Positions 1 to 64,000 of a DNA stretch of 64,000 bases are shown here, one piece after another. Position numbers and translations under genes: made by a program. Within the stretch, counting starts at the first letter, position 1; each line of letters begins with the position of its first letter. The DNA is from an uncultured Ilumatobacter sp. (lineage in GTDB: Bacteria; Actinomycetota; Acidimicrobiia; Acidimicrobiales; Ilumatobacteraceae), in the NCBI GenBank assembly GCA_905480335.1, contig CAJQPY010000021.1, positions 1 through 64,000 of the forward strand, given 5' to 3'. Under the pieces are notes generated by a model. The model had not been told where the DNA came from, searched no databases, and worked only from the letters and a program-made list of their open reading frames with translations.

Positions 1-325
1 GCACCTTGTTCTGTTGCTTGGACTGCCAGACGGTGCCCCAGTGGGCGTGCAGGTAGGTGGTGACAGCAGCAATGACGCTTGGGGCGTTGGTGTCGATGCG
101 GACCGGGTTGCCTTTCGTGTCGAGGCTCCAGCCGTTTGCTCGCAGACCGGCTTCGTGGAGGTTGTCAACGAACGCTTGGGCTTGGCCTTTGCGTTCGAAG
201 GTGCTGTTCTTGCGTTCTTTGGGTGGGTGGCCAGCTCCGCGGTCGAGGTACCAGCGGACCTGCCAGCGCGAACCCTTGGCGGTATTGACCTGTTTGGCGG
301 CGACGTGGGCGCTGAGGAGTCTCAT
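1..325 (-). CDS. Site-specific integrase, N-terminal part (cut by window edge)
   Basis: Reading from 325 leftwards, an open frame of about 108 codons runs off the window. It begins MRLLSAHVAAKQ, followed by a basic, Trp-rich stretch (WQVRWYLDRG) and FVDNLHEAGLR, typical of the N-terminal arm and SAM-like core-binding region of actinobacterial tyrosine recombinases. The catalytic domain would lie outside the window, so the recombinase class is inferred. A strong GAGGAGGTG ribosome site sits just upstream, and the ATG overlaps the stop of the excisionase-like gene (ATGA). Its position beside a tRNA-Gly 3' fragment fits an integrase at the end of an integrative element. Confidence 0.7.
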   Translation of the reverse strand, partial: MRLLSAHVAAKQVNTAKGSRWQVRWYLDRGAGHPPKERKNSTFERKGQAQAFVDNLHEAGLRANGWSLDTKGNPVRIDTNAPSVIAAVTTYLHAHWGTVWQSKQQNKV

Positions 326-738
326 GCCGTCACCTCCTCGAGGTAGGCCTTGGCGTCTCGGCAGCGCACGGCGATCGTTGAGCGGTCTTGGAGCCGGCGA
401 GGAAACAGCCGGTAGCCGGTGCGGGATCGGGCGTCACCGAGCCGGGAGCGCTTGTAAAGGGTGCTGCGCGGCAGGTCGAGGACGACTTCGAGTTCGCAAA
501 CACCCAGAATGCGGTCGCATCCGGTGCATGCGCAGGCGTCGTGAACGTCGCCGGTGACGGGGCGGGTTGGTGTGTCGTGTGCTGCGCCGGGCGACGCCGA
601 CGTGGTTCCCATCGCTCTGTCTGTGTCGACGTCACCGATTTGCGCAAGCAGCTCGTTCCGAAAGAGCGGCGTCCGCGAGAACCCGGCGAGCGCCGCCGGA
701 ACCTTGTTGTGCTGTCGCAACGCTGTCGCAGCCGACAT
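322..738 (-). CDS. Excisionase-like helix-turn-helix protein
   Basis: The C-terminal part (ELEVVLDLPRSTLYKRS, then a basic stretch and RDAKAYLEE) matches the winged helix-turn-helix of Xis/HTH_17 proteins that partner integrases. A Cys-rich patch (CACTGC) precedes it. The stop overlaps the integrase start by ATGA, so the two genes are translationally coupled. The start is uncertain: ATG at 738 keeps all codons with coding-like base use, while 612 is a shorter option. The same frame stays open to 825, but that extension only reads through the tRNA fragment. Probable role: control of the direction of recombination. Confidence 0.5.
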   Translation of the reverse strand: MSAATALRQHNKVPAALAGFSRTPLFRNELLAQIGDVDTDRAMGTTSASPGAAHDTPTRPVTGDVHDACACTGCDRILGVCELEVVLDLPRSTLYKRSRLGDARSRTGYRLFPRRLQDRSTIAVRCRDAKAYLEEVTA

Positions 739-789
739 CGTTGGAACACCGATCCCGGCGTTCATGCGGGTTTCAGGGGCGAAGCGCAG

Positions 790-831
790 TTCCCAAGCTG
801 AGAACGCGGGTTCGATTCCCGTCATCCGCTC
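790..831 (+). repeat. tRNA-Gly 3'-half fragment, left copy (attachment-site-like direct repeat)
   Basis: These 42 bases are identical to 2786-2827. They read as the anticodon loop TTCCCAA, half of the anticodon stem, variable loop, T-arm (GCGGG-TTCGATT-CCCGT) and acceptor strand CATCCGC of a tRNA-Gly(CCC)-like gene. No 5' half lies upstream, so this is not a functional tRNA. The CCA that follows the right copy is absent here (CTC instead). It lies directly upstream of the excisionase/integrase pair, where the att site of an integrative element is expected. Confidence 0.75.
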
Positions 832-1338
832 TCATTCCCCCTGGTAGATGAGTTGCGAAGGGCGAGATCGTTGTCAGCTTTTGATCGCCCGAAAAGCTGA
901 AATCGCTCGAATTCAAGTCGACTGCGACTCACATCACTCCAGCTCACAGGCGCGGTCAATGCCAGCTCGGGCATCGCCCGATGCGTGCTGTTCTTTGCTT
1001 GTTGCACGGATGTTGCACGGCGCAAGACGGTGTTCGGGGCAGCGCGCCATCACCAGGATGCGGACAGCGTGGCCTCTTCGGAAAGACCAAGCGCGAGTCC
1101 AGTCCATGTCGGCGGTTTGGTGCGGTACGCGCCATCAGCGGTCGGCGGAAACGATGGTTCTCGATTCACGTTGCTGGTCGGATACCGTTCCATGGCGCGA
1201 CATTCAGCGCAGTGCTCGATAGCGGACGCGATCCACGTGGATCCCCAAGATGTTGACTTCGCAGCATTTTGAGTATGTGTACAGATTTGACTCGAAGATC
1301 AAAATCCAACTCATTCCCTCACCTCCCAGGAGCTGCCC
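832..1338. other. Intergenic stretch without a supported gene
   Basis: I find no frame with domain content or a ribosome site here. The last 70 bases are noticeably more A/T-rich than the rest and presumably hold the promoter of the P450 that follows. The stretch is the left part of the segment between the two tRNA-Gly fragments. Confidence 0.4.
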
Positions 1339-2610
1339 ATGTCGAACCCCACGCCGATCACCAACGGTCTCGAACTGATCTCACCGGAGGCGTACGCGAA
1401 CGGCGGTCCGCCGCACGAGATCTTTCGACGCCTCCGCGCCGAGTCCCCCGTTCATTGGTGCGAGCCACCCGGTTACGAACCGTTTTGGGCCATTACGAAG
1501 CACGCCGACATCTTCGACATCTCGACCTCGCCCGACAGGTTTGCGTCAGGGCCCGGGATCAACGTGTTGACCGCGGAACAAATTTCCAGCCTGGAAGCCA
1601 GCGCGTTCGCGTCAATGCGCACGATCATCACGATGGATCCACCCGATCACTGGTCGTACCGCAAGGTGGCAAACCGCGTGTTCACACCCCGCGCCATGAA
1701 CGAAGTCGACGACGTGGTCAACGAAGCGGCGCGAGACACCATCGACCGGCTTGCCGGAACGACAGGTGAAGGTGAATGCGACTTCGCGTCCGACGTCGCC
1801 GCAGCGCACCCCTTGCGCATCTTGTCGACAATGCTGGGCGTCCCGCGCGAGCAGGAGCCTGACATCTTGCGCCTGACCAACGAGCTGTTCGGATTGGACG
1901 ACCCCGAGCTCCAACGCGAAGGTGAGGACCGCCAGGTGGCGATCATGGAACTGGCCATGGAGTTGTACACGATGTTCGACATGATCATCCAGGACCGCCG
2001 CGAGTGCCCGCGCGACGACCTGGCGTCGGTGCTCGCGAACGGACAGGTCGACGGCTGCCCGATGGAGATGATGGAAACGGTCGGCTACTACCTGATCGTG
2101 TTCAGTGCCGGGCACGACACCACCAAAAACGCACTCGTCGGTGGCATGAACGCCTTCCTCGAACACCCCGAGGAACTCGCAAAGCTCAAGAACAATCCGG
2201 GCCTCATCGACCAAGCCGTCGACGAGCTCACACGCTGGACGTCACCCGTCAACTACATGAAGCGCACCGCAACCGAAGACACCGTGGTCGGCGGACAGAA
2301 GATCGCCGCTGGCGACAGCCTCGTACTCTTCTACGCGTCAGCGAACCGCGACGAAGACGTGTTCGACAATCCATACGAGTTCAGCATCGATCGCAAGAAC
2401 GAAAAACACCTGGCGTTCGGTGTCGGTGAGCACTTCTGCCTCGGCGCCAACCTGGCCAAGCGATCACAACGCGCGCTGTGGAGCGAGCTCGCTCCGCGTC
2501 TCGAATCGATCGAGCTCACTGGCGAGCCCGAATGGATCCACTCACCGTTCGTGGTCGGCTTGAAGCACCTCCCGGTGCGCTACCGGCTTCGAACGCGCAG
2601 CACGGACTGA
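1339..2610 (+). CDS. Cytochrome P450 (bacterial class I type), inside tRNA-Gly-flanked segment
   Basis: This 423-residue protein has every P450 landmark: the I-helix AGHDTT (about 257-262), the K-helix E-L-T-R (296-299) and the haem loop FGVGEHFCLG with Cys367 as axial ligand. Length and motifs resemble the actinobacterial CYP125/CYP142/CYP124 group, which hydroxylates sterol side chains and other lipophilic compounds, but the substrate cannot be read from sequence. The start follows CCAGGAG at a good distance. No ferredoxin or ferredoxin reductase gene is nearby, so electrons must come from proteins encoded elsewhere. It is the only supported gene between the two tRNA fragments and could be mobile cargo. 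Confidence 0.93.
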   Translation: MSNPTPITNGLELISPEAYANGGPPHEIFRRLRAESPVHWCEPPGYEPFWAITKHADIFDISTSPDRFASGPGINVLTAEQISSLEASAFASMRTIITMDPPDHWSYRKVANRVFTPRAMNEVDDVVNEAARDTIDRLAGTTGEGECDFASDVAAAHPLRILSTMLGVPREQEPDILRLTNELFGLDDPELQREGEDRQVAIMELAMELYTMFDMIIQDRRECPRDDLASVLANGQVDGCPMEMMETVGYYLIVFSAGHDTTKNALVGGMNAFLEHPEELAKLKNNPGLIDQAVDELTRWTSPVNYMKRTATEDTVVGGQKIAAGDSLVLFYASANRDEDVFDNPYEFSIDRKNEKHLAFGVGEHFCLGANLAKRSQRALWSELAPRLESIELTGEPEWIHSPFVVGLKHLPVRYRLRTRSTD

Positions 2611-2785
2611 TCGGCCAGGCCCGCGATTCATCCGACCTCGACGACGAGACAGCAGCCTTGGGAGATCTGTGGGCGAGAACGCGCCTCGACGCAGTTGCAC
2701 GATTGATGCACGACCGATTCACGGCGCTCGCCGAAACGGTCGTTCTCCCTGCTCAGCGGCCTGCCCGTGTGAACAGGTCTGAAGC

Positions 2786-2827
2786 TTCCCAAGCTGAGAA
2801 CGCGGGTTCGATTCCCGTCATCCGCTC
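2786..2827 (+). repeat. tRNA-Gly 3'-half fragment, right copy (attachment-site-like direct repeat)
   Basis: This is identical over 42 bp to 790-831. Here the acceptor strand is followed by T-CCA (CCA at 2827-2829) and then a hairpin terminator, as at the natural 3' end of a tRNA gene. The anticodon-stem 5' strand, D-arm and acceptor 5' strand (expected GCGGATG) are missing upstream, so the tRNA is truncated. Most likely it is the original chromosomal junction, with the intact tRNA-Gly carried to the left, beyond the window. Confidence 0.75.
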
Positions 2828-2831
2828 CAAG

Positions 2832-2862
2832 CCCCTGTTTGGCCTCGCTGAGCAGGGTTTTT
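2832..2862 (+). terminator. Rho-independent terminator after the tRNA-Gly fragment
   Basis: CCCTG (2833-2837) pairs with CAGGG (2853-2857) and is followed at once by five T residues. This is the expected transcription end of the ancestral tRNA-Gly gene. Its presence only at the right copy indicates which flank is ancestral. Confidence 0.6.
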
Positions 2863-3229
2863 CTACTTGTATCGACGTTTTCTGGTCGTGCATTTACTTC
2901 CTCCGTTTGCCTCGATTTGCTGTCGATTTCGTCGGTTTACTGTCGCAGCGCTGATGGATCACGCTGTCTCGATGCGCATTTCGTGAGCCGTCGTCCGATG
3001 GACGGCACTCCGCAGAGCGCGACGCGTGTGAGGCACGGACGCCGCTCAGACACCCTGCGCCATCTTGTTTGTCCCGTTCAACGGCGATCGATTGTCGTGA
3101 CCGATTCGGCGAGTGCTCGGAGCGACGTGCCCGGCAGAATCGCAAGTAGGACTCGCAGGAGCCGCTCCCGTAGCGTCCGCGCATGGACGTTGAAAGACGG
3201 CATCGGATCGAACGGGGCACACCGAGCAG
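2863..3229. other. Intergenic stretch without a supported gene
   Basis: Open frames here have unlikely protein composition and no ribosome sites. I see nothing beyond the terminator at its left end. Confidence 0.35.
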
Positions 3230-3511
3230 ATGCTTTCTGGGACCGTGACTGATCGCGAGATCGAGATGGTCGACAACGACGACGTCGGGTTCACGGAGGA
3301 GCGGTACGTGACCGCCGAGTCAAACTTTCGAGACTGGTACCGCCGCGCGGTGCGGGCGTGGAACGATGCCGACATCGCGGCACTGACCGGACCTGACGGC
3401 GGAGGCACCAACAGCCCCGGCGTGGGCTATCGGGGACGGAATGCTCGACTCAACACGCCAGTAGACCGAGAAGCAGCACTCAACGCATTCTCTGCCTCGA
3501 TGGTTCGCTGA
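3230..3511 (+). CDS. Possible gene fragment, function unknown
   Basis: The frame encodes about 93 residues. Codons from about 3260 to 3420 strongly prefer G/C in the third position, and the peptide (ERYVTAESNFRDWYRRAV) looks like genuine protein, but the rest is less convincing and I recognise no family. There is no clear ribosome site. It may be the C-terminal stump of a gene broken when the neighbouring element integrated, or a short hypothetical protein. Confidence 0.25.
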   Translation: MLSGTVTDREIEMVDNDDVGFTEERYVTAESNFRDWYRRAVRAWNDADIAALTGPDGGGTNSPGVGYRGRNARLNTPVDREAALNAFSASMVR

Positions 3512-3606
3512 ACCTCGTCATATCTCAGGATCGGAACCGCAACGGATCCAATCAGCTGAGAGCGCAACCTCGTCAACCCGATGGCGAAGGAAATACCATC
3601 ACGTGT

Positions 3607-4437
3607 GTGCCGATCGACCTCGCGCCCCATCACCAGCAGCTCACCGACGACGGGTACACCATCGTCGAGAACGCCATCGAGCCTGAACTCGTCGACGCAC
3701 TCCTGGAAGACGTGGCGCATCTCGAGGCCGAACTCGATCGGCGCCCGGCCGACAACCGGTTCGAGGGAAACCGAACGACGCGGACCTACAACCTGTTGGC
3801 GTACGGCGAGATCTGGCAGAAGGTGCCACCTCACCCTGTCGTGCTCAAGCTGATTGAAGGCGTGCTCGGGCCCCAATGCCTGGTCTCGAGTCTCGCCTCG
3901 ATCTCGCTGGCTCCAGGCGAGACCGCCCAGGTGATCCACGCAGACGACCAGATCCAGCCGTTGGCGAAGCCGCATATCGCTACCGTCTGCAATTCGATGT
4001 GGGCGCTGACCGATTTCACCGAGGCGAACGGCGCGACACGGTTGGTTCCGGGCAGCCACCGCTGGCAGAACCCCGACTACTTCGCCGGCGACATGAACGT
4101 CGCAACGATCCCGGCCGAGATGTCGAAGGGCAGCGTGCTCGTGTGGCACGGCAGCACCTGGCACGGCGGCGGAGCGAACATGACGAGCGACGAGGTCCGG
4201 GTCGGCATCGCGATGAATTACTGCGCAGGGTTCATCCGTCAGCAGGAGAATCAGCAGCTCGGTATCCCATCCGATGTGATGGCAGGTTTCTCTCCGGAAC
4301 TCCGCCAACTCTGTGGTCTCGGGATGTACCGGGGCCTGACGGGGAACATCGAGAAGCGAAGCCCGGCCGAAATGCTCTACGGAGATCCGCCCGAGACACA
4401 GCTCTGGGACGCCGAACCAATCACGACGAACACGTAG
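3607..4437 (+). CDS. Phytanoyl-CoA dioxygenase (PhyH) family Fe(II)/2-oxoglutarate oxygenase
   Basis: The 276-residue protein carries the facial triad expected of PhyH enzymes: His111-x-Asp113 (IHADD), a distal His near 186 (WHGGGAN) and Arg198 to bind 2-oxoglutarate. GSHRW near 150 is also typical. Such enzymes hydroxylate alkyl or CoA-linked substrates with O2 and 2-oxoglutarate. It starts with GTG at 3607, after an AAGGAAA-type ribosome site. The DUF2236 oxygenase follows 33 bp downstream, so the two are probably co-transcribed. The exact substrate is unknown. Confidence 0.88.
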   Translation: MPIDLAPHHQQLTDDGYTIVENAIEPELVDALLEDVAHLEAELDRRPADNRFEGNRTTRTYNLLAYGEIWQKVPPHPVVLKLIEGVLGPQCLVSSLASISLAPGETAQVIHADDQIQPLAKPHIATVCNSMWALTDFTEANGATRLVPGSHRWQNPDYFAGDMNVATIPAEMSKGSVLVWHGSTWHGGGANMTSDEVRVGIAMNYCAGFIRQQENQQLGIPSDVMAGFSPELRQLCGLGMYRGLTGNIEKRSPAEMLYGDPPETQLWDAEPITTNT

Positions 4438-4470
4438 CGCTCGTCATCTCGCGAAGAAAAAGGGAGCAGG

Positions 4471-5781
4471 ATGCAAACACAGTCGTATACCGAGAGCGTG
4501 AACCGGCAAGGAGACGACCTCCCCGGGATGTACGGCAAGGTCGACTTCGCGATCGTGCCCGAACGCCTCGACCTGGCGGCCACGATCGACGATGAGCGAT
4601 TCTCGGCAAATCGCGATGCGGTGAGCCGGGTCTTCGACCGGTCCGAGCTGCTCGAGACGATGCGCAACGCCACGATGACCGGCGACGGCATTGCTGATGC
4701 GTACGCGTCACTAATCCCCAAATTCGGCTTCCGGACCCTCGTCGAGATGCTCGAAGCCGCCTGCGAACACGGAGTCGAGAGCGTCGAGAATGCGCCACCC
4801 GAGCTCATCGGTCTCATCACCGCGATGGAAAACACCCCGACCTGGGTCGACATGGCACTCGTGGAGCAAGGAGCGCAAGCCGAACGGATCCCGATGGCGA
4901 CCGCCACACCCCTCGCAATCCGTGGAGCGTTTCTCGCCACGTTCCTCAACAAGTATGCGGCGCTCCCGATGACAATGACAGGGACGCTGTCCGACGAGGC
5001 GGCGGCCAAGCGAGTCTTCGAAACGGCGAGCTTCTTCACTGCCACCACGATGCCCGGCGCCCTTCGGCGTTCGGGCAAGGGGTTCGAGGCTGCGGCAAAG
5101 GTCCGGCTTATGCACTCGATGGTCCGCTACCACCTTCTCAATTCGGGCAAGTGGGATGTCACCACGTACGGCATTCCGATTCCGCAGGCCGACCAGATGC
5201 CAGCAGGACTGATCGGGGTCTTCTTAATGTCGGCACAACTGCTCCGCAAGGGGCAGACCGAGTTCACCCCCGAACAGCGCGCAAGCGTGGAATTGTCCCG
5301 CTACCGGTGCTTCCTCCTCGGACTGCCGGAGAACCTGCTTGGCGAGACACCCCAGGAGATTGTTGACCTCCTGATCGCGCGGCACATTTCGTTGCGCGAG
5401 GGATATGACGACGAGACCTGCGGCGCACTCGTGCGCGGCACCATGAAAGCCGACTTGTTCGACACGTCGTCGAGCACGGGCCGGCTACACGCGTGGCTTG
5501 AAAACGGTTTCTCGAAGTTCGTGTTGATCAAGAGCTTCCTCGGCGGCGACACCGAGCGAGCCGATTCGATCGGTATCACCTTCAGCAGTTCCGAGAAGGC
5601 TGCCGCAGGTGTCGCAGCTGGATCGATTGCCCTCAAGACAGCGTTCTACCGAGTGGGCCTGCGTCTTCCTGTGGCGTCACGCCACGTTGACTCCCGGCTC
5701 AACCGGCGGCTCGCCAAGCTGCTTGACATGTACGGGCACGCCGACTTCGTGACCGACGCCGACCGGTACAAGCTGAGCTGA
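4471..5781 (+). CDS. MpaB/latex-clearing-type oxygenase (DUF2236)
   Basis: The 436-residue protein has the layout of the DUF2236 family, which includes the b-type haem rubber oxygenase Lcp and fungal MpaB. It contains the conserved helical segment VRLMHSMVRYH with His215 and His221 and an upstream Arg/Lys-rich helix near 150-170 where the family's active-site residues lie. There is no signal peptide, unlike secreted Lcp, so it is probably cytoplasmic and may act on an intracellular isoprenoid or lipid. It follows the PhyH gene closely; a GGGAGCAGG ribosome site precedes ATG. The function is inferred from family only. Confidence 0.8.
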   Translation: MQTQSYTESVNRQGDDLPGMYGKVDFAIVPERLDLAATIDDERFSANRDAVSRVFDRSELLETMRNATMTGDGIADAYASLIPKFGFRTLVEMLEAACEHGVESVENAPPELIGLITAMENTPTWVDMALVEQGAQAERIPMATATPLAIRGAFLATFLNKYAALPMTMTGTLSDEAAAKRVFETASFFTATTMPGALRRSGKGFEAAAKVRLMHSMVRYHLLNSGKWDVTTYGIPIPQADQMPAGLIGVFLMSAQLLRKGQTEFTPEQRASVELSRYRCFLLGLPENLLGETPQEIVDLLIARHISLREGYDDETCGALVRGTMKADLFDTSSSTGRLHAWLENGFSKFVLIKSFLGGDTERADSIGITFSSSEKAAAGVAAGSIALKTAFYRVGLRLPVASRHVDSRLNRRLAKLLDMYGHADFVTDADRYKLS

Positions 5782-5948
5782 GACAGCGCGCACCCTCGCC
5801 AAGCCGGACTGGCGAATCGCATGCGGTCGAGCCGACATCGAGCCCCGGACAACTCGGTCGCACACCGCTATGGTCGATATCCTGCCCGGCGGAGAGCGGC
5901 GCACCGACAAGGGGTGGGTGCCCCAGGCGACTCCGAAGGGGAAAGACG

Positions 5949-7268
5949 ATGACCGACACAAGGAGCGAGATCCAGATTCAGCGGCCACCTGCCGGGTTTC
6001 GGTCGCCCGAACAGGAGCAGGTCGAAAAAGGCGCCGGTGTGGCGCCAGCCGACGAATTGGACATCTCAGATATCAATCCACTCAATGCGAACCTCTTCGC
6101 CGAAGACCGGTACCACCGGTACTTCGAACGCCTCCGAGACGAGGACCCGATCCACTTCAACGAGATCAAGACAGCGGGCCGCTACTGGTCGGTTACCAAG
6201 GGTGATGACATCAAAGCCGTTGAAGGCGACTGGCAAACTTTTTCATCGGCCAGTGGCATCACGTTGGGTATCCCGACCCCAGAAACCCCTGCTGCGGGGG
6301 CGCAGACCACGTCGTTCATTGCGATGGATCCACCCGAGCAACGTGCGCAACGCCGCACCGTGACTCCCGCCGTGCAGCCAAAAAACCTGCAGAACGTCGA
6401 ACCCCTTATCCGCGAGCGGACAATCGACGTTCTCGAGTCGCTGCCTGAGGGCGAGACGTTCGACTGGGTCGAGACGGTCTCGATCGAGCTGACGACGCGA
6501 ATGCTGGCGACCCTGTTTGACTTTCCGTTCGAGGATCGCAGGAAGCTGGCTCGTTGGTCCGACATCGTCTTCGCGATCCCGGAGCCAGGTGGTGTGATTG
6601 AGTCTCACGAACAACGCTTCGACGAGTTGGTGGAGTGCGTGAAGTACTTCTCGAGACTCTGGGAGGAACGCCGGGAGGATCCCGGCCACGATCTCGTCTC
6701 GATGCTGGTCCACGGCGAAGCCACGAAGGACATGTCGGCCTTGGAGCACCTCGGCAACCTGCTGCTCCTAATTGTCGGCGGCAACGATACGACGCGCAAC
6801 ACGATGAGTGGCAGTGTCTACGGGCTCAATACGTTCCCCGAGCAGTACGACAAGCTGACCGCTAACCCTGACTTGATTCGAAACATGGTGCAGGAGATCA
6901 TCCGCTGGCAGACCCCTCTCGCCTACATGCGACGGACCGCAACCCGTGATGTTGAGTTGGGCGGCAAGCAGATTAAGAAGGACGACCAGTTGCTCATGTG
7001 GTACCTGTCGGCAAATCGTGATGCAACAGTTTTCGAGAATCCCGACAGCATCGACATCGAGCGGTCCAACGCCGACCAGCATCTCTCATTCGGCTACGGC
7101 GTCCATCGGTGCATGGGCCTGCGGCTGGCCGAGATGCAGCTGCGGATCCTCTGGGAAGAGATCCTGGCCCGCTTCGAGCGAATTGACGTACAGGCCGAAC
7201 CGACGCGGACCCTCTCATCGTTCGTCCATGGATACGCGACTCTCCCAGTCACCGTCACGCGGAAGTGA
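5949..7268 (+). CDS. Cytochrome P450
   Basis: Complete P450 of 439 residues. The I-helix is GGNDTT (277-282), the ExxR is E316-I-I-R319 and the haem loop is FGYGVHRCMG with Cys388. FGYGVHRCMGLRLAE is common in actinobacterial and proteobacterial P450s of the CYP108/linalool-hydroxylase-like group. Residues 1-45 form a charged extension before the usual N-terminal helix. A GAAGGGGAAAG ribosome site lies just before ATG. It sits 167 bp after the DUF2236 oxygenase on the same strand. No redox partner gene is nearby. Confidence 0.93.
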   Translation: MTDTRSEIQIQRPPAGFRSPEQEQVEKGAGVAPADELDISDINPLNANLFAEDRYHRYFERLRDEDPIHFNEIKTAGRYWSVTKGDDIKAVEGDWQTFSSASGITLGIPTPETPAAGAQTTSFIAMDPPEQRAQRRTVTPAVQPKNLQNVEPLIRERTIDVLESLPEGETFDWVETVSIELTTRMLATLFDFPFEDRRKLARWSDIVFAIPEPGGVIESHEQRFDELVECVKYFSRLWEERREDPGHDLVSMLVHGEATKDMSALEHLGNLLLLIVGGNDTTRNTMSGSVYGLNTFPEQYDKLTANPDLIRNMVQEIIRWQTPLAYMRRTATRDVELGGKQIKKDDQLLMWYLSANRDATVFENPDSIDIERSNADQHLSFGYGVHRCMGLRLAEMQLRILWEEILARFERIDVQAEPTRTLSSFVHGYATLPVTVTRK

Positions 7269-7402
7269 ACACTCATACGCAGTCGTCGTGACCGAGTTAC
7301 GATCGGCTGTGCAAGCGCGTGAGACAGGTCCCGTCACGCTCTTGGCCGAGTGCTGAATTCAACAGCTGGTACACACTTCAGACCACCACGCTGCGGCTGA
7401 TG

Positions 7403-7942
7403 TCAGGTCTCGTCGCATGCGGAGACGGGGTCCTCTGCGGCCCACCCGTAGTGCATACGGCCGTGATCGGCGTTGGCCGCCATGATCCCGCCGACCGTGC
7501 CGTCTGCCCACGGTGCACCAGGGATCTTTGAGGTCAGGTCATGATCAGATAGCTCGGCAAGCAGCGCCAGCGTCTCGGCGCGCACGGCTTGACCGACACG
7601 AACTAGCTCGACGAACGGCTTGCCACTGTGCTCTGCCTTCCACTCCTCGGTCCACGAGTGGATCGAGGCCATGACCTCATCCATCGACTGTCGTGAACCG
7701 TCGCTTCGTAGCCGCGCTTCGAGGCCCTCCTCGCCCGACAGGTGTCGTCGGAACATCGCATTCCAGTTTTGTTCGATGAGCGTGGTGTGTACGAAGTGAT
7801 CGGCGAACGACCAGCGGCTCTCAGGATCGTGCTCGCTGAACGTACGTGGTGCTATCAACTCGTCGGTCGGCATCTCCCCGAGTCGCTCGAGCAACCATGC
7901 TCGATCGCGGTTCAACTTGATCTCAATCTCGGTGCGGTCCAC
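7403..7942 (-). CDS. DinB-like four-helix-bundle protein (maleylpyruvate isomerase-like fold)
   Basis: About 179 residues, mostly amphipathic helices. It shows the DinB/mycothiol-S-transferase-like pattern: a first helix with LNRDRAWLL, a histidine after the second helix (FADHFVHTTLIEQNW) and a C-terminal AANADHGRMHYGW. These histidines are the usual metal ligands of the fold. Many family members are thiol transferases or isomerases using mycothiol or bacillithiol. GTG at 7942 seems the best start; another GTG at 7969 would add nine residues. It lies between two P450 genes on the opposite strand. Confidence 0.6.
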   Translation of the reverse strand: MDRTEIEIKLNRDRAWLLERLGEMPTDELIAPRTFSEHDPESRWSFADHFVHTTLIEQNWNAMFRRHLSGEEGLEARLRSDGSRQSMDEVMASIHSWTEEWKAEHSGKPFVELVRVGQAVRAETLALLAELSDHDLTSKIPGAPWADGTVGGIMAANADHGRMHYGWAAEDPVSACDET

Positions 7943-8055
7943 GAAACGACCGTAGCGACCTGGCCCCACGGCCGGACTGCCGAGTTACCTCGCCGTGATA
8001 CACGACCAGGGCCAGGCCGACGGTCCAGCCGAGTTGAAAGGTTGCCGCGACTGGC

Positions 8056-9345
8056 ATGATCGGTGGCGTGATCGAGATCGACCTGGCGAACTACGACCCG
8101 ATGGATCCTTTGATTCAACAGTGTCCTTATCCACACTACGCCGCGATTCGCGAAGACGGGCCGATCTTCTGGCACGAGCAAAGCGCGATGTTCTTTGCGG
8201 CGCGCCACGACATCGTCAAACAGATCCTGCGCGATACAACGACGTTCTCATCGATCGGCTCCAACGCGAAGCACGCCGGATCGGACGCGGTGATGGGCGA
8301 AGTAGCGAAGATCATGGAGCAGGGTTGGCCGCGCGCAGAGACGATGCTTACCGTCGATCCACCTGTCCACACCAGCTACCGCCGACTGGTTTCGCAGGCA
8401 TTCTCCGCCCGCCGTATTGCCGCTCTCGACGACCAGGTTCGCGGGATCGCCGTCGATCTGATCGATACATTTCCAGACCAGGGGACGATCGACTTTCACC
8501 GCGACTTCGCAGTGTCGCTTCCGGTGCGGGTCATCCATTTCGCGTTGAACATGTCGCCTGACGTCATCGATAAAATCAAGTTGTGGTCCGACGCTGCGAA
8601 CGTAGCACTCGGCGCTAGCCCGTCCGATGACGATCGGATCGCGGCCGCCCACCTTGCCGTCGAAGGCCAGCGCTACTGGTACGACGAGTATGAAGCCCGG
8701 CTTGCCCACCCGACCGACGACATTTTGTCGGAAATTGTGCACGCCGACTACCAGGCGCCAGACGCCGCCGATGGGGAAACCCGGAAGCTGGAATTTCCCG
8801 AGATCTACAGCATCGTGAAGCAGTTGATGGTGGCGGGCAACGAGACCACCACGAAGTTCTTAAACGAGACGATGCGTCTGCTCATCGAGAACCCGGCCCA
8901 ATGGGACGCGCTCAGCAGCGACCCGAAGAACGTCATCCACGACCTGGTCGAAGAGGGCCTCCGAATGTCGTCGCCGAATCAAGGCTTGTTCCGTTACGCC
9001 ACGTGCGACACCGAAATCGCCGGGCGTAATGTTCCTGAAGGATCAAAGATCTGGCTCATGTTCGGTGCCGCCAACCGCGACGATCACGTATTCACCGACG
9101 GGGAAGCCTTCGACGCGTCGCGCGATCGCCTCAACGAACACCTCGCATTTGGAATGGGACGGCACTTCTGTATCGGTGCGCCGCTTTCTCGCCTCGAGGG
9201 CACCGTGGCATTCGAAGAACTGGCAAGGCGGCTGCACCGTCCGACTTTTGCGCCCGGCAACACGTTTGAGTACGAGCCCAGCTTCATCATGCGCGGGCTC
9301 ACACAGCTCGACCTATTGGTCGAGAAAAGAACCTCCACCACCTGA
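8056..9345 (+). CDS. Cytochrome P450
   Basis: Complete P450 of 429 residues. Landmarks are the I-helix AGNETTT (260-266), ExxR at E300-G-L-R303 and FGMGRHFCIG with Cys372. The N-terminal part (PYPHYAAIREDGPIFW) is usual for soluble bacterial enzymes. It lies 113 bp from the divergent DinB-like gene and upstream of an MFS exporter on the same strand. The substrate is not predictable. No ferredoxin is encoded beside it. Confidence 0.93.
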   Translation: MIGGVIEIDLANYDPMDPLIQQCPYPHYAAIREDGPIFWHEQSAMFFAARHDIVKQILRDTTTFSSIGSNAKHAGSDAVMGEVAKIMEQGWPRAETMLTVDPPVHTSYRRLVSQAFSARRIAALDDQVRGIAVDLIDTFPDQGTIDFHRDFAVSLPVRVIHFALNMSPDVIDKIKLWSDAANVALGASPSDDDRIAAAHLAVEGQRYWYDEYEARLAHPTDDILSEIVHADYQAPDAADGETRKLEFPEIYSIVKQLMVAGNETTTKFLNETMRLLIENPAQWDALSSDPKNVIHDLVEEGLRMSSPNQGLFRYATCDTEIAGRNVPEGSKIWLMFGAANRDDHVFTDGEAFDASRDRLNEHLAFGMGRHFCIGAPLSRLEGTVAFEELARRLHRPTFAPGNTFEYEPSFIMRGLTQLDLLVEKRTSTT

Positions 9346-9485
9346 CTAACGCCGCAAGCCGCTGACGGCTGTGCCGTCGTACCCAAGCGTCCGACCATTC
9401 GCTTTCAGCAAGTCAAGGGCTACTGTCAATAAATGCTCAGGACGCCGCAAAGATCGCGCGGTTTGGCCGGCGACGTGCGGTTCTC

Positions 9486-10895
9486 GTGACTGCCGACTCC
9501 GACATCGCATCCGAGTCCAGCGCGATGGGGGACATCGAGTCGACACGGGCCTGGCGGGCCTTCGCTGTTGCATCGGCAAGTATCTTCCTCTTCGTTCTCG
9601 ACGCTGGCTTGCTGTCGGTCTCCCTTCCCAAGATCGCCCAGACATTCCCGGATGCAAGCCGTGCCACCATTTCTTGGGTTAGTACCGGCTACCTCGTGTC
9701 AGTTGCCGGGCTCCTCCTCGTGGCAGGACGACTCGGGGATGCATTCGGCCGTAAGCGTATGTTTCAAACAGGGATGCTCGTGCTCTTCGTCGGCTCGCTC
9801 ACCTCCGCGCTGGCGCCCTCGATCGGACTGTTGATCGTGTCACGAATGGTGCAAGGGGTCGGTGGTGCGCTCGTTAGTGCCACGGGCCTCACGCTGGTGT
9901 TGGGGAACATCCCCTCCGACCGTCGAGCGTTCGCGGTCGGCATCTGGGGGTCGGTCGGCTCCATTGCGGCGGTCCTCGGCCCGACGCTCGGCGCTGAGAT
10001 CGTCGATGCTGCCGGTTGGCGATTTGCGCTGGCGTTAACTGCGCCGATTGCTCTCGGTACCTACAGCATCGGGCGTCGTTCTCTGCGCGAGTCCAACATC
10101 ACGAAAGGCCCTCGCGGTCTTGACCTACCCAGCGTGCTGCTAGCCACGTTCGGGATCGGGACGATCGCTCTCGGACTGTCGCAAAGCCGCATCTGGGGTT
10201 GGAGCGACGCCAAGACGCTGTCTGCATTCGCGGCTGGACTCCTTGCTCTGGCGGCCTTTCTTGATCGGTCGCGTCGACAATCGAACCCCCTACTCAGCCT
10301 TCACCTCCTGCGGGTCGGCGGGTACACCGGTCCGACCTTTGCGGCATCACTGCAGCAACTTGGCTTCTTCTCCTGGTTCTTCTCGACGTCGTTTGTTCTC
10401 AGCGAAATTTGGGGCTGGTCGGTCCGCGAAACCGGGCAGGCGATCAGCCTGACGTTCGTCTTCTCGGCACTCACCGGCTGGGCCGGAGGGAAGGCCGGAG
10501 CCCGAATCGGCATGTTCTGGCCGACGGTGATCGGCGCCGTCGTGGCGGCCGCCGGACCGCTCTACTGGGTGTTCGTCTTCACGGACGAACCGTCATTCTG
10601 GGCCGTCTATCTCCCCGGCGCTGCGCTGTTTGGGCTCGGGGGCGGAGCATGCGGGATTCTGACGACCGGAATGGCCCTACGGTCGGTATCCGAGGAGGAT
10701 CAGGGAATGGCATATGCCGCTCACCAGACCGCTCGGCGAATGGCATCGAGCTTCGGGCTGGCACTAATGGCAACGCTGCTCGGTGAGGCAAGCGGCACCA
10801 GTTTGCTCGGTGGCGCGCGCAACGTGTGGGTCATGTGTATCGCTGCGCACTTGATCATGATCGTTCCACTCACCATCACCAGCCGCAGTGATTGA
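9486..10895 (+). CDS. MFS transporter, DHA2 (EmrB/QacA-like) family
   Basis: 469 residues with about 14 hydrophobic segments. It carries the MFS motif A-like sequence GRLGDAFGRKRMF after TM2 and a motif C-like stretch (VGSIAAVLGPTLG) in TM5, both typical of drug/H+ antiporters. It probably exports a hydrophobic or toxic compound across the inner membrane. The start is GTG at 9486. It follows a P450 gene and precedes an alpha/beta hydrolase on the same strand, so it may move a substrate or product of these enzymes. Confidence 0.88.
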   Translation: MTADSDIASESSAMGDIESTRAWRAFAVASASIFLFVLDAGLLSVSLPKIAQTFPDASRATISWVSTGYLVSVAGLLLVAGRLGDAFGRKRMFQTGMLVLFVGSLTSALAPSIGLLIVSRMVQGVGGALVSATGLTLVLGNIPSDRRAFAVGIWGSVGSIAAVLGPTLGAEIVDAAGWRFALALTAPIALGTYSIGRRSLRESNITKGPRGLDLPSVLLATFGIGTIALGLSQSRIWGWSDAKTLSAFAAGLLALAAFLDRSRRQSNPLLSLHLLRVGGYTGPTFAASLQQLGFFSWFFSTSFVLSEIWGWSVRETGQAISLTFVFSALTGWAGGKAGARIGMFWPTVIGAVVAAAGPLYWVFVFTDEPSFWAVYLPGAALFGLGGGACGILTTGMALRSVSEEDQGMAYAAHQTARRMASSFGLALMATLLGEASGTSLLGGARNVWVMCIAAHLIMIVPLTITSRSD

Positions 10896-10964
10896 GCGAG
10901 CGGTGATCGACCCAATGCAGCACACTCACCGAATTCGAAACCGAAGGCATCTAGCTTTTCAGCG

Positions 10965-11717
10965 ATGACCCGCGTTTTCATTCACGGCAATCCGGAGACG
11001 ACCGCAATCTGGGGACCTCTGCTCAACGAACTCAGGACGCGCCGTGAGTCCAACCTGGTGTGTCTTTCGGCGCCGGGATTCGGCGCGCCCAGGCCCGACG
11101 ACTTCGATGCACTTCCAACCTCCTACGTTGATTGGCTGGTCGGCGAGCTGGAACGTATCGAGAGCCCAGTCGATCTGGTCGCCCACGACTGGGGCGCCGG
11201 GCACGTCTACGGGCTTTTGGCCCAGCGGCCAGATCTCATTCGCTCATGGGCTGCTGACTGTGCCGGTCTCGTCCACCCTGAATACGTCTGGCACGACATG
11301 GCCAAGGCTTGGCAGACCGACGAGATCGGCGAACACGTCATTGAGATGATGATGGCCGGTTCGGTGAACGAGCGCGTCGATCGGTTCGTTGAACTCGGCA
11401 TGACCGAGCAGATCGCAGCTGCGATCGTCACAGAAACTGACCCGTCGATCGGAGGATGCATCCTGGATCTCTATCGAGGTGCCGCTCAACCGGTTATGGC
11501 TGACCTCGGCCGCACACTTCTGGCCACCGAGCTCCCACGCGGGTTGGTACTAGATGCGACAGGCGACGCGTACTCTCAACCAGACCTTGGTCGGGATATG
11601 GCCGAGCGGTTTGGCGCAAGCGTCTTCACAATGGAGGGTGAAGGCCATTGGTGGATGTGTTCGGTTGCATCTGCTGCGGCGGACGCACTCGTTGAGTTCT
11701 GGTCCACACTCGACTGA
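10965..11717 (+). CDS. Alpha/beta hydrolase with Asp nucleophile (epoxide hydrolase/dehalogenase-like)
   Basis: 250 residues. HGNPE near the N-terminus forms the oxyanion-hole HG motif. The nucleophile elbow reads AHDWGAGH with Asp75 in place of Ser, as in epoxide hydrolases and haloalkane dehalogenases. The catalytic His is in EGEGHWWM near the C-terminus. The cap tyrosines of epoxide hydrolases are not obvious, so the reaction stays open. It is short for the group because the cap region is compact. It lies 69 bp after the MFS gene and is possibly in one unit with it. Confidence 0.82.
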   Translation: MTRVFIHGNPETTAIWGPLLNELRTRRESNLVCLSAPGFGAPRPDDFDALPTSYVDWLVGELERIESPVDLVAHDWGAGHVYGLLAQRPDLIRSWAADCAGLVHPEYVWHDMAKAWQTDEIGEHVIEMMMAGSVNERVDRFVELGMTEQIAAAIVTETDPSIGGCILDLYRGAAQPVMADLGRTLLATELPRGLVLDATGDAYSQPDLGRDMAERFGASVFTMEGEGHWWMCSVASAAADALVEFWSTLD

Positions 11718-11740
11718 CCGCCCACCCTGAGGGTCGCCCG

Positions 11741-11940
11741 ACCGACAGCATCATCATTCCGCGTTGCTACGCACCCCTGTTCTTCGCCAACGAAGACACA
11801 TTCGCCGACTGTTTGTAGACGCTGGTCGCCGCCGGCCATGAAGTCAGCACGCAAAACCCACCGTAAAGCAGATCGCCGACACAAACTCAACTGCGGCCGA
11901 CACGGATCTCGTCCTGGATCTTCAAGCCCGCTAGCAGGCT
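11741..11940 (+). pseudogene. Decayed C-terminal STAS domain of a SulP-type anion permease
   Basis: Translation from 11741 gives IIPRCYAPLFFANEDTFADC and then a stop (11816-11818), a further stop near 11870, and later IADTNSTAADTDLVLDLQA before another stop. In SulP transporters the C-terminal STAS domain has just this order: an R-x-x-x-PLFFAN strand, then a D-x-D-xTAA turn followed by a Leu-rich helix. The fragments are in order but interrupted, and no membrane part is present. It appears to be a remnant of a lost sulfate or bicarbonate permease gene. Confidence 0.5.
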
Positions 11941-12051
11941 GCATCAACTTCGCTAAACGAGCACCCATCTGGTCACGACTCGATCAACTAGTCGAACAGT
12001 AGACAGCGTTTGTTACTAGCCTCACGTTCGTAACCCATCTGGAGGTAAACA

Positions 12052-12429
12052 ATGAAGTTGCGCATGATCCGGCTCGGCCTACTGCTGGTTGGCAACGCGA
12101 TCGGACTCTGGATCGCTTCGCTGATCCTCAACGAAGACATGAGATTGAGTGGGCTTGCCTTCGTCGTCGCCGTCGTCATCTTCACTGTCTTAGTGGCGGT
12201 GCTTGAGCCGCTCGTATCCAGGGCAGCCGAGCGGTGGGCCGACTTCCTAGGTGGGGCGAGTGCGCTCATCGCGACTGGCGTCGCTCTGATTCTTACCAGC
12301 TGGATCTCCGACGGTCTGTCGATCAACGGCATCGGCACTTGGTTGCTCGCCACGTTCGTCGTCTGGGCAGCGGCGGCGGTCATCGGCATCGTCCTCGTGC
12401 GGGCCTTCGCCAAAGAAAACGCAACGTAG
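12052..12429 (+). CDS. Holin-like four-TM membrane protein (phage holin family IV type)
   Basis: 125 residues with four clear hydrophobic helices (about 6-26, 34-55, 66-85 and 95-118) separated by short charged turns. This is the pattern of the actinobacterial DUF/phage-holin superfamily IV proteins. These are common chromosomal membrane proteins and not necessarily phage derived. CTGGAGGTAAACA places a strong ribosome site before ATG. It stands alone between a pseudogene and an empty stretch. The cellular role is unknown. Confidence 0.6.
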   Translation: MKLRMIRLGLLLVGNAIGLWIASLILNEDMRLSGLAFVVAVVIFTVLVAVLEPLVSRAAERWADFLGGASALIATGVALILTSWISDGLSINGIGTWLLATFVVWAAAAVIGIVLVRAFAKENAT

Positions 12430-12908
12430 CGCAACCTCTCGACCGACGTGACCCCAATCCCTTCTTAAGACGCCAACGCGACCTCAAGGAACTCTGGACC
12501 GCGCCGGTTCTGGTGACCACGGCACTCTTCGCGGACCCAAAGTCTGGCGCTCAAAAACGCAGCGGACCAACAGTCGAGTGCTGCCAGTGACTACGTCATG
12601 GGCTCTGTGCCAGGCCGCCGGGCCGAAATAGCTCAACGAACATGAGTTGTTGCAGGTAGCTCACCGGCCTACAACGGTTAGTGGGCATGGGGCCCACGAC
12701 CGACGCAGTAGTGTCTCCCTCCCCCGCCTGGGCCTCACAGGTTTCAGAAAAGACGTTGTAGGACAACGTAGCTAAATTCGGCTTGGATGAAGCAGATTCA
12801 GGCGAGTCTGCGGGGTTGCCGTCGTTTCCGCGAACAATTCCTTTGAGCCCGATCGGATGTGCAACCGAGCCAGCCCCAAAGAGTCCTCGGGTGCTCAAGA
12901 TCCTGTCA
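12430..12908. other. Intergenic stretch without a supported gene
   Basis: Frames on both strands have poor composition and no ribosome site. A minus-strand frame near 12700-12740 briefly resembles a flavoprotein dehydrogenase C-terminus (TTASVVGP), but nothing around it supports a gene. Confidence 0.35.
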
Positions 12909-13268
12909 TCAGTCCTGTGCCGGACGGGACGTCTCAACCAGACGGTTGCAGAGGTCGTCGGAGAGTCCGACCAAGATGGGATCATCTTCCGAGATGAGCC
13001 GGCCGTCGCCGGGATCGGCGTACAAGAACCAGACTGCCAGCCGTGCGTCAACACCGAGAGCACCATCCGGATCTGAATGGTCAAGCGAGCGAAGACGGCG
13101 CACGAGGGCCTGGACTTCGGCATGCTCATTCCACTGCCCAAGCAGCGCATGACGAAGGGTGTCGGCGTCTCGATTTGTTGCAGCGACGCACCCGACAAGG
13201 TGCCGAAAGGTTGACCGCGACGTCGGGGCTGCCGCGTTGATTGCTGCAAGCGGGATCCGAGAAGTCAT
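12909..13268 (-). CDS. Hypothetical protein, weakly YkvA/DUF1232-like
   Basis: 119 residues from ATG at 13268, preceded by an AAGGGAAG-like ribosome site. The frame stays open further upstream, but that part has unlikely composition. The C-terminal half (RLAVWFLYADPGDGRLI, then GLSDDLCNRLV) loosely follows the DUF1232 pattern of a helix, Y-x-x-x-P-x-D, I-P and then G-x-x-DD. That similarity is weak. It is divergent from the P450 at 13516. Function unknown. Confidence 0.45.
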   Translation of the reverse strand: MTSRIPLAAINAAAPTSRSTFRHLVGCVAATNRDADTLRHALLGQWNEHAEVQALVRRLRSLDHSDPDGALGVDARLAVWFLYADPGDGRLISEDDPILVGLSDDLCNRLVETSRPAQD

Positions 13269-13515
13269 GCTTTGATTCTTCCCTTTGCATCTCGATTGCG
13301 TCGAGCTCGGCCACCGAGCAGCTGAATATTCTCGTAGCGTCGCCATCCGCGTCGATCGGTTCCTGCGTTCGAACCGCGAGAACCCCACCCGCAGGATCGG
13401 ACCCGCACGTGAGTGACCGATCATCACCGACGCTCGCCGCTAACGCGACGGTCCAAATCTGATAGGTCTGAAGTTGAGAGGATCCAACGGATCCCCTGAC
13501 CTGGGAGTCTCGAGC

Positions 13516-14913
13516 ATGTCGTATTCCAAGCACGTCAACCACGAACTCAGCCCGATGGCCTGTCCGGTTCAACTCGACGACGTCGACCTATTCGGAGACG
13601 GCGCCCAGGAACATTGGTACGAGGCGTACGAGATCCTCCATCGCGATGCGCCCGTCCTCCAGATCACAGGCGGCGGCCTCACGCCGGGGTCCGATGCATT
13701 TGTCCTCACCAAGCACGCCGACGTGTCGCGTGTTGTCAGAGACCCTGAACGGTTCCTCAGCCTGACCACGATGCGACTCGGTCAAATCACGAAGCAGGGA
13801 CTTTCGCCCGAGGAGGCCTACGCAACCCATCACAATCTAATGACTGCATCGATGCTGTCGTTGCGTCCGACACAGCAGCTCTACAACCGGCATCGCAAGG
13901 AACTCACCGACCCTTGGGTCGGGCCGGGCGCACTCCGGCACCGCGACATGATCACCCGCCACGCGAACGATTTGCTCGACGAGTGGACCGCAGACGACTC
14001 TGGCAACGATATCAGTGACCGCACCGTCGAGTTCATCAGTCAGTTTGCACGCCCACTGCCACAGCGTGTCATGGCGAGCATCCTCGGTTTTCCGCATACC
14101 GACATCCCGCGACTTGCTGCCTGGGGCGACGCTGTGGTGACTCCTTTCGTACATGGCACCGGCCTCAAACACGAGCTAACGCCCGAACAGACGGCCGACA
14201 TGCTTGCCCGCCTCGAGGGGTTCCAGGACTACATCTATGAACACGTCACGGCTAAGCGCGACGACCCCCAAGACGACATGGTCAGCTTCCTCTGCGACGT
14301 CCACTACAAAGCGCTCGACCGGAAGCTGACCGACATCGAGATCGCCGGAATCGTTCACGCGATGATCATCGGCGGCCTTGAGACGACCCAGTACGCGCTT
14401 GAGGAACAAGCCCAACTGTTGTGCGAAAACCCCGGTACGTTCGACGGTCTGCGAACTGACCGAACCAAGCTTCGCGCGTTCGTCGAGGAGTCGATGCGGA
14501 TGAGGTCGCCCACACACGGGCTGTCGACGCGAGTGACTGCACACGATGAGGTCTTCCAAGGCATCAACGTTCCGGCGGGATCCCTGTTGCACCTGCGCTA
14601 CGGCGCAGCCAACGTCGACCCAGATGAGTTTGACTGCCCCTTCGACCTCGACCTCGACCGCAAGGCGGTCAGCCGCCACGTGACGTTCTCCGCCGGTCCG
14701 CGCGTGTGCCCCGGCGCCACGCTGTCACGCCTTGAGCAGCAGATTGGCTGGAGTGTTGTCCTCGACAGGATCGAGTCCATCGAATACAGCGACGGCAACG
14801 ACTGGATGCATCAACCCGGGATCATGCTCGGAACTCTGAAGCTGAATCTTCGCATCCGGGCAGCCAACGCACCGCTCTCGCTCGGCACCGGCAGAGCACC
14901 CGCAGCGGGTTGA
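13516..14913 (+). CDS. Cytochrome P450
   Basis: Fourth P450 of the window, 465 residues from ATG 13516. An in-frame ATG at 13474 exists but would add an unlikely leader. Landmarks are the I-helix GGLETT (286-291), where the usual acidic-Thr pair is E289-T290, ExxR at E325-S-M-R328, and FSAGPRVCPG with Cys398. The haem loop starts F-S-A-G rather than F-G-x-G, a variation seen in some families. It is longer than the other three because of a larger N-terminal half. It is monocistronic as far as visible; the SnoaL-like gene converges on it. Confidence 0.9.
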   Translation: MSYSKHVNHELSPMACPVQLDDVDLFGDGAQEHWYEAYEILHRDAPVLQITGGGLTPGSDAFVLTKHADVSRVVRDPERFLSLTTMRLGQITKQGLSPEEAYATHHNLMTASMLSLRPTQQLYNRHRKELTDPWVGPGALRHRDMITRHANDLLDEWTADDSGNDISDRTVEFISQFARPLPQRVMASILGFPHTDIPRLAAWGDAVVTPFVHGTGLKHELTPEQTADMLARLEGFQDYIYEHVTAKRDDPQDDMVSFLCDVHYKALDRKLTDIEIAGIVHAMIIGGLETTQYALEEQAQLLCENPGTFDGLRTDRTKLRAFVEESMRMRSPTHGLSTRVTAHDEVFQGINVPAGSLLHLRYGAANVDPDEFDCPFDLDLDRKAVSRHVTFSAGPRVCPGATLSRLEQQIGWSVVLDRIESIEYSDGNDWMHQPGIMLGTLKLNLRIRAANAPLSLGTGRAPAAG

Positions 14914-14951
14914 TCACACCTAGCGCCGTGGACTGCCAGCGGGCTTGAAAA

Positions 14952-15350
14952 TCAATCGGCCGTTGCGATTTGAGAGAGAAACGTACCGCCGTCCCAGACA
15001 TCCATCCTTTTGGCGATCAGACCGTCCCGGACGGTGAACCACATCACCCCTGGGATGCTGATGGAGAAGCCTTGGTACACAGCGCTGAAGTCATACCGAA
15101 CAACGACCTCGGCGTGCGACTCACGGTCCTGATCGACCATGTCCAGAACGGAGTAGCTCCGCTCAGCAAAGTCGGCCAAGAAGCCTGGGAGTCGACGGCG
15201 GTACTCGTCACGACCGATGCAACTTGAGGCAATTGAGCTGAGGTGCTCGTTGTGAAACTCTTCGGCAACGAAGCTGGCGATCTCATCAGGGTCGCCCCGT
15301 AGAAATGCGCCGAGGTAGCCGGTCACAACATCAACAGGTTTATTCATCAC
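14952..15350 (-). CDS. SnoaL-like/NTF2-fold protein
   Basis: 132 residues with the cone-shaped NTF2 pattern: an N-terminal helix (VVTGYLGAFLRGDPDEIASF), HNEHL, a middle helix, then long beta strands ending WFTVRDGLIAKRMDVWDGG. Such proteins are polyketide-cyclase-like, small isomerases or binding proteins; the pocket residues do not settle the choice. The gene is divergent from the amidohydrolase at 15478 across a 127-bp promoter region and converges on the P450 at 13516. Confidence 0.72.
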   Translation of the reverse strand: MMNKPVDVVTGYLGAFLRGDPDEIASFVAEEFHNEHLSSIASSCIGRDEYRRRLPGFLADFAERSYSVLDMVDQDRESHAEVVVRYDFSAVYQGFSISIPGVMWFTVRDGLIAKRMDVWDGGTFLSQIATAD

Positions 15351-15477
15351 CCCAGACGCTACGAGGTTCGACTTGACGACACAGGACTCTGTGCATGACG
15401 GTTATAAAACGCAGGTCACCAACCCTCAGGGTTAGGCGTATTCCCGAAAGAGCCGCACACGGCAATACCCTTGCGAA

Positions 15478-16836
15478 ATGCGGATTATCCGGGGAACCGT
15501 CGTCACCATGAATCCCGGTCGCGACATCATCGTTGACGGTGCAGTCGCCGTCCACGGGTCAACCATCGCCGAGGTCGGCTCGTTCGACCGGGTGCAATTG
15601 AAACATCCTGCTGCGACCGCCACAGGCTCGGCATCCGACCTCATCCTGCCCGGATACCTCAACGGACATCAGCACCTCACCGGGGACCGTCTGATTCAGT
15701 CATCAATCCCAGATGACCTCCCGCCGGGTGAGGCAATTTTCACCTGGGTCGTGCCGGTGCACGCCGAGCACTCTGGTGACGACGACGAACTCTCGGCAAC
15801 GCTCACGCTCGCCGAATCACTGACCAACGGCATCACCACCACCTTCGAGGCCGGCACCATTGCGCACCCCAACCGAGTTGCCCAGGCAGCTGAGCGCGTT
15901 CGATCGCGACTCACGATTGGTACGTGGGGTTGGGACATCGAGCACGGACCATTCACCGGGGCGGTCGACGAGGTGCTCGATCGTCAATCCGCAGCACTTG
16001 ATCTCGTTACCGGGCCGCTCGTCTCGAGTTGGGTCAGTCTTGTCGGTCACGATCTCATGTCCGACGATCTAGTAGTCGGCGCAACGGCATTGGCGCGCAA
16101 GCGTGATGTCGGCATGACCTTTCACCTCTCGCCCAGCACCAGCGACAACGAGAGCTACCTCGCCCGAACAAGTACGCGACCACTGGCTCACCTCAATTCA
16201 CTCGGTGTGCTCGGTCCCCATCTTGCGATCGCTCATGCTGTGCACATCAACGACGACGAGGTCGACCTCCTGATCGACCAGCGCACGTCCGTGGTGTCGT
16301 GTCCGTGGGCGTACATCCGACTGGGTCAGGGCCTATCGCGCGAGTTCCGGCACCTCGACCTCTGGCGGCGGGGTGGGCGACTCGCGCTTGGTTGCGACTC
16401 GGAGAACGCAGGCGACATGGTCGACGGGCTGCGGTCCGCCGCATTGTTTGCTGGCATGGCGAAAGATCGCGATCTCGACCCGACGGTATTTGGAGCGCAT
16501 GACGCGCTCGAGCTCCTTACGATTCGGGGTGCCGAGGCACTCGGTATAGACGATCAAGTCGGTTCGATCGAAGTGGGCAAGCAGGCCGACCTGGTCGTGC
16601 ACGATCGATCGCGGCTTGAATGGATCCCGCCGAGCCCCGACCCCGTACTGCAGCTGATCTGGGGGTCCGACGGACGATCGGTCCGCGAGGTATTCGTCGC
16701 AGGCGAACACGTCGTCGCCGACGGCCAACTCCAGACGGTTGACGTCGACGCGCTCGCCGACGACGCAGTCGCTGCAGGAACAGCCCTACGTACTCGGAGC
16801 GGTATCGGGGCCACAGCCCGCTGGCCGCAACTTTGA
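15478..16836 (+). CDS. Amidohydrolase, TrzA/AtzA/SsnA-like (deaminase/chlorohydrolase group)
   Basis: 452 residues, the usual length. The composite beta-sandwich plus TIM barrel is visible: an N-terminal strand with IIRGTVVTMN, the metal motif NGHQHL (H-x-H), later HLSPS and AHAVH histidines, an Asp in GCDSENAG and the C-terminal GSIEVGKQADLVVHD. The family hydrolyses C-N or C-Cl bonds on heterocycles such as triazines, cytosine and 5'-methylthioadenosine. It converges on a minus-strand LLM enzyme and on a paralogue (17882-19270). It has no copy of the 19-bp operator, so it may lie outside the regulon next door. Confidence 0.85.
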   Translation: MRIIRGTVVTMNPGRDIIVDGAVAVHGSTIAEVGSFDRVQLKHPAATATGSASDLILPGYLNGHQHLTGDRLIQSSIPDDLPPGEAIFTWVVPVHAEHSGDDDELSATLTLAESLTNGITTTFEAGTIAHPNRVAQAAERVRSRLTIGTWGWDIEHGPFTGAVDEVLDRQSAALDLVTGPLVSSWVSLVGHDLMSDDLVVGATALARKRDVGMTFHLSPSTSDNESYLARTSTRPLAHLNSLGVLGPHLAIAHAVHINDDEVDLLIDQRTSVVSCPWAYIRLGQGLSREFRHLDLWRRGGRLALGCDSENAGDMVDGLRSAALFAGMAKDRDLDPTVFGAHDALELLTIRGAEALGIDDQVGSIEVGKQADLVVHDRSRLEWIPPSPDPVLQLIWGSDGRSVREVFVAGEHVVADGQLQTVDVDALADDAVAAGTALRTRSGIGATARWPQL

Positions 16837-17871
16837 TCAGGCCTCTGCTGCGAGCAGTTCCAGCACGCGCTTGCTGCCCTCAATCGTCTCGCGTAGACCG
16901 TCGTACATTGATGCTCGATTGACAGCCGCGAGATTGCAGCTGACACCGTCGAGACCCAATGCCTGCAACTCGCGGATCTGATCAGCGCATTGTTCCGGTG
17001 TTCCGACGACCGCGAACTTGCGAGCAAGATTGGCATCGACGAGGTTAAGCATTTCTGGTGGGTCGTAGCGATTCAAGTCGAAGTACCAGCCGGTTGCGTC
17101 GTCAAGCGTGGCCACGATCCGACGACGACGTTCAGGATCGACGGGCGGGCCATGGTCACCAAGCACGTCGAGATAGTGAGCTGCGAATCGCTTGACACTG
17201 GCAATCGCCAACTCCTCATCGTCAGACACGCACAATGTGACGCGTGGCAAGATTTCGATCTCATCGACATCGCGTCCCACGCTCTGCGCACCCTCCGTGA
17301 GCCACCCGCGGTACCGACTCACGATCTCCGGTGTCAGATGGCGAGCGCCAACGAGCGCAACATCGGCTACTTCTCCGGCGAGTTTCATCACACCCGGACT
17401 ACGGGTACCGATAGCGATCGGAACCGGGTGGCCCGCCGGGCGGAGCAGGCGCGCCGCCTCAAGGCGCAGTGTTTCACCCTCAAACGTGATCTCGTCGCCG
17501 ACCAGCAAGCCTCGAATCGCCGCGATCGTTTCCCGTAACGTCTGAATTGGGCGCGAGGGGTCTATGCCAATTTCTTCCAGCCCGGCACCAACACCGATGC
17601 CACAAAATGAGCGTCCGTGCGACAGTTCCTGCAACGTTGCCAGCGCAGTCGCATGGACTGCAGCATGGCGGGTGTATGGGTTCGTCACCATCGAACCGAT
17701 GTGAATCCGCTCGGTGCGCGCTGCAATGAGTGCCTGAAGTTGATACGTATCAGGCCAGAGGGCGACGCATGAGATTCCCAACCGGTCGAAACCTGCGTGT
17801 TCGACCATGCACCCGAGGTCGACCGCTTCGACCGGAGACATACCCGGAGTGATTTCCGCCTCGAAGGTCAA
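16837..17871 (-). CDS. LLM-class flavin/F420-dependent oxidoreductase
   Basis: 344 residues with the luciferase-like TIM barrel: an N-terminal VEHAGFDRLGIS segment, HIGSMVTNPYTRH, SHGRSFCGIGVG and a C-terminal GTPEQCADQI. These are the signatures of actinobacterial methylene-H4MPT-reductase-like enzymes that use F420 or FMN. It ends next to the convergent amidohydrolase and starts 10 bp after the stop of the second amidohydrolase. It is therefore probably the last gene of the minus-strand operon that begins at the 21505 operator. The substrate is unknown. Confidence 0.85.
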   Translation of the reverse strand: MTFEAEITPGMSPVEAVDLGCMVEHAGFDRLGISCVALWPDTYQLQALIAARTERIHIGSMVTNPYTRHAAVHATALATLQELSHGRSFCGIGVGAGLEEIGIDPSRPIQTLRETIAAIRGLLVGDEITFEGETLRLEAARLLRPAGHPVPIAIGTRSPGVMKLAGEVADVALVGARHLTPEIVSRYRGWLTEGAQSVGRDVDEIEILPRVTLCVSDDEELAIASVKRFAAHYLDVLGDHGPPVDPERRRRIVATLDDATGWYFDLNRYDPPEMLNLVDANLARKFAVVGTPEQCADQIRELQALGLDGVSCNLAAVNRASMYDGLRETIEGSKRVLELLAAEA

Positions 17872-17881
17872 CGACCGCTCC

Positions 17882-19270
17882 TCACAAAAGTGGCCACTTC
17901 GCCTTATCGGGAAGGCCTGATCTGGCGGTGATCGCTTCGCCCGCCAACTGGCAACGGTTGTAGAAGGGACCTTCGTCTATCGTGGTCATCTGACCGTCTT
18001 CGACAACTTTCACGCCGTCGACGAAGACCGTATGCACGCCACGACCGTCGGCTGACCATACGAGTTGGTTGGCAACATTGAGTAGCGGTCGCCACTCGGG
18101 CCGATCCGTGTCGTGCAACACGATGTCGGCCCGCTTGCCCACCTCGAGTGACCCGATAATGTCCTCCATCTGCATAGTTTTTGCGCCGCCGAGTGTTGCC
18201 ATCTCGTACGCCATCTCGGCGGGGAACATCTGCGGATCCTGACGACCGTCCTTGAACAACCCCGCAACGAGATAGGTCGCCCGCATCAGATCGGAATAGT
18301 TTGACGCATTGTTCCCGTCGGTGCCGATGCTGACATTCAGTCCCATCTGCATCATCTCCGGCATTTTGCCCACCTGAGTGACCCCATAGCTGACTTTGAG
18401 TGCCGTGGTCGGGCAATGGGCAACCGAGACCCCTGCTTCAGCCATCACTGCGATTTCTTGATCGTCGACTTGAACGCAGTGGGTGATGGCGACATCATCG
18501 CGAAGGACCCCCAACTCGGCCAGATGAATCATGGGACGGTGGCCAAACTCGGCCACGAAGCCTTCAGGGTCAAGTTTAGCGGGCGACATGTGGAAGCTCA
18601 TGCCGGTTCCGTGGTCGTCGGCGAGCTCCCGCGCAGCTTTCCAAAGCGGGTCAGACGCAGTGGTATGGCCGACCAGTATCGACCATGTGCCCAAGCGACC
18701 ATCCGCAACGGAAGCGTGATCGGTCAACTGTTGGTGCAGCATTGAGATCGCTGCGTCCGTGTCCTGCTTGTACACGTCTGGCTCTGGTGGAAGGTCCCAC
18801 ACCCAACTGCCGACTCGCCCGCGGATACCTACCTCAACAAGACCGTCGATCACGTCGTCAAGGAACCGGATTGTGCCCGCTTCGAGGAACGTCGTTGTAC
18901 CTGACTTGAGCATCTCAACAGCAGCCAACTGTGCCGACAGCCGTTCCTCTGCCGCCGTGTAGACCGAATAGAGCGGGCACAACCACATGAATACGTTCTC
19001 TTCAAACGGTGTGTCATCAGGGACATAGCCACGAGTCAACGGTTCACCGGTGACATGAATATGCGTATTAATCATCCCTGGTGTCACCACGAAGCGGTCG
19101 CTGCCGACCGTATTCGTGGCGGTGTATTCGGCTTCAAGGTCGGTCTGCTTGCCAACAGCAACGATCTGATTCCCCCGGACCGCAACAGCACCGTGGCGGA
19201 TCACGTCGCGCGTTTCATTCATCGTGACAACATGGCTGCCGATGATGAGGGTGTCGATCTGTTTGGTCAT
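17882..19270 (-). CDS. Amidohydrolase, TrzN/AtzA-like, paralogue of the 15478 gene
   Basis: 462 residues. INTHIHVTG gives the H-x-H metal pair; further ligands are expected in FHMSPAK, ITHCVQV and the Asp of IGTDGNN. The last of these is the canonical deaminase/chlorohydrolase form, whereas the paralogue reads CDSENAG. It ends with GSLEVGKRADIVLHD. It lies between the O-methyltransferase (65 bp upstream) and the LLM gene. Probable role: hydrolysis of an amino, methylthio or similar group on a heterocyclic or cyclic amide substrate. Confidence 0.87.
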   Translation of the reverse strand: MTKQIDTLIIGSHVVTMNETRDVIRHGAVAVRGNQIVAVGKQTDLEAEYTATNTVGSDRFVVTPGMINTHIHVTGEPLTRGYVPDDTPFEENVFMWLCPLYSVYTAAEERLSAQLAAVEMLKSGTTTFLEAGTIRFLDDVIDGLVEVGIRGRVGSWVWDLPPEPDVYKQDTDAAISMLHQQLTDHASVADGRLGTWSILVGHTTASDPLWKAARELADDHGTGMSFHMSPAKLDPEGFVAEFGHRPMIHLAELGVLRDDVAITHCVQVDDQEIAVMAEAGVSVAHCPTTALKVSYGVTQVGKMPEMMQMGLNVSIGTDGNNASNYSDLMRATYLVAGLFKDGRQDPQMFPAEMAYEMATLGGAKTMQMEDIIGSLEVGKRADIVLHDTDRPEWRPLLNVANQLVWSADGRGVHTVFVDGVKVVEDGQMTTIDEGPFYNRCQLAGEAITARSGLPDKAKWPLL

Positions 19271-19334
19271 GTCGGTACTCCCGTGACGTGGCGGAGGTTA
19301 TGGCGGATCTTTTCGAGAAGGGAGAGGAGACTGA

Positions 19335-20414
19335 TCATCGCGGCGTGCTTGCTACGAAGCTCTGTTGGAATCCGATCGGCTCGACAAGGCGCAGATCGAT
19401 GAATCCGGCCGCACGGATCCACTCGGAGAACTGCTGATGCGTAAAGCAGAAACCCTTCTCGGTGCTCGCCATCATCGTGGTCCCCATGATCACGGCGTGC
19501 GGGTTGAACTTGCGTTCGATGTCGGTGAAGTAGTCGGCCAGGACCAACCTGCCGCCCCTCTTAAGTGCGGTGAACGCTCGCTCAATGAGATGCTGGGCAC
19601 CATCGACTCCCTCAGTTCGACAAATGTGTCCAAGCACGACGATGTCGTAAGCGCCGGGTTCTATGTCGATGCTGTGGAAGTCGCCGGGACGTAGCTCACA
19701 CCGGTCGGCGACACCATGTTCAACCGTCTTGGCTGCAGCAACGTCGATGACGCAGGGCAGATCGTTGATGACAGCAGTCCCATCCGGACAACCGTTGAGC
19801 ATTGCGATCGCCCAAGGCGCCCCCCCAGCTCCCAGATCAAGAATCTTTGGATCACGCATCGCTGAATACCGAATCTTCAGGTCGGCGCGGGTGGCACAGC
19901 GGAACATCGTCGTGAACGTTCCTTCAACCAACGGAACGTAAAACGCAGCTGCATCGTTTTCGATTGGAACAGCTGGTCGACCATGTCGGACTGTATCGGC
20001 AAGCTGCGTCCAGTTCTCGTGAGGGCCGGGCGCAACTGGGATGAGGTCGGCCATCGTCGCTGGGCCGTCCGACACGAGATAACGCTTGGCAGCATCATTG
20101 AGGTCGTACACGTCAGCGAATTGGTCAAGCAGTTCGAGTGCGACCACGCCGTCCAGCAGCGCCCGGACGTGGTCGACCGATGCACCGATGGCATCAGCGA
20201 CCTTCTCCACCGGCGAGGGGCCGAGTCGCTGCAGTGTGTCGAACACATCAAGTTCAAGCGCAGCGAGCAGTATGTAATAGCGACCCAGTCCTTCGATCGC
20301 GGCCCAGACTGGGGCCGCTGGTGGCGGCTTGTAATCGGTCCACGGCCGACCCTTGTGAGCCATGGTATGAGTTTTCTTCAGCTCCGGATACGGAGCGTCA
20401 CGAGGTTCGGACAT
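19335..20414 (-). CDS. SAM-dependent O-methyltransferase (family 2, dimerisation domain)
   Basis: 359 residues. The N-terminal winged-helix dimerisation domain (about 35-110) is followed by the methyltransferase fold with motif I ILDLGAGGAPWA, then NDLPCVID and GGRLVLADY. The layout matches hydroxyneurosporene or small-molecule O-methyltransferases. The start is 3 bp from the stop of the MDR gene, so they form one operon. In a degradative setting it might instead accept a methyl group or modify an intermediate; this is open. Confidence 0.83.
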   Translation of the reverse strand: MSEPRDAPYPELKKTHTMAHKGRPWTDYKPPPAAPVWAAIEGLGRYYILLAALELDVFDTLQRLGPSPVEKVADAIGASVDHVRALLDGVVALELLDQFADVYDLNDAAKRYLVSDGPATMADLIPVAPGPHENWTQLADTVRHGRPAVPIENDAAAFYVPLVEGTFTTMFRCATRADLKIRYSAMRDPKILDLGAGGAPWAIAMLNGCPDGTAVINDLPCVIDVAAAKTVEHGVADRCELRPGDFHSIDIEPGAYDIVVLGHICRTEGVDGAQHLIERAFTALKRGGRLVLADYFTDIERKFNPHAVIMGTTMMASTEKGFCFTHQQFSEWIRAAGFIDLRLVEPIGFQQSFVASTPR

Positions 20415-20417
20415 GGC

Positions 20418-21452
20418 TCAAGGCCTCAGGATGATCTTGCCGAAGAAGTCGCTCTGCATCATCTTGTCCTGTGCAGCGGCAGCGTCGGCCAGATCGAATG
20501 TGGAATCGATCGGGACCTCGAAGCTCCCCTCGCTGAACGTGTCCCAGACCGGGCCGAATTCTTCTGGTCGGTATGGGTCGGATCCGAGGATCTTGATCCC
20601 CGAGTGAAACACGTAACCGAGAGACGGAATCGTGGCCTCGTCACCCGATGAGTTGCCACAGTTGACAAGTCGTCCGTGAACACCCAATCCGAACAGCGAC
20701 GGTCCAAACAGTGCGGTGCCAACGTGGTCGAGAACCATGTTGACTCCCGTGCCAGATGTAGTCTCCCGCGCAAATCCCGCAACATCGACTTCCCGATTGT
20801 TGGCTACGTGATCAGCACCGAGCGTAAGCGCTCGCTCGCATTTCTCGTCGGTCCCAGCCGTAGCTAGCACGGTGGCACCAGCGTTCTTGGCGAGCTGGAT
20901 CGCAGCAGTCGAGACCCCCGAGCCAGCAGCGTGAATCATGACGGTCTCGCCTGCCTTGAGCCCTCCCACCGCAAACAATGCATGGGCGGCAGTGAGGTAC
21001 GCCGTGGGAAAGGTTGCCGCATGATCAAACGACATTTCGTCCGGAATCGCATAAACGTGCGACGCCGGAGCAAGGCACTTTTCAGCGTATCCGCCGTCCA
21101 CAGTGGCGCCGATCACGCCGAGTTCGCCGTACAGGTCGCCACGACCAGCCAACTTCGAGTCCTCGGCAACACCGGCCAGCGACGGGTCGACGACGACGCG
21201 GTCGCCCACCGACACACTGGTCACGGCATCACCGACCGCAGAGACAATTCCGGCAACGTCCATTCCGGCGATATGCGGAAACTGAAATCCCGGCATCTGG
21301 AACCAGCCGTTGCGTTGCACGAGGTCAAGCCGATTGAGCGAGGTGGCAGCCACGTCGACGACCACGTCAACGGCGCCGGGCTCGGGATCCGGAACGTCAA
21401 TGTACTGGAAGACCTCAGGGCCTCCGACCTCGGTGTACAGCATCGCTTTCAT
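20418..21452 (-). CDS. Zinc-type/quinone-oxidoreductase-like MDR dehydrogenase
   Basis: 344 residues from ATG 21452 (MKAMLYTEVGG), which has a GGAGAA ribosome site; upstream in-frame codons are ignored. The GroES-like half contains AGMDVAGIVSAVG and GDRVVVD. The Rossmann half has HAAGSGVSTAAIQLAKNAGA with the NAD(P)-binding glycines. The structural zinc cysteines of classical ADHs are absent, as in quinone oxidoreductases. It is the first gene of the minus-strand operon controlled from the operator at 21505-21523, divergent from a Rieske oxygenase. Confidence 0.87.
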   Translation of the reverse strand: MKAMLYTEVGGPEVFQYIDVPDPEPGAVDVVVDVAATSLNRLDLVQRNGWFQMPGFQFPHIAGMDVAGIVSAVGDAVTSVSVGDRVVVDPSLAGVAEDSKLAGRGDLYGELGVIGATVDGGYAEKCLAPASHVYAIPDEMSFDHAATFPTAYLTAAHALFAVGGLKAGETVMIHAAGSGVSTAAIQLAKNAGATVLATAGTDEKCERALTLGADHVANNREVDVAGFARETTSGTGVNMVLDHVGTALFGPSLFGLGVHGRLVNCGNSSGDEATIPSLGYVFHSGIKILGSDPYRPEEFGPVWDTFSEGSFEVPIDSTFDLADAAAAQDKMMQSDFFGKIILRP

Positions 21453-21504
21453 TGGTGTTCTCCGTGCCCATGTGATTTTTGCGTCAGTGCCTAGTGGCAT
21501 CTTA

Positions 21505-21523
21505 TGGTAAGACCATCAGACCA
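21505..21523. promoter_or_regulatory. Predicted GntR/FadR-type operator, site A
   Basis: TGGTAAGACCATCAGACCA fits the 19-bp pattern TGGTNNG-N5-CNNACCA shared by six sites in this window. It lies in the divergent promoter between the MDR operon (minus) and the Rieske leader/oxygenase (plus), so one site could control both directions. Confidence 0.75.
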
Positions 21524-21547
21524 TTACAGACGAAACGTAGGAGGAAC

Positions 21548-21589
21548 ATGTTCTTCATCGACATGGCGACGGACGACTCTGGCCGATGA
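21548..21589 (+). CDS. Short leader ORF (13 codons) coupled to the Rieske gene
   Basis: MFFIDMATDDSGR is preceded by GTAGGAGGAAC, the best ribosome site in this promoter region. Its TGA overlaps the ATG of the Rieske gene (ATGA). The Rieske ATG has no good ribosome site of its own, so ribosomes probably reach it by termination and reinitiation. The peptide has no run of rare or identical codons that would suggest attenuation. Confidence 0.5.
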   Translation: MFFIDMATDDSGR

Positions 21590-22575
21590 CTGCGAGCGAT
21601 CACCCGCTGGACCATTGTTGGTATGCCGTCGCAACAGCGGTTGCGATCACGGATCAGCCCTATCCGGTCGAAATTTGTGATGTCTCGTATGTCATTTGGC
21701 GCGGGTCAGACGGTGCACTGATTGCGGCAAGGGATCGATGTACGCACCGAGAAGCGAAACTGTCACTCGGAACCATCACCCACGGATGCCTTCGATGCCC
21801 GTATCACGGCTGGGTGTTCGGGGATGACGGCCGCTGCGTCGCCGTCCCCTCGTCGGGAGACAGCGCCACCATTGCACCCACCGCACATCTTGACACCCTG
21901 CAGGTCGCCGAACAGTATGGCCTGATCTGGTTCTCCCCCGGCGAACCGACACAGCCGATCCCGTCCCTTGACGTTGAATCGGACAGCACCTTCACGCGGC
22001 TCAACACAAACATGGAGATCTGGGACTGCTCGGTGACTCGCATGATTGACAATATGCTCGACGTCGCACATTTTCCCTACACCCATGCCGGCACCTTTGG
22101 CCGCGAGCAAGAACAAGCGGTCCCGAACTTCAGCCTCGAGCAACTCGACGACACCTTTTTTGGGTACAAATACAGCGTTGTTGTCAACAACGAAGGCGAG
22201 GCGAAAGCGATGTCTGGGGGCGGTGATGATGTCATCGGTTTGGACATGTCGACAGGATTTGCATTGCCGTACTCGGTTCGCAGCACGATGTCTTACGACA
22301 ACGGCATCGAACAGACGCTCTTCATGACAGCGTCTCCCATGAGCGCAGAACGGAGCTACTTCACGTTTGTGCTCTGGCGGAACGACGACGTCTCGACAAC
22401 TGGTCAGCAGATCGTTGACTTCGAGCGCGAGGTTGCACGGGAGGATCGCGAGATGCTTGAGCAACTCTCTGGTGAGCTGTCACTCAAGCGCGGCACGCTT
22501 GTCGACGTACAATCCGACAAAGCATCGCTCGAGTGGCGCCGCCGTTACAGCGCCATGGTCGATACGGCAATCTAA
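21586..22575 (+). CDS. Rieske non-haem iron oxygenase, VanA/pheophorbide-oxygenase-like
   Basis: 329 residues. The Rieske [2Fe-2S] ligands are Cys52-x-His54 and Cys71-x2-His74 (CPYHGW). The mononuclear iron histidines are probably His162 and His167 in DVAHFPYTH. Length and motif match the short single-component type that does O- or N-demethylation and similar reactions (VanA, dicamba monooxygenase). The start is fixed by the overlap with the leader ORF. It is closely related in layout to the Rieske at 36781. Control is expected through operator A. Confidence 0.88.
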   Translation: MTASDHPLDHCWYAVATAVAITDQPYPVEICDVSYVIWRGSDGALIAARDRCTHREAKLSLGTITHGCLRCPYHGWVFGDDGRCVAVPSSGDSATIAPTAHLDTLQVAEQYGLIWFSPGEPTQPIPSLDVESDSTFTRLNTNMEIWDCSVTRMIDNMLDVAHFPYTHAGTFGREQEQAVPNFSLEQLDDTFFGYKYSVVVNNEGEAKAMSGGGDDVIGLDMSTGFALPYSVRSTMSYDNGIEQTLFMTASPMSAERSYFTFVLWRNDDVSTTGQQIVDFEREVAREDREMLEQLSGELSLKRGTLVDVQSDKASLEWRRRYSAMVDTAI

Positions 22576-22578
22576 GCG

Positions 22579-23784
22579 CTACTCGCCGGCTGCAACTGCG
22601 TATCGATCAACTAGCCACGAATTGAACTGGGCAAGGACACCTTCCTGCCAGGAGTAGCGGCCACGCTGGGCGAATCTCGACTGCATCCCAAGCTGCGTTG
22701 CCACGTTGGTCGGCATGTCCTGGCGGTTGAACGTCGAAACGCCGGCGATTGCTGCCTCAAGTGATTCAGTGAAGTCGTGAAGCTCAATCGTCGACTCGGG
22801 GAAGATGTAGGCCATGCTGAGTGCATGGCTTGTCGGACCGGTGGGGTCGACGTAGAACCAGAACGCCGAGTCAGCTTGGAAGCCCATCAACAGCGACGGC
22901 GCTACTAGCGCGAAGATCACGCGCTGACGTTCCTCCATAGTCACTCCGGGTAGCGGTGGGAAGAGCGCTTTCATCGTCGGGTTAAATCCGCCATCGGGTT
23001 CCAACGTCTCACTGAAGCCAAACATTGCGACGTCGCCCGGCTCGTAGTCGGCATATGAAGCGCCGGAGGAGGGGGCAAAGTCATGGATGCCATGGTGAAG
23101 CCGGCTCTGGTGATACATCTCCATGAAGTTCTCGACCATGATCTTCCAGTTGAACGGGACGTCTGGGATCGTGACGGGATCGACGGTAACTAACGACTCG
23201 ACGCAGTAGTTCACGAGCACCTCGTCAAGCTTCGAGAGCTGCGGAGCGAGCGGTGCCGCAGCTGCATCGAAGTTGGTGAAGATAAACCCATTCCAAATCT
23301 CGACGGGCAGTCCAGGCAACCGCACCTCGGCCATGTCGAACCCTGGGGTCCTACCCATCTCCGGAGCACCGACCAGTTGTCCATCAAGGTCGTACACCCA
23401 GTAGTGGTACGGGCACCTGAACGTACGGCCTGCGCCTGACTGGAGTTCGGGTGGGCTTAGCATGTCCTCATCGGACCGGTCGACCGACGCGGTGATGCAC
23501 ATTGCCCGGTGCTGACACACCGCCGACATGACTCTGATGTTCCCATCGCTCGACCGGACGACAATGAGCGGCTCGCCGGCGCGCGTCACGGACAGATAAT
23601 CGCCGACGGCCGGGACCTGTTCCTGGCGGCCGACACAAAGCCACCCAGATCCGAACACTGCGTTCATCTCAAAGTCGTGGAACTGGGCATCGGAATACAC
23701 CACCGGTGGCAGACCGACCGCCGTCTCAAACGTTCCGCTCGACCTGCGCAGCGATTCAATCGACAATCCAAGTGGTATGACCAT
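22579..23784 (-). CDS. Rieske ring-hydroxylating oxygenase alpha subunit, choline/carnitine-monooxygenase-like
   Basis: 401 residues. The Rieske ligands are Cys90-x-His92 and Cys124-x2-His127 (CPYHYW). The iron site is ENFMEMYHQSRLH with His225 and His230. The 31-residue gap between the two Rieske pairs is longer than in the paralogue at 29413 (16 residues). ATG 23784 gives the same N-terminal length as that paralogue and lies inside operator B. No small beta subunit is encoded, as in alpha-only enzymes acting on quaternary amines. It ends 3 bp from the convergent Rieske at 21586. Confidence 0.87.
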   Translation of the reverse strand: MVIPLGLSIESLRRSSGTFETAVGLPPVVYSDAQFHDFEMNAVFGSGWLCVGRQEQVPAVGDYLSVTRAGEPLIVVRSSDGNIRVMSAVCQHRAMCITASVDRSDEDMLSPPELQSGAGRTFRCPYHYWVYDLDGQLVGAPEMGRTPGFDMAEVRLPGLPVEIWNGFIFTNFDAAAAPLAPQLSKLDEVLVNYCVESLVTVDPVTIPDVPFNWKIMVENFMEMYHQSRLHHGIHDFAPSSGASYADYEPGDVAMFGFSETLEPDGGFNPTMKALFPPLPGVTMEERQRVIFALVAPSLLMGFQADSAFWFYVDPTGPTSHALSMAYIFPESTIELHDFTESLEAAIAGVSTFNRQDMPTNVATQLGMQSRFAQRGRYSWQEGVLAQFNSWLVDRYAVAAGE

Positions 23785-23791
23785 CAGACCA
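23773..23791. promoter_or_regulatory. Predicted GntR/FadR-type operator, site B
   Basis: TGGTATGACCATCAGACCA differs from site A at one base. It lies between a divergent Rieske gene (minus, start 23784) and a VOC gene (plus, start 23831). It covers the Rieske start codon, so binding would block transcription initiation there directly. Confidence 0.75.
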
Positions 23792-23830
23792 AAGACTACT
23801 CTCGGAGTCCAACCCGCTCAAGGAGGCCCC

Positions 23831-24358
23831 ATGTCCTATCCCAACACCCTCGTCTTCGTCGACTTCCCGTCCGATGATGTCAACGCGGCTCGAGCCTTCT
23901 ATGCCGAAGTCTTCAACTGGGAGGTTGAGGACCGAATTGCTGACACGTTCGCGCGCATCGTCCCCGGACAGAACCAGAAGATCGATGACGGTTCACAAGG
24001 CCCGAGCGGCAACTTCCACATGGGCATCTCGAACGCCCGCGACATGCGACCGCGCCCCCCGGGCGCTCCGCAGGAACCAACCAACCTCAACCCCGGTGGC
24101 CGAACCGTTCGGCCCTGGATTCTTGTCAGCGACGACGACTCGTTCGAGCGCATCCTTGAGGCTGCGGTCCGTCTCGGCGGCACCGAATTGTGGCGCGATC
24201 ACTTCTGGACCGAGTTTGGTGGGGCCAACGCCTCGTTCATGGATCCATGGGGCAACCAGGTGATGCTGTGGGCTCATCTCGATGGCGTCGAGGTTGACGA
24301 TGACACTCATGAAGTCATCGGCGAGACCCCTCTTCCCGACGGTTGGACAATCGAATAA
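23831..24358 (+). CDS. VOC-superfamily (glyoxalase/bleomycin-resistance-like) protein
   Basis: 175 residues from ATG 23831 with an AAGGAGG ribosome site. The first half has FVDFPSDDVNAARAFYAEVFNW, the canonical VOC start. The second beta-alpha-beta-beta-beta unit ends FMDPWGNQVMLW with the metal-binding Glu replaced. The C-terminus is extended by about 30 acidic residues. It is paired divergently with a Rieske gene under operator B. It could be an isomerase or dioxygenase acting on the Rieske product; this is inference. Confidence 0.78.
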   Translation: MSYPNTLVFVDFPSDDVNAARAFYAEVFNWEVEDRIADTFARIVPGQNQKIDDGSQGPSGNFHMGISNARDMRPRPPGAPQEPTNLNPGGRTVRPWILVSDDDSFERILEAAVRLGGTELWRDHFWTEFGGANASFMDPWGNQVMLWAHLDGVEVDDDTHEVIGETPLPDGWTIE

Positions 24359-24412
24359 CGAACTGCGGCGAACCCATCCACTAGTCCGACGAGCACGAGC
24401 AGCACCGCATTC

Positions 24413-24435
24413 CATGAATGCCATTTACATTCATG
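24413..24435. repeat. Inverted repeat between convergent genes
   Basis: CATGAATG and CATTCATG form a perfect 8-bp stem with a 7-base loop. It lies between the ends of the VOC gene (plus) and the permease gene (minus). It may act as a weak shared transcription end; there is no T-run on either side. Confidence 0.3.
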
Positions 24436-24486
24436 CGCTACACGGTGGGCTCGGCCGAATTATGTTCGTGACTGACCGTGGAATCG

Positions 24487-25422
24487 CTACTTGAGACCAC
24501 GTACGAAGGGTTGCGCAAGTGCCGCCGGTGGACGCACTCGGTGTGCGAACACGGCCATGCCGGCCAATGTGACGATAAAGGGCAGCGATTGCAGCAGCTC
24601 GCTGTTGACCTCGTAGCCGAGGCCCTGCACGGATAGCCGGAACGACAGGGCGCCGGCGAAAATCACGCACCCGGCGATAGTTCCACGCAGGGTCCATCCT
24701 CCGAAGATCACGGCGGCGATTGCGATGAAACCTCGCCCACCGACCACCGAGTCTTCGAATAGACCGATTTGGCCGAAGATGAGAAACCACCCACCGAGAC
24801 CGGATGTGAGACCCGCGTAGTAGATGCTCTGCCGGCGGCGGCGGTTGACATCGATACCCGATACGTCGGCTGATTGCGGATTCTCGCCAACTGAACGGAG
24901 CTCGAGACCCCACCGGGTTCGGTAGAGAACCCACCAGGTGAACGGAACAAGAAGATATAGAAGATAGAACGGCCACCGTTGACCGAACAACGCCTGGCCG
25001 AGCAGCGGGATGTCGCTGAGCACCGGGACCTCCCACCGACTCGCGAGTTCTGTGTCCGGCTCTAGTTCGTTGTCAAGGAAGCCGGCGAGACCGAACACCA
25101 AGATGTTGAGGGTCAGACCAACGACAAACTGATCTGCACTAAGCCGATGGCTCATCTCAGCCTGCACTCCTGCAACAATCACTCCGCCCAGCACTCCGGC
25201 GGCCATCGCAGCGATCGTCGACCCCGTCAGGTGGTAGCCGACTGCGCTGGTGAACGCACCGCCGAGCAACATACCTTCAACCGAGATGTTGATGGTCCCG
25301 GCGCGCTCCGCTACGAGCTCACCGGATGCGGCGAACGCAAGGAACCCGGCAAACAGGGCGCCGTTGATGTAGGTCGACTCACTCGTGAAGATGTCGATGA
25401 CTGCCTCGAAGAATCCTGACAT
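24487..25422 (-). CDS. BMP-type ABC importer, permease 2 (YufQ/NupQ-like)
   Basis: 311 residues from ATG 25422, with about 8-10 hydrophobic segments. AERAGTINISVEGMLLGGAF and GENPQSADVSGIDVNRRR are the signatures of BPD_transp_2 permeases that work with BMP (PnrA/Med) lipoproteins. These systems import nucleosides and other small polar molecules. It starts 2 bp after the first permease stops, so it is the last gene of the importer operon. The open frame extends upstream of 25422, but that part overlaps the first permease. Confidence 0.88.
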   Translation of the reverse strand: MSGFFEAVIDIFTSESTYINGALFAGFLAFAASGELVAERAGTINISVEGMLLGGAFTSAVGYHLTGSTIAAMAAGVLGGVIVAGVQAEMSHRLSADQFVVGLTLNILVFGLAGFLDNELEPDTELASRWEVPVLSDIPLLGQALFGQRWPFYLLYLLVPFTWWVLYRTRWGLELRSVGENPQSADVSGIDVNRRRRQSIYYAGLTSGLGGWFLIFGQIGLFEDSVVGGRGFIAIAAVIFGGWTLRGTIAGCVIFAGALSFRLSVQGLGYEVNSELLQSLPFIVTLAGMAVFAHRVRPPAALAQPFVRGLK

Positions 25423-25424
25423 CG

Positions 25425-26534
25425 CTATGCCCGATCCGTTGCTGCAGCACGTGACCGCCGTCGATCTCGAAGGAACATGACAGCTGGTGGGACAAGCAGC
25501 GCAAGGACCAAAAAGCCCTGAATCACATCGGTAATTCGGCCTTCCACCCCGGTTGCTCCGACAAAGCTCGAACCCGTTCGCAGGCCAGCAAAAATGAACG
25601 CCACCGGTATCGCTACGAGCGCTTTCTCGCGCGCAACCAAGGCAACCAGCAACCCTGTCCAACCGATGTTGGTGGCGAAGCCGGGCACAAGTTGGTAGTT
25701 ACCGAACGCGAAACCGCCGCCGGCCAACATGGCCGCTCCGGCAAGTCCAGCGAAACCTCCGCTAAGCATCAGTGCAGTCGCCCCGTAACGCGTTTGGGCA
25801 ACACCTGATCGCTGGGCTGCGCGTGGGTTGCGGCCCAACATGCGAAGTCGGAAGCCCCACACGGTGCGGGACAGAAGAATGCTGACCAGCACGGCGGCGA
25901 CGACTGCGAGGATGACTGCAAACGAGATCTCATTCCCAAAGATCTCAGGGCGAGGAAGACGGTTGTCGTCCGCGAGTTGAGAGCTGACCTGATTGCGATT
26001 CCCGCGATCCGCGAGCGGTGCGAGTAGAAGCCACGACTGGCTGAGTCCATAGGCGACCAACTGGCCACCCACTGTGACAAGAAGCAGCGTCGACAATACC
26101 TCGGGGACATTTCGCCAGAACTTGAGCAGAGCTGCGACGCCCGCCCATAGCGCACCTCCAACCACTCCGAAGAAAAGAATCACCACAACATTGAAAGGAC
26201 CGGGTCCACCAATCAGAAAACCGAAGTAGGTGGCGAACGCTGCGCCGACCAGCAACTGGCCCTCTTGGCCGATGTTGATCAGGCCGGCTCTGCCCGACAC
26301 GATCGTTCCGACGGCGACGAGCAGGATCGGCGCGGCGGTGCCGAGGGTCTCCCCCCACCGAGCCGGCTTGCGCAGGCTGCCATCAATCAACGCGCTGACG
26401 ACTGATCGCCACGCCCCACCTGTCGACTCCACGAGCAGGGCTGACAGCACCAGTGCTGCAAGGATGCTCAGCCCGTACAAGAACAGCCACTCGCCGAGGC
26501 GCGCACCGCGCTGAGAACTTGCGCCTTCGGTCAT
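25425..26534 (-). CDS. BMP-type ABC importer, permease 1 (YufP/NupP-like)
   Basis: 369 residues with an N-terminal membrane helix, about nine further hydrophobic segments and the family motif GRAGLINIGQEGQLLVGA. A second typical stretch is LGRNPRAAQRSGVAQTRYG, which contacts the ATPase. It has a longer periplasmic loop than permease 2, as usual for this subunit. The ATG overlaps the stop of the ATPase gene (ATGA). Confidence 0.9.
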   Translation of the reverse strand: MTEGASSQRGARLGEWLFLYGLSILAALVLSALLVESTGGAWRSVVSALIDGSLRKPARWGETLGTAAPILLVAVGTIVSGRAGLINIGQEGQLLVGAAFATYFGFLIGGPGPFNVVVILFFGVVGGALWAGVAALLKFWRNVPEVLSTLLLVTVGGQLVAYGLSQSWLLLAPLADRGNRNQVSSQLADDNRLPRPEIFGNEISFAVILAVVAAVLVSILLSRTVWGFRLRMLGRNPRAAQRSGVAQTRYGATALMLSGGFAGLAGAAMLAGGGFAFGNYQLVPGFATNIGWTGLLVALVAREKALVAIPVAFIFAGLRTGSSFVGATGVEGRITDVIQGFLVLALLVPPAVMFLRDRRRSRAAATDRA

Positions 26535-28144
26535 TGCGCGACGCCACCCATCATCAAGCCGAGTGACTCGAGGCTGACGTTGGCGCGGTCCATTCCACCC
26601 ACGATCCGACCGGCATGCATCACCACGATGCGGTGCGAGAGGTCCAGAATCTCTTCAAGCTCGCTGGAAATCAGCAGCACTGCAACGCCGTCTGCGGCTG
26701 CTGACTTCAACCGATCGCCCATGTATTCGATGGCTCCAACGTCAAGGCCACGCGTTGGCTGTGCTGCAACGAGCACCTTGGGATGCTGTGCAAGTTCGCG
26801 TGCGAGTACAACTCGTTGTTGGTTTCCACCCGACAGCGACCACATCGGGGCGTCTGGACCGCTGCAATGAATCCCAAATTGGCTGATCATCTCCCTAGCA
26901 AAATCGTCGAGCTCAACTTGGTTGATGACGCCGCCCGTTGAGACTCTCGACTGATCGACAAGGATCAGATTCTCGGCCAACGTCATGTCGAGCACGATCC
27001 CACTGTCATGACGATCCTCGGGGATCACTCCGATGCCAGCTTTTGCCATGGCTCCCGAACGACCATCTGGTACCCGGGTTCCCTCGATTGCAACCGAGCC
27101 TGAATTTAAAGAAACGAGGCTCGAGAGTAGATCGCCGAGTTCGCGTTGTCCGTTGCCCTCGACGCCGGCGACGCCCACAATTTCGCCCGGATGGAGTTCA
27201 AGGGAGAAATCATCGAGAACAGGCGTACCTCCTGGGCCGCGGAGTGTTGCCCGATCAATCGTAAGAATTGGGGGGCTCGAGACTGCCGGCACGGCGTCGG
27301 GACTTGCGTTGGAGTCCAACGCCTTGGCACCGTCTTCATCGATCACGAGAACGCCGAGAGCCGCACTCTCCGACCGGAGTGATACGTCCCTTCCCACCAT
27401 GCCCCGAGCGAGCGTGGGGGCATCGGTGTCCCCTGCCAGGAGCCGATCAACGACTTTTCCCTGGCGCATGATCGAGATGTCGTCAGTCGCATGAAGGACT
27501 TCGTCGAGCTTGTGACTGACGAGGACCACGGCACGCCCTTCTTCGGTCACGACCTGACGAAGCGACGAGAACAGCTGAACGGACTCTTCCGGCGTCAACA
27601 CCGACGTTGGCTCGTCGAAGATGAGGATGCTCGGATCTCTGCGCAGGCACTTGATGATCTCGACTCGCTGCCGCAGTCCAGCGGTGAGATTCCCGACCCG
27701 TGCGTCAGGGTCAATGATTAGACCGTAGTGGTCGGCGATCTCTCCGATGCGGTTTCTGATCGAGGCAGGGTTTAGGCGCCCTGCTTCGCCGAGCGCGACG
27801 TTCTCCCACACGGTGAGCGCGTCGACGAGGCTGAAGTGCTGGTGCACCATGCCGATGCCGAGTGATGCTGCTGCGAGCGGACTATGGATCTGCTGCGGCA
27901 CACCATCGATGCAAATCGAGCCCTCATCAGGCAGCACCAGCCCGATCAGCATCTTCATGAGCGTGGACTTTCCTGCTCCGTTCTCGCCGAGTATCCCATG
28001 TATTCGGCCGCGTCGAAGAGTGAGGTCAACTCCGTCACACGCCGTGACGGGACCAAACCGTTTCGTGATACCGCGTATGTCCACCGCCGGTGCGGACTCC
28101 ACTAGGGAGCCCGCACCGGTCAGACCGTCGGCACTGGATTGCAT
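26531..28144 (-). CDS. BMP-type ABC importer, dual ATPase subunit (YufO/NupO-like)
   Basis: 537 residues with two nucleotide-binding halves. Half 1 has Walker A GENGAGKST (53-61), a degenerate signature LTAGLRQ and Walker B ILIFDEPTS. Half 2 has the non-canonical Walker A GVEGNGQREL and a perfect signature LSGGNQQR. This asymmetry is normal for sugar/nucleoside (RbsA/NupO) ATPases. An insert near 265-300 is rich in small residues and may link the halves. It shares TGATG with the stop of the lipoprotein gene. Confidence 0.93.
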   Translation of the reverse strand: MQSSADGLTGAGSLVESAPAVDIRGITKRFGPVTACDGVDLTLRRGRIHGILGENGAGKSTLMKMLIGLVLPDEGSICIDGVPQQIHSPLAAASLGIGMVHQHFSLVDALTVWENVALGEAGRLNPASIRNRIGEIADHYGLIIDPDARVGNLTAGLRQRVEIIKCLRRDPSILIFDEPTSVLTPEESVQLFSSLRQVVTEEGRAVVLVSHKLDEVLHATDDISIMRQGKVVDRLLAGDTDAPTLARGMVGRDVSLRSESAALGVLVIDEDGAKALDSNASPDAVPAVSSPPILTIDRATLRGPGGTPVLDDFSLELHPGEIVGVAGVEGNGQRELGDLLSSLVSLNSGSVAIEGTRVPDGRSGAMAKAGIGVIPEDRHDSGIVLDMTLAENLILVDQSRVSTGGVINQVELDDFAREMISQFGIHCSGPDAPMWSLSGGNQQRVVLARELAQHPKVLVAAQPTRGLDVGAIEYMGDRLKSAAADGVAVLLISSELEEILDLSHRIVVMHAGRIVGGMDRANVSLESLGLMMGGVAQ

Positions 28145-29370
28145 CAGCCGCCGTATGCAGCGCCGGAGATCGCTCCGAGTTCGCCGTACAGCGTGTCGTC
28201 GAACGAAGCGAGCAGACCGAACGCCCCGTCCACTGCTGCCTGCGCTTCCGGCGATGGGTTACACAGGAGACCGCCGTTGAGACCCTGCTCTGTCGGGAAT
28301 TCGTAGGTCGAACCCTCGGTGAGTTCGCCTTCGATGATCAAGGTCAGAGCTTGTGACGCATACACGCCACCGTCGAAGACGACCGAACCGGTCCAGGGAA
28401 TATCGCGCTCGCATGCGTCAGCCGGCCCGGCCGCAAACACGGCCATACCCTCGTCGATGCCAAGTTGGCCAACAGGATCAAGTGCGCCGCCGAGATAAGC
28501 GTAGGCAAGCGTAGCGCCGTTCGCCTGCGCGTTCGTGAGCGCTGCGGTTGCGTTAGCAGCATTGTCGAAGTCGAATTCGAAGTCACCGGTCCCGACATAC
28601 TCCATGGTGAAACTCGGATCGACTGACTGCATTCCGAAGACGGTGGCGTTGTAGGCCTCAACTTCAAAGTTGATGTCACAGCATCCGAGGAAAACCGAGC
28701 TTGTGCTCCCCTGCTCCTGCATCAACGCGCCCATAGCGACGCCCCCGGTGTAGTGAATGGCGGCACCCCAGTCGGTTGCCTGCGCCAACCCAGGAAGTTC
28801 TTGGAAGCCGGCTCCACAGTTGCAGTACCAGAAGATATCCGGGTACTGCTCGGTCAGGTCCGGCAGCGGTTCTGCGATCTCACTCGCACCGACCATCAAA
28901 ATGTCGACACCCTGCTGGGCAAGATCAGACAGAGACTGCGCTGCCTCAGCGGGGCCGATGTTGTCGCTCACAATCGGTGCGGCGAACCCGTTCTCTTCCG
29001 AGTATTCCTCCGCAAAATTCACTAGCGACTGGTAGTAGCCGTTGTCGTCGCGCGGTCCAGCGGCGGCCACCCCGATGGTGACGGTGCCATCTCCGTTAGC
29101 GTCAAACGCCGCAACGATGGCGTCAGTTTCAGGCTCAGGAGCCTCGGTTGTCGCCGGGTCCTCAACAATTTCCTCGGCATCGTCCGCAACGTCATCGGCG
29201 GCATCTTCGGCGTCATCAACGACGCCTTCGGTGTCGTCAACAGCATCCTCAGCGAGGTTCTCCACCTCAGTTGTGACTGATTCAGAGTCGCTCCCACACG
29301 CTCCGGCTAACAGCGCAAGTGACACGCACAGCGCAATCGGGCGCCCTTTCTTGCTCTTCAATACGTTCAT
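28144..29370 (-). CDS. BMP-family substrate-binding lipoprotein of the ABC importer
   Basis: 408 residues. A signal peptide ends in the lipobox LAGAC (Cys25), so the protein is lipid-anchored outside the membrane. A striking Asp/Glu/Ala-rich linker (about 32-80) follows, then the two-lobed BMP domain with TIGVAAAGPRDDNGYYQSL and the ligand-contact segment AGPADACERD. BMP proteins mostly bind nucleosides or purines, and some bind other ligands. A GGGGGAG ribosome site precedes ATG. It is 42 bp downstream of a Rieske gene on the same strand. Confidence 0.9.
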   Translation of the reverse strand: MNVLKSKKGRPIALCVSLALLAGACGSDSESVTTEVENLAEDAVDDTEGVVDDAEDAADDVADDAEEIVEDPATTEAPEPETDAIVAAFDANGDGTVTIGVAAAGPRDDNGYYQSLVNFAEEYSEENGFAAPIVSDNIGPAEAAQSLSDLAQQGVDILMVGASEIAEPLPDLTEQYPDIFWYCNCGAGFQELPGLAQATDWGAAIHYTGGVAMGALMQEQGSTSSVFLGCCDINFEVEAYNATVFGMQSVDPSFTMEYVGTGDFEFDFDNAANATAALTNAQANGATLAYAYLGGALDPVGQLGIDEGMAVFAAGPADACERDIPWTGSVVFDGGVYASQALTLIIEGELTEGSTYEFPTEQGLNGGLLCNPSPEAQAAVDGAFGLLASFDDTLYGELGAISGAAYGG

Positions 29371-29406
29371 TACTCCCCCTTGTGTTTATTGCTTGTTGGA
29401 CTTGAC

Positions 29407-29422
29407 GGCTTCTTAAGAAGCC
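29407..29422. repeat. Perfect 16-bp palindrome over the Rieske stop codon
   Basis: GGCTTCTTAAGAAGCC contains the TAA stop of the Rieske gene (29413-29415) and lies just upstream of the importer lipoprotein gene. As RNA it could fold into a hairpin with little loop, or be a protein site. No T-run follows on the minus strand, so it is not a simple terminator. It may separate expression levels of the enzyme and transporter halves of the operon. Confidence 0.4.
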
Positions 29423-30582
29423 CCCAGCGCGTCGGCGCGGTAACGCTTGACGAGCCAGCGATTGAACTGGATGTGACTTTCCTCTTGCCAGGAGTACCGA
29501 CCCCTTGGCGCGAACCGAGATCGAAGGCCGCGTTGCACCTTGGTCGTGGCGTCTTGGTCTTGGTCAACGAAAACCTGCACCCCGGCATCTGACAACGCCA
29601 GTTTCTGCTCGAACAGCGGGTCCTCGAGCGCCGATGGGTGGAAGATGTAGCCGATCTCGACGTCGATCGTTTCCGGACCGGTTGGGCGGATCAGGAAAAA
29701 GAAGCACTGATCCGGTGCCGTCCCGAAACACAGCGTCGGCGGTATGAGAGCAAAGGTCGAACGGGTCCGCTCCTCCTCGGTCAGGCCGGGGAATACATCC
29801 ATGATGACACGGTGAGTTGCATTGAACCCTCCGTCGATGTGGGTGTATCCGGCCGTTCGGAAGATCACGTTGGAGCTGTCGTCCCACGGAACCGGAAAAT
29901 TCGACATGCTCGACGGGCAGAAGTCCTGTACAAATTGATGCAGCCGGTTGGCGTGGTAGCCATCGTTAAAATTCTCGAACATGACCTTCCAGTTCCACGG
30001 CATTCCTTCGAGCGTGAAGGTGCCAGGGCAAACGGCATTCTCAAGGTCGAAATTGCGAACGTACGGTGAATACCGTTCCAGGGTTGGAGCGAGCGGCGCC
30101 GCGTCGGCGTCAAAATTCACAAACACAAAACCGAGCCACTGTTCGACTCGCAGTTGCGGAAGGCCGAAATCAGCCTTATCGAATGCCTCGGTGCGCTCCA
30201 TCGCCGGTGCTCCGAGGAGGCGACCGTCGAGACCATAGTTCCAATGATGGTATGGACATTTGAACGTGGTGCTGTTGCCCTGACCTTCGCAGACCTGCAT
30301 AGCACGGTGCTGGCACACTGCCGACATAGCGCGCACTTGACCGTCCTTGTTGCGGGCGATGATGAGAGGCTCGTCGACGATGGTGACCGTGAACCAATCG
30401 CCCACATTCGGGATCCGTTCGGAGCGGCCGACGCACAACCACTCCTTCATGAACATTGCATCCGTCTCAAACGACAGCACATCCGGCGACGTATACAGCT
30501 CTGGGGGGAGTGTCGCTGCTGTGGAGACGTCGTCGATCGACGCATCGAGACCAGCCAACAAGTTCTCATTCAGCATGCTCAC
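29413..30582 (-). CDS. Rieske ring-hydroxylating oxygenase alpha subunit, choline/carnitine-monooxygenase-like
   Basis: 389 residues. The Rieske ligands are Cys90-x-His92 and Cys109-x2-His112 (CPYHHW). The iron histidines are 210 and 215 in ENFNDGYHANRLH. It is a clear paralogue of the Rieske at 22579. GTG at 30582 overlaps the stop of the CoA-ligase gene (GTGA); ATG at 30576 is the alternative. It is embedded in the long minus-strand operon from 36684 to the importer. The likely reaction is monooxygenation or dealkylation of the imported compound, with electrons from a reductase not encoded here. Confidence 0.9.
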   Translation of the reverse strand: MSMLNENLLAGLDASIDDVSTAATLPPELYTSPDVLSFETDAMFMKEWLCVGRSERIPNVGDWFTVTIVDEPLIIARNKDGQVRAMSAVCQHRAMQVCEGQGNSTTFKCPYHHWNYGLDGRLLGAPAMERTEAFDKADFGLPQLRVEQWLGFVFVNFDADAAPLAPTLERYSPYVRNFDLENAVCPGTFTLEGMPWNWKVMFENFNDGYHANRLHQFVQDFCPSSMSNFPVPWDDSSNVIFRTAGYTHIDGGFNATHRVIMDVFPGLTEEERTRSTFALIPPTLCFGTAPDQCFFFLIRPTGPETIDVEIGYIFHPSALEDPLFEQKLALSDAGVQVFVDQDQDATTKVQRGLRSRFAPRGRYSWQEESHIQFNRWLVKRYRADALGAS

Positions 30583-32102
30583 AATCGCAAAACCTCTTCT
30601 TCCAACATGAACTTACGAATCTTGCCAACACTTGTGCGCGGCAATTCGTCGATGATTGTGATCTTTCTGGGCTGCTTCGCCTTTCCAAGGCGATCGCTGC
30701 ACCATGCACGCAGATCATCGACCGAGGGCAGAGTTTTCGTCTCGCAAAGAACTACAAATGCAACCGGCACTTCGTCGCGAACAGGATCGGGGGCGCCGAC
30801 TACCGACGCCTCGAGCACGCCGGGGTGAGAGCTGAGTACGGCCTCGACTTCGACCGTCGATACGTTTTCTCCAGCTACTTTGAGCACGTCGGAGCGTCTG
30901 CCGTCAAAGAAGAAGCGGCCAGTTGCATCACGTGCTGCTCGGTCACCGGTCCGGAACCATTCACCGTTGAAGCTTGCGGCAGTCGTCGACGGATCCTCTA
31001 AATACTCACGGAAGAGCGTGACGCCGGGTGTCCCGCGGACAACGATCTCACCTACCTGACTGTCGGATACTTCAACTCCATCGGCATCGTGTATCGCTAC
31101 CTCACATCCAATGGTGACATACCCCATCGAGTCAGCTCTTGGGTCACCTAGGCAATCAGTGAGCACGGCCGGAATGGTTTCTGTCATGCCGTACAGTTGT
31201 CGCGGACGACAGCCAAACCAATCACACACCGTGTCGTATTGCTCGTCCGAGATGTTTTGAGCGAACCAGCAATGCCTCAGTCTGAGGCCGTCAACGGGTG
31301 CGCCACGGGCAAGAATCATTCGCAGTGGCGCGGCAAAGAGACTGGCGCAGGTTGCCTGGTGTCGAGCGGCCTGCGACAAGAACCTGGTTGCCGAAAACGT
31401 GTGCATTAGGGCGACCGATGCGCCGGCCCAGATCGCCGACGCAAACGAGTAATACTGGGCATTTGCGTGAAACATCGGCAGAACCACAAGCTGTCGGTCG
31501 TCGGCACCGAGCCCCGCCGCCTCAGCCATAATCTTGCCCGCAAATGCGTAGTTTGCCTGCGTAATGACGACCCCCTTGGGCCGACCGGTTGTTCCACTCG
31601 TGAACATCACCGCTGCTGTGTCCCCGATTTCGAGGACCGGCCATTCGTTGAACTCAACGTCGGGCAGCCACCTCATGGCTGCATCGGACTCGTCGATAAC
31701 GCACACCGGCATGTCGCCGGCAGCCTGTCGATACGCATCGAGACGATCCCTTGCGCAGAACCCGACCACAGGTCGGGTGCGCATGAGATGATCCTCGAAT
31801 TCGGCAGCACGACCCAACGGATCCGAGGGCACGATCCATCCGCCTAGGCGCACCGTAGCGATCCACACGGCGATGAACGTCGGGCAGTTTGTGAGTGCGA
31901 GATGGACCGATGTGTTGGGGCCAACACCGTTGCTGACTAGTTCAGTCGCCATGCGCGCAACCACGCCGTCGAACTCGCCGTATGTCCAATCGGTGATTGT
32001 TCCATCGGGCGCCTCAAAGCTGAGGAACGCGGTGGAAGGGCGCGCTGCAACAGCGTCGGCCCACACGTGGGCGAACGGCTGCGCGTCGGGCCAGTGATGC
32101 AT
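30579..32102 (-). CDS. AMP-dependent acyl-CoA synthetase/ligase
   Basis: 507 residues, ANL superfamily. The P-loop MFTSGTTGRPKGVV spans 166-179; YGMTE, a TGD motif (WFRTGDRAA) and the C-terminal catalytic Lys region (PRTSVGKIRKF) are present. It activates a carboxylic acid as acyl-AMP and then as CoA thioester. It starts 2 bp after the HyuB stop and overlaps the Rieske start. In this operon it probably activates the acid released by HyuA/HyuB action or ring opening. Confidence 0.92.
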   Translation of the reverse strand: MHHWPDAQPFAHVWADAVAARPSTAFLSFEAPDGTITDWTYGEFDGVVARMATELVSNGVGPNTSVHLALTNCPTFIAVWIATVRLGGWIVPSDPLGRAAEFEDHLMRTRPVVGFCARDRLDAYRQAAGDMPVCVIDESDAAMRWLPDVEFNEWPVLEIGDTAAVMFTSGTTGRPKGVVITQANYAFAGKIMAEAAGLGADDRQLVVLPMFHANAQYYSFASAIWAGASVALMHTFSATRFLSQAARHQATCASLFAAPLRMILARGAPVDGLRLRHCWFAQNISDEQYDTVCDWFGCRPRQLYGMTETIPAVLTDCLGDPRADSMGYVTIGCEVAIHDADGVEVSDSQVGEIVVRGTPGVTLFREYLEDPSTTAASFNGEWFRTGDRAARDATGRFFFDGRRSDVLKVAGENVSTVEVEAVLSSHPGVLEASVVGAPDPVRDEVPVAFVVLCETKTLPSVDDLRAWCSDRLGKAKQPRKITIIDELPRTSVGKIRKFMLEEEVLRL

Positions 32103-32104
32103 GG

Positions 32105-33685
32105 CTAGTCCGCAACCCCGTAGCCCCCGCCACCGGGGAGTTCGAGGCGGATCACGTCGGACCCCTCAAGGCTGATCCGGGCCTGAGTTTCAACTGCCTC
32201 GCCATTGACGAGGAAGCTGCCTGTCGCACCGGCCTCGCCACCGAAAACGCCTAGCGGCGGGTCGGCGAGACGGCTGGTGACCGCATTCAACTGCCAGGCC
32301 TTCTCGGTGTCAACACTGAACTCGATCGCCTGCCCGAGACCTCCAGTTTGCGCGCCAGCACCACCCGAGTCGAGGCGCAACGACTTTTCGCGGAATCTGA
32401 TCGGAGCGGATGCTTCAACCACCTCGATCGGGACCGCCGACACACCGGTTGGATAGGAACAAGCGTTGAGCCCGGGCTTGGTCGCTCGTGCACCGACGCC
32501 CCCAGCGTAGGTGAACATGGCCGTGATGAATGGACTGCCGTCGGGATGGTTACCGTTGACCTGCATCGTCCAAACCGCTCCGGACCCTTCGGCCATTGCT
32601 GCGTTGGGCTGAACTTGCGCAAGCGCTTTGAGGAGCGCGTTAGGTAAAAACATCCCCACGACATGGCGTGCCGTACCTGGTTGCGGCGAAACAGCATTCA
32701 CGATCGAACCGATCGGGGCCTTGACCTTGATCGGGCCGAGGCTGCCGTGATTGTTCGGGATGTCGGGATTAAGTACCGATCGCACCGTAAACGTCGTGTA
32801 CGCGTGGGTGTAGTTCATCACCACGTTGATGCCCCACGGCGACGCCTCGGAAGTGCCGTCGTAGTCGACCGTAATCTCTCCGAGCTCAGCATCAATTGTG
32901 AGCGCACACATGATGTCGATCTTCGATCCGTCGGCAAGGTCGAGCACCGCGCTGGATTCGTAGGTCCCGCTCGGAAGCCCGCGAATGCTGTCCCGGGTGG
33001 CCTCTTCGGAACGGTTAATGATCTCGTCGGCTAACTCTTCGATGTCGTCAAGACCGTGAGCCGCACAGAGTGTGTTCAGCCGTTGTGCTCCGACTTCACC
33101 CGATGCCATCTGGGCATGCAGGTCGCCCGCCATGTGGTCGGGCTGGCGCACATTCGACAGGATAAATTTCCACACGTCTTCATTGCGTTCGCCACGCTTC
33201 AAGAGTTTGCAAATCGGGATCCACAGCCCCTCTTCGAACACGTCTCGGCCACCAGCACCTATGCCGTAGCCGCCGACGTCGGTGTGGTGGATGGTCGAGC
33301 CGAATAGGGCCATGATTTTGCCGTTACGCCACGCCGGTACGAGGACCGTGACGTCAAGCAACTGTCCGGCGGTCTTGTACGGATCATTGGTGATCAGCAC
33401 GTCGCCCTGCTCGAGTGTGTCGACGGGGTACTCCTCCAGCATTTTGGCGGCGCCGATTGCAAGTGAATTAATGTGGCCGGGTGTGCCGGTGACCGCTTGA
33501 GCGACCATGCGACCGCGGCGGTCGAATACTGCGTTGGCTAGATCGCCGGCCTCACGCACGATCGGCGAGAAGGCCGACCGCTGGAGCGCCCTCGCCTGCT
33601 CGTTGACCGTCGAAATAAGCGACTGCCAAAGAATTTCGAGTTCGATCGGATCGAATCCCGAAGGTCGTGTTTCGGTGATGGTCAT
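32105..33685 (-). CDS. Hydantoinase B/oxoprolinase-family subunit (HyuB-like)
   Basis: 526 residues from ATG 33685 (MTITETRPSGFDPIELE), preceded by AAGGAG; the longer open frame upstream overlaps HyuA. Features of HyuB are VNEQARALQRSAFSPIVREAGD, then LITNDPY, STIHHTDVGG and a glycine-rich C-terminus PGGGGYG. HyuA and HyuB together form ATP-dependent enzymes that open hydantoin or 5-oxoproline rings or carboxylate ketones (acetone/acetophenone carboxylase relatives). The ATG overlaps the HyuA stop (ATGA). No third small subunit is evident. Confidence 0.9.
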   Translation of the reverse strand: MTITETRPSGFDPIELEILWQSLISTVNEQARALQRSAFSPIVREAGDLANAVFDRRGRMVAQAVTGTPGHINSLAIGAAKMLEEYPVDTLEQGDVLITNDPYKTAGQLLDVTVLVPAWRNGKIMALFGSTIHHTDVGGYGIGAGGRDVFEEGLWIPICKLLKRGERNEDVWKFILSNVRQPDHMAGDLHAQMASGEVGAQRLNTLCAAHGLDDIEELADEIINRSEEATRDSIRGLPSGTYESSAVLDLADGSKIDIMCALTIDAELGEITVDYDGTSEASPWGINVVMNYTHAYTTFTVRSVLNPDIPNNHGSLGPIKVKAPIGSIVNAVSPQPGTARHVVGMFLPNALLKALAQVQPNAAMAEGSGAVWTMQVNGNHPDGSPFITAMFTYAGGVGARATKPGLNACSYPTGVSAVPIEVVEASAPIRFREKSLRLDSGGAGAQTGGLGQAIEFSVDTEKAWQLNAVTSRLADPPLGVFGGEAGATGSFLVNGEAVETQARISLEGSDVIRLELPGGGGYGVAD

Positions 33686-35775
33686 GATGGCTCCTTCGCG
33701 ATCCTGGTTGCGATGAGGCTGCCGTCGCGGGCGACTTCGACGTCCCAACCAGGTCGGATGACAGAGGTGGTCTCTCGTTCTTCGACCACGGCAGGACCGG
33801 TGAAGCGCGCCCCCGCTCCGAGGGTCGTGCGGTCATAAACTGGTGCATCGAGGGCGTCGACCCCACGCGAGAAGACCATCGGGCGGGAACCCTTCGGTAC
33901 AACGTCGCCAGCGTGGTCAGCGATCGAGTCGTCGGGTTCAACCAGCGACGTGGTGGCTGATGCCGACAGCCGCCAAGTAATCGCTTCCACCGCAACGTCA
34001 GGAATGGCCATCCCGTAGATACGCCGGTACTCACTCTCGAACGCAACGGTCACGCCCGCGGCGGTGGCTGGCCATGTATCCCCTTCACCGACCCAGATCG
34101 TGATCTCGTTGCCTTGGCCCGCATACCGGGCATCGACGCCGTAGCGGAAGACGATCGCTTCGTCCGGAACGCCCGCTGCCCTCAGGACTCGCCTTCCTTC
34201 GTCGCGCAGCTCTTCGAGCAGACCGTCGCGTTCTGCGTCCGTCACCTTGTCGATCAGCCGGGGCATCGAACGGGCAAGGTCAATACGCACGGGCGACACG
34301 AGCGTTCCGAAAGCGGACAAGACCGACGCGTTGACCGGAAAGATGACCCGGTCAGATTCGAGGAGCTCGGCAACTCCACAGGCATGAACAGGTCCAGCTC
34401 CGCCGAACGCTATGAGTGGGATGCCTCGAAGGTCGACGCCCATTTCGACGCCATGCATACTCGCCGCAGCTGCCATGTTCTGGTTGACCACCTCGTGAAT
34501 TCCGGCGGCCGTGTCGATCATTTCGAGGCCGAGTCCGCTGGCTACCGTTTGTGCGGCACCCTCGGCGAGCGATCGATCGAGCGGCATGTCGCCACCCAGG
34601 AACTCTGCAGGGTCGAGCAGCCCCAGAATTACGTCGGAGTCCGTGACGGCAGGGATCGTGCCGCCCTGCCCGTAACTCGCCGGGCCTGGGTCAGCCCCGG
34701 AGGATTCGGGACCGACCTTCAGGAGACCGAATTGGTCGACGCGGGCGAGGCTGCCGCCGCCGGCGCCGATCTCGACGAGGTCGACTGACGGGACCGACAC
34801 CGGAAACCCAGAGCCCTTCTTGAAGCGATAAGCGCGGGCAACCTCGAAGGTGTTCGTCAGTTCCGGCTCACCTTGCTCGATTAGGCACGCCTTAGCGGTG
34901 GTGCCGCCCATGTCGAAGCAAAGCAGACGGTCAATTCCGAGACGATTCGCGAACCAACTCCCGGCGAGCGCCCCGGCGGCGGGGCCGGATTCGACGAGCC
35001 GAATCGGTCCGCGCGCCGCGTCATCAGCGGAGACGACGCCACCGTTAGACAACATCATCAAAACCGATCCCCCGAAGCCTTCCGAGGCGAGCCACTTCTG
35101 GAGTTCGTCGAGGTACGGTCCGATGACCGGCATAGTCGCAGCGTTGCATGCAGTGGTGACCATGCGCGGGTACTCACGAATCTGTGGAGAGATCTCGGCG
35201 GAGATGCACACCGGCACTCCCAGTGCAGCGCGAAGGTGGTCAGCAATCTTCTGCTCGTTAGACGCGTTGACGTAAGAATTCAGGCAACAGATCGCGACCG
35301 ACTCGACGCCGGCCGCGCCGAGCTGAACGGCGAGCGCGTCAAGGTCAGCCTCGGTTGGTTTGATAATGACGTTGCCTCGTGCATCGGTTCGCTCGTCGAT
35401 TTCAAAAGTGAGTTCCCGCGCAATCGGAGGCGGTGGAAACTCGATCTGGAGGTCGTACATGTCATATCGATGCTCGTCACGGATGAGCAATGTGTCGCCG
35501 AACCCCTTCGTGGTGACGAGGCCTGCGAGACCTGTTTTACCTTCGATTAGCGCATTCGTGATCAGTGTCGTGGCATGCACGATCGGTGCGGTGATCTCAC
35601 CCGGCTTCACATCCGCCTTCGCAAGTAGTTGCGTGACGCCGGTGCGCACGCCATCAAGGGGCGCGTTCGGCGTAGTGAGCGTCTTGTCAACAACAACTCG
35701 GCCCGATGCAGCATCAAGCAGTACAACATCGGTGAACGTGCCACCAATATCTACTGCCAGCCTCCAGTCGGTCAT
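33682..35775 (-). CDS. Hydantoinase A/oxoprolinase-family ATPase subunit (HyuA-like)
   Basis: 697 residues, the usual length. DIGGTFTDVVLLD at the N-terminus is the first phosphate motif of this ASKHA-like fold. DMGGTTAKACLI is the second, and AFGGAGPVHACGVAE the third. It binds and hydrolyses ATP to activate the substrate for the HyuB partner encoded next to it. It lies 37 bp after the cupin gene with a GGGAGA ribosome site. Whether the pair is a hydantoinase, oxoprolinase or carboxylase cannot be told from sequence. Confidence 0.92.
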   Translation of the reverse strand: MTDWRLAVDIGGTFTDVVLLDAASGRVVVDKTLTTPNAPLDGVRTGVTQLLAKADVKPGEITAPIVHATTLITNALIEGKTGLAGLVTTKGFGDTLLIRDEHRYDMYDLQIEFPPPPIARELTFEIDERTDARGNVIIKPTEADLDALAVQLGAAGVESVAICCLNSYVNASNEQKIADHLRAALGVPVCISAEISPQIREYPRMVTTACNAATMPVIGPYLDELQKWLASEGFGGSVLMMLSNGGVVSADDAARGPIRLVESGPAAGALAGSWFANRLGIDRLLCFDMGGTTAKACLIEQGEPELTNTFEVARAYRFKKGSGFPVSVPSVDLVEIGAGGGSLARVDQFGLLKVGPESSGADPGPASYGQGGTIPAVTDSDVILGLLDPAEFLGGDMPLDRSLAEGAAQTVASGLGLEMIDTAAGIHEVVNQNMAAAASMHGVEMGVDLRGIPLIAFGGAGPVHACGVAELLESDRVIFPVNASVLSAFGTLVSPVRIDLARSMPRLIDKVTDAERDGLLEELRDEGRRVLRAAGVPDEAIVFRYGVDARYAGQGNEITIWVGEGDTWPATAAGVTVAFESEYRRIYGMAIPDVAVEAITWRLSASATTSLVEPDDSIADHAGDVVPKGSRPMVFSRGVDALDAPVYDRTTLGAGARFTGPAVVEERETTSVIRPGWDVEVARDGSLIATRIAKEPS

Positions 35776-35812
35776 CGGCTGTTCTCCCTATGTCCAGGAA
35801 CATAAAGTCGGC

Positions 35813-36199
35813 TCATCGGTCTTCTCGCAGGTCATCTCGAGGTGGAGCAAACACGTCGAGGATCCAGCACTCGTTCAGCTCATCGTCGCCCACGAACAGG
35901 CTGTCGCCGTGCCAAACACCAGGCTGGGCTAGGTACGCCTGATTGACACCAACGACCTTTCGATCGGGCGCGGCCTCAGAATCATCGATCCGGAAGTCGA
36001 GCGCACCACGGACAATGATGCCGAGTTGCTCGTGTTCATCGTGCTTATGCATGAACGATCCGGTTGCGCCTCCGGCAATTCGCCAGAAACAGAGCTGCAG
36101 GTTATCGCCGGTGATAACTCGACGCCGGAAACCCGGGCGGTCGGTTTCGGTGAACTCTTCGTCATCGAAGAAGTGGCAGTATTCATTTGCAAGATTCAT
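35813..36199 (-). CDS. Small cupin-domain protein
   Basis: 128 residues, single cupin barrel. The metal-type motif 1 reads HKHDEHEQLGIIVRG (H-x-H then Glu) and motif 2 reads PGVWHGDS. It may be a metal-dependent isomerase, lyase or dioxygenase, or a ligand-binding helper. The ATG overlaps the stop of the VOC gene (ATGA) and it precedes HyuA, so it is co-translated with the pathway. The exact reaction is unknown. Confidence 0.8.
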   Translation of the reverse strand: MNLANEYCHFFDDEEFTETDRPGFRRRVITGDNLQLCFWRIAGGATGSFMHKHDEHEQLGIIVRGALDFRIDDSEAAPDRKVVGVNQAYLAQPGVWHGDSLFVGDDELNECWILDVFAPPRDDLREDR

Positions 36200-36684
36200 G
36201 ACGAAGCTCCGATCATGTCCGGGAACCGAGCAGCCTCTTCATCAAGGTTAAGAGGCCGAATGATTGCCTCATGCTCCTCTTCGCCCCAACGGTCTATTGG
36301 GACGAGCCACATCACCTCAAACTCGAGGCCGTCCGGATCCATGCAGTACAAGCTCTTGTTCGCCCCGTGGTCAGAGGCACCCTTCATGACGCCGGCAGCG
36401 CTTAGGCGTCGCTCCATCGCAATAAGATCACCAAGCGTTTCAACCTCCCAGGCAAGATGGTAGAGGCCAACCGTTTCGCGGCCGGCAGCAGACTGTTGCG
36501 CTTGCTCTCCGATGGTGAAGAAGGCGATGTCGTGGTGGTTGTCCGACCTCGGTGCACGCATGAAGGCGAACTGCCCTGGTTCGTCGATAACCGTTACGAA
36601 ATCAAGGACGTCTTCGTAGAACTGTCGATGCCGTGTCGAGTCACGCACATATAAAACTGCGTGGTTCATACCTTTGATGCTCAC
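36196..36684 (-). CDS. VOC-superfamily protein (extradiol-dioxygenase/glyoxalase-like), first gene of the operon
   Basis: 162 residues from GTG 36684 after GGGAGAG. The sequence starts GMNHAVLYVRDSTRHRQFYEDV and contains NHHDIAF, YHLAWEVETLGDL and DPDGLEFEVMW, with two His and a Glu in metal positions as in glyoxalase I or type-I extradiol dioxygenases. It opens the long operon VOC-cupin-HyuA-HyuB-CoA ligase-Rieske-importer and lies directly downstream of operator C. Confidence 0.83.
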   Translation of the reverse strand: MSIKGMNHAVLYVRDSTRHRQFYEDVLDFVTVIDEPGQFAFMRAPRSDNHHDIAFFTIGEQAQQSAAGRETVGLYHLAWEVETLGDLIAMERRLSAAGVMKGASDHGANKSLYCMDPDGLEFEVMWLVPIDRWGEEEHEAIIRPLNLDEEAARFPDMIGASS

Positions 36685-36705
36685 CGGTGCTCTCCCGCGT
36701 TGAGG

Positions 36706-36724
36706 TGGACTGATGGTCAGACCA
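36706..36724. promoter_or_regulatory. Predicted GntR/FadR-type operator, site C
   Basis: On the minus strand this reads TGGTCTGACCATCAGTCCA and fits TGGTNNG-N5-CNNACCA with one mismatch (TCCA). It lies 22 bp upstream of the first gene of the large operon, in the same orientation relative to that gene as site D to its own. Confidence 0.7.
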
Positions 36725-36780
36725 TAACAAATTCGTAGGGGCCGCTTCCAATCACATTCAACCCGAGTCCTAACGCTGCC

Positions 36781-37773
36781 CTACTCAATGCCAACCAGGT
36801 CAGCGAACCGACGGCGCCACTCGACGGACGGCTTATCGGACTGCACGTTCACCAGCCCGGTTCGACTCAGTGGGAGTGTGCCCGGGACTGTTTCCAGCAT
36901 GGCCCGATCCTCTGCGCCAATCGCTCGATCAAAGGCCAAGATTTCCTCCGGATCGACGCCGTGGTCGTCGTTACGCCAAACAACGAAGGTGAAAAGCGAA
37001 TTGAGGTCGTCGACGGGAGTGCTGCAGAGCAGCAGGATGTGTTCCAGCCCGTCGTCGTAACGAATAGTGCTGCGGACGATGAAGGGAAGCGCAAAGCCCG
37101 TAGTCATGACACGATGAACGAAATCGTCCTCACTTCCACTCACCGCCACTGCTTCGTCGGGATTTGCTGCATCTACCTCGTACGTGTAGCCAAAGAAGTC
37201 ATCGTCTAGGGGGCCGAGTTCAAGCTTCGGAACAACTGGATCCTGTCCTGCGCCAAACGTGCCCGTGTGTACCCAGGGGAAGTGACTGAAGTCCATGAAG
37301 TTGTCGACAAGCCGCGGCGACGACGTACTCCACGCCTCGACCTCGGTGTTCAGGCGCCGAAACATCGGGTCATCATCTTGGGCGATTCGCGGGATGTCGA
37401 ATGCGGGCACACCCGGGCAGACCCATACCAACCCGTAGAGCTCTTGAACTTGCATGCACCGCAGGTGAGCCGTCGGCGGAATTGCAGCCTGCGGGCCAGA
37501 CGACGGAACCGACACACACTGCCCAGCGGCGCCGAACACCCAACCGTGATAGGCGCACGTCAGTTCACCATTGTCGACTATTCCGATCGAGAGCGGCGCC
37601 TCGCGATGCGGACACCGGTCAGGGGCGACGACAAGCGATCCGTCAGGCCCTCGCCAGATGACGAGGTCCTCACCGAGAAGACGGACGGCGAGCACGTTTT
37701 CACCGAGCTCCGAAACCCGCGCAACCGGATACCAGGCTGTGCGCAGTGCTGGGCTCTGAACAAATTGAGTCAT
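36781..37773 (-). CDS. Rieske non-haem iron oxygenase, VanA-like
   Basis: 330 residues from ATG 37773 (MTQFVQSPAL). An upstream in-frame start at 37806 lacks support. The Rieske ligands are Cys54-x-His56 and Cys73-x2-His76 (CAYHGW); the iron site is DFSHFPWVH with His164 and His169. It is a close paralogue of the oxygenase at 21586 (shared NTxxExW, GTFGxxQ and C-terminal VQSDKxSxEWRRR). Two such enzymes in one regulon suggest successive dealkylations or alternative substrates. Operator D lies 43 bp upstream. Confidence 0.88.
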   Translation of the reverse strand: MTQFVQSPALRTAWYPVARVSELGENVLAVRLLGEDLVIWRGPDGSLVVAPDRCPHREAPLSIGIVDNGELTCAYHGWVFGAAGQCVSVPSSGPQAAIPPTAHLRCMQVQELYGLVWVCPGVPAFDIPRIAQDDDPMFRRLNTEVEAWSTSSPRLVDNFMDFSHFPWVHTGTFGAGQDPVVPKLELGPLDDDFFGYTYEVDAANPDEAVAVSGSEDDFVHRVMTTGFALPFIVRSTIRYDDGLEHILLLCSTPVDDLNSLFTFVVWRNDDHGVDPEEILAFDRAIGAEDRAMLETVPGTLPLSRTGLVNVQSDKPSVEWRRRFADLVGIE

Positions 37774-37815
37774 TTGATGACCTTCCCCATAATTGCCGGC
37801 AAGCAAAAGCCTCAG

Positions 37816-37834
37816 TGGTCAGACCAGCAGACCA
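37816..37834. promoter_or_regulatory. Predicted GntR/FadR-type operator, site D
   Basis: TGGTCAGACCAGCAGACCA, a full match to the 19-bp pattern. It lies upstream of the minus-strand Rieske gene that starts at 37773 and downstream of the regulator gene. A weaker dyad (TGACCATAGGTCA, 37841-37853) follows directly. Confidence 0.75.
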
Positions 37835-37917
37835 CCGACCTGACCATAGGTCATCGACGCCACGACAGTCACGCGCCCCCGAATTCCGAGATTCGTTCCA
37901 GCGACATCGGTGGCGTG

Positions 37918-38634
37918 TCAGTCGAGATCGTCGACCATCGAATGCTCGACCGCATCAAGATGCGACTGCGCTGCGAAACGAACCGCTTCGGCGTCTCGAC
38001 TGAAGAAGGCTTCGGCGATCTCGCGGTGCGCCTCGCCCGACTCAGCGATGATTCGAGCCACCTCGGCCTGGTTGCTCTCCGCTGAGAGCAGCGTAAAGAA
38101 TTCGATGGAGCGGAAAAGCTGGTCGAGAACCTTGCCGTAAAGTTCGATCAAGAGCGGGTTACCGCATGCGGCCGCAACAGTTGTATGAAATTCTCGATCG
38201 AGCTGGCGAAAGTCGTTAATGTCCAGTTGTGGATCGAACTGAGCAGCGACAGCAACAATGCGCTCGCGATCTTCCTGGCTTGCGCGCTGCGCTGCCATCT
38301 CGAAGAGTGGAACCTCGAGAACCCTACGCGTTTCGAAAAGTTCGGCAATAAACGTCTTCCCGTCACCACTCGGCTCGAGCACCACATCGGGTAGATGCTC
38401 CGCCACGTACACACGATTCCCACGCCGCTGGACAACCCCCATGGAGACCAACCCCTGCATCGCCTCTCGCACTGAGGTGCGTGCCACCTCAAACTTCTCC
38501 GAGAGTTCGCGTTCGGAGGGCATCCGGTTCCCGGGGGCCAACTCGCCGGTCGAAATCCACTCCAACAACTGGGTTCGTATCTGCGAGCTCACGGTCTCTC
38601 GCGAGATCGGTGTCACTGCTGGAGTTTGATGCAT
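37918..38634 (-). CDS. GntR-family transcriptional regulator, FadR subfamily (FCD domain)
   Basis: 238 residues. The winged helix-turn-helix (about 17-78) contains PSERELSEKFEVARTSVREA, the FadR-group recognition helix. The all-helical FCD domain (about 90-225) contains FETRRVLEVPLFEMAA, REFHTTVAAACGNPLL and later His residues that usually bind a metal and the effector. Regulators of this group recognise TGGT-type half-sites and normally release DNA when a pathway acid binds. Six fitting operators surround the gene, one (site E) at its own promoter, so it is the likely local repressor. Confidence 0.93.
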   Translation of the reverse strand: MHQTPAVTPISRETVSSQIRTQLLEWISTGELAPGNRMPSERELSEKFEVARTSVREAMQGLVSMGVVQRRGNRVYVAEHLPDVVLEPSGDGKTFIAELFETRRVLEVPLFEMAAQRASQEDRERIVAVAAQFDPQLDINDFRQLDREFHTTVAAACGNPLLIELYGKVLDQLFRSIEFFTLLSAESNQAEVARIIAESGEAHREIAEAFFSRDAEAVRFAAQSHLDAVEHSMVDDLD

Positions 38635-38681
38635 TGCTAAGACTTCTTTCAGACTGCATTATTCCGCAGAGATTGGAGTGT

Positions 38682-38700
38682 TGGTATGACAACCATACCA
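38682..38700. promoter_or_regulatory. Predicted autoregulatory operator of the GntR gene, site E
   Basis: TGGTATGACAACCATACCA is a perfect inverted repeat (TGGTATG-N5-CATACCA) and, with one more pair on each side, TTGGTATG...CATACCAA. It lies 48 bp upstream of the regulator start and defines the symmetry of the operator. Confidence 0.78.
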
Positions 38701-38824
38701 AACGCCTACAACGACGCCGAGAGGAGTGCCTCACCTTTTGTCTGCCTCATGTGAGTTTGTATTCGAGATTTAATGCGGCGCAAGTACCCTGCAATTGTCA
38801 GAACCAACAGCGCAACCTGCCTTT

Positions 38825-38843
38825 CGGTCTGACCAACTGACCA
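38825..38843. promoter_or_regulatory. Predicted GntR/FadR-type operator, site F
   Basis: CGGTCTGACCAACTGACCA fits the pattern with one mismatch at the first base. A small palindrome TGGTACCA (38846-38853) follows. It lies upstream of the plus-strand VOC gene and 125 bp from site E, in the promoter region shared with the divergent regulator. Confidence 0.65.
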
Positions 38844-38900
38844 AGTGGTACCATTCGTCATTATTCGGGCCAGACAATCCGCAAAACCATGGAGAACGCT

Positions 38901-39383
38901 GTGAACAAAAGCCATCACAACACCCATCCGACCGAACCACGTTGGACCCACATTGCCCTGCGCGTCCACGACATCGACGCCACGATCGCCTGGTACAAGG
39001 AGTTCACTCCTCTTGAACTCATCGACAAACGGGAGGACGAGATGGGATATGGCGCATGGCTCGGCATGCCCGGCGAGACGAATAACCCGTTCATTCTGGT
39101 CATTGCGCAATTCTTCGAAGAGACGGATCCATTTGCCGGTGCTCCGATGGACACTCTTGGGCCGTTTGCTCACCTCGGAATTGAGTTGCCCACCCAAGAT
39201 GCGGTTGACGCCATGGCCCAACGGGGCAAGCAGGCTGATTGTCTCTCGATGCCACCGACGATGATGCCTCAGCCCATTGGCTACATCGCGATGTTGCGCG
39301 ATCCTGATGGCAACACCGTTGAATTTTCATGGGACCAGGGCGTGTTCTCCACACTGCAGAAGCAGTGGAGCGCGCAGAACTGA
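38901..39383 (+). CDS. VOC-superfamily (glyoxalase-like) protein
   Basis: About 160 residues. Motifs are WTHIALRVHDIDATIAWYKEF at the start, FAHLGIEL in the middle and RDPDGNTVEFSWDQ with the C-terminal metal Glu. GTG at 38901 has a GGAGAA ribosome site four bases upstream; ATG at 38889 has none but would add four residues. It is divergent from the regulator gene and carries operator F. It is the third VOC protein of the regulon, alongside the genes at 23831 and 36196. Confidence 0.82.
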   Translation: MNKSHHNTHPTEPRWTHIALRVHDIDATIAWYKEFTPLELIDKREDEMGYGAWLGMPGETNNPFILVIAQFFEETDPFAGAPMDTLGPFAHLGIELPTQDAVDAMAQRGKQADCLSMPPTMMPQPIGYIAMLRDPDGNTVEFSWDQGVFSTLQKQWSAQN

Positions 39384-39487
39384 GCTCAACCGCCAGGGCG
39401 ACACGCGAATGCGTGACCGGGCGCCAAAGCGCTCGGTCTCAAGGAGAGCGCGGGTTATCACTCAGATTGCAACACCACTGTCGACCG

Positions 39488-41107
39488 TTAATCGTCAGAG
39501 AAGTCCTGGGTTTCGAGCCGGATACGGAGATCGACTGCGATGTCGCGCCCGAGGGCCACGGACAAATCTTCGGCGAGCGCGTCGGCCGAAGGTGACTCGT
39601 CAAGTGCCGGGCCAGCCAGCACCACCGAGACGTTGTCGCCGACCACAGAAACGCCAACGTTGGTGTGACCAGGGAAAGACTCAATCCAGTCACTGACTGC
39701 TCGTGAAGCTGCCTTCTGCTCGAAGACGTTCGTTGCAACGCTCGTGCCATTTAGAATGACCGCAGCAGTGATGACCGCTGCTGCGCCGCCAACAGCCGCC
39801 AATGCCGTCCGGACCCGAAACTGGTTCTCGGTCGCCCTTGACAGCGGCGCCACACCGGTCAACAAGAACACAGCCGCACCGACGATCAGAATCGCTGTCG
39901 CATTCGTAGCAAACAACAACAAAGCCCCGTTACCTGACTCCCAATCACCATATGAGTAACTGATCCCGATCACCGTTAGGGGCGGGACGAGTGCGATCGA
40001 AATCGCCACACCCGGGAGTGAATTCGACACATCGGGACGAGACCATGCGTACGCACCAGCTCCTCCTGCAGCGACAGCGATCGCAAGGTCAACGAATGTC
40101 GGATTGGAACGCGACACAATCTGGCTGTTTGCCAAGGTGTCGACGAGCGTGAACTCTGCAAGTCCAACTACGAACCCAATTCCGATCGCGATCGCGATAC
40201 CGGCCAGAGCTACCAGCGACGACCTAGCCAGACGATTTGGCCACCCCATCACAAGCGATAGCGCCATGCCCATCAGCGGCGTCATGAGCGGGGCGATAAG
40301 CATCGCGCCGACGACGACGGCGGTCGAGTCGGCCACAACACCCAACGATGCGATCACCGACGCGAAAACCATCAAAACAACAAAGCGAATGACTTTTGTC
40401 TGGGTGTTCGCACCCTCATACATCAGCTCGGTGTACAACCTCTGACGGTCGTGCACGGCCAGAGGTCGGGCTGCAAACCACTCCGCAACGAGTTCCGAGG
40501 TCGGCGTACGCGGTGCATCGGCGTCGCGGTCCGGATTAAGCAGAACGCTGATCGACAGCAGTTCGAAGCCAATCCACAGAACCGCCACAGCGACCGTGAG
40601 CGTCGACAACAGCTCCGAGGGGAACAACGCGATCAGAAATCCGACTGCGATCAGGGAGCATCCGCTCGTCAGCTGCCAGTCAAGGGTGCCACGCGTCCGA
40701 TGTCGCACTAGCTGGCCGAGCTTGACGGCGCCGGCTGCAACGAGACCCAACCCGAAGAGACGCCCAAGTGCAACCTCGGTTCGGGCAGGAAACACGGCCA
40801 TGAATCCACCAAGCCCAATCGCCACCAATGACACCAAGAGGACAGCCCACTGCACAGGTCGGGTCCGTCGAACCGCCCACAACGTTATCGCTGCGTAACC
40901 GATCGTCCCGATACCAACCAGTCGCCCAAGGATCACAATCGAGCGATCCGGCCAGGACAAGACTACGAGCGCGACCGCAATCCCAGTAATGCGGCGGATG
41001 GCATTGGGCTTCAGAAGACGCGATAAGTCGAGGCGAGCCCATTCGTAGCCCGCTCTCGGTTCGTCGGAGTCCTCGAGTTCACTTGTCAGCGGGTCGGCGT
41101 CGGCCAT
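39488..41107 (-). CDS. Membrane protein, HdeD-like repeats fused to DUF389
   Basis: 539 residues from ATG 41107 with an AAGGAAAG ribosome site; the longer open frame is not supported. The N-terminal 200 residues hold about six hydrophobic helices in the repeated HdeD/DUF308 pattern. Residues about 225-430 are the DUF389 core (GVVADSTAVVVGAMLIAPLM and SLPGVAISIALVPPL). A hydrophilic C-terminus of about 70 residues follows one last helix. The function of DUF389 is unknown; HdeD relates to acid stress. It lies just outside the regulon. Confidence 0.82.
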   Translation of the reverse strand: MADADPLTSELEDSDEPRAGYEWARLDLSRLLKPNAIRRITGIAVALVVLSWPDRSIVILGRLVGIGTIGYAAITLWAVRRTRPVQWAVLLVSLVAIGLGGFMAVFPARTEVALGRLFGLGLVAAGAVKLGQLVRHRTRGTLDWQLTSGCSLIAVGFLIALFPSELLSTLTVAVAVLWIGFELLSISVLLNPDRDADAPRTPTSELVAEWFAARPLAVHDRQRLYTELMYEGANTQTKVIRFVVLMVFASVIASLGVVADSTAVVVGAMLIAPLMTPLMGMALSLVMGWPNRLARSSLVALAGIAIAIGIGFVVGLAEFTLVDTLANSQIVSRSNPTFVDLAIAVAAGGAGAYAWSRPDVSNSLPGVAISIALVPPLTVIGISYSYGDWESGNGALLLFATNATAILIVGAAVFLLTGVAPLSRATENQFRVRTALAAVGGAAAVITAAVILNGTSVATNVFEQKAASRAVSDWIESFPGHTNVGVSVVGDNVSVVLAGPALDESPSADALAEDLSVALGRDIAVDLRIRLETQDFSDD

Positions 41108-41540
41108 GCGTTCTTTCCTTTCCCTGCACGACAGGCTCGAATAGAGCCGAGCGTACGCAACGACTCGATCTTCAAGGTGAAAATATCCGAATGTGCATCG
41201 CCCGGGGCGGCCGCTGCTACGTCTTACTGCATTCCCGTGTCTCATTCCTAGGCTTTCGTCGCGACATGACTGTCGCGACTCTCAGCGAGTCGCGGGTCGT
41301 CAAACAGCACCGAGCCAAGTTGGCTTTGGTGCTATGCAAAACGACTTCGTCGGCACGAACGACGAGATCCGCCAGTGGGCGACCCGATGAGCGGTCGAGA
41401 TCTCATCGACATCTTTGCGATCTGCGGTGGTCTCTTCGAATGCGTCCTCGGGGCGATCCTGCTTCACCGCAGATTCTTGACCCTCGACAGGGTTTCACAA
41501 ACGCACTACGGTGGTCTTGACTCATCGAAGGAGGCCCCAC
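41108..41540. other. Intergenic stretch without a supported gene
   Basis: This is the divergent space between the DUF389 gene and a PPOX gene. No frame has both a ribosome site and protein-like composition. A short hydrophobic stretch in the plus frame near 41400-41470 (DLIDIFAICGGLFE) may be chance. Confidence 0.35.
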
Positions 41541-41990
41541 GTGCCCACTATTGCAGCACCGGCTCAGACCTTGCTCGGCTCGGATGCTGTTGCCCACGTG
41601 TGGACGGTCAATTCCGATGGGAGCCCACAGGTGTCCGTCGTCTGGGTCATCGCCCAGGACGACGAAATCCTGTTCGGCACCGACGCGTCGAGCCAGAAGG
41701 CAAAGAATCTGTCCCGCGATGCCCGCATAGTGCTCTCGATTGAGGACGAGGAACGAAATGCGCGCGGCTACCAGCGGCACCTCGTGATCCGTGGTCACGC
41801 CCGGATCGAAGTGGGGCCCGACCCGGCGCTGATGGACCGACTCGCTGTGAAGTACACCGGTCTGCGCCAACATCCGCTGGCACTTCGCGATTCGCCGTCG
41901 AGCGTCGTCGTTCGCGTCGAGGTCGATCGACTCAGCGGCGTCGGGCCGTGGATCGATGAAACCACCGCGCCTGCCTTCTTCGGAGGCTGA
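41541..41990 (+). CDS. PPOX-class F420/FMN-dependent enzyme (pyridoxamine-oxidase fold)
   Basis: 149 residues from GTG 41541, which follows GAAGGAGG. The split-barrel pattern is visible: AHVWTVNSDGSPQVSVVWV, then ILFGTDASSQKAKNL and IRGHARIEVG. Actinobacterial relatives bind F420 or FMN and reduce small molecules. The start fits the ribosome site better than the upstream frame. It stands alone between divergent and convergent neighbours. Confidence 0.82.
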   Translation: MPTIAAPAQTLLGSDAVAHVWTVNSDGSPQVSVVWVIAQDDEILFGTDASSQKAKNLSRDARIVLSIEDEERNARGYQRHLVIRGHARIEVGPDPALMDRLAVKYTGLRQHPLALRDSPSSVVVRVEVDRLSGVGPWIDETTAPAFFGG

Positions 41991-42001
41991 CGGCCACCCG
42001 G

Positions 42002-42754
42002 TCAGACGTTCGTCATGCCACCGTCGACGCGGATTGTCTGGCCGGTGACATAGCTCGATCGGTTCGAGGCAAGAAAGCACGCGACATCAGCGATCTCGTC
42101 GGCGGTGCCCCAGCGGTCCATCGGCACCCGCTTCGCGAACCCCGAGCGCACCGCATCTTCCCCGAGGCGCTCGAATGTCGACTCCCACATCTCGGTGTCG
42201 ACGAGTCCCGGCGCTACGCCGTTGACCCGCACTCCCTTGCTCGCCCATTCGTTGGCCAGGTTCTTGGTGAGCGTGTTCAGCCCACCCTTGGATGCGGCAT
42301 AGGCGCCTTGTGTCCCGCCTGCGCCGGTTGCTGCGGTCGACGAAACGTTGACGATCGCCCCATTCGAGGCAAACAACGGCTTGGCGAACGCCGAGCACAA
42401 CATGAAAGCCTGGCGCAGGTTGACGAACAACGTCTCGTCGATCGCAGCACCGGTCACCTTCGAGGCCGGCTGATTGCGCTCGACTGCAGCATTGTTGACG
42501 AGGATGTCGAGACCGTCGAACGCAGCGAGGACTGCGGTCAAAATCTGTTCGATCGATTCGTGCTCGGAGAGGTCGGCAGTGATCACGAGCGGATCGTTCA
42601 CCAATTCAGCGGCGACTGCCTCGAGCCGATCTGCGGAGCGCGCCACCAACGCGACGCGAGCGCCGCCCCGGTCGAGTTGCCGCGCGATCGCCTCACCGAT
42701 CCCGCGGCTCGCACCGGTGACCACTGCAAACTTGCCGTCGAAGTCGAACGCCAC
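42002..42754 (-). CDS. Short-chain dehydrogenase/reductase (FabG-like)
   Basis: 250 residues, classical SDR. The cofactor motif is TGASRGIG (13-20), the NNAA motif is present, catalytic Ser is in NVSS and YAASK supplies Tyr-x3-Lys. It ends VTGQTIRVDGG as in most FabG-type enzymes. The start is GTG at 42754. It lies 9 bp after the LLM gene and is likely the last gene of the operon from 46885. The substrate is unknown. Confidence 0.9.
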   Translation of the reverse strand: MAFDFDGKFAVVTGASRGIGEAIARQLDRGGARVALVARSADRLEAVAAELVNDPLVITADLSEHESIEQILTAVLAAFDGLDILVNNAAVERNQPASKVTGAAIDETLFVNLRQAFMLCSAFAKPLFASNGAIVNVSSTAATGAGGTQGAYAASKGGLNTLTKNLANEWASKGVRVNGVAPGLVDTEMWESTFERLGEDAVRSGFAKRVPMDRWGTADEIADVACFLASNRSSYVTGQTIRVDGGMTNV

Positions 42755-42763
42755 GGTGAGCCG

Positions 42764-43702
42764 TCAGGTTCCGGCGAGCGCGGCGACGACCGGAGCGAAC
42801 GACTCGAGCGCATCGGATTGCACCGTCACGTATGAACCCTGCCAGCGGTCGCGCTGGGCGATCAACTCGTCGGCGATCTCTTCGGCCGAGCCGACGAGCG
42901 CGTGGGGGCTGGCGAGCAGTGTGGCAGCGTCCATTCCCATGCCGCCGCCGACCTTCTCGGCGACTGCGTTGCGTGCGTCGGTCACGATCGTGACGAACTT
43001 CAGGATGCTGATCTCGATGTCGGCGAATCGGTCCCCGGCAGCATCGCGGATCCAGCCGAGCTTCTGCTCGGTGGCGTCCGATGACATCGACGCGATCGCC
43101 TCGGGTCCGATCTTTCCCTCGCCGACGTTCGGGTTGACACCGACGATGTCGGCGAGCCGGGCGGCTGTCGACAGCACCCGCTTTCCGCCGCCCCCGATGA
43201 CGATCGGCGGGCCACCGGCCTGGACGGGCTTGGGTAAGCCGTTCATCTCGGTGATCGTGTAGTGCTCACCGTTGAACGACAAGGAGTCCTCACCCCACAG
43301 CCCGCGGAGCACCTCGACCGCCTCAATCATGCGGTCGATCCGCACGCCTGGGCGGTCGTGAGCGATACCGGTCGACGAGTAGTCCTCGGTCATCCAGCCG
43401 GCACCGACGCCGACTTCGAGTCGACCATCGCTGAGTAGGTCGAGCGTGGCGGTGTCTTTAGCCAGCACCGCTGGGTGGCGGAAGTCGTTGGCGAACACCA
43501 ACGCGCCAACCCGCAGCGCCTTGGTCGCTGCCGCGGCGATCGACAGTGCAGGGATCGGCGACAGTTGGTCGCCGAAGTGGTCGGGCATGAGGAGCGCCGA
43601 ATAGCCGAGGTCCTCGGCTTTCTTGGCGGTGTCGGTCCACTCGGTCGAGGACTTGGCCTTTGCTGCCATGACACCGAAACGGAAGGGGCGGGGGTGAGTC
43701 AT
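42764..43702 (-). CDS. F420-dependent LLM-class oxidoreductase
   Basis: 312 residues from ATG 43702 (MTHPRPFRFGVMAA). It shows the actinobacterial F420 type: FRFGVMAAKAKS, DLGYSALLMPDHFG, RVGALVFANDFRHP, DGRLEVGVGAGW and GGGGKRVL. Such enzymes transfer hydride between F420 and small substrates. It lies between a P-loop kinase gene and the SDR gene on the same strand. Confidence 0.87.
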   Translation of the reverse strand: MTHPRPFRFGVMAAKAKSSTEWTDTAKKAEDLGYSALLMPDHFGDQLSPIPALSIAAAATKALRVGALVFANDFRHPAVLAKDTATLDLLSDGRLEVGVGAGWMTEDYSSTGIAHDRPGVRIDRMIEAVEVLRGLWGEDSLSFNGEHYTITEMNGLPKPVQAGGPPIVIGGGGKRVLSTAARLADIVGVNPNVGEGKIGPEAIASMSSDATEQKLGWIRDAAGDRFADIEISILKFVTIVTDARNAVAEKVGGGMGMDAATLLASPHALVGSAEEIADELIAQRDRWQGSYVTVQSDALESFAPVVAALAGT

Positions 43703-43747
43703 CCGCCGAGCCTGGCATATCGACCCGCGCACACTGCGAGCGGATGG

Positions 43748-44368
43748 TCAGTTGGCGTCGACATGGACGTGAGCGCGGCCGCGAACAGCCTCGACACGTA
43801 CCGCATTCGGCTCGTCGGACGACCGGACGAACGCAGACGCCTCATCACGCGTCTTGCCGAAGCGGACGTGGCGGCGCACCAGGCGCTCGACCCGTAGCAC
43901 CGGGTCGACACGGAGATGGGCAACCGCATCAAAGTGATCGCGCAACTCGGACCATGGGGCTTCGTCAAGCAGGAGATAGTTCCCCTCGACGATCACGATG
44001 TCGTCGGACGGTCGCACGGTGATCCGTCCCGGCCTCGGCTCGTCGGCCACTCGATCGAAGTCGGGAAGGTGGACGTCGGTATCAGCCGCCGCCAGTTGCC
44101 GCATGGCGGCGACGAACGCGGTGGCCGCAAACGTCTCCGGGGCACCTTTCACGCTGCGCAACCCCTGCGCGTCGAGGGTCTCGTTGGCGAGGTGGAAGCC
44201 GTCCATCGGCACGACCACAGCACCGAGCTCGGCGACCAGCCCAGCCGCGAGGGTCGACTTCCCGCTCCCGGGAGAGCCGGTGATTCCGACGAGGTACCGG
44301 CCGAAGCCGGGTGCACGATGACGGATCCAGAGCGCAAGTTCAGGGGCCGCGATGTGTTCGACCGCCAT
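43748..44368 (-). CDS. P-loop nucleoside/uridine-kinase-like protein
   Basis: 206 residues from ATG 44368. Walker A is GSPGSGKST; MDGFHL and VEGNYLLL follow, the pattern of the phosphoribulokinase/uridine/pantothenate kinase family. It phosphorylates a sugar-, nucleoside- or vitamin-like substrate. It starts 7 bp after the glutamine-synthetase-like gene and is probably part of that operon. Confidence 0.8.
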   Translation of the reverse strand: MAVEHIAAPELALWIRHRAPGFGRYLVGITGSPGSGKSTLAAGLVAELGAVVVPMDGFHLANETLDAQGLRSVKGAPETFAATAFVAAMRQLAAADTDVHLPDFDRVADEPRPGRITVRPSDDIVIVEGNYLLLDEAPWSELRDHFDAVAHLRVDPVLRVERLVRRHVRFGKTRDEASAFVRSSDEPNAVRVEAVRGRAHVHVDAN

Positions 44369-44375
44369 CGTTCGT

Positions 44376-45728
44376 CTAGATCCGCTCGAAGTAGCGGCGG
44401 CGTTCCCAGTCGGTGACCGCGGCGTCGTACGCATCGCGCTCCATGGTCAGAAAGTGGCTGTAGTGATCGACCACGACGTCACCGAGGAGGCGCCGAGTCT
44501 CGGCGCTCGTTCGGAATCGGTCGAGCGCTGCAGTGAGGGTCGTGGCGACGATCGGGACGTCGACAGCGGTGTACGCATCGCCGGTGAACTCATCGGGTGG
44601 TTCGATCTGGTTGGCGATGCCGTCGAGACCACTGGCGAGGGCAGCCGCGTACGCCAGGTACGGGTTTGCATCGGCGCCCGGGATGCGGCACTCGATGCGC
44701 AGGCTCGAACCGCTGCCGACGACCCGAAACCCTGCGGTCCTGTTGTCCGTGCTCCAGGCGATCTTCGTCGGTGCCCAGGACTGGCTCTGGTAGCGCTTGT
44801 AGGAGTTGACAGTCGGCGCATAGCACACCATCAGATCGTCGGTGTGCCGCATCCAGCCGCCCAGGAACCAGCGAAACAGATCGGTGGGACCGTCGTCGGC
44901 GGCGAAGACGTTCGCGGCGGCATCGCCGTCGCCCGACCACAGGCTGAGGTGGAGGTGGCAACTGCTGCCGGACTGCTCGGCATCGAGCTTGGCCATGAAC
45001 GTGACCGCCACACCGTGCTGCTCGGCGAGCTCCTTCATGGCCTGCTTGACCACGACATGACGGTCGGCCATTGAAAGCACGTCGGCGTAGCGGATGTTGA
45101 GTTCGTGTTGGCCGATCGCCGCCTCCCCCTTCGAATTCTCGACGGGAATCTCGGAATCACGCAGCGCTCGACGCGCCGCACCGACGTAGTCCTCAACGCG
45201 GGCTCCCTGCAGCAGGTGGTAATCCTCGTTGTACCAGCCCGCCGAGATCAGGTCGGCATAGCCCTTGTCGTGGGCCTCTCGATAGCTGTCGCGGAACAGA
45301 AAGAACTCGAGTTCACTTGCCGCTTGGACGACGAACCCGGCATCGGCGGCAGCGGCGACCTGGGCTCGGAGGATCGAGCGTGGGGCAACCGGCACGAGCT
45401 CGTGCTCTGCATTGTCGTGGATGTCGCACAGGACAATCGCGGCATTGGGAGCCCACCCACATCGGCGCAGCGTCGTCATGTCGGCAACGAGGTGGAAGTC
45501 GCCGTAGCCACGCTCCCAGTTCGCGTACTGGTACCCGTCCACCGGCTCCATCTCCATGTCGACGGTGAGCAGGTAGTCGCATGCGTGACTGCCGGATCCG
45601 AGGCTCTCGAGGAAGAACTCGGCGTCGAACCGCTTGCCGAGGGTCCGCCCGTAGTGGTCGGTGAAGGCGACGACCACGGTGTCGATGTCGCCGGTGGCTA
45701 TGTGGGAGCGAAGTCCGTCGAGATTCAT
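44376..45728 (-). CDS. Glutamine synthetase-like gamma-glutamyl ligase (GlnA3/PuuA type)
   Basis: 450 residues from ATG 45728 with an AAAGGA ribosome site. The ligase core is recognisable: ASELEFFLF, GQHELNIRY, SCHLHLSLW, NSYKRYQSQSW and RIECRIPGADANPYL. Relatives of this length join glutamate to polyamines or amines rather than ammonia. The ATG overlaps the stop of an iron alcohol dehydrogenase gene. Together with the amidohydrolases and an S51 peptidase nearby, a glutamylated-amine degradation route is conceivable. Confidence 0.85.
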   Translation of the reverse strand: MNLDGLRSHIATGDIDTVVVAFTDHYGRTLGKRFDAEFFLESLGSGSHACDYLLTVDMEMEPVDGYQYANWERGYGDFHLVADMTTLRRCGWAPNAAIVLCDIHDNAEHELVPVAPRSILRAQVAAAADAGFVVQAASELEFFLFRDSYREAHDKGYADLISAGWYNEDYHLLQGARVEDYVGAARRALRDSEIPVENSKGEAAIGQHELNIRYADVLSMADRHVVVKQAMKELAEQHGVAVTFMAKLDAEQSGSSCHLHLSLWSGDGDAAANVFAADDGPTDLFRWFLGGWMRHTDDLMVCYAPTVNSYKRYQSQSWAPTKIAWSTDNRTAGFRVVGSGSSLRIECRIPGADANPYLAYAAALASGLDGIANQIEPPDEFTGDAYTAVDVPIVATTLTAALDRFRTSAETRRLLGDVVVDHYSHFLTMERDAYDAAVTDWERRRYFERI

Positions 45729-46885
45729 CGTGATCCTTTGAGCGTGCCGGTGCACGCGTTGACAAACACCTCAGTGGCAAACGCCTCGGTGAATGGAATT
45801 GGGTTTCCGCTAGCCGACGGATCGACTGCAGCAGCCTCTGCGATACCGCTGACGCGCTCGACATCGACACCGAGATCTGTCAATCGGTGTGGCACACCGA
45901 GCTCATCACGCAACGACACGACATGGTCTATGAAGCCGTCGGTCCCCCCGGGAATGTCGAGATACGCGGCGAGGCGCGTGATGGTCTCGTCGATGGCAGC
46001 GCGATTGGCGGTGAGGACAAATGGCATCAGCACCGCATTGGTCATGCCGTGGTGGGTATCGAAGACGGCGCCGATCGGGTGGGCGAGCGCATGCATCCCG
46101 CCCAGACCCTTCTGGAACGCCACTGCGCCCATCGCTGCAGCGGCCATCATGTGGGTTCGACTCCCGAGATCGCCAGGGTCACGAACCACTCGAGGGAGAT
46201 GCTCGAGCACGAGGCGGCACCCTTCGAGCCCGATGCCATGGGCCATCGGGTGATAGCTGGGCGCGCACAGCGCCTCGAGCGAGTGCGACAGGGCGTCCAT
46301 CCCGGTGCCCACGGTGAGTTCGGTCGGGAGTCCGACGGTCAGTTCCGGGTCGGATAGCACCGCCACCGGCATCATCTTCGGGTGAAAGATGATGACCTTG
46401 CGCTGTGCGTCCTCGTCGATCACGACGCCGGCACGGCCGACCTCGCTCCCCGTTCCCGCGGTGGTCGGAACTGCGATCACCGGCGCGATGGCCCGGCCGT
46501 CGGCGCGGGCCCACTGATCGCCGATGTCCTCGAAATCCCACAGTGGACGGGCTTGGCCAGCTTGGAAGGCGATCAACTTGCCACAGTCGAGAGCCGAGCC
46601 ACCGCCGACCGCGATGACACCGTCGTGGCCACCCGATCGGAACACCTCGACACCGTCGTCGATGTTCGCGCCGACGGGGTTCGGCTGGATCGAACTGAAG
46701 ACCGGCACGGGGCGGTCGAAGGACGATTGCACGGCGTCGAAGGCCGTCAGCTGGACAACGCCCGGATCGGTGACGATCAACGGCCGAGCGATTCCGTGTT
46801 GCGCGCAGATCTCGGCAAGTTCTGCAACGCAACCAACCGCAAGACGAAGTGCCGTCGGAAACGACCACGCTGCGGACACGGACAT
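45725..46885 (-). CDS. Iron-containing alcohol dehydrogenase
   Basis: 386 residues, group III ADH. GGGSALDCGKLIAF is the NAD-binding region; the metal histidines are expected in GMDALSHSLEAL, GGMHALAHPIGAVFDTHHG. VPTTAGTGSEVG is typical. It oxidises an alcohol or reduces an aldehyde, probably one produced from the compound handled by the glutamyl ligase next door, to which it is translationally coupled (ATGA). First gene of the 46885-42002 operon. Confidence 0.92.
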   Translation of the reverse strand: MSVSAAWSFPTALRLAVGCVAELAEICAQHGIARPLIVTDPGVVQLTAFDAVQSSFDRPVPVFSSIQPNPVGANIDDGVEVFRSGGHDGVIAVGGGSALDCGKLIAFQAGQARPLWDFEDIGDQWARADGRAIAPVIAVPTTAGTGSEVGRAGVVIDEDAQRKVIIFHPKMMPVAVLSDPELTVGLPTELTVGTGMDALSHSLEALCAPSYHPMAHGIGLEGCRLVLEHLPRVVRDPGDLGSRTHMMAAAAMGAVAFQKGLGGMHALAHPIGAVFDTHHGMTNAVLMPFVLTANRAAIDETITRLAAYLDIPGGTDGFIDHVVSLRDELGVPHRLTDLGVDVERVSGIAEAAAVDPSASGNPIPFTEAFATEVFVNACTGTLKGSR

Positions 46886-46933
46886 GAGCTCAGCGTAGAC
46901 GTGCTCGGGAATCGGTCAGGCGACCGGAGATCG

Positions 46934-47218
46934 TCAGTCTTCGGGGCCGTGGCCGTAGGCGTTCGGGCTGTCACTCGGCTGCACGTAGAACACGATCAGG
47001 AGAATGAAACCGACGATCGGGATGAGCCCGAGCAGGATCATCCAGCCTGACTTGCCGGAGTCGTGGAGTCGCCGGATCGCGATTGCAAGGCTCGGGAGCA
47101 ACACTGCGAGCGCGTAGGCGAAGTACAGAATGAGGAAGACCGACGACACTTTGGCCAGGACCCCGAGCACGACGGCGACGACGAAGTTGACGGCGACGAA
47201 GCGCCAGAAACCGCCCAC
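46934..47218 (-). CDS. DUF805 membrane protein, probable 5' frameshift
   Basis: The in-frame open segment from GTG 47218 gives 94 residues with three to four hydrophobic helices and IRRLHDSGKSGW, the hallmark of DUF805. Coding continues in the same frame upstream to about 47283 (TFITAYKTAFTRYVDFSGRT, the typical DUF805 start), but no start codon exists there. A TTG at 47286 with a GAGGA site is out of frame by one base, just before AAA. A lost A in that run would explain it: either a real mutation or an assembly error. Confidence 0.72.
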   Translation of the reverse strand: MGGFWRFVAVNFVVAVVLGVLAKVSSVFLILYFAYALAVLLPSLAIAIRRLHDSGKSGWMILLGLIPIVGFILLIVFYVQPSDSPNAYGHGPED

Positions 47219-47369
47219 CGAGGTGCGGCCGGAGAAGTCAACGTAGCGGGTGAACGCTGTCTTGTAGGCGGTGATGAACGTTTCAAGGTGTTGCTGTCCT
47301 CGCGTTTCTATGCGGCATCTGTCGCACCCGACGGTACTTGTCCACCGACAGCTGGGTGTCGATGCTTCG

Positions 47370-48614
47370 TCAGCGGAGCAGATCGTCGTGGAGCACGCCG
47401 GCTTTCATCACGCCGACCATTCGGTCGGCGTCCTGGAGGACCGCGATGTCGTCGATCGGGTCACCATCGATGATCACGAGGTCGGCTGCCGTTTCCTGCT
47501 CGAGCGTGCCGAGCATTCCCGTCGGGTCGAACGCCAGCCCGCCGTCGCGGGTGGCACACAGCAGCGCCTCGGCGGGTGACATCTCGAAGAGGTCGACGAA
47601 GTACTGGAGGTCCTTTGCGTTCGACCCGTGCGGCGTGATCGACAGTCCGTAGTCGCCACCGATCAGGATCCGCACGCCGACCTCGCGAAGGCGCTTCACG
47701 GCGCTGATCGTCTCGTCGATCTCGTGTTGGTAGCCGCGCGCCTCCATCAGGTTGCGACCGAGTCCGATCTCGTGACCGCGTTCCAGGAGTTGGATCTCCC
47801 AGGCGATCCCCGGGCCGACGAACAGTCGATCGCGCGCAGCGGCCAACATGTCGACGGCTTCGTCGTCGAGGAAGTTGGCGTGGCCGATGAAGTCAACCCC
47901 GTGACGAACGGCCTGCTTGACCGCGCCGGCCGAACGGGCGTGACAGGCGACGCGCAGATTGCGTCGGTGTGCCTCGTCGCACGCCGCTGCCACCTCCTCG
48001 TCGGTGTAGCTCAACACACCGGGCGCAGCGTGTGCCGAGAGCGCTTCGCCGTCGAGAAAGATCTTCACGACGTCAGCACCGGCTTTGGCGACCTCGCGCA
48101 CCGCCGCGCGCGCCGCCCAGGGGCCGTCAGCGATCCGTTTACGGCCGTCGCTTTCCGGCGCGGCGGAGTCGGCGTTGCTGCCGGTCGACCCAAGGTCCTT
48201 CTCCGAGGCCAGCAATCGCGGTCCGGGGACCCGGCCCGAGTTGATCGCATGGCGCAGCGGGACGTCGATCCCCTGTGCCGACCCGAAACTGATCGCCGAG
48301 GTGAACCCGAACCCGAGCAGCGCGCGCGCATTGTCGACGGCATCGAGCATGGCGATTGGAATCGGTTGGCGGTCGAGCTGGCTCGGATGCGCATTCGAAT
48401 ACGACAGGTGAACGTGCGACTCGGTCATCCCGGGCATGACGAACTTGCCATCCACGTCGAGGAGCTCGGCACCGTCGCTCGCAGTCGGCGGGAGCTGGCC
48501 CGTCGGGCCGACCCAGGCGATCCGATCGCCATCGATCAGCACGCTGCCGTCGTCGGTCACGGTCTCGTCCACCGCGGCGAACAGCCGCGCGCGGGTGATG
48601 AGGAGCTTGGTCAT
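47370..48614 (-). CDS. Amidohydrolase, imidazolonepropionase/prolidase-like
   Basis: 414 residues from ATG 48614; the longer open frame overlaps the neighbouring gene. Metal motifs are ESHVHLSYS, HARSAGA, FIGHANFLDD and GGDYGLSITPHG; DVVKIFLDGE carries the Lys position that can be carboxylated. It ends DLVIIDGDPIDDI. Such enzymes hydrolyse cyclic amides or peptides. The ATG overlaps the stop of the ACMSD-like gene, so both are made together. Confidence 0.87.
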   Translation of the reverse strand: MTKLLITRARLFAAVDETVTDDGSVLIDGDRIAWVGPTGQLPPTASDGAELLDVDGKFVMPGMTESHVHLSYSNAHPSQLDRQPIPIAMLDAVDNARALLGFGFTSAISFGSAQGIDVPLRHAINSGRVPGPRLLASEKDLGSTGSNADSAAPESDGRKRIADGPWAARAAVREVAKAGADVVKIFLDGEALSAHAAPGVLSYTDEEVAAACDEAHRRNLRVACHARSAGAVKQAVRHGVDFIGHANFLDDEAVDMLAAARDRLFVGPGIAWEIQLLERGHEIGLGRNLMEARGYQHEIDETISAVKRLREVGVRILIGGDYGLSITPHGSNAKDLQYFVDLFEMSPAEALLCATRDGGLAFDPTGMLGTLEQETAADLVIIDGDPIDDIAVLQDADRMVGVMKAGVLHDDLLR

Positions 48615-49582
48615 GAAGTGGCCTCCAGGCGCAGGAGTCGGTGGGCGTTCGGGGTGAGCGCTGCGTCGAACTCGTCGGTGGCGGCAGGCGTGTCCCACCC
48701 ACCGAAATTGGTTCCGTAGACCATTCGGTCGATGCCGACGGTGTCGACGACCAAGTCGCGCGCCGGGCCCGGCTCGAGGTGGGAGTCGAACCACAGCCGG
48801 CCGAGCGACGCGGCGAAGTCGGACTCGTTGCCGAGGAAGTGGGCCATCGAGTCGAAGCGCTGCGCGAGGAAGGCGATCGCGCCGCCGCCATGCGAGAGAC
48901 ACACGTCGAGGTCCAGATGACGGTCGAGGACCCCGCCGAGCACGAACGCCGACGCGGCGAGGGTCTCCTCGTACGTGTAGCCGACGATGAGGTCGAGTCC
49001 GAATCGGCGCAGCCGGGAGTCGTCCACCGGGCCACGCCCGTCATTCGTCACGCCGTGAACGAAGAGGGGCACGTCGAGCTCCACGACTCGCCCATAAAAC
49101 TCGTCGAAGCGGAGGTCATCGGGCGCCATCCCGTAGTCGGTTCCGATGTAGCCGGCGACGAGACCGAGATCGCCGATCGCTCGTTCGAGTTCGACGATTG
49201 CCGCGTCGGGATCCTGCATCGGGAGCTGCGCGGCGCCGAGGAGCCGCTCGGGGTGCGTGGCGACCAGCGCAGCCATCGAGTCGTTGGTCGCCCGTGCGAA
49301 TTCGATGGCCGGAGCCGGCTCGACGCCGCCGAGGAACGTGAGCGGATTGGGCGACAGCATCTGCCGGTCGATGCCGACGCGGTCCATCTCGGCGAGGCGC
49401 CGCTCGACGTCCATGAAGACGCTCCCGCGGTACGGGATCGGCTTCATCGTGTACTGGCCGACACGGAAGAACTCGAGGCCGTCGCCGTCGAATCCGTGCT
49501 CGGGCCCGTAGCTCCCCGCGGCACCGAAGGCACCGTCGAGCACGACGTGAGCGTGCAGGTCGACGACGCCCGACACGGTCAC
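48611..49582 (-). CDS. Amidohydrolase_2 family (ACMSD-like) metal-dependent hydrolase/decarboxylase
   Basis: 323 residues. DLHAHVV at the N-terminus gives H-x-H; further ligands are VPLFVHGV, CLSHGGGA and an Asp in YGTNFGGWD, in the order of ACMSD and gamma-resorcylate decarboxylase relatives. It decarboxylates or hydrolyses a small carboxylic substrate. GTG at 49582 overlaps the stop of the upstream gene (GTGA) and its own stop overlaps the next start. Confidence 0.87.
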   Translation of the reverse strand: MTVSGVVDLHAHVVLDGAFGAAGSYGPEHGFDGDGLEFFRVGQYTMKPIPYRGSVFMDVERRLAEMDRVGIDRQMLSPNPLTFLGGVEPAPAIEFARATNDSMAALVATHPERLLGAAQLPMQDPDAAIVELERAIGDLGLVAGYIGTDYGMAPDDLRFDEFYGRVVELDVPLFVHGVTNDGRGPVDDSRLRRFGLDLIVGYTYEETLAASAFVLGGVLDRHLDLDVCLSHGGGAIAFLAQRFDSMAHFLGNESDFAASLGRLWFDSHLEPGPARDLVVDTVGIDRMVYGTNFGGWDTPAATDEFDAALTPNAHRLLRLEATS

Positions 49583-49947
49583 CGTCCCGGATCGGCGACG
49601 GTGTCCGCAACGGCGTCGAAGCGGAACTTGCCGTCCGCATACACCGGACCCCGATCGTCAGCGGCGTACAGCCGGTTCTCGGACTTGAGGAAGCCGCCGC
49701 AGTTGTGGAGCACTTCGACCATTTGGGCGTAGTTCGGATGATCGAAGTGCGCACCGAGACGCTCGGCGTCGGTCCACAACTCGTACACCTGGACGTGTGT
49801 CGGTTCGACCGGGTCGGCGCCGAAGCAGTAGGCCAAGCAGCCGTCCTCGTCGTCACGGGTGGCCTGTTGCACCGCTGTGGTCAAGGCGACCGCATTGTCG
49901 CGGTCGGCTTGGGTCTCGAACGACAACGTCGCGGTCACGATGATCAT
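49579..49947 (-). CDS. Antibiotic-biosynthesis-monooxygenase-fold (ABM) protein
   Basis: 122 residues. IIVTATLSFETQADRDN at the start, GCLAYCFGADPVEPTHVQVYELW in the middle and AHFDHPNY give the ferredoxin-like ABM fold of cofactor-free monooxygenases. An extra 35 residues at the C-terminus are unusual. It is the first gene of an operon with two amidohydrolases and may oxygenate an aromatic or quinol intermediate. Confidence 0.83.
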   Translation of the reverse strand: MIIVTATLSFETQADRDNAVALTTAVQQATRDDEDGCLAYCFGADPVEPTHVQVYELWTDAERLGAHFDHPNYAQMVEVLHNCGGFLKSENRLYAADDRGPVYADGKFRFDAVADTVADPGR

Positions 49948-50015
49948 GCAGGGCCCCCTCGGTCCATCCGCGACGGTACCCGCCAGCCGGATCTGCGCTC
50001 GGCTCGGAGGTCGGT

Positions 50016-50696
50016 TCAGCCGACCAGTGCGCTCGACGGAACCTCGCCCGCTCCGAACCGGGTCTTGTGCGTCGGCGTCCAGACGGTGACCTCGTCGCCG
50101 AGGACGTGGTACACACCGTCACGATTCACCAGCGCCGTATCGCCGTTGACACCCACGAGCGTTCGCTTCCTCCCGACGGCGACTCGCATCGCCGACACGA
50201 TCGCCGAGGGAATCTCGTCGAAGTGCGGGATGATGTGGATTCCGGGCCACAGTCCGAAGCCGTCGTGCGGACGGGGAAGCCCCGTGAACGCCTCGCCCTG
50301 GATCATCGCACCGGCGCTGCATCCCGCCAGGAGCCCGCCGCGTCCGACGATGTCCAGAATCGCGTCCCATGCCGGCGTCGACTCGAGTGTCCGGTGGAGG
50401 TACCCCGGATTGCCGCCCGACAGATAGACGAAGTCGGCAAGGGCGATGCGCTCGGCCAGCGCTGAGTCGTTGGCGCTCGAGCGATCCCAGACGCGCACCG
50501 ACTCGGCCTCCACCCCCAAGCTCGCGAAGTGGTCGACGCCGCGTTGTGCCCAGCTGTCGATCATGGCGTCTCCCTCGCGCCCGGCGGCAGTGGGGAGGCA
50601 GACCACTCGTGGCGGTGTGTCGAACAGCTCAATGAGCTGACGATCCACCTCGTTCATCTGCGGGAGGTACTCACCGCTTCCCACGATTGCCAGCAC
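50016..50696 (-). CDS. S51-family serine peptidase-like (type 1 glutamine amidotransferase fold)
   Basis: 226 residues. LSGGNPGYL and AGCSAGAM supply the S51 nucleophile Ser in a strand-turn-helix elbow; IIPHFDE may hold the His. The family includes dipeptidase E and cyanophycinase, acting on Asp- or amide-linked small peptides. A helix-rich C-terminus binds nothing obvious. The start is GTG at 50696. It lies 68 bp upstream of the ABM operon on the same strand. Confidence 0.85.
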   Translation of the reverse strand: MLAIVGSGEYLPQMNEVDRQLIELFDTPPRVVCLPTAAGREGDAMIDSWAQRGVDHFASLGVEAESVRVWDRSSANDSALAERIALADFVYLSGGNPGYLHRTLESTPAWDAILDIVGRGGLLAGCSAGAMIQGEAFTGLPRPHDGFGLWPGIHIIPHFDEIPSAIVSAMRVAVGRKRTLVGVNGDTALVNRDGVYHVLGDEVTVWTPTHKTRFGAGEVPSSALVG

Positions 50697-50765
50697 GTTG
50701 GTGAGCTTCTCCTGTTTCGACCAGCAAACCCTTACCGGAACATGGATCGTCGCGTTTGCAGCGGG

Positions 50766-52367
50766 CTACCAGTCGGTCGGCGCGTAGTCCTTCAGGAACT
50801 GACCCCAGACATGTTCGCCAGTGTTGAGGCCGTCGATGAGCGGATCGACGATTCTGGCGGCGCCGTCGACGATGTCGAGCGGCGGGTGAAACCGGTGCTC
50901 CGCCGTCTTTGCTTCGGCGATTTCCACTGGATCCTCGTCGCTGACCCAGCCGGTGTCGACGCTATTCATGTTGATCCCTGCATCGTGGTAGTCGGTGGCC
51001 GACGTGCGCGTCATCATGTTCAATGCCGCCTTGGCCATGTTCGTGTGCGGGTGTTTCGTCGTCTTGCGCGGTCGATAAAACTGGCCTTCGACCGCCGACA
51101 CATTCACTATGTGTTTGTGGTCGCCCGGCGTTGCTTCCAGTAGCGATTTGAGGCGGGCGTTGAGCACGAACGGAGCGACCGCGTTGACGAGCTGGGTCTC
51201 GAGCAGTTCGACCGACGAAACTTCGTGCATCTGCAGTCGCCACGAATTCCGGCCGCGGAGATCGACCTGCTGAAGGTCCTGGTCGAGTTGCCCGTCGGGA
51301 AACAGGGTGTCGGTCGTCGGCCGGTCGTCGGGCAGCAACACCGCTTGCGACATCTCCGCGGCATGGGTCAACCCGGGATGCTCGATGGCGTCTGGGGGCA
51401 CAGGCATGGCCAACGACTTCGATGCTGCGGTCGAGGTCGAGGTTGCGGCTGACGCAGCCGCCTCGATCGCGGTCTCTCCGCCGCGGAGGGATTCGTACGA
51501 CCCGACGAGTCTCAGCACCTCCGGCGGGAGGGCAACGAGCGCCGCTGTCTCGTTGTCCATCATGTGCTCGTAGAAGGCCGGTGGGCGGCGGACGGTCTGG
51601 CACGCGTTGTTGACGATCGCGTCGAGTCGAGTGCGCGTCTCCAGAAGGTGGGCGCAGAACGCCTCGACACTCGAGGTGTGGCGCAGGTCGAGACCGAACA
51701 CCTCGAGTCGGTCGCCCCACTCGGCGAAGTCCGGTTCGGCGGCATAGCGCTTCGCTGCGTCCCGCGGAAACCGCGTCGCCACGATCAGTTCTGCACCGCA
51801 ACGCAGCAGCTTGATACCGGCCTGATAGCCGATCTTCACTCGGCCACCTGTGAGCAATACGACCATCCCACTCATGTCGGCGAGTTCCCCGCGCTTCGCA
51901 AAGTTCAGCGCGGCGCAGTTGGGGCATAGCTGGTCGTAGAAGTGATGGATCTCTCGGTAGCGGACCTTGCAGATATAGCAGTGCTGCGGATTGATGGTCC
52001 TGCGAAACGGTGGCGCGGCCGGATCGTCGTCGACGTCGTCCTGCTCGAACCGCCTCGGCGGATAGACGTCGGGTGTGGTGAAGACGGGACGGCTGCGCAA
52101 TGCGCGGATGCCGGTCTTGGCGAGGGTCTCGTCGTCACGTTGCGACTTCTGGCTCCGCCGTTGCTGTTGCAGCAACTTGGTCCGGCGACGGCGGATCTCA
52201 GGATCGGGGCAGAACACGTCACCCGCCGCATTGAAGAACGCTGCCTTCTCACTCGCGTCGAGTTCGTTCACCAACTCGGGAGCCGCGATGACGTCGCGCA
52301 GGACGGCCATCGCGTCGAGCAGCCGGCGACGGACGTCTTCGTCAGGTTGTCGATCACCGGCGGCCAC
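50766..52367 (-). CDS. SDR-family oxidoreductase with N-terminal zinc-ribbon-like region
   Basis: 533 residues, twice the usual SDR length. Residues 1-125 are charged and helical. Cys130-x2-Cys133 and Cys148-x2-Cys151 form a zinc-ribbon-like unit. The SDR domain begins near 165 with TGGRVKIG (173-180), a variant of TGxxxGIG; NNAC (253-256) follows. A low-complexity insert lies at about 297-350. Near the active site Ser424 is present, but the usual Tyr four residues before Lys446 is Thr442; Tyr431-x3-Lys435 might substitute. It starts 9 bp after the SpoU gene. Confidence 0.82.
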   Translation of the reverse strand: MAAGDRQPDEDVRRRLLDAMAVLRDVIAAPELVNELDASEKAAFFNAAGDVFCPDPEIRRRRTKLLQQQRRSQKSQRDDETLAKTGIRALRSRPVFTTPDVYPPRRFEQDDVDDDPAAPPFRRTINPQHCYICKVRYREIHHFYDQLCPNCAALNFAKRGELADMSGMVVLLTGGRVKIGYQAGIKLLRCGAELIVATRFPRDAAKRYAAEPDFAEWGDRLEVFGLDLRHTSSVEAFCAHLLETRTRLDAIVNNACQTVRRPPAFYEHMMDNETAALVALPPEVLRLVGSYESLRGGETAIEAAASAATSTSTAASKSLAMPVPPDAIEHPGLTHAAEMSQAVLLPDDRPTTDTLFPDGQLDQDLQQVDLRGRNSWRLQMHEVSSVELLETQLVNAVAPFVLNARLKSLLEATPGDHKHIVNVSAVEGQFYRPRKTTKHPHTNMAKAALNMMTRTSATDYHDAGINMNSVDTGWVSDEDPVEIAEAKTAEHRFHPPLDIVDGAARIVDPLIDGLNTGEHVWGQFLKDYAPTDW

Positions 52368-52376
52368 CGTCGGAAT

Positions 52377-53195
52377 CTACCGGCCACCCTGCGACGCGAC
52401 GGCGAACGTGATCGCCGCCGCATGGCCCACGTTCAACGAGTCGACCATCTCACTGATCGGGATCCTGACCTGCGAGGTCGCCGCATCGAGAGCAGCCTGG
52501 GTCAGTCCCGGGCCTTCCGCACCGAGCATAATCGCCAGGCGCGACGGGACGTCGGCGTTCCACAGTCCAATGGCGTCGGCAGCCGGCGTCATCGCCCACG
52601 ACCGGAATCCATGTGCATGCAGCGTGTCGAGCGCTCTCGGCCATTCGTCGGGCCCGGCCCGGGCCACGCGCATGTGCAGGATCTCGCCCATGCTGACCCG
52701 CACGGTACGGCGGTGGTACGGATCGGTGCAGGTCGGGCTGAGCACCATGCCGTCGATATCGAACGCCCGGGCGGCGCGGGCGATCGCTCCGACGTTCTCG
52801 TCGTCGTTGAGTGCCTCCAGCACGATCAATCGGGTGGACGTCGCAGCGAGTTGTTCGACGGTCCGCAGCGGCTTGCGGGACGCCGAGACGAGAACACCTC
52901 GTGGGAGATCGAAGCCGACGATGTCGTGCATCACGTCCCGGTCGGCCGCATACACCGGGACCCCGTGCAACTCCGGCTGGTCCATGAACGGCCGGAACCG
53001 GTTCACCCGGGAGGGCGACAGCAAGACCGACCGGAAGACGTGCCCCGAGTCGATGAGTCGTTCGATCGACACCCATCCCTCCGACAGGAAGTACTCATCG
53101 CCTTCCATCTCCCGGCGCGCCGCCTGGTCGTTCAATCGGCGGAAGTCGGACACCCGAGGATCGTCGGCATCACCGATCAAGGTCGTCTCGCCCAT
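52377..53195 (-). CDS. SpoU/TrmH-family RNA 2'-O-methyltransferase
   Basis: 272 residues. The N-terminal substrate-binding part (about 1-110) is followed by the SPOUT knot domain with NVGAIARAARAF, LGAEGPGLT and IPISEMVDSLNVGHAAAI, the three SpoU motifs. It methylates ribose in rRNA or tRNA with SAM. It is divergent from a PPOX gene across 28 bp and probably co-transcribed with the SDR gene. Confidence 0.92.
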   Translation of the reverse strand: MGETTLIGDADDPRVSDFRRLNDQAARREMEGDEYFLSEGWVSIERLIDSGHVFRSVLLSPSRVNRFRPFMDQPELHGVPVYAADRDVMHDIVGFDLPRGVLVSASRKPLRTVEQLAATSTRLIVLEALNDDENVGAIARAARAFDIDGMVLSPTCTDPYHRRTVRVSMGEILHMRVARAGPDEWPRALDTLHAHGFRSWAMTPAADAIGLWNADVPSRLAIMLGAEGPGLTQAALDAATSQVRIPISEMVDSLNVGHAAAITFAVASQGGR

Positions 53196-53223
53196 CGAGC
53201 TGACCGTATGTCATCGTCGAACC

Positions 53224-53736
53224 ATGCACGACGACTACGAGGACCTGACCGAGTGTGGGCTCAGCGAGCAACTTGAGCAGGAACTGCTCGACAAACAGCG
53301 CGAGTGCACGTTCATGTGGACGAACAAGGCCGGCGAGGCGTTCGGTGTGATCATGTCGTATCTGCCCCACGAGGGGACCCTGTGGCTGACCGCTGCCGAG
53401 CGGCGTGCTCGCATCTCAGCGATCCGGCGCTTCCCCCGCGCCTCTGTCTGCATCACAAGCACGGGGACCGACATGGGCACCGGGAAGACGGTCACGTACA
53501 AGGGCGAGTGCATCGTGCACTCTGACCGCGACGTGAAGGACTGGTTTTACCCAGTGTTTGCAGGGCGAATTCGTCCTGACGACGAGGTCGCCGCGACCAC
53601 ATTCCAGAAATTTCTCGACTCACCTGATCGTGTGGTCATCGAGTTCCGACCCGACGACAAGCTCGGCTTCGACAGCGCACTGATGTGGACGCGATCGCCG
53701 GCGGCCGGCAACAAGACACCTGCGCCCCGCCCCTGA
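53224..53736 (+). CDS. PPOX-fold (pyridoxamine 5'-phosphate oxidase-like) protein
   Basis: 170 residues from ATG 53224 (MHDDYEDLTECGL). The same frame is open far upstream, but that is the shadow of minus-strand genes. CTFMWTNKAGEAFGVIMSYL, LTAAERRARISAIRR and YKGECIVHSDRDV give the split-barrel flavin-binding pattern. It is related to the F420/FMN group; the substrate is unknown. Confidence 0.78.
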   Translation: MHDDYEDLTECGLSEQLEQELLDKQRECTFMWTNKAGEAFGVIMSYLPHEGTLWLTAAERRARISAIRRFPRASVCITSTGTDMGTGKTVTYKGECIVHSDRDVKDWFYPVFAGRIRPDDEVAATTFQKFLDSPDRVVIEFRPDDKLGFDSALMWTRSPAAGNKTPAPRP

Positions 53737-53813
53737 GTCGTAGCGCCGACCCAGACCGGTTCGCCACGAAGTAATGTGAGCGACTGTTTGTGGTCGCTGA
53801 ATGAAAGGGAAAC

Positions 53814-54773
53814 ATGGCTGGTGGTCTCGCTGGATTGCTCGACGACGTCGCAGCGCTCGCAAGGCTCGCGGCAGCATCAGTCGACGATGTCGGAGCGGCT
53901 GCAGGACGAGCAAGCGTAAAGGCTGCCGGTGTCGTGGTCGACGACACCGCGGTGACTCCGGCATACGTACAGGGACTCGCAGCGGAGCGCGAGCTCCCGA
54001 TCATCAAGCGGATCGCACTCGGCTCACTGCGAAACAAGTTGCTGATTATTCTCCCGGTAGCGCTGGTACTCAGCGCGATTGCACCGACACTCGTCGAGAT
54101 AATTCTGATAGCGGGCGGCACCTATCTCTGCTTCGAGGGTGCCGAGAAGATCTATCACCGCCTCAAGCACGACGATCATGACCACGACACCCCTGTCGTC
54201 ATGCAAGGGCCGGAGGCCGAGGAGAAGACAATCAAAGGAGCAATCCGTACCGACCTGATTCTCTCGGCCGAGATCATGGTGATCGCTTTAAAGGAGGTGA
54301 TTGACGAGGGCTTTCTTTCCCGGACCATCATCCTCGTCGTCGTCGCACTACTGATCACCGTCATCGTCTACGGCGTGGTCGCTCTTATCGTGAAGATGGA
54401 CGACATCGGGCTTGCGCTCGTTGGCCGGGACTCCGAGAGCACTCAACACGTTGGACGTTTGCTGGTCACCGGAATGCCGAAGGTGCTGTCGTTGCTGACG
54501 ATCGTCGGCACCACAGCGATGCTTTGGGTCGGTGGCCACATCCTGCTTGTCGGTGCCGACGAACTCGGCTGGCACGCTCCCTATGATTTGGTCCATGACC
54601 TGGAGAAGCAGGTCAAGGATGTCGCCGGCATCGGCGGGTTTCTCGCCTGGCTCGTCAACACCTTGTGTTCTGCGCTTGTCGGACTCGGCGTGGGCTTCCT
54701 CGTGGTAGCGATTGTCTCGCGCTTGCATCGCAGCGCAGAAGATGCCAACGAGCTGCGTACCGACGTTCACTGA
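53814..54773 (+). CDS. DUF808 (YedI-like) membrane protein
   Basis: 319 residues. The family start AGGLAGLLDDVAALARLAAAS is unmistakable, followed by SVKAAGVVVDDTAVTPAYV, six or so membrane helices and a His/Asp-rich loop (HDDHDHD, about 121-127). DUF808 proteins are inner-membrane proteins of unknown role. A GAAAGGGAAAC ribosome site precedes ATG. It stands alone. Confidence 0.9.
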   Translation: MAGGLAGLLDDVAALARLAAASVDDVGAAAGRASVKAAGVVVDDTAVTPAYVQGLAAERELPIIKRIALGSLRNKLLIILPVALVLSAIAPTLVEIILIAGGTYLCFEGAEKIYHRLKHDDHDHDTPVVMQGPEAEEKTIKGAIRTDLILSAEIMVIALKEVIDEGFLSRTIILVVVALLITVIVYGVVALIVKMDDIGLALVGRDSESTQHVGRLLVTGMPKVLSLLTIVGTTAMLWVGGHILLVGADELGWHAPYDLVHDLEKQVKDVAGIGGFLAWLVNTLCSALVGLGVGFLVVAIVSRLHRSAEDANELRTDVH

Positions 54774-54929
54774 GCGCTTCAGGGATGCGGGGGAACCAGG
54801 TTCCGTACCCACCCGGGTCTGCCGCCGTCAATAAACAAAAAGGTGCGAACGCATGCATCGCCAACCGAGGACAGCGTGGCTGATGCAGACGGGGACGCCA
54901 GCGACGGGGGTCATTGTTGCAATCGGTGG

Positions 54930-55160
54930 CTACTCACTCTTTGCCCCTACTTGAAACCATCCGTTGCCGACCAGCTCACGGTAAGCAACGAACTGCCAGC
55001 AGAGCTGCTCGTCGCTTTCACCCTGCGCGTCGATGTCGAAGCTCACATTCGAACTTGATCCGCAGCCAACACAGGCAATCTCGAGCCGTGTCAGATCACC
55101 ATCGATACTCACTGCCGCCGCTGCACAACTGAGGCCGACCACGAGAGCCGGGTTGCGCAT
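54930..55160 (-). CDS. Small hypothetical protein with a C-x2-C motif
   Basis: 76 residues. The N-terminus could be a weak hydrophobic signal (PALVVGLSCAAAAVS). IACVGCGSSS holds a Cys pair, and the end (FVAYRELVGNGWFQVG) looks protein-like. GAAGGG lies seven bases before ATG. No family is recognised, and base use is less biased than in neighbours, so it may be spurious. Confidence 0.3.
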   Translation of the reverse strand: MRNPALVVGLSCAAAAVSIDGDLTRLEIACVGCGSSSNVSFDIDAQGESDEQLCWQFVAYRELVGNGWFQVGAKSE

Positions 55161-55296
55161 GATGCTGCCCTTCAGCGGTCATGTCGAAAGCATTGCCGGC
55201 CAGGACGTGGGCCTGATCCTCGTTGCCAATCGAGACACGATCGCCGACCTCAACATCGTCGTTGAGCAACTTGAGATCGGGCTTGATCTTCTCCAA
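55096..55296 (-). CDS. Small hypothetical ORF
   Basis: 66 residues from TTG 55296. The first two thirds (LKLLNDDVEVGDRVSIGNE) look like a genuine beta-rich protein, but the tail does not. It overlaps the small gene at 54930-55160 in another frame. Both might be pieces of one broken gene. Low confidence. Confidence 0.2.
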   Translation of the reverse strand: MEKIKPDLKLLNDDVEVGDRVSIGNEDQAHVLAGNAFDMTAEGQHHAQPGSRGRPQLCSGGSEYRW

Positions 55297-55332
55297 CCCG
55301 AATGCGCGCCGCTCGCCGCGTCTTAGCCGGCC

Positions 55333-57105
55333 TCAGCCGCGTACGAGGCGTCCAGGGTGCTCTCCGGTTTCGGTGTCGTGCTCAAGGGTGACGACCCCGT
55401 TACAAAGGGTTGCGAGGTAGCCCGAGACCGGCTGCATCAACCGCGTTCCGCCTGCCGGGAGATCATGATGCGCGACCGGAGCCGAGACCGAAAGATTGGC
55501 ATGGTCGATCACATTGACATCGGCACGCTTTCCGACTCCGAGCGTACCGCGATCACTGAAGCCGTAAAGCTCAGCATTGCGCGCTGTTTGCTTTTTGACG
55601 ATGAACTCGATCGGAAGTTGTTCGCCGACACGATCCCTGGTCCAATAATTCAACTGCGTGGTCGGTGCCGTACCGTCGCAGATCAGCGTCACGTGGGCGC
55701 CTGCATCGCTGAGGCCGGTCACGGTGTTCGGGTCGAGCAACATTTCACGCAGCACGTTCATCCGGTCCGACACGTCCACCGCACTCAGCGAGGCGAAGCG
55801 GGTGCCACCGTCTTCGAGCATGAAGTCGTACAGGTAGTCCAACGGCTCGGTTCCGGCAGCTGCAGCTCGGGCGCCGATTGTTTCGCTGAGCGCCGGTTCA
55901 AGTTCGACCGGGTTGCCCATCGGATACATCACCGGTGCAGCTCGATTGAACAGGCCATACACGTTCTCCATCGACCCGGGCTCCTTCGGTCGAATGTCCG
56001 GTTCGGCGATCAGCGTTGCCTTCATGTCCGGATCGCGCATTGCGACCACCCGTTCCGCAAGCGGCAGGCTGGCAAGCTTCTCGAGGTAGGTCGGCTTGCG
56101 CATAAATGCGTGATACCCGCTGAGGCCCGTCAGGAATCCGATCGGCCGCGATGACACCTGCGGGTAGAGCTGCGCGCCGGCCCCGTTCGCGTCGCTGGTC
56201 ATCCGGAGGATCTCGCGCCACAGATCAGGGTCGTAGTCGGGCGATTGCACAAGCGTGAACGTGACGGGTCGCCCGCTGGCGAGCGAAAAGCGGCGCATCA
56301 AGTCGTGCTCTGCTTCTTGTGTGGTGCGCTCGCCTCCGAGTGCTTCGAGCTTGCCGACGGTGCCCGCCGGGATCATCTCGAACACACCCTTGCCGACGCC
56401 ACGCATACAGTCGGCGATCGTAAGCAGCTCCTCGTCAGCGGCGAAGGTGCCCGGGACAGGCTCGCCCCACAGTGCACGGTGACCGACGGTGCGTGAGGTA
56501 CTAAATCCGACCGCGCCTGCGTCGAGCGCCTCGGCGACAATGCGGCCCATTACATCAAGATCGTCGGCCGTTGCGTCTTCGTTCAGACGACCGCGTTCAC
56601 CCATCGCGTAGAAGCGAACGGCGCCGTGAGCGATCTGCGCGCCAATGTCAAGGGCGTACTCGCGACTCTCGATGTAGTCAAGGTACTCGGCGAATGTTTC
56701 CCACTGCCCCCAATCGATACCTTCGTGGAGCGCTGCACCCGGGATGTCCTCGACGCCTTCCATCAGTTCGATCAGCGTCTGCTCGGACCCGGGAGCAACC
56801 GGCGCAAATCCGACACCGCAGTTGCCCATCACGACGGTAGTGACGCCGTTATGGGACGACGGTGCAATCTGTGAATCCCAGCTGACCTGGCCGTCGTAGT
56901 GCGTGTGCACATCGACCCAGCCAGGCGTAACGATCGCACCGTCGGCATCGATCGTTCGATGAGCCGCCGCAGTGATGGTTCCGCCCACCTCGGCGATGAC
57001 TCCATCACGAATCGCGAGGTCACCATCGACCGCTTCCGCTCCGGTTCCGTCAATCAAATTCCCGTTCTTGATGACGATGTCGTACACGACTGTGCTCACT
57101 TCCAT
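55333..57105 (-). CDS. N-acyl-D-amino-acid deacylase-like amidohydrolase
   Basis: 590 residues. [12 protein letters not shown], then [17 protein letters not shown] (H-x-H and family-specific context), GNCGVGFAP with the metal Cys, and [14 protein letters not shown] near 470 are typical of D-aminoacylases. It removes the acyl group from N-acyl-D-amino acids or related amides. Two starts are possible, ATG 57105 or GTG 57090. It is preceded by an alpha/beta hydrolase and an aldo/keto reductase on the same strand. Confidence 0.9.
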
Positions 57106-57186
57106 TGGACTTCGACTGTGATCGACGGTAACCGCGCCTGATGTGGGGTCAAGAGTCAGGCACTCCCGCTCAATCGGCCGTCTCGG

Positions 57187-58032
57187 CTATGGCGTAATCT
57201 CGTCGCCGCTCGACACGAACTCCCTAACGACAACAATGAATGCCTCGAAGTCCTCACGGTGAATGTTGTGGCCGGTCCCCTCGATTCGTCGGCTGGTCAC
57301 CTGATCACTGAGTTCGACCATGCGTCGTGCGACGTCGTCGGTGACGATGCCGCCACAGTTGGCTTCCCCGCGAAGCAGCAGCGTTGGGCAGTCGATGGCG
57401 GCCACAACCGAACCCCATCCGACGGTGGAGAGATCGTCGGCAGCGCCGGGTTGCACCTGCTGTTTCGACTCGATCCAGGTGTCGTACTCCGTGTCGGGCC
57501 AGTCAGGGTGCTGCTGACGACCAAGCTTGGCTAGGTCGGTGTCGGTCATATCAGCGAACGAACCGAGCCAGCCGCGGATCGCCTCGCGCTCCGATGCCCG
57601 CAGGTCACCGTCAAGCTCGCGATCAGCGGCCCACGGGGGATCGATCAGGACCAGTCGTGCGGCATGACCAGGGTGCATCGCAGCGAAATGAGCGACGGTC
57701 CGCGCTCCGAGTGAATGACCCATGAACGACGGATGCTCAAGTCCCAGCGCGTCAACAACTGTCGCTAGATCCTCAGTTAAAGACGATGCCGGTGTGTTGG
57801 GGCTCGATGAACGACCGTGATGCCGCGCGTCGACCATCACCAAGTCGGCGTCATCCTCAAGTGCCGCAGCAACGCGCCACCAGCAGCGGCCGCTGTCTCC
57901 GAGCCCATGAGCAAGGACCAGCGTCGGTCGATCAGCCCGGCCCACTCGATACACGTGGAGGGTGACGTCGCCCGCCACGACATCGAACTCATCCCACCGA
58001 GCTGTCACATCGCCCGCCCGCTTACTCACCAT
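57187..58032 (-). CDS. Alpha/beta hydrolase with Ser nucleophile
   Basis: 281 residues. LAHGLGDSGRCWWRV carries the oxyanion HG, GHSLGART the nucleophile Ser, LLLRGE the acid-strand region and EGTGHNIHRED the catalytic His. Probably an esterase, lactonase or C-C hydrolase. The start overlaps the end of the aldo/keto reductase gene by 7 bp (GTG at 58029 would give a GTGA overlap), so the two are one transcription unit. Confidence 0.9.
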   Translation of the reverse strand: MVSKRAGDVTARWDEFDVVAGDVTLHVYRVGRADRPTLVLAHGLGDSGRCWWRVAAALEDDADLVMVDARHHGRSSSPNTPASSLTEDLATVVDALGLEHPSFMGHSLGARTVAHFAAMHPGHAARLVLIDPPWAADRELDGDLRASEREAIRGWLGSFADMTDTDLAKLGRQQHPDWPDTEYDTWIESKQQVQPGAADDLSTVGWGSVVAAIDCPTLLLRGEANCGGIVTDDVARRMVELSDQVTSRRIEGTGHNIHREDFEAFIVVVREFVSSGDEITP

Positions 58033-58994
58033 GCGTATGCCTCGGGCGCCGGGCCTGGGCCTGGGAAGATCTCATCGAGCCGGCGGAGCACGTCTTCGGT
58101 GAGCCGAACCGACGGCGCGCGGAGCGCGTCGTTGAGCTGCTCCACGGTGCGTGGCCCGACAACCGGTGCCGTAACCGCTGGTTGATGGAGCAGCCATGCA
58201 ATGCCAACGGTCGCCGACGACTCGCCGAGTTCGCTGCACAGTCGCTCCCACGCCTCAAGCTGCGGTCGCAACTGTGCAACTCGCTCGTGCATATGTTGAG
58301 AAGCCCGCCGTCCCACCTCATCGGCCGAAAGCACGCCAGCAAGCAGACCGCCAGCCAACGGACTCCATGGCAGCACGCCAACGCCATACGCCTCGCACGC
58401 CGGGATTACCTCGAGTTCTATGGTCCGTTCAACGAGGTTGTAGAGACTCTGCTCCGACACCAGCCCGAGGAAGTGCCGCGATGCCGCCGCCTCGTTGGCC
58501 TGCGCAACGGTCCAACCGGCGAAGTTGCTCGATCCGACGTAGGAGATCTTGCCCTGTGCAACAAGAATCTCCATTGCCTGCCACACCTCATCCCACGGAG
58601 CAGTTCGATCGATGTGGTGCATCTGGTAAACGTCGATGTGATCGGTCTGTAGCCGACGCAGGCTGGCATCGCAGGCGAGCCGGATATGACGGGCCGACAG
58701 GCCTCGATCGTTCGGACGGTCCGACATTGGCTCGTAGAGCTTGGTGGCGAGCACGACTTTCTCGCGTCGGCCTGCCCCCTGCGCCAACCAGCCGCCAATG
58801 ATCGATTCGGTGGCACCGACGCCGAGCGGCCCGCCATACTGGTCAGCGGTGTCCACGAAGTTTATGTCGTTGTCGAGGGCGTGGTCGAGAAGCTTGAACG
58901 AATCGGCTTCAACTGTATTTGGACCAAAGTTCATCGTTCCGAGGCAAATTTCACTGACCTTCAGGGCGGTCCGACCCAGTCGTCGATGTCGCAT
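58026..58994 (-). CDS. Aldo/keto reductase
   Basis: 322 residues, TIM barrel. The catalytic set is visible: Asp in NFVDTADQYGG with Tyr following, Lys in VVLATKLYEP and His in QMHHIDR. The NADPH site is near PVVGPRTVEQLNDAL. It reduces aldehydes or ketones. It is divergent from the GcvR-like gene across about 134 bp and coupled to the downstream alpha/beta hydrolase. Confidence 0.92.
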   Translation of the reverse strand: MRHRRLGRTALKVSEICLGTMNFGPNTVEADSFKLLDHALDNDINFVDTADQYGGPLGVGATESIIGGWLAQGAGRREKVVLATKLYEPMSDRPNDRGLSARHIRLACDASLRRLQTDHIDVYQMHHIDRTAPWDEVWQAMEILVAQGKISYVGSSNFAGWTVAQANEAAASRHFLGLVSEQSLYNLVERTIELEVIPACEAYGVGVLPWSPLAGGLLAGVLSADEVGRRASQHMHERVAQLRPQLEAWERLCSELGESSATVGIAWLLHQPAVTAPVVGPRTVEQLNDALRAPSVRLTEDVLRRLDEIFPGPGPAPEAYAW

Positions 58995-59128
58995 CGATAC
59001 TTCTCTATCACTTCAGCTCGACCATGTCGGCAAACCATTCCTCACGGATCACATGGTTCGAGTCGCTACGCAACTGCTCGATCAGCCCGAGGGACACCGT
59101 CGTCATCCGAGCCTGTATTCTCGACCAG

Positions 59129-59647
59129 GTGACGACGCTCATCCTCACAGTGATCGGTGACGACCGGTCAGGCCTGGTGGAGGCACTCTCGAACGTCGTC
59201 ACCCGGCATGAGGGAAACTGGCACCGCAGCAGCATGGCTCGTCTCGGCTCGAAGTTCGCCGGGATCGTCGAGGTCTCGGTCGCCGAGACCCGTGTCGGCG
59301 ACCTAACAGCCGAACTGGATCCGCTGGCAACGCAGGGGCTTCTCGACATCACTGTCGAGCGCGTGACCGAAATGTCTCCCGCAGCAGTCGGCCCACGTTG
59401 GGAGTTGCGGCTCGTGGGTCAGGACCGCCCGGGCATCGTTCACGAAATCGCATATGCACTCGCACGTAGCGGGCTCAGTATTGAGGAACTTCAGACGTCG
59501 ACGAGCAGCGCCCCCATGTCAGCAGAAATCCTGTTCGAAGCCACTGCAGTCATTGCGGCAACGAGCGACTCGGACCACGAGGCTCTTGCCCGCGAGCTAG
59601 AGGCACTGGCAAACGAATTAATGGTCGACATCGAACCGACTGACTGA
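59129..59647 (+). CDS. Tandem ACT-domain protein, GcvR-like
   Basis: 172 residues from GTG 59129 (VTTLILTVIGDDRSGLVEAL). Two ACT domains are evident: residues 1-80 with GDDRSGLVEALS and about 88-165 with GQDRPGIVHEIAYALARSG. GcvR in enterobacteria is a regulator of glycine cleavage; in actinobacteria the role is not defined. It ends 2 bp before the large flippase-like gene and is likely co-transcribed. Confidence 0.83.
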   Translation: MTTLILTVIGDDRSGLVEALSNVVTRHEGNWHRSSMARLGSKFAGIVEVSVAETRVGDLTAELDPLATQGLLDITVERVTEMSPAAVGPRWELRLVGQDRPGIVHEIAYALARSGLSIEELQTSTSSAPMSAEILFEATAVIAATSDSDHEALARELEALANELMVDIEPTD

Positions 59648-59649
59648 CC

Positions 59650-62001
59650 ATGCCCAACGACCCCGCCCGGCTGTACCGACATCCATCCGATGTTGCGCGA
59701 CTGGTGTTCTGGCTGGGTGTACTCGGCGTTCTCCTCATGCTCGCAGTTCTCAGGGACGGCGAAATCGCGAGCATTTCGACCAAAATTCTCGCTTTGTTCG
59801 ACGCGCTGCCGGCTGCACTGGAGAACGGATTAGTCGGACTCGTCCAAATGTTGGCGACACTTGTGCCGATCATTGCGGTGTTCGTTCTCTACCGCTCGCG
59901 CCGTTGGCAGCTAAGCCTCCTGATGGTGCTGGCTTCGGTGATCGCGGCCATTGCCATGCCGCTCCTGACTGAATTCGTCGAGGAAAGTGTCCCGCGCGAC
60001 CTATTGGGCTACGCACAGGTCGAATCATGGTTCATCGGTAGTCAGTACCCGTCTGCTACGTACCTTGCCATTTTGACGGCGTGGCTCGTTACTGCCTCCC
60101 CCTGGATGACCCAACCGTGGCGACGCACCGGTTGGGTGTTCGTCGTCTTTGTTATGGCTGCCCGGATCCTGTCATCCACTGAGGTGCCGGTTCGCAATCT
60201 AATAATGCTCGCCGTCGGAGCAGCGGCGGGCTCGCTGGCACTCGTGATCTTTGGTGCACCGAGGCGTACCGTAGACATTGAGTCCGTGCGCTCCGCTCTA
60301 GGTCGCTCCGGCCTCAAAATTGACGGCATCCGTTCACAAGCCCACCGCCATCGCACACCGACCTTCATCGCCACCGCAACGAGCAGCGATCAGTGGTTCA
60401 TTAAGGTCCTCGGCCGCGATCAACGCGATTCAGATGCGCTCTTGCGTGTGTGGCGCAGTCTGACCGTCAAAGGGGTGGGCGGCGGCGTGCAGACGTCACC
60501 GCGCCGAGCTGTCGATCACGAAGCGCTCGCGATGAGCCTGCTCGGTGCGGTGGCGCCGACCCCAGCACCAATCGCCGTGCTCGGAACCATCGACGAAGCC
60601 GTCGTGCTCGTCTCGACGTTTGCCGATGGCGTACGGCTCGCCGATCAGCCTGAGGTGACCGACGAGGTCCTGCGCACGCTGTGGGGGCACGTCGCTCGAC
60701 TCCAGCATCGACACCTAGCCCACGGTTCACTCGATGCGACAAACGTAATGGTCAACGGTAATCAAGTGACCCTGGTCGATCTCTCCTCCGCAGATGTTGA
60801 CGCCAGCGATGCCACGATGGGCGCCGACGTCGCAGAGATGCTCGCGTCACTGGCTCTCATCGTCGGCGCGGACCGCGCTGTCGCAACGGCAGCAGAGGAA
60901 CTCCCACCCGACGTGCTTGAGCGAGCCGTGCCACTGCTGCAGGAGGCTGTGCTCTCGAAAGAAACCCGACGCAGCTACAAGGAACTTGGCGACGACCTCT
61001 TAGAGAATCTGCGAGACGCTGCGGCAGAAGCGGTTGGCATCGAGAAGGTCGCCATGGCTCCTGTCCGCCGGATCACGATCGGTGGTGCCGTCTCGCTCGT
61101 CGGCTCACTCGTGCTCGTCTGGTACGTCTTCAACCTTGCGGCAAACTGGGATCAGACTTGGGAGGCGTTCACGACCGCCAACCTCCTGTACGCCGTCCCA
61201 ATCATCTTGATGATGATTTCGACGTACTTCTCGGGCGCGATGAGTCTGATGGGCGCTGTCACGATCGACCTGGTCTACGCCCGAACTGTCGCAGTGATGT
61301 TCGGCCAGTCATACCTAAACCGGTTTACGCCGGCCAACGCCGGCGGCATGGCTATGCGTGTTCGTTACCTTCAGCTCAACGGCCTCGACACCGCCGTCTC
61401 TGCATCGGCGATCGCCCTAACGTCAGGGGCCAGCGGGGTTGCGCAGGTGGTCACGATCGTCGTATTCCTTATCTGGGGTGGGTCCAGCGACAAGCTGAGT
61501 GACTTCGAGTTCCCGGACATCGGCACGATTGTGGTGGCCATCGTCGTCGTCGGAGTAATCGCAACACTGTTCATGATCACCCGGTTCGGGCGAACCAAGA
61601 TCTGGCCCTGGGTTTCATCAGCGTTGTCGAAGATCCGTGAGTCGATCAGCGACCTCCTCAAGCGACCGAGCAAGCTCGGCCAATTGTTCGGCGGCGCTCT
61701 GCTAGGCAAGCTGGCCAACGTCGTGTCGTTCTGGGCAAGCATGCAGGCCTTCGGCGTCGACATCTCCTTCCCTAAGGCCGGTGCGATGTACATCATCGCG
61801 ACCACGATTGGCTCAGCCGTACCGACCCCCGGCGGTGTCGGCGGCGTCGAAGCCGCTCTCACCGCTGCACTGATCGCCTACGGCGTCGACAACGCAACCG
61901 CAGCAGCAATCGTGTTGTTCTTCCGCACCCTCACGTTCTGGCTACCGACGATTCCCGGCTACGGCTTCTTCCGCTATACCCAGGCGAGGGGCATCGTCTA
62001 G
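59650..62001 (+). CDS. Large membrane protein: N-terminal TM region, kinase-like domain and MprF/UPF0104-type flippase domain
   Basis: 783 residues in three parts. Residues about 15-210 hold six or so helices. Residues about 225-470 resemble a lipopolysaccharide/protein kinase fold: a KVLGRD strand, then HGSLDATNVMV with D362 and N365 in the catalytic loop, and VDLSSADV in the metal-loop position. Residues about 475-780 have seven to eight helices with the flippase motif VPTPGGVGGVEAAL. It probably moves a lipid-linked compound across the membrane, with the kinase-like part as sensor or modifier. Confidence 0.82.
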   Translation: MPNDPARLYRHPSDVARLVFWLGVLGVLLMLAVLRDGEIASISTKILALFDALPAALENGLVGLVQMLATLVPIIAVFVLYRSRRWQLSLLMVLASVIAAIAMPLLTEFVEESVPRDLLGYAQVESWFIGSQYPSATYLAILTAWLVTASPWMTQPWRRTGWVFVVFVMAARILSSTEVPVRNLIMLAVGAAAGSLALVIFGAPRRTVDIESVRSALGRSGLKIDGIRSQAHRHRTPTFIATATSSDQWFIKVLGRDQRDSDALLRVWRSLTVKGVGGGVQTSPRRAVDHEALAMSLLGAVAPTPAPIAVLGTIDEAVVLVSTFADGVRLADQPEVTDEVLRTLWGHVARLQHRHLAHGSLDATNVMVNGNQVTLVDLSSADVDASDATMGADVAEMLASLALIVGADRAVATAAEELPPDVLERAVPLLQEAVLSKETRRSYKELGDDLLENLRDAAAEAVGIEKVAMAPVRRITIGGAVSLVGSLVLVWYVFNLAANWDQTWEAFTTANLLYAVPIILMMISTYFSGAMSLMGAVTIDLVYARTVAVMFGQSYLNRFTPANAGGMAMRVRYLQLNGLDTAVSASAIALTSGASGVAQVVTIVVFLIWGGSSDKLSDFEFPDIGTIVVAIVVVGVIATLFMITRFGRTKIWPWVSSALSKIRESISDLLKRPSKLGQLFGGALLGKLANVVSFWASMQAFGVDISFPKAGAMYIIATTIGSAVPTPGGVGGVEAALTAALIAYGVDNATAAAIVLFFRTLTFWLPTIPGYGFFRYTQARGIV

Positions 62002-62128
62002 GGCCTCGGCGGCCGCCACGGTCTTCGACCGCTCGAGCAGTTCGGGTCTTTGGTCCGTTACCAGCCCATCTCGCATACTGATAGCTGCGGGCTCAAGGGA
62101 TGGGTCCGGGAACAAAGGGGAACACGCC

Positions 62129-63424
62129 GTGCGCAAACTCTCGCCGTCCGAGGCAGCTGGAATCATCACACCGGTCGACTCGCTCTCGGTGCCACTCGGA
62201 CCAGGAGTACCCGGTGAGTTCCTCCATGCCCTCGACAGCCGCGACGACTTCGAGGACTTCCAGGTCAATGGGGCGCTACTCCCCGATCTGTTTGGAGTTT
62301 TCACCAAACCGGGTGTGTCGTACCGGTCCGGCTTTTTCGGACCGGCTGAACGATTTCTGCTCAACGCTGGCGTCGATGTCCAGTTCGTACCGTCCGATTT
62401 TCGGGGCTTCATCAGCATGCTCCAGATGTTGAACACTCGTGTGGTTGCAACGATGGCATCACCACCCGATGCCGACGGCTGGATGAGCCTCTCACTGCAC
62501 GCAGGTGCGCACGTTGCCGAATTGCGCCGAGCCGCCGCCGACCCCGACCGAATCTGTCTACTCGAGACGAGCGAGCGATTCCCGCGGACACTTGGCATTG
62601 AGCCCCAGTACCGTCATGCGATGCACGTCGACGACGTCGACATCGTCGTCGAGGGTGACTACACGCCGATCAACCTCGCCGATGCACCCACCACGGACGT
62701 CGAATTGGCGATCGCCGGGTTCGCACTGCCGTTCATCCCCGACGGCGCAACGCTGCAAACCGGCATCGGAGGGATCCCGAATACCATTGCGACCGCCCTC
62801 GCGGACGGGCCCGGCTCGGGCTACGGAGTGCACTCAGAGATGTTCACGAGTGGACTGATGCGCCTGTCGCAGGCCGGCAAGGTCACTAACAAACACAAGG
62901 GCGTCTATGACGGCTACTCGGTCACAACTTTCGCCGCCGGAGTCCCAGAGCTTTACGAGTGGCTTGACGGTAACGAGGAGGTCCGCTTTCTCCCAGTAGA
63001 AATCATCAACTCGCCCGAAATCATCAGCGCCAACGACAATATGGTCACGATCAACGGCGCGATGGCAGTCGACCTGTCGGGCCAGATCGTTGCCGACACC
63101 ATCGGCGGCACTCAGTTCTCAGGCATTGGAGGACACGAGGATTTCGTTGCCGGCGCAGCAATCGAACTCAGCGACCGATCGCTGGTTTGTCTGCCGTCGT
63201 CCACGTCGGTTGACGGCGAATTCGTCTCGCGGATCACACCCAAACTGCCGACTGGATCCGTAGTTACCACACCTCGCCACATGGTCGACGTGGTGATCAC
63301 CGAGCATGGTGTCGCCGAGCTCCGCGGTCTGACGGTACGCGAACGTGCGCGCTCTCTCGCCTCAATCGGCCACCCTGAAGTGCGCGACGAACTGCTTGCG
63401 GTGGCCGAGGTCTGGCCGGGCTGA
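62129..63424 (+). CDS. Acetyl-CoA hydrolase/4-hydroxybutyrate CoA-transferase family enzyme
   Basis: 431 residues from GTG 62129. TLQTGIGGIPNTIA and YGVHSEMFTSG, in which Glu237 would form the glutamyl-CoA intermediate, are typical of class I CoA transferases and acetyl-CoA hydrolases. GGTQFSGIGGHEDFV and RHMVDVVITEHGVAELRG follow. It transfers CoA between small acids. It stands 127 bp after the flippase gene. Confidence 0.9.
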   Translation: MRKLSPSEAAGIITPVDSLSVPLGPGVPGEFLHALDSRDDFEDFQVNGALLPDLFGVFTKPGVSYRSGFFGPAERFLLNAGVDVQFVPSDFRGFISMLQMLNTRVVATMASPPDADGWMSLSLHAGAHVAELRRAAADPDRICLLETSERFPRTLGIEPQYRHAMHVDDVDIVVEGDYTPINLADAPTTDVELAIAGFALPFIPDGATLQTGIGGIPNTIATALADGPGSGYGVHSEMFTSGLMRLSQAGKVTNKHKGVYDGYSVTTFAAGVPELYEWLDGNEEVRFLPVEIINSPEIISANDNMVTINGAMAVDLSGQIVADTIGGTQFSGIGGHEDFVAGAAIELSDRSLVCLPSSTSVDGEFVSRITPKLPTGSVVTTPRHMVDVVITEHGVAELRGLTVRERARSLASIGHPEVRDELLAVAEVWPG

Positions 63425-63544
63425 CCCACCCTCCAACGAGTCGCCGGACTCCGAATCTGGGTGATGCCCGCCAACGATCCACAATGGTGCATCGAGATCG
63501 GCATTCTCGCGAGCAGCAATGTCTTCAAGAAAATGGAAGTCCCC

Positions 63545-63739
63545 ATGTCATCGCTCATTGAGCTAGGAACCAGCTCCACGATCACACGTGGACAAGCGGC
63601 CGCGCAGCTCCAAAGGTTAGCGGCCCACCCCAAACGTCATGGAGACGTCGAATTTAGACGTGATGGCCGACACTACGTGCTCGCGGTCGAGCTCCGACTC
63701 GGTGCTGACGGCAACAAACTTGAGAGGGAGATCAGCTAG
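63545..63739 (+). CDS. Small amphi-Trp-like domain protein
   Basis: 64 residues from ATG 63545, preceded by GGAAG. It follows the amphi-Trp pattern: a short beta start, helix (RGQAAAQLQRLAAH), a beta hairpin (DVEFRRDGRHYVLAVEL) and a charged end. The diagnostic Trp is not present. The open frame extends to 63461, but those residues look unlikely. Function unknown. Confidence 0.45.
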   Translation: MSSLIELGTSSTITRGQAAAQLQRLAAHPKRHGDVEFRRDGRHYVLAVELRLGADGNKLEREIS

Positions 63740-63764
63740 TGAGGACGGCCGAGGCGATCTCTGC

Positions 63765-64000
63765 GTGAGCCTTATTCGCCTGATCCGTTCGCACCTGGGT
63801 CCATACCGACGGCTGCTCGTCGTCGTGCTGGCCCTGCAGGCGATCCAGACTGCAGCGGCACTCACGTTGCCGACGCTAAACGCCGAAATTATCGACAACG
63901 GCGTTCTCAAGGGCGACAACGGTTACATCTGGCGCACGGGCGCGATAATGCTCGGGTTCAGCCTCGTCCAGATCGTGTTTGCCGTCGCTGCCGTCCGCTA
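63765..64000 (+). CDS. ABC exporter (fused TMD-NBD type), N-terminal part cut by window edge
   Basis: From GTG 63765 the first 78 residues are visible: IRLIRSHLGPYRRLLVVVLA, then ALTLPTLNAEIIDNGVL and a second hydrophobic helix. This is the standard start of type IV ABC exporters of the MsbA/EfrCD kind (TM1, periplasmic IIDNG, TM2). The ATPase part would be outside the window. It lies 25 bp after the small gene before it. Confidence 0.82.
   Translation, partial: MSLIRLIRSHLGPYRRLLVVVLALQAIQTAAALTLPTLNAEIIDNGVLKGDNGYIWRTGAIMLGFSLVQIVFAVAAVR

Follow-up and report, generated by a model that had tools for sequence, protein, structure and literature searches.

What controls the catabolic gene cluster in the window, by which we mean the whole stretch of 64,000 nucleotides of an uncultured Ilumatobacter sp. 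that was analysed? The first-pass annotation proposed that a GntR/FadR-type protein encoded within the cluster regulates its neighbors through six copies of one symmetric 19-bp operator. From comparative sequence analysis we infer binding, repression, stoichiometry and effector alike, and we consider it about 80% probable that this protein is an autoregulated GntR/FCD repressor of a conserved catabolic regulon, released by a pathway metabolite. The genes concerned are the following.

16837..21452, minus strand: four-gene operon (ADH, O-methyltransferase, amidohydrolase, luciferase-like monooxygenase)
21586..22575, plus strand: VanA1, Rieske oxygenase (VanA_C)
22579..23784, minus strand: RHO1, ring-hydroxylating oxygenase alpha subunit, start codon uncertain
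23831..24358, plus strand: VOC1, glyoxalase/VOC-fold protein; a longer ORF opens at 23777
24487..36684, minus strand: ten-gene operon (VOC2, cupin, HyuA, HyuB, acyl-CoA ligase, the Rieske protein RHO2, substrate-binding-like protein, ABC ATPase, two permeases)
36781..37773, minus strand: VanA2, Rieske oxygenase (VanA_C); the ORF opens at TTG 37806
37918..38634, minus strand: GntR/FCD regulator (238 aa), the proposed repressor
38889..39383, plus strand: VOC3, glyoxalase/VOC-fold protein

The gene order of the ten-gene operon is mostly preserved in related loci, and its substrate-binding-like ORF gave no Pfam match. Carnitine monooxygenase is the solved structure nearest to RHO1 and RHO2, from which we draw no conclusion on the pathway substrate; nor do we draw one from the ABC ATPase, which lies nearest to a putative B6 transporter model but below the cut-off of that model.

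The proposed repressor combines an N-terminal GntR winged helix-turn-helix (PF00392, E 6e-18, residues 17-74) with a C-terminal FCD domain (PF07729, E 5.8e-23, residues 98-227). Across 14 aligned sequences of 27 orthologous ones, the DNA-binding residues R41, R51, R55 and E56 are invariant, as are D145, H149, H202 and H224, which we take to be probable metal ligands, one Asp and three His as in metal-binding FCD regulators. The protein scores below the threshold of every one of the 25 NCBIfam models shown (28 were matched), including those for LldR (87.6 versus 311 bits), PdhR (83.7 versus 330) and NanR (108.9 versus 260). Its closest solved relative is E. coli NanR (E 4.3e-17). The 32-residue N-terminal extension of the NanR type is absent and cannot be present in a longer form of the protein, because residue 8 already aligns with NanR residue 25 and the open frame adds at most 8 residues.

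The six sites, with their distances to the proposed starts, are as follows.

21505..21523, plus strand: operator A, TGGTAAGACCATCAGACCA, between the ADH operon (start 21452, minus strand, 52 bp) and VanA1 (21586, plus strand, 62 bp)
23773..23791, plus strand: operator B, TGGTATGACCATCAGACCA, 39 bp before VOC1 (23831, plus strand) and overlapping the first ATG of RHO1 (minus strand)
36706..36724, minus strand: operator C, TGGTCTGACCATCAGTCCA (minus strand), 21 bp before VOC2 (36684), the head of the ten-gene operon
37816..37834, plus strand: operator D, TGGTCAGACCAGCAGACCA, 42 bp before VanA2 (ATG 37773, minus strand)
38682..38700, plus strand: operator E, TGGTATGACAACCATACCA, 47 bp before the regulator gene (38634)
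38825..38843, plus strand: operator F, CGGTCTGACCAACTGACCA, 45 bp before VOC3 (38889, plus strand)

As the first-pass annotation stated, the sites at 21505, 23773, 37816 and 38682 match TGGTNNG-N5-CNNACCA exactly and those at 36706 and 38825 have one mismatch. Composition alone predicts about 3.4 exact sites per genome and 0.02 in the 17.3-kb span; the whole genome (2.95 Mb) holds eight, four in the cluster and four elsewhere. Three more one-mismatch matches lie in the window outside the cluster (7367, 12955 and 50008). When up to two mismatches are allowed, the window yields 43 matches, whereas 100 shuffles average 27.5 and reach 39 at most, which marks the majority of two-mismatch matches as background. 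Placed in one orientation (36706 reversed), the six sites share the pattern YGGTMWGACCANCWGACCA. In a genome-wide scan, this shared pattern at no more than one mismatch is confined to the cluster, where it recovers five of the six sites. At two mismatches it adds 38682 and two places elsewhere (C28:14820 and C39:51458), and at three it is background, with 24 matches in all against 18 for a reversed-pattern control. The six 19-bp sites are not a product of chance. The two places elsewhere were rejected as extra regulon members, the only pathway homologs in the 8 kb around each being general ABC ATPases.

The annotation also placed every site in a promoter. The proposed starts of seven genes lie 21-62 bp from a site, the exception being the RHO1 ORF, the first ATG of which (23784) lies inside operator B; the same RHO1/VOC1 arrangement, with its site, occurs in two other genomes (G219 and G077).

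Conservation across the order ties the sites to the regulator. Among 298 sampled genomes of the order, 26 carry an ortholog of the GntR/FCD protein, that is, 25 besides the window's own. A strict form of the site, set after a loose scan was seen and with its letters taken from the window's sites, occurs in 23 of the 26 genomes with the ortholog versus 3 of the 272 without, counts in which related genomes are not independent and on which the Fisher value takes no account of kinship. The three ortholog genomes that lack a strict site (G044, G189 and G288) contain variants. Of the 53 strict sites that the 26 ortholog genomes hold, 50 precede homologs of the cluster's pathway genes, some of them on contigs other than the regulator's; the remaining three are not upstream of any pathway homolog at 40% or more. 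We observed counterparts of operator C before VOC2 in 13 other loci, of D before VanA2 in 14 and of F in 13, and sites precede the regulator gene itself in most loci. The local regulon proposed for the adjacent GntR/FadR-type gene is thus strongly supported by comparative genomics.

It is very improbable that some other transcription factor uses these sites. Three strict sites do occur in ortholog-free genomes, one adjoining a distant GntR paralog (G269). Yet the sites co-occur with the ortholog, have a FadR-type core and in most loci stand before the regulator gene, and among HyuA-positive genomes a strict site is found in 21 of 24 with the ortholog versus 0 of 17 without. No replacement regulator was found among 10 neighboring ORFs (seven with a Pfam match, three without) in four ortholog-free genomes.

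The layout of the operator differs from the simple two-fold symmetric 19-mer first described. It consists of an 11-bp FadR-type palindrome, TGGTCWGACCA, followed on one side, exactly 8 bp further, by a third half-site, CWGACCA, which is nearly as conserved as the core. Of 69 cores, 60 have this half-site at the 8-bp offset, whereas each of 12 further offsets examined in the same manner shows it in 0 to 5 of them. At VOC2, VanA2 and VOC1, a given target gene always has it on the same side. The proposed likeness of the core to FadR-type sites stands, the 11-bp core fitting the TKGT-N3-ACMA given for the FadR subfamily in PMC4494728: operators A, B, C and D contain TGGTNNNACCA, with one end changed to CGGT in F and to ACAA in E. 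The symmetric pattern was rejected as the full code, as it misses the middle half-site and has four exact matches elsewhere in the genome.

Could a single dimer instead bind the two outer half-sites of a symmetric 19-mer, the middle one being incidental? Operator E, perfectly symmetric in the window as first described, would suit such an arrangement, but its symmetry is not conserved: in six other loci with operators of this class, which have a TACCA third half-site, the arms agree at only 4 to 6 of 7 positions. Moreover, the middle half-site completes the 11-bp palindrome, cores chosen irrespective of their flanks give the same three-part layout, and TGGT stands at the palindrome position in 44 of 47 GACCA-N3-GACC repeats near pathway genes. 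We regard this alternative as quite unlikely.

At most targets the operators overlap or adjoin -10-like hexamers, all -10 assignments being consensus matches only. TANNNT immediately follows the operator in 14 of 14 VOC3 promoters and 8 of 8 VOC1 promoters, and TA immediately precedes it in 13 of 14 VOC2 promoters. In the window, TATGGT lies directly at the 5' end of operator A toward 21586 and within operator E toward gntR, and TACCAT lies 5 bp after operator F. When VanA2 and GntR promoters were compared across loci, no single common -10 position was found. FadR-class proteins can both activate and repress, and at VOC1 and VOC3 the -10-like hexamer comes just after the operator, as would befit a protein acting mainly as an activator that recruits RNA polymerase at some targets. 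We consider this unlikely, though less so than binding to the outer half-sites, since the operator overlaps the hexamer at VOC2, a hexamer lies inside operator E, and the positions suit repression.

Under the repressor reading that we favor, the GntR/FCD protein would bind the three half-sites (TGGTCWGACCA, one base, CWGACCA) before each target transcription unit, with one dimer on the 11-bp palindrome. The third half-site, which repeats its neighbor directly at 8 bp, would add an accessory contact and might accommodate a second dimer. With the operators lying on or next to the -10 region at most targets, the bound protein would exclude RNA polymerase until a pathway metabolite, presumably bound in the FCD domain near the predicted metal, released it.

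A refinement of this repressor reading has two dimers binding each operator cooperatively at an 8-bp offset, as E. coli NanR does on GGTATA repeats; the second dimer would have the third half-site in one domain and non-consensus DNA in the other. The exact 8-bp placement, the standing of NanR as closest solved relative and a pure direct repeat before VOC2 in one genome (G189) point this way, as do NanR direct repeats written TGGTATAW, likewise of 8 bp, in PMC4494728, and the account of NanR in PMC8012715, where one domain sits on non-consensus DNA and the dimers lie about half a turn apart. According to that same account, however, NanR cooperativity needs the 32-residue N-terminal extension, which the present regulator cannot have, and we rate the refinement at slightly below even odds. 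More tentatively still, the operator may be a directional hybrid that joins a FadR-type palindrome to an 8-bp direct repeat of the NanR type. Its single extra half-site would recruit a second dimer on just one side; which side would depend on the target gene and would tune how each promoter is repressed, and before gntR the extra half-site would double as part of the -10 element. If this were true, the G189 repeat would link the two types of operator in evolution.

Searches of the open-access literature with the core strings, GntR/FadR half-sites and Acidimicrobiia Rieske/hydantoinase terms found no report of the present regulon, and nothing on Ilumatobacter with GntR. The regulon is new, and its operator is a variant on a type already known. 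Regulator and operator together provide a code, open to detailed testing, for a catabolic pathway that is conserved. Besides the study of half-sites compared below, one further paper, PMC6746942, reportedly mentions an additional half-site. With the FadR subfamily (PdhR, LldR, GlcC, FadR) the system shares the GntR winged helix-turn-helix, the FCD domain and the core fitting TKGT-N3-ACMA (PMC4494728); it differs in a regulator below the cut-offs of the NCBIfam models shown and in a strong third half-site at fixed spacing. Among M. smegmatis FadR-type regulators, the MSMEG_0596 site GTGTGGTCAGACCACAC, as entered in PMC2018728, includes the same 11-bp core; it is a prediction only, and the entry shows no third half-site. 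E. coli NanR resembles our regulator as its closest solved relative, in the probable metal site of the FCD domain and in the direct repeat of an 8-bp unit, but here the N-terminal extension is missing, the NanR model score falls short and a palindromic core is kept: in place of GGTATA direct repeats, the repeated unit reads TGGTCWGN and has a palindromic partner. The additional half-sites that Suvorova et al. describe in PMC4494728 also lie beside the palindrome, and ours falls within their 7-12 nt from its center; theirs, however, are boxes weaker than the main site that may stand on one side of it or on both, whereas here there is one box, mostly on one side and at one spacing. The function of such half-sites at GntR operators was left there to further experimental study, and the present regulon offers a good natural case for their role: some two dozen genomes carry it, its sites number in the dozens, and there are hydantoinase-positive relatives that have neither regulator nor sites.

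Pattern matching in the window confirmed all the positions and mismatch numbers that the first-pass annotation had claimed for six copies of a 19-bp operator, proposed there as the target of a nearby GntR regulator. The features concerned are:

21505, 23773, 36706: putative operator sites A, B and C
37816, 38682, 38825: putative operator sites D, E and F
37918-38634, minus strand: GntR protein with an FCD domain (the regulator)
22579-23784: RHO1, Rieske gene
29413-30582: RHO2, Rieske gene

Once the site at 36706 is read on the opposite strand, the six have the sequence YGGTMWGACCANCWGACCA in common. Across the whole 2.95-Mb genome, this pattern matched only five of the six sites at no more than one mismatch; at two mismatches it picked up 38682 and two places outside the cluster, and at three it had reached background, with 24 matches in total versus 18 for a reversed-pattern control. 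The looser pattern of the annotation, in its exact form, occurs at four further places in the genome. From composition we expect ~0.001 exact matches of YGGTMWGACCANCWGACCA per genome, which is a statement of rarity and not a test, as the pattern was derived from the sites.

The putative operator comprises an 11-bp FadR-type palindrome (the core) and a third half-site. From 27 loci we gathered 69 TGGTNNNACCA cores in which position 7 is G, ignoring their flanks, and found that 60 had GACCA (at least 4 of 5 letters) exactly 8 bp past the core's own, on one side or both; when 12 other offsets were tried, this repeat accompanied only 0 to 5 of the 69. In the converse test, on 47 GACCA-N3-GACC repeats located close to pathway genes, the first half-site was TGGT (at least 3 of 4) in 44. 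Columns of the third half-site hold 1.0 to 1.9 bits, except position 14 (0.5), among 73 non-redundant sites from 26 loci, values that are indicative because the sites were selected by fewest mismatches, which favours the core. With sides likewise assigned by fewest mismatches, and a few cores readable in both directions, the third half-site lies downstream at VOC2 (14/14 sites), VOC1 (8/8) and VOC3 (26/28) and upstream at VanA2 (15/15). Variant sites occur in genomes G044 (TTGTCAGACCAACAGTCAA) and G288 (TGGTCTGACAATCAGACCG), and in G189 the VOC2 promoter carries TGGTCTGTTGGTCTGTTTA, a direct repeat without the palindrome, while the VOC1 promoter has the palindromic core. The G044 assembly splits the regulator ortholog over two frames (contig C6, ~153.6-154.3 kb); HyuA and HyuB likewise appear there as two pieces each.

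Regulator matches at E<=1e-15 were present in 46 of 298 sampled genomes of the order. We defined orthologs as those in the best 26 (at least 155 bits, 41-100% identity), including the window's own genome, and added one Ilumatobacter contig for comparison. In the fetched loci the putative operator recurs ahead of VOC2, VanA2, VOC3/GntR, VOC1 and other pathway homologs. A loose scan with TGGTMNGACCANYNGNCC gave 131 matches in the 298 whole genomes, 76 of them in ortholog genomes (23 of the 26); a reversed-pattern control gave 8 in these 26. The other 55, in 49 of 272 non-ortholog genomes, we took as chance, with controls totalled for the 26 ortholog genomes only. A strict form, TGGTMWGACCANCWG[AT]CC, chosen once the outcome of the loose scan was known and with letters taken from the window's sites, gave 53 matches in 23 of 26 ortholog genomes versus 3 matches in 3 of the 272 others (Fisher 5e-28 for co-occurrence across 298 genomes, uncorrected for kinship). 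A search for HyuA at E<=1e-250 was positive in 41 of the 298 genomes; 24 of these have the ortholog, and 21 of the 24 have a strict site. Since none of the 17 HyuA-positive genomes without the ortholog has one (lists compared by hand), operator sites track the regulator and not the pathway. Two of these 17, G262 and G281, encode a distant 36% relative. Eight fetched non-ortholog HyuA loci, VOC2 promoter included, had no site at up to two mismatches and a single, intragenic match at three. In G176, G150, G224 and G244 (loci L095-L096, L099, L100 and L105) the order VOC2-cupin-HyuAB-ligase-RHO2-transporter is intact, and the GntR gene and operators are absent.

All but three of the 53 strict sites fall in the 300 bp ahead of a pathway homolog (identity 40% or higher), and several of these 50 are on a contig other than the regulator's. 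The nearest genes are VOC2 (12), VanA2 (11), VOC1 (10), VOC3 (8), ADH (3), RHO1 (2), and cupin, SBP, GntR and amidohydrolase (one apiece). The three exceptions adjoin a 33% VOC homolog (G134), lie 3' of a substrate-binding-protein homolog with 41% identity (G232), or occupy a purQ-like/purL-like intergenic position (G285, L079:3995), the last being either chance or a stray target. In G134, a same-genus genome, two one-mismatch sites 845 bp apart (C1, ~717.3-718.2 kb; L075:4000-4863) flank the start of a formamidase/acetamidase-like gene together with an ORF that matched no Pfam family, which may represent a further regulon member. In G269, TGGTCTGACCAACTGTCCA (L093:3990) stands ~50 bp ahead of a distant paralog of GntR (31% in a partial alignment), and the three-part layout may thus reach beyond the ortholog group. 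As for the Rieske proteins, alignment to carnitine monooxygenase places Glu of RHO1 (FMEMYH), typical of that enzyme, opposite Asp of RHO2 (FNDGYH), so the two may, on sequence, differ in substrate.

A TANNNT hexamer starts 0-8 bp past the operator at 14/14 VOC3-proximal and 8/8 VOC1 sites, versus 0 to 3 of 14 and 0/8, respectively, in four control windows. At 13 of 14 VOC2 sites TA immediately precedes the operator, making TATGGT with the first half-site; in the window TATGGT occurs at operators A (facing VanA1), C, D and E. No single hexamer position is shared by GntR sites or by VanA2 sites, 5 of 15 of the latter having the VOC2-type position and 6 of 15 one slightly upstream. In seven loci the third half-site of the pre-gntR site is TACCA, which creates TANNNT within the operator, facing gntR; given the core, this hexamer follows from the geometry, and therefore the change to TACCA alone is notable. 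In the simplest model, an autoregulated repressor would cover the core promoters and a metabolite would release it.

The regulator scored below the cut-off for all 25 NCBIfam models shown of 28 matched, led by NanR, LldR and PdhR, and its closest solved structure is E. coli NanR. Invariant across 14 aligned regulator sequences are R41, R51, R55 and E56, in the DNA-binding region, and D145, H149, H202 and H224, which we take to be likely metal ligands. Dimers of NanR can occupy 8-bp repeats at a separation of about half a turn (PMC8012715), but their cooperativity needs an extension, which the present regulator lacks. For GntR-family sites, PMC4494728 describes extra half-sites that are weaker and lie 7-12 nt from the site's centre. 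Compared with these, the present operator is strong, fixed and directional, and we therefore count it as a novel form of the known GntR additional-half-site arrangement.
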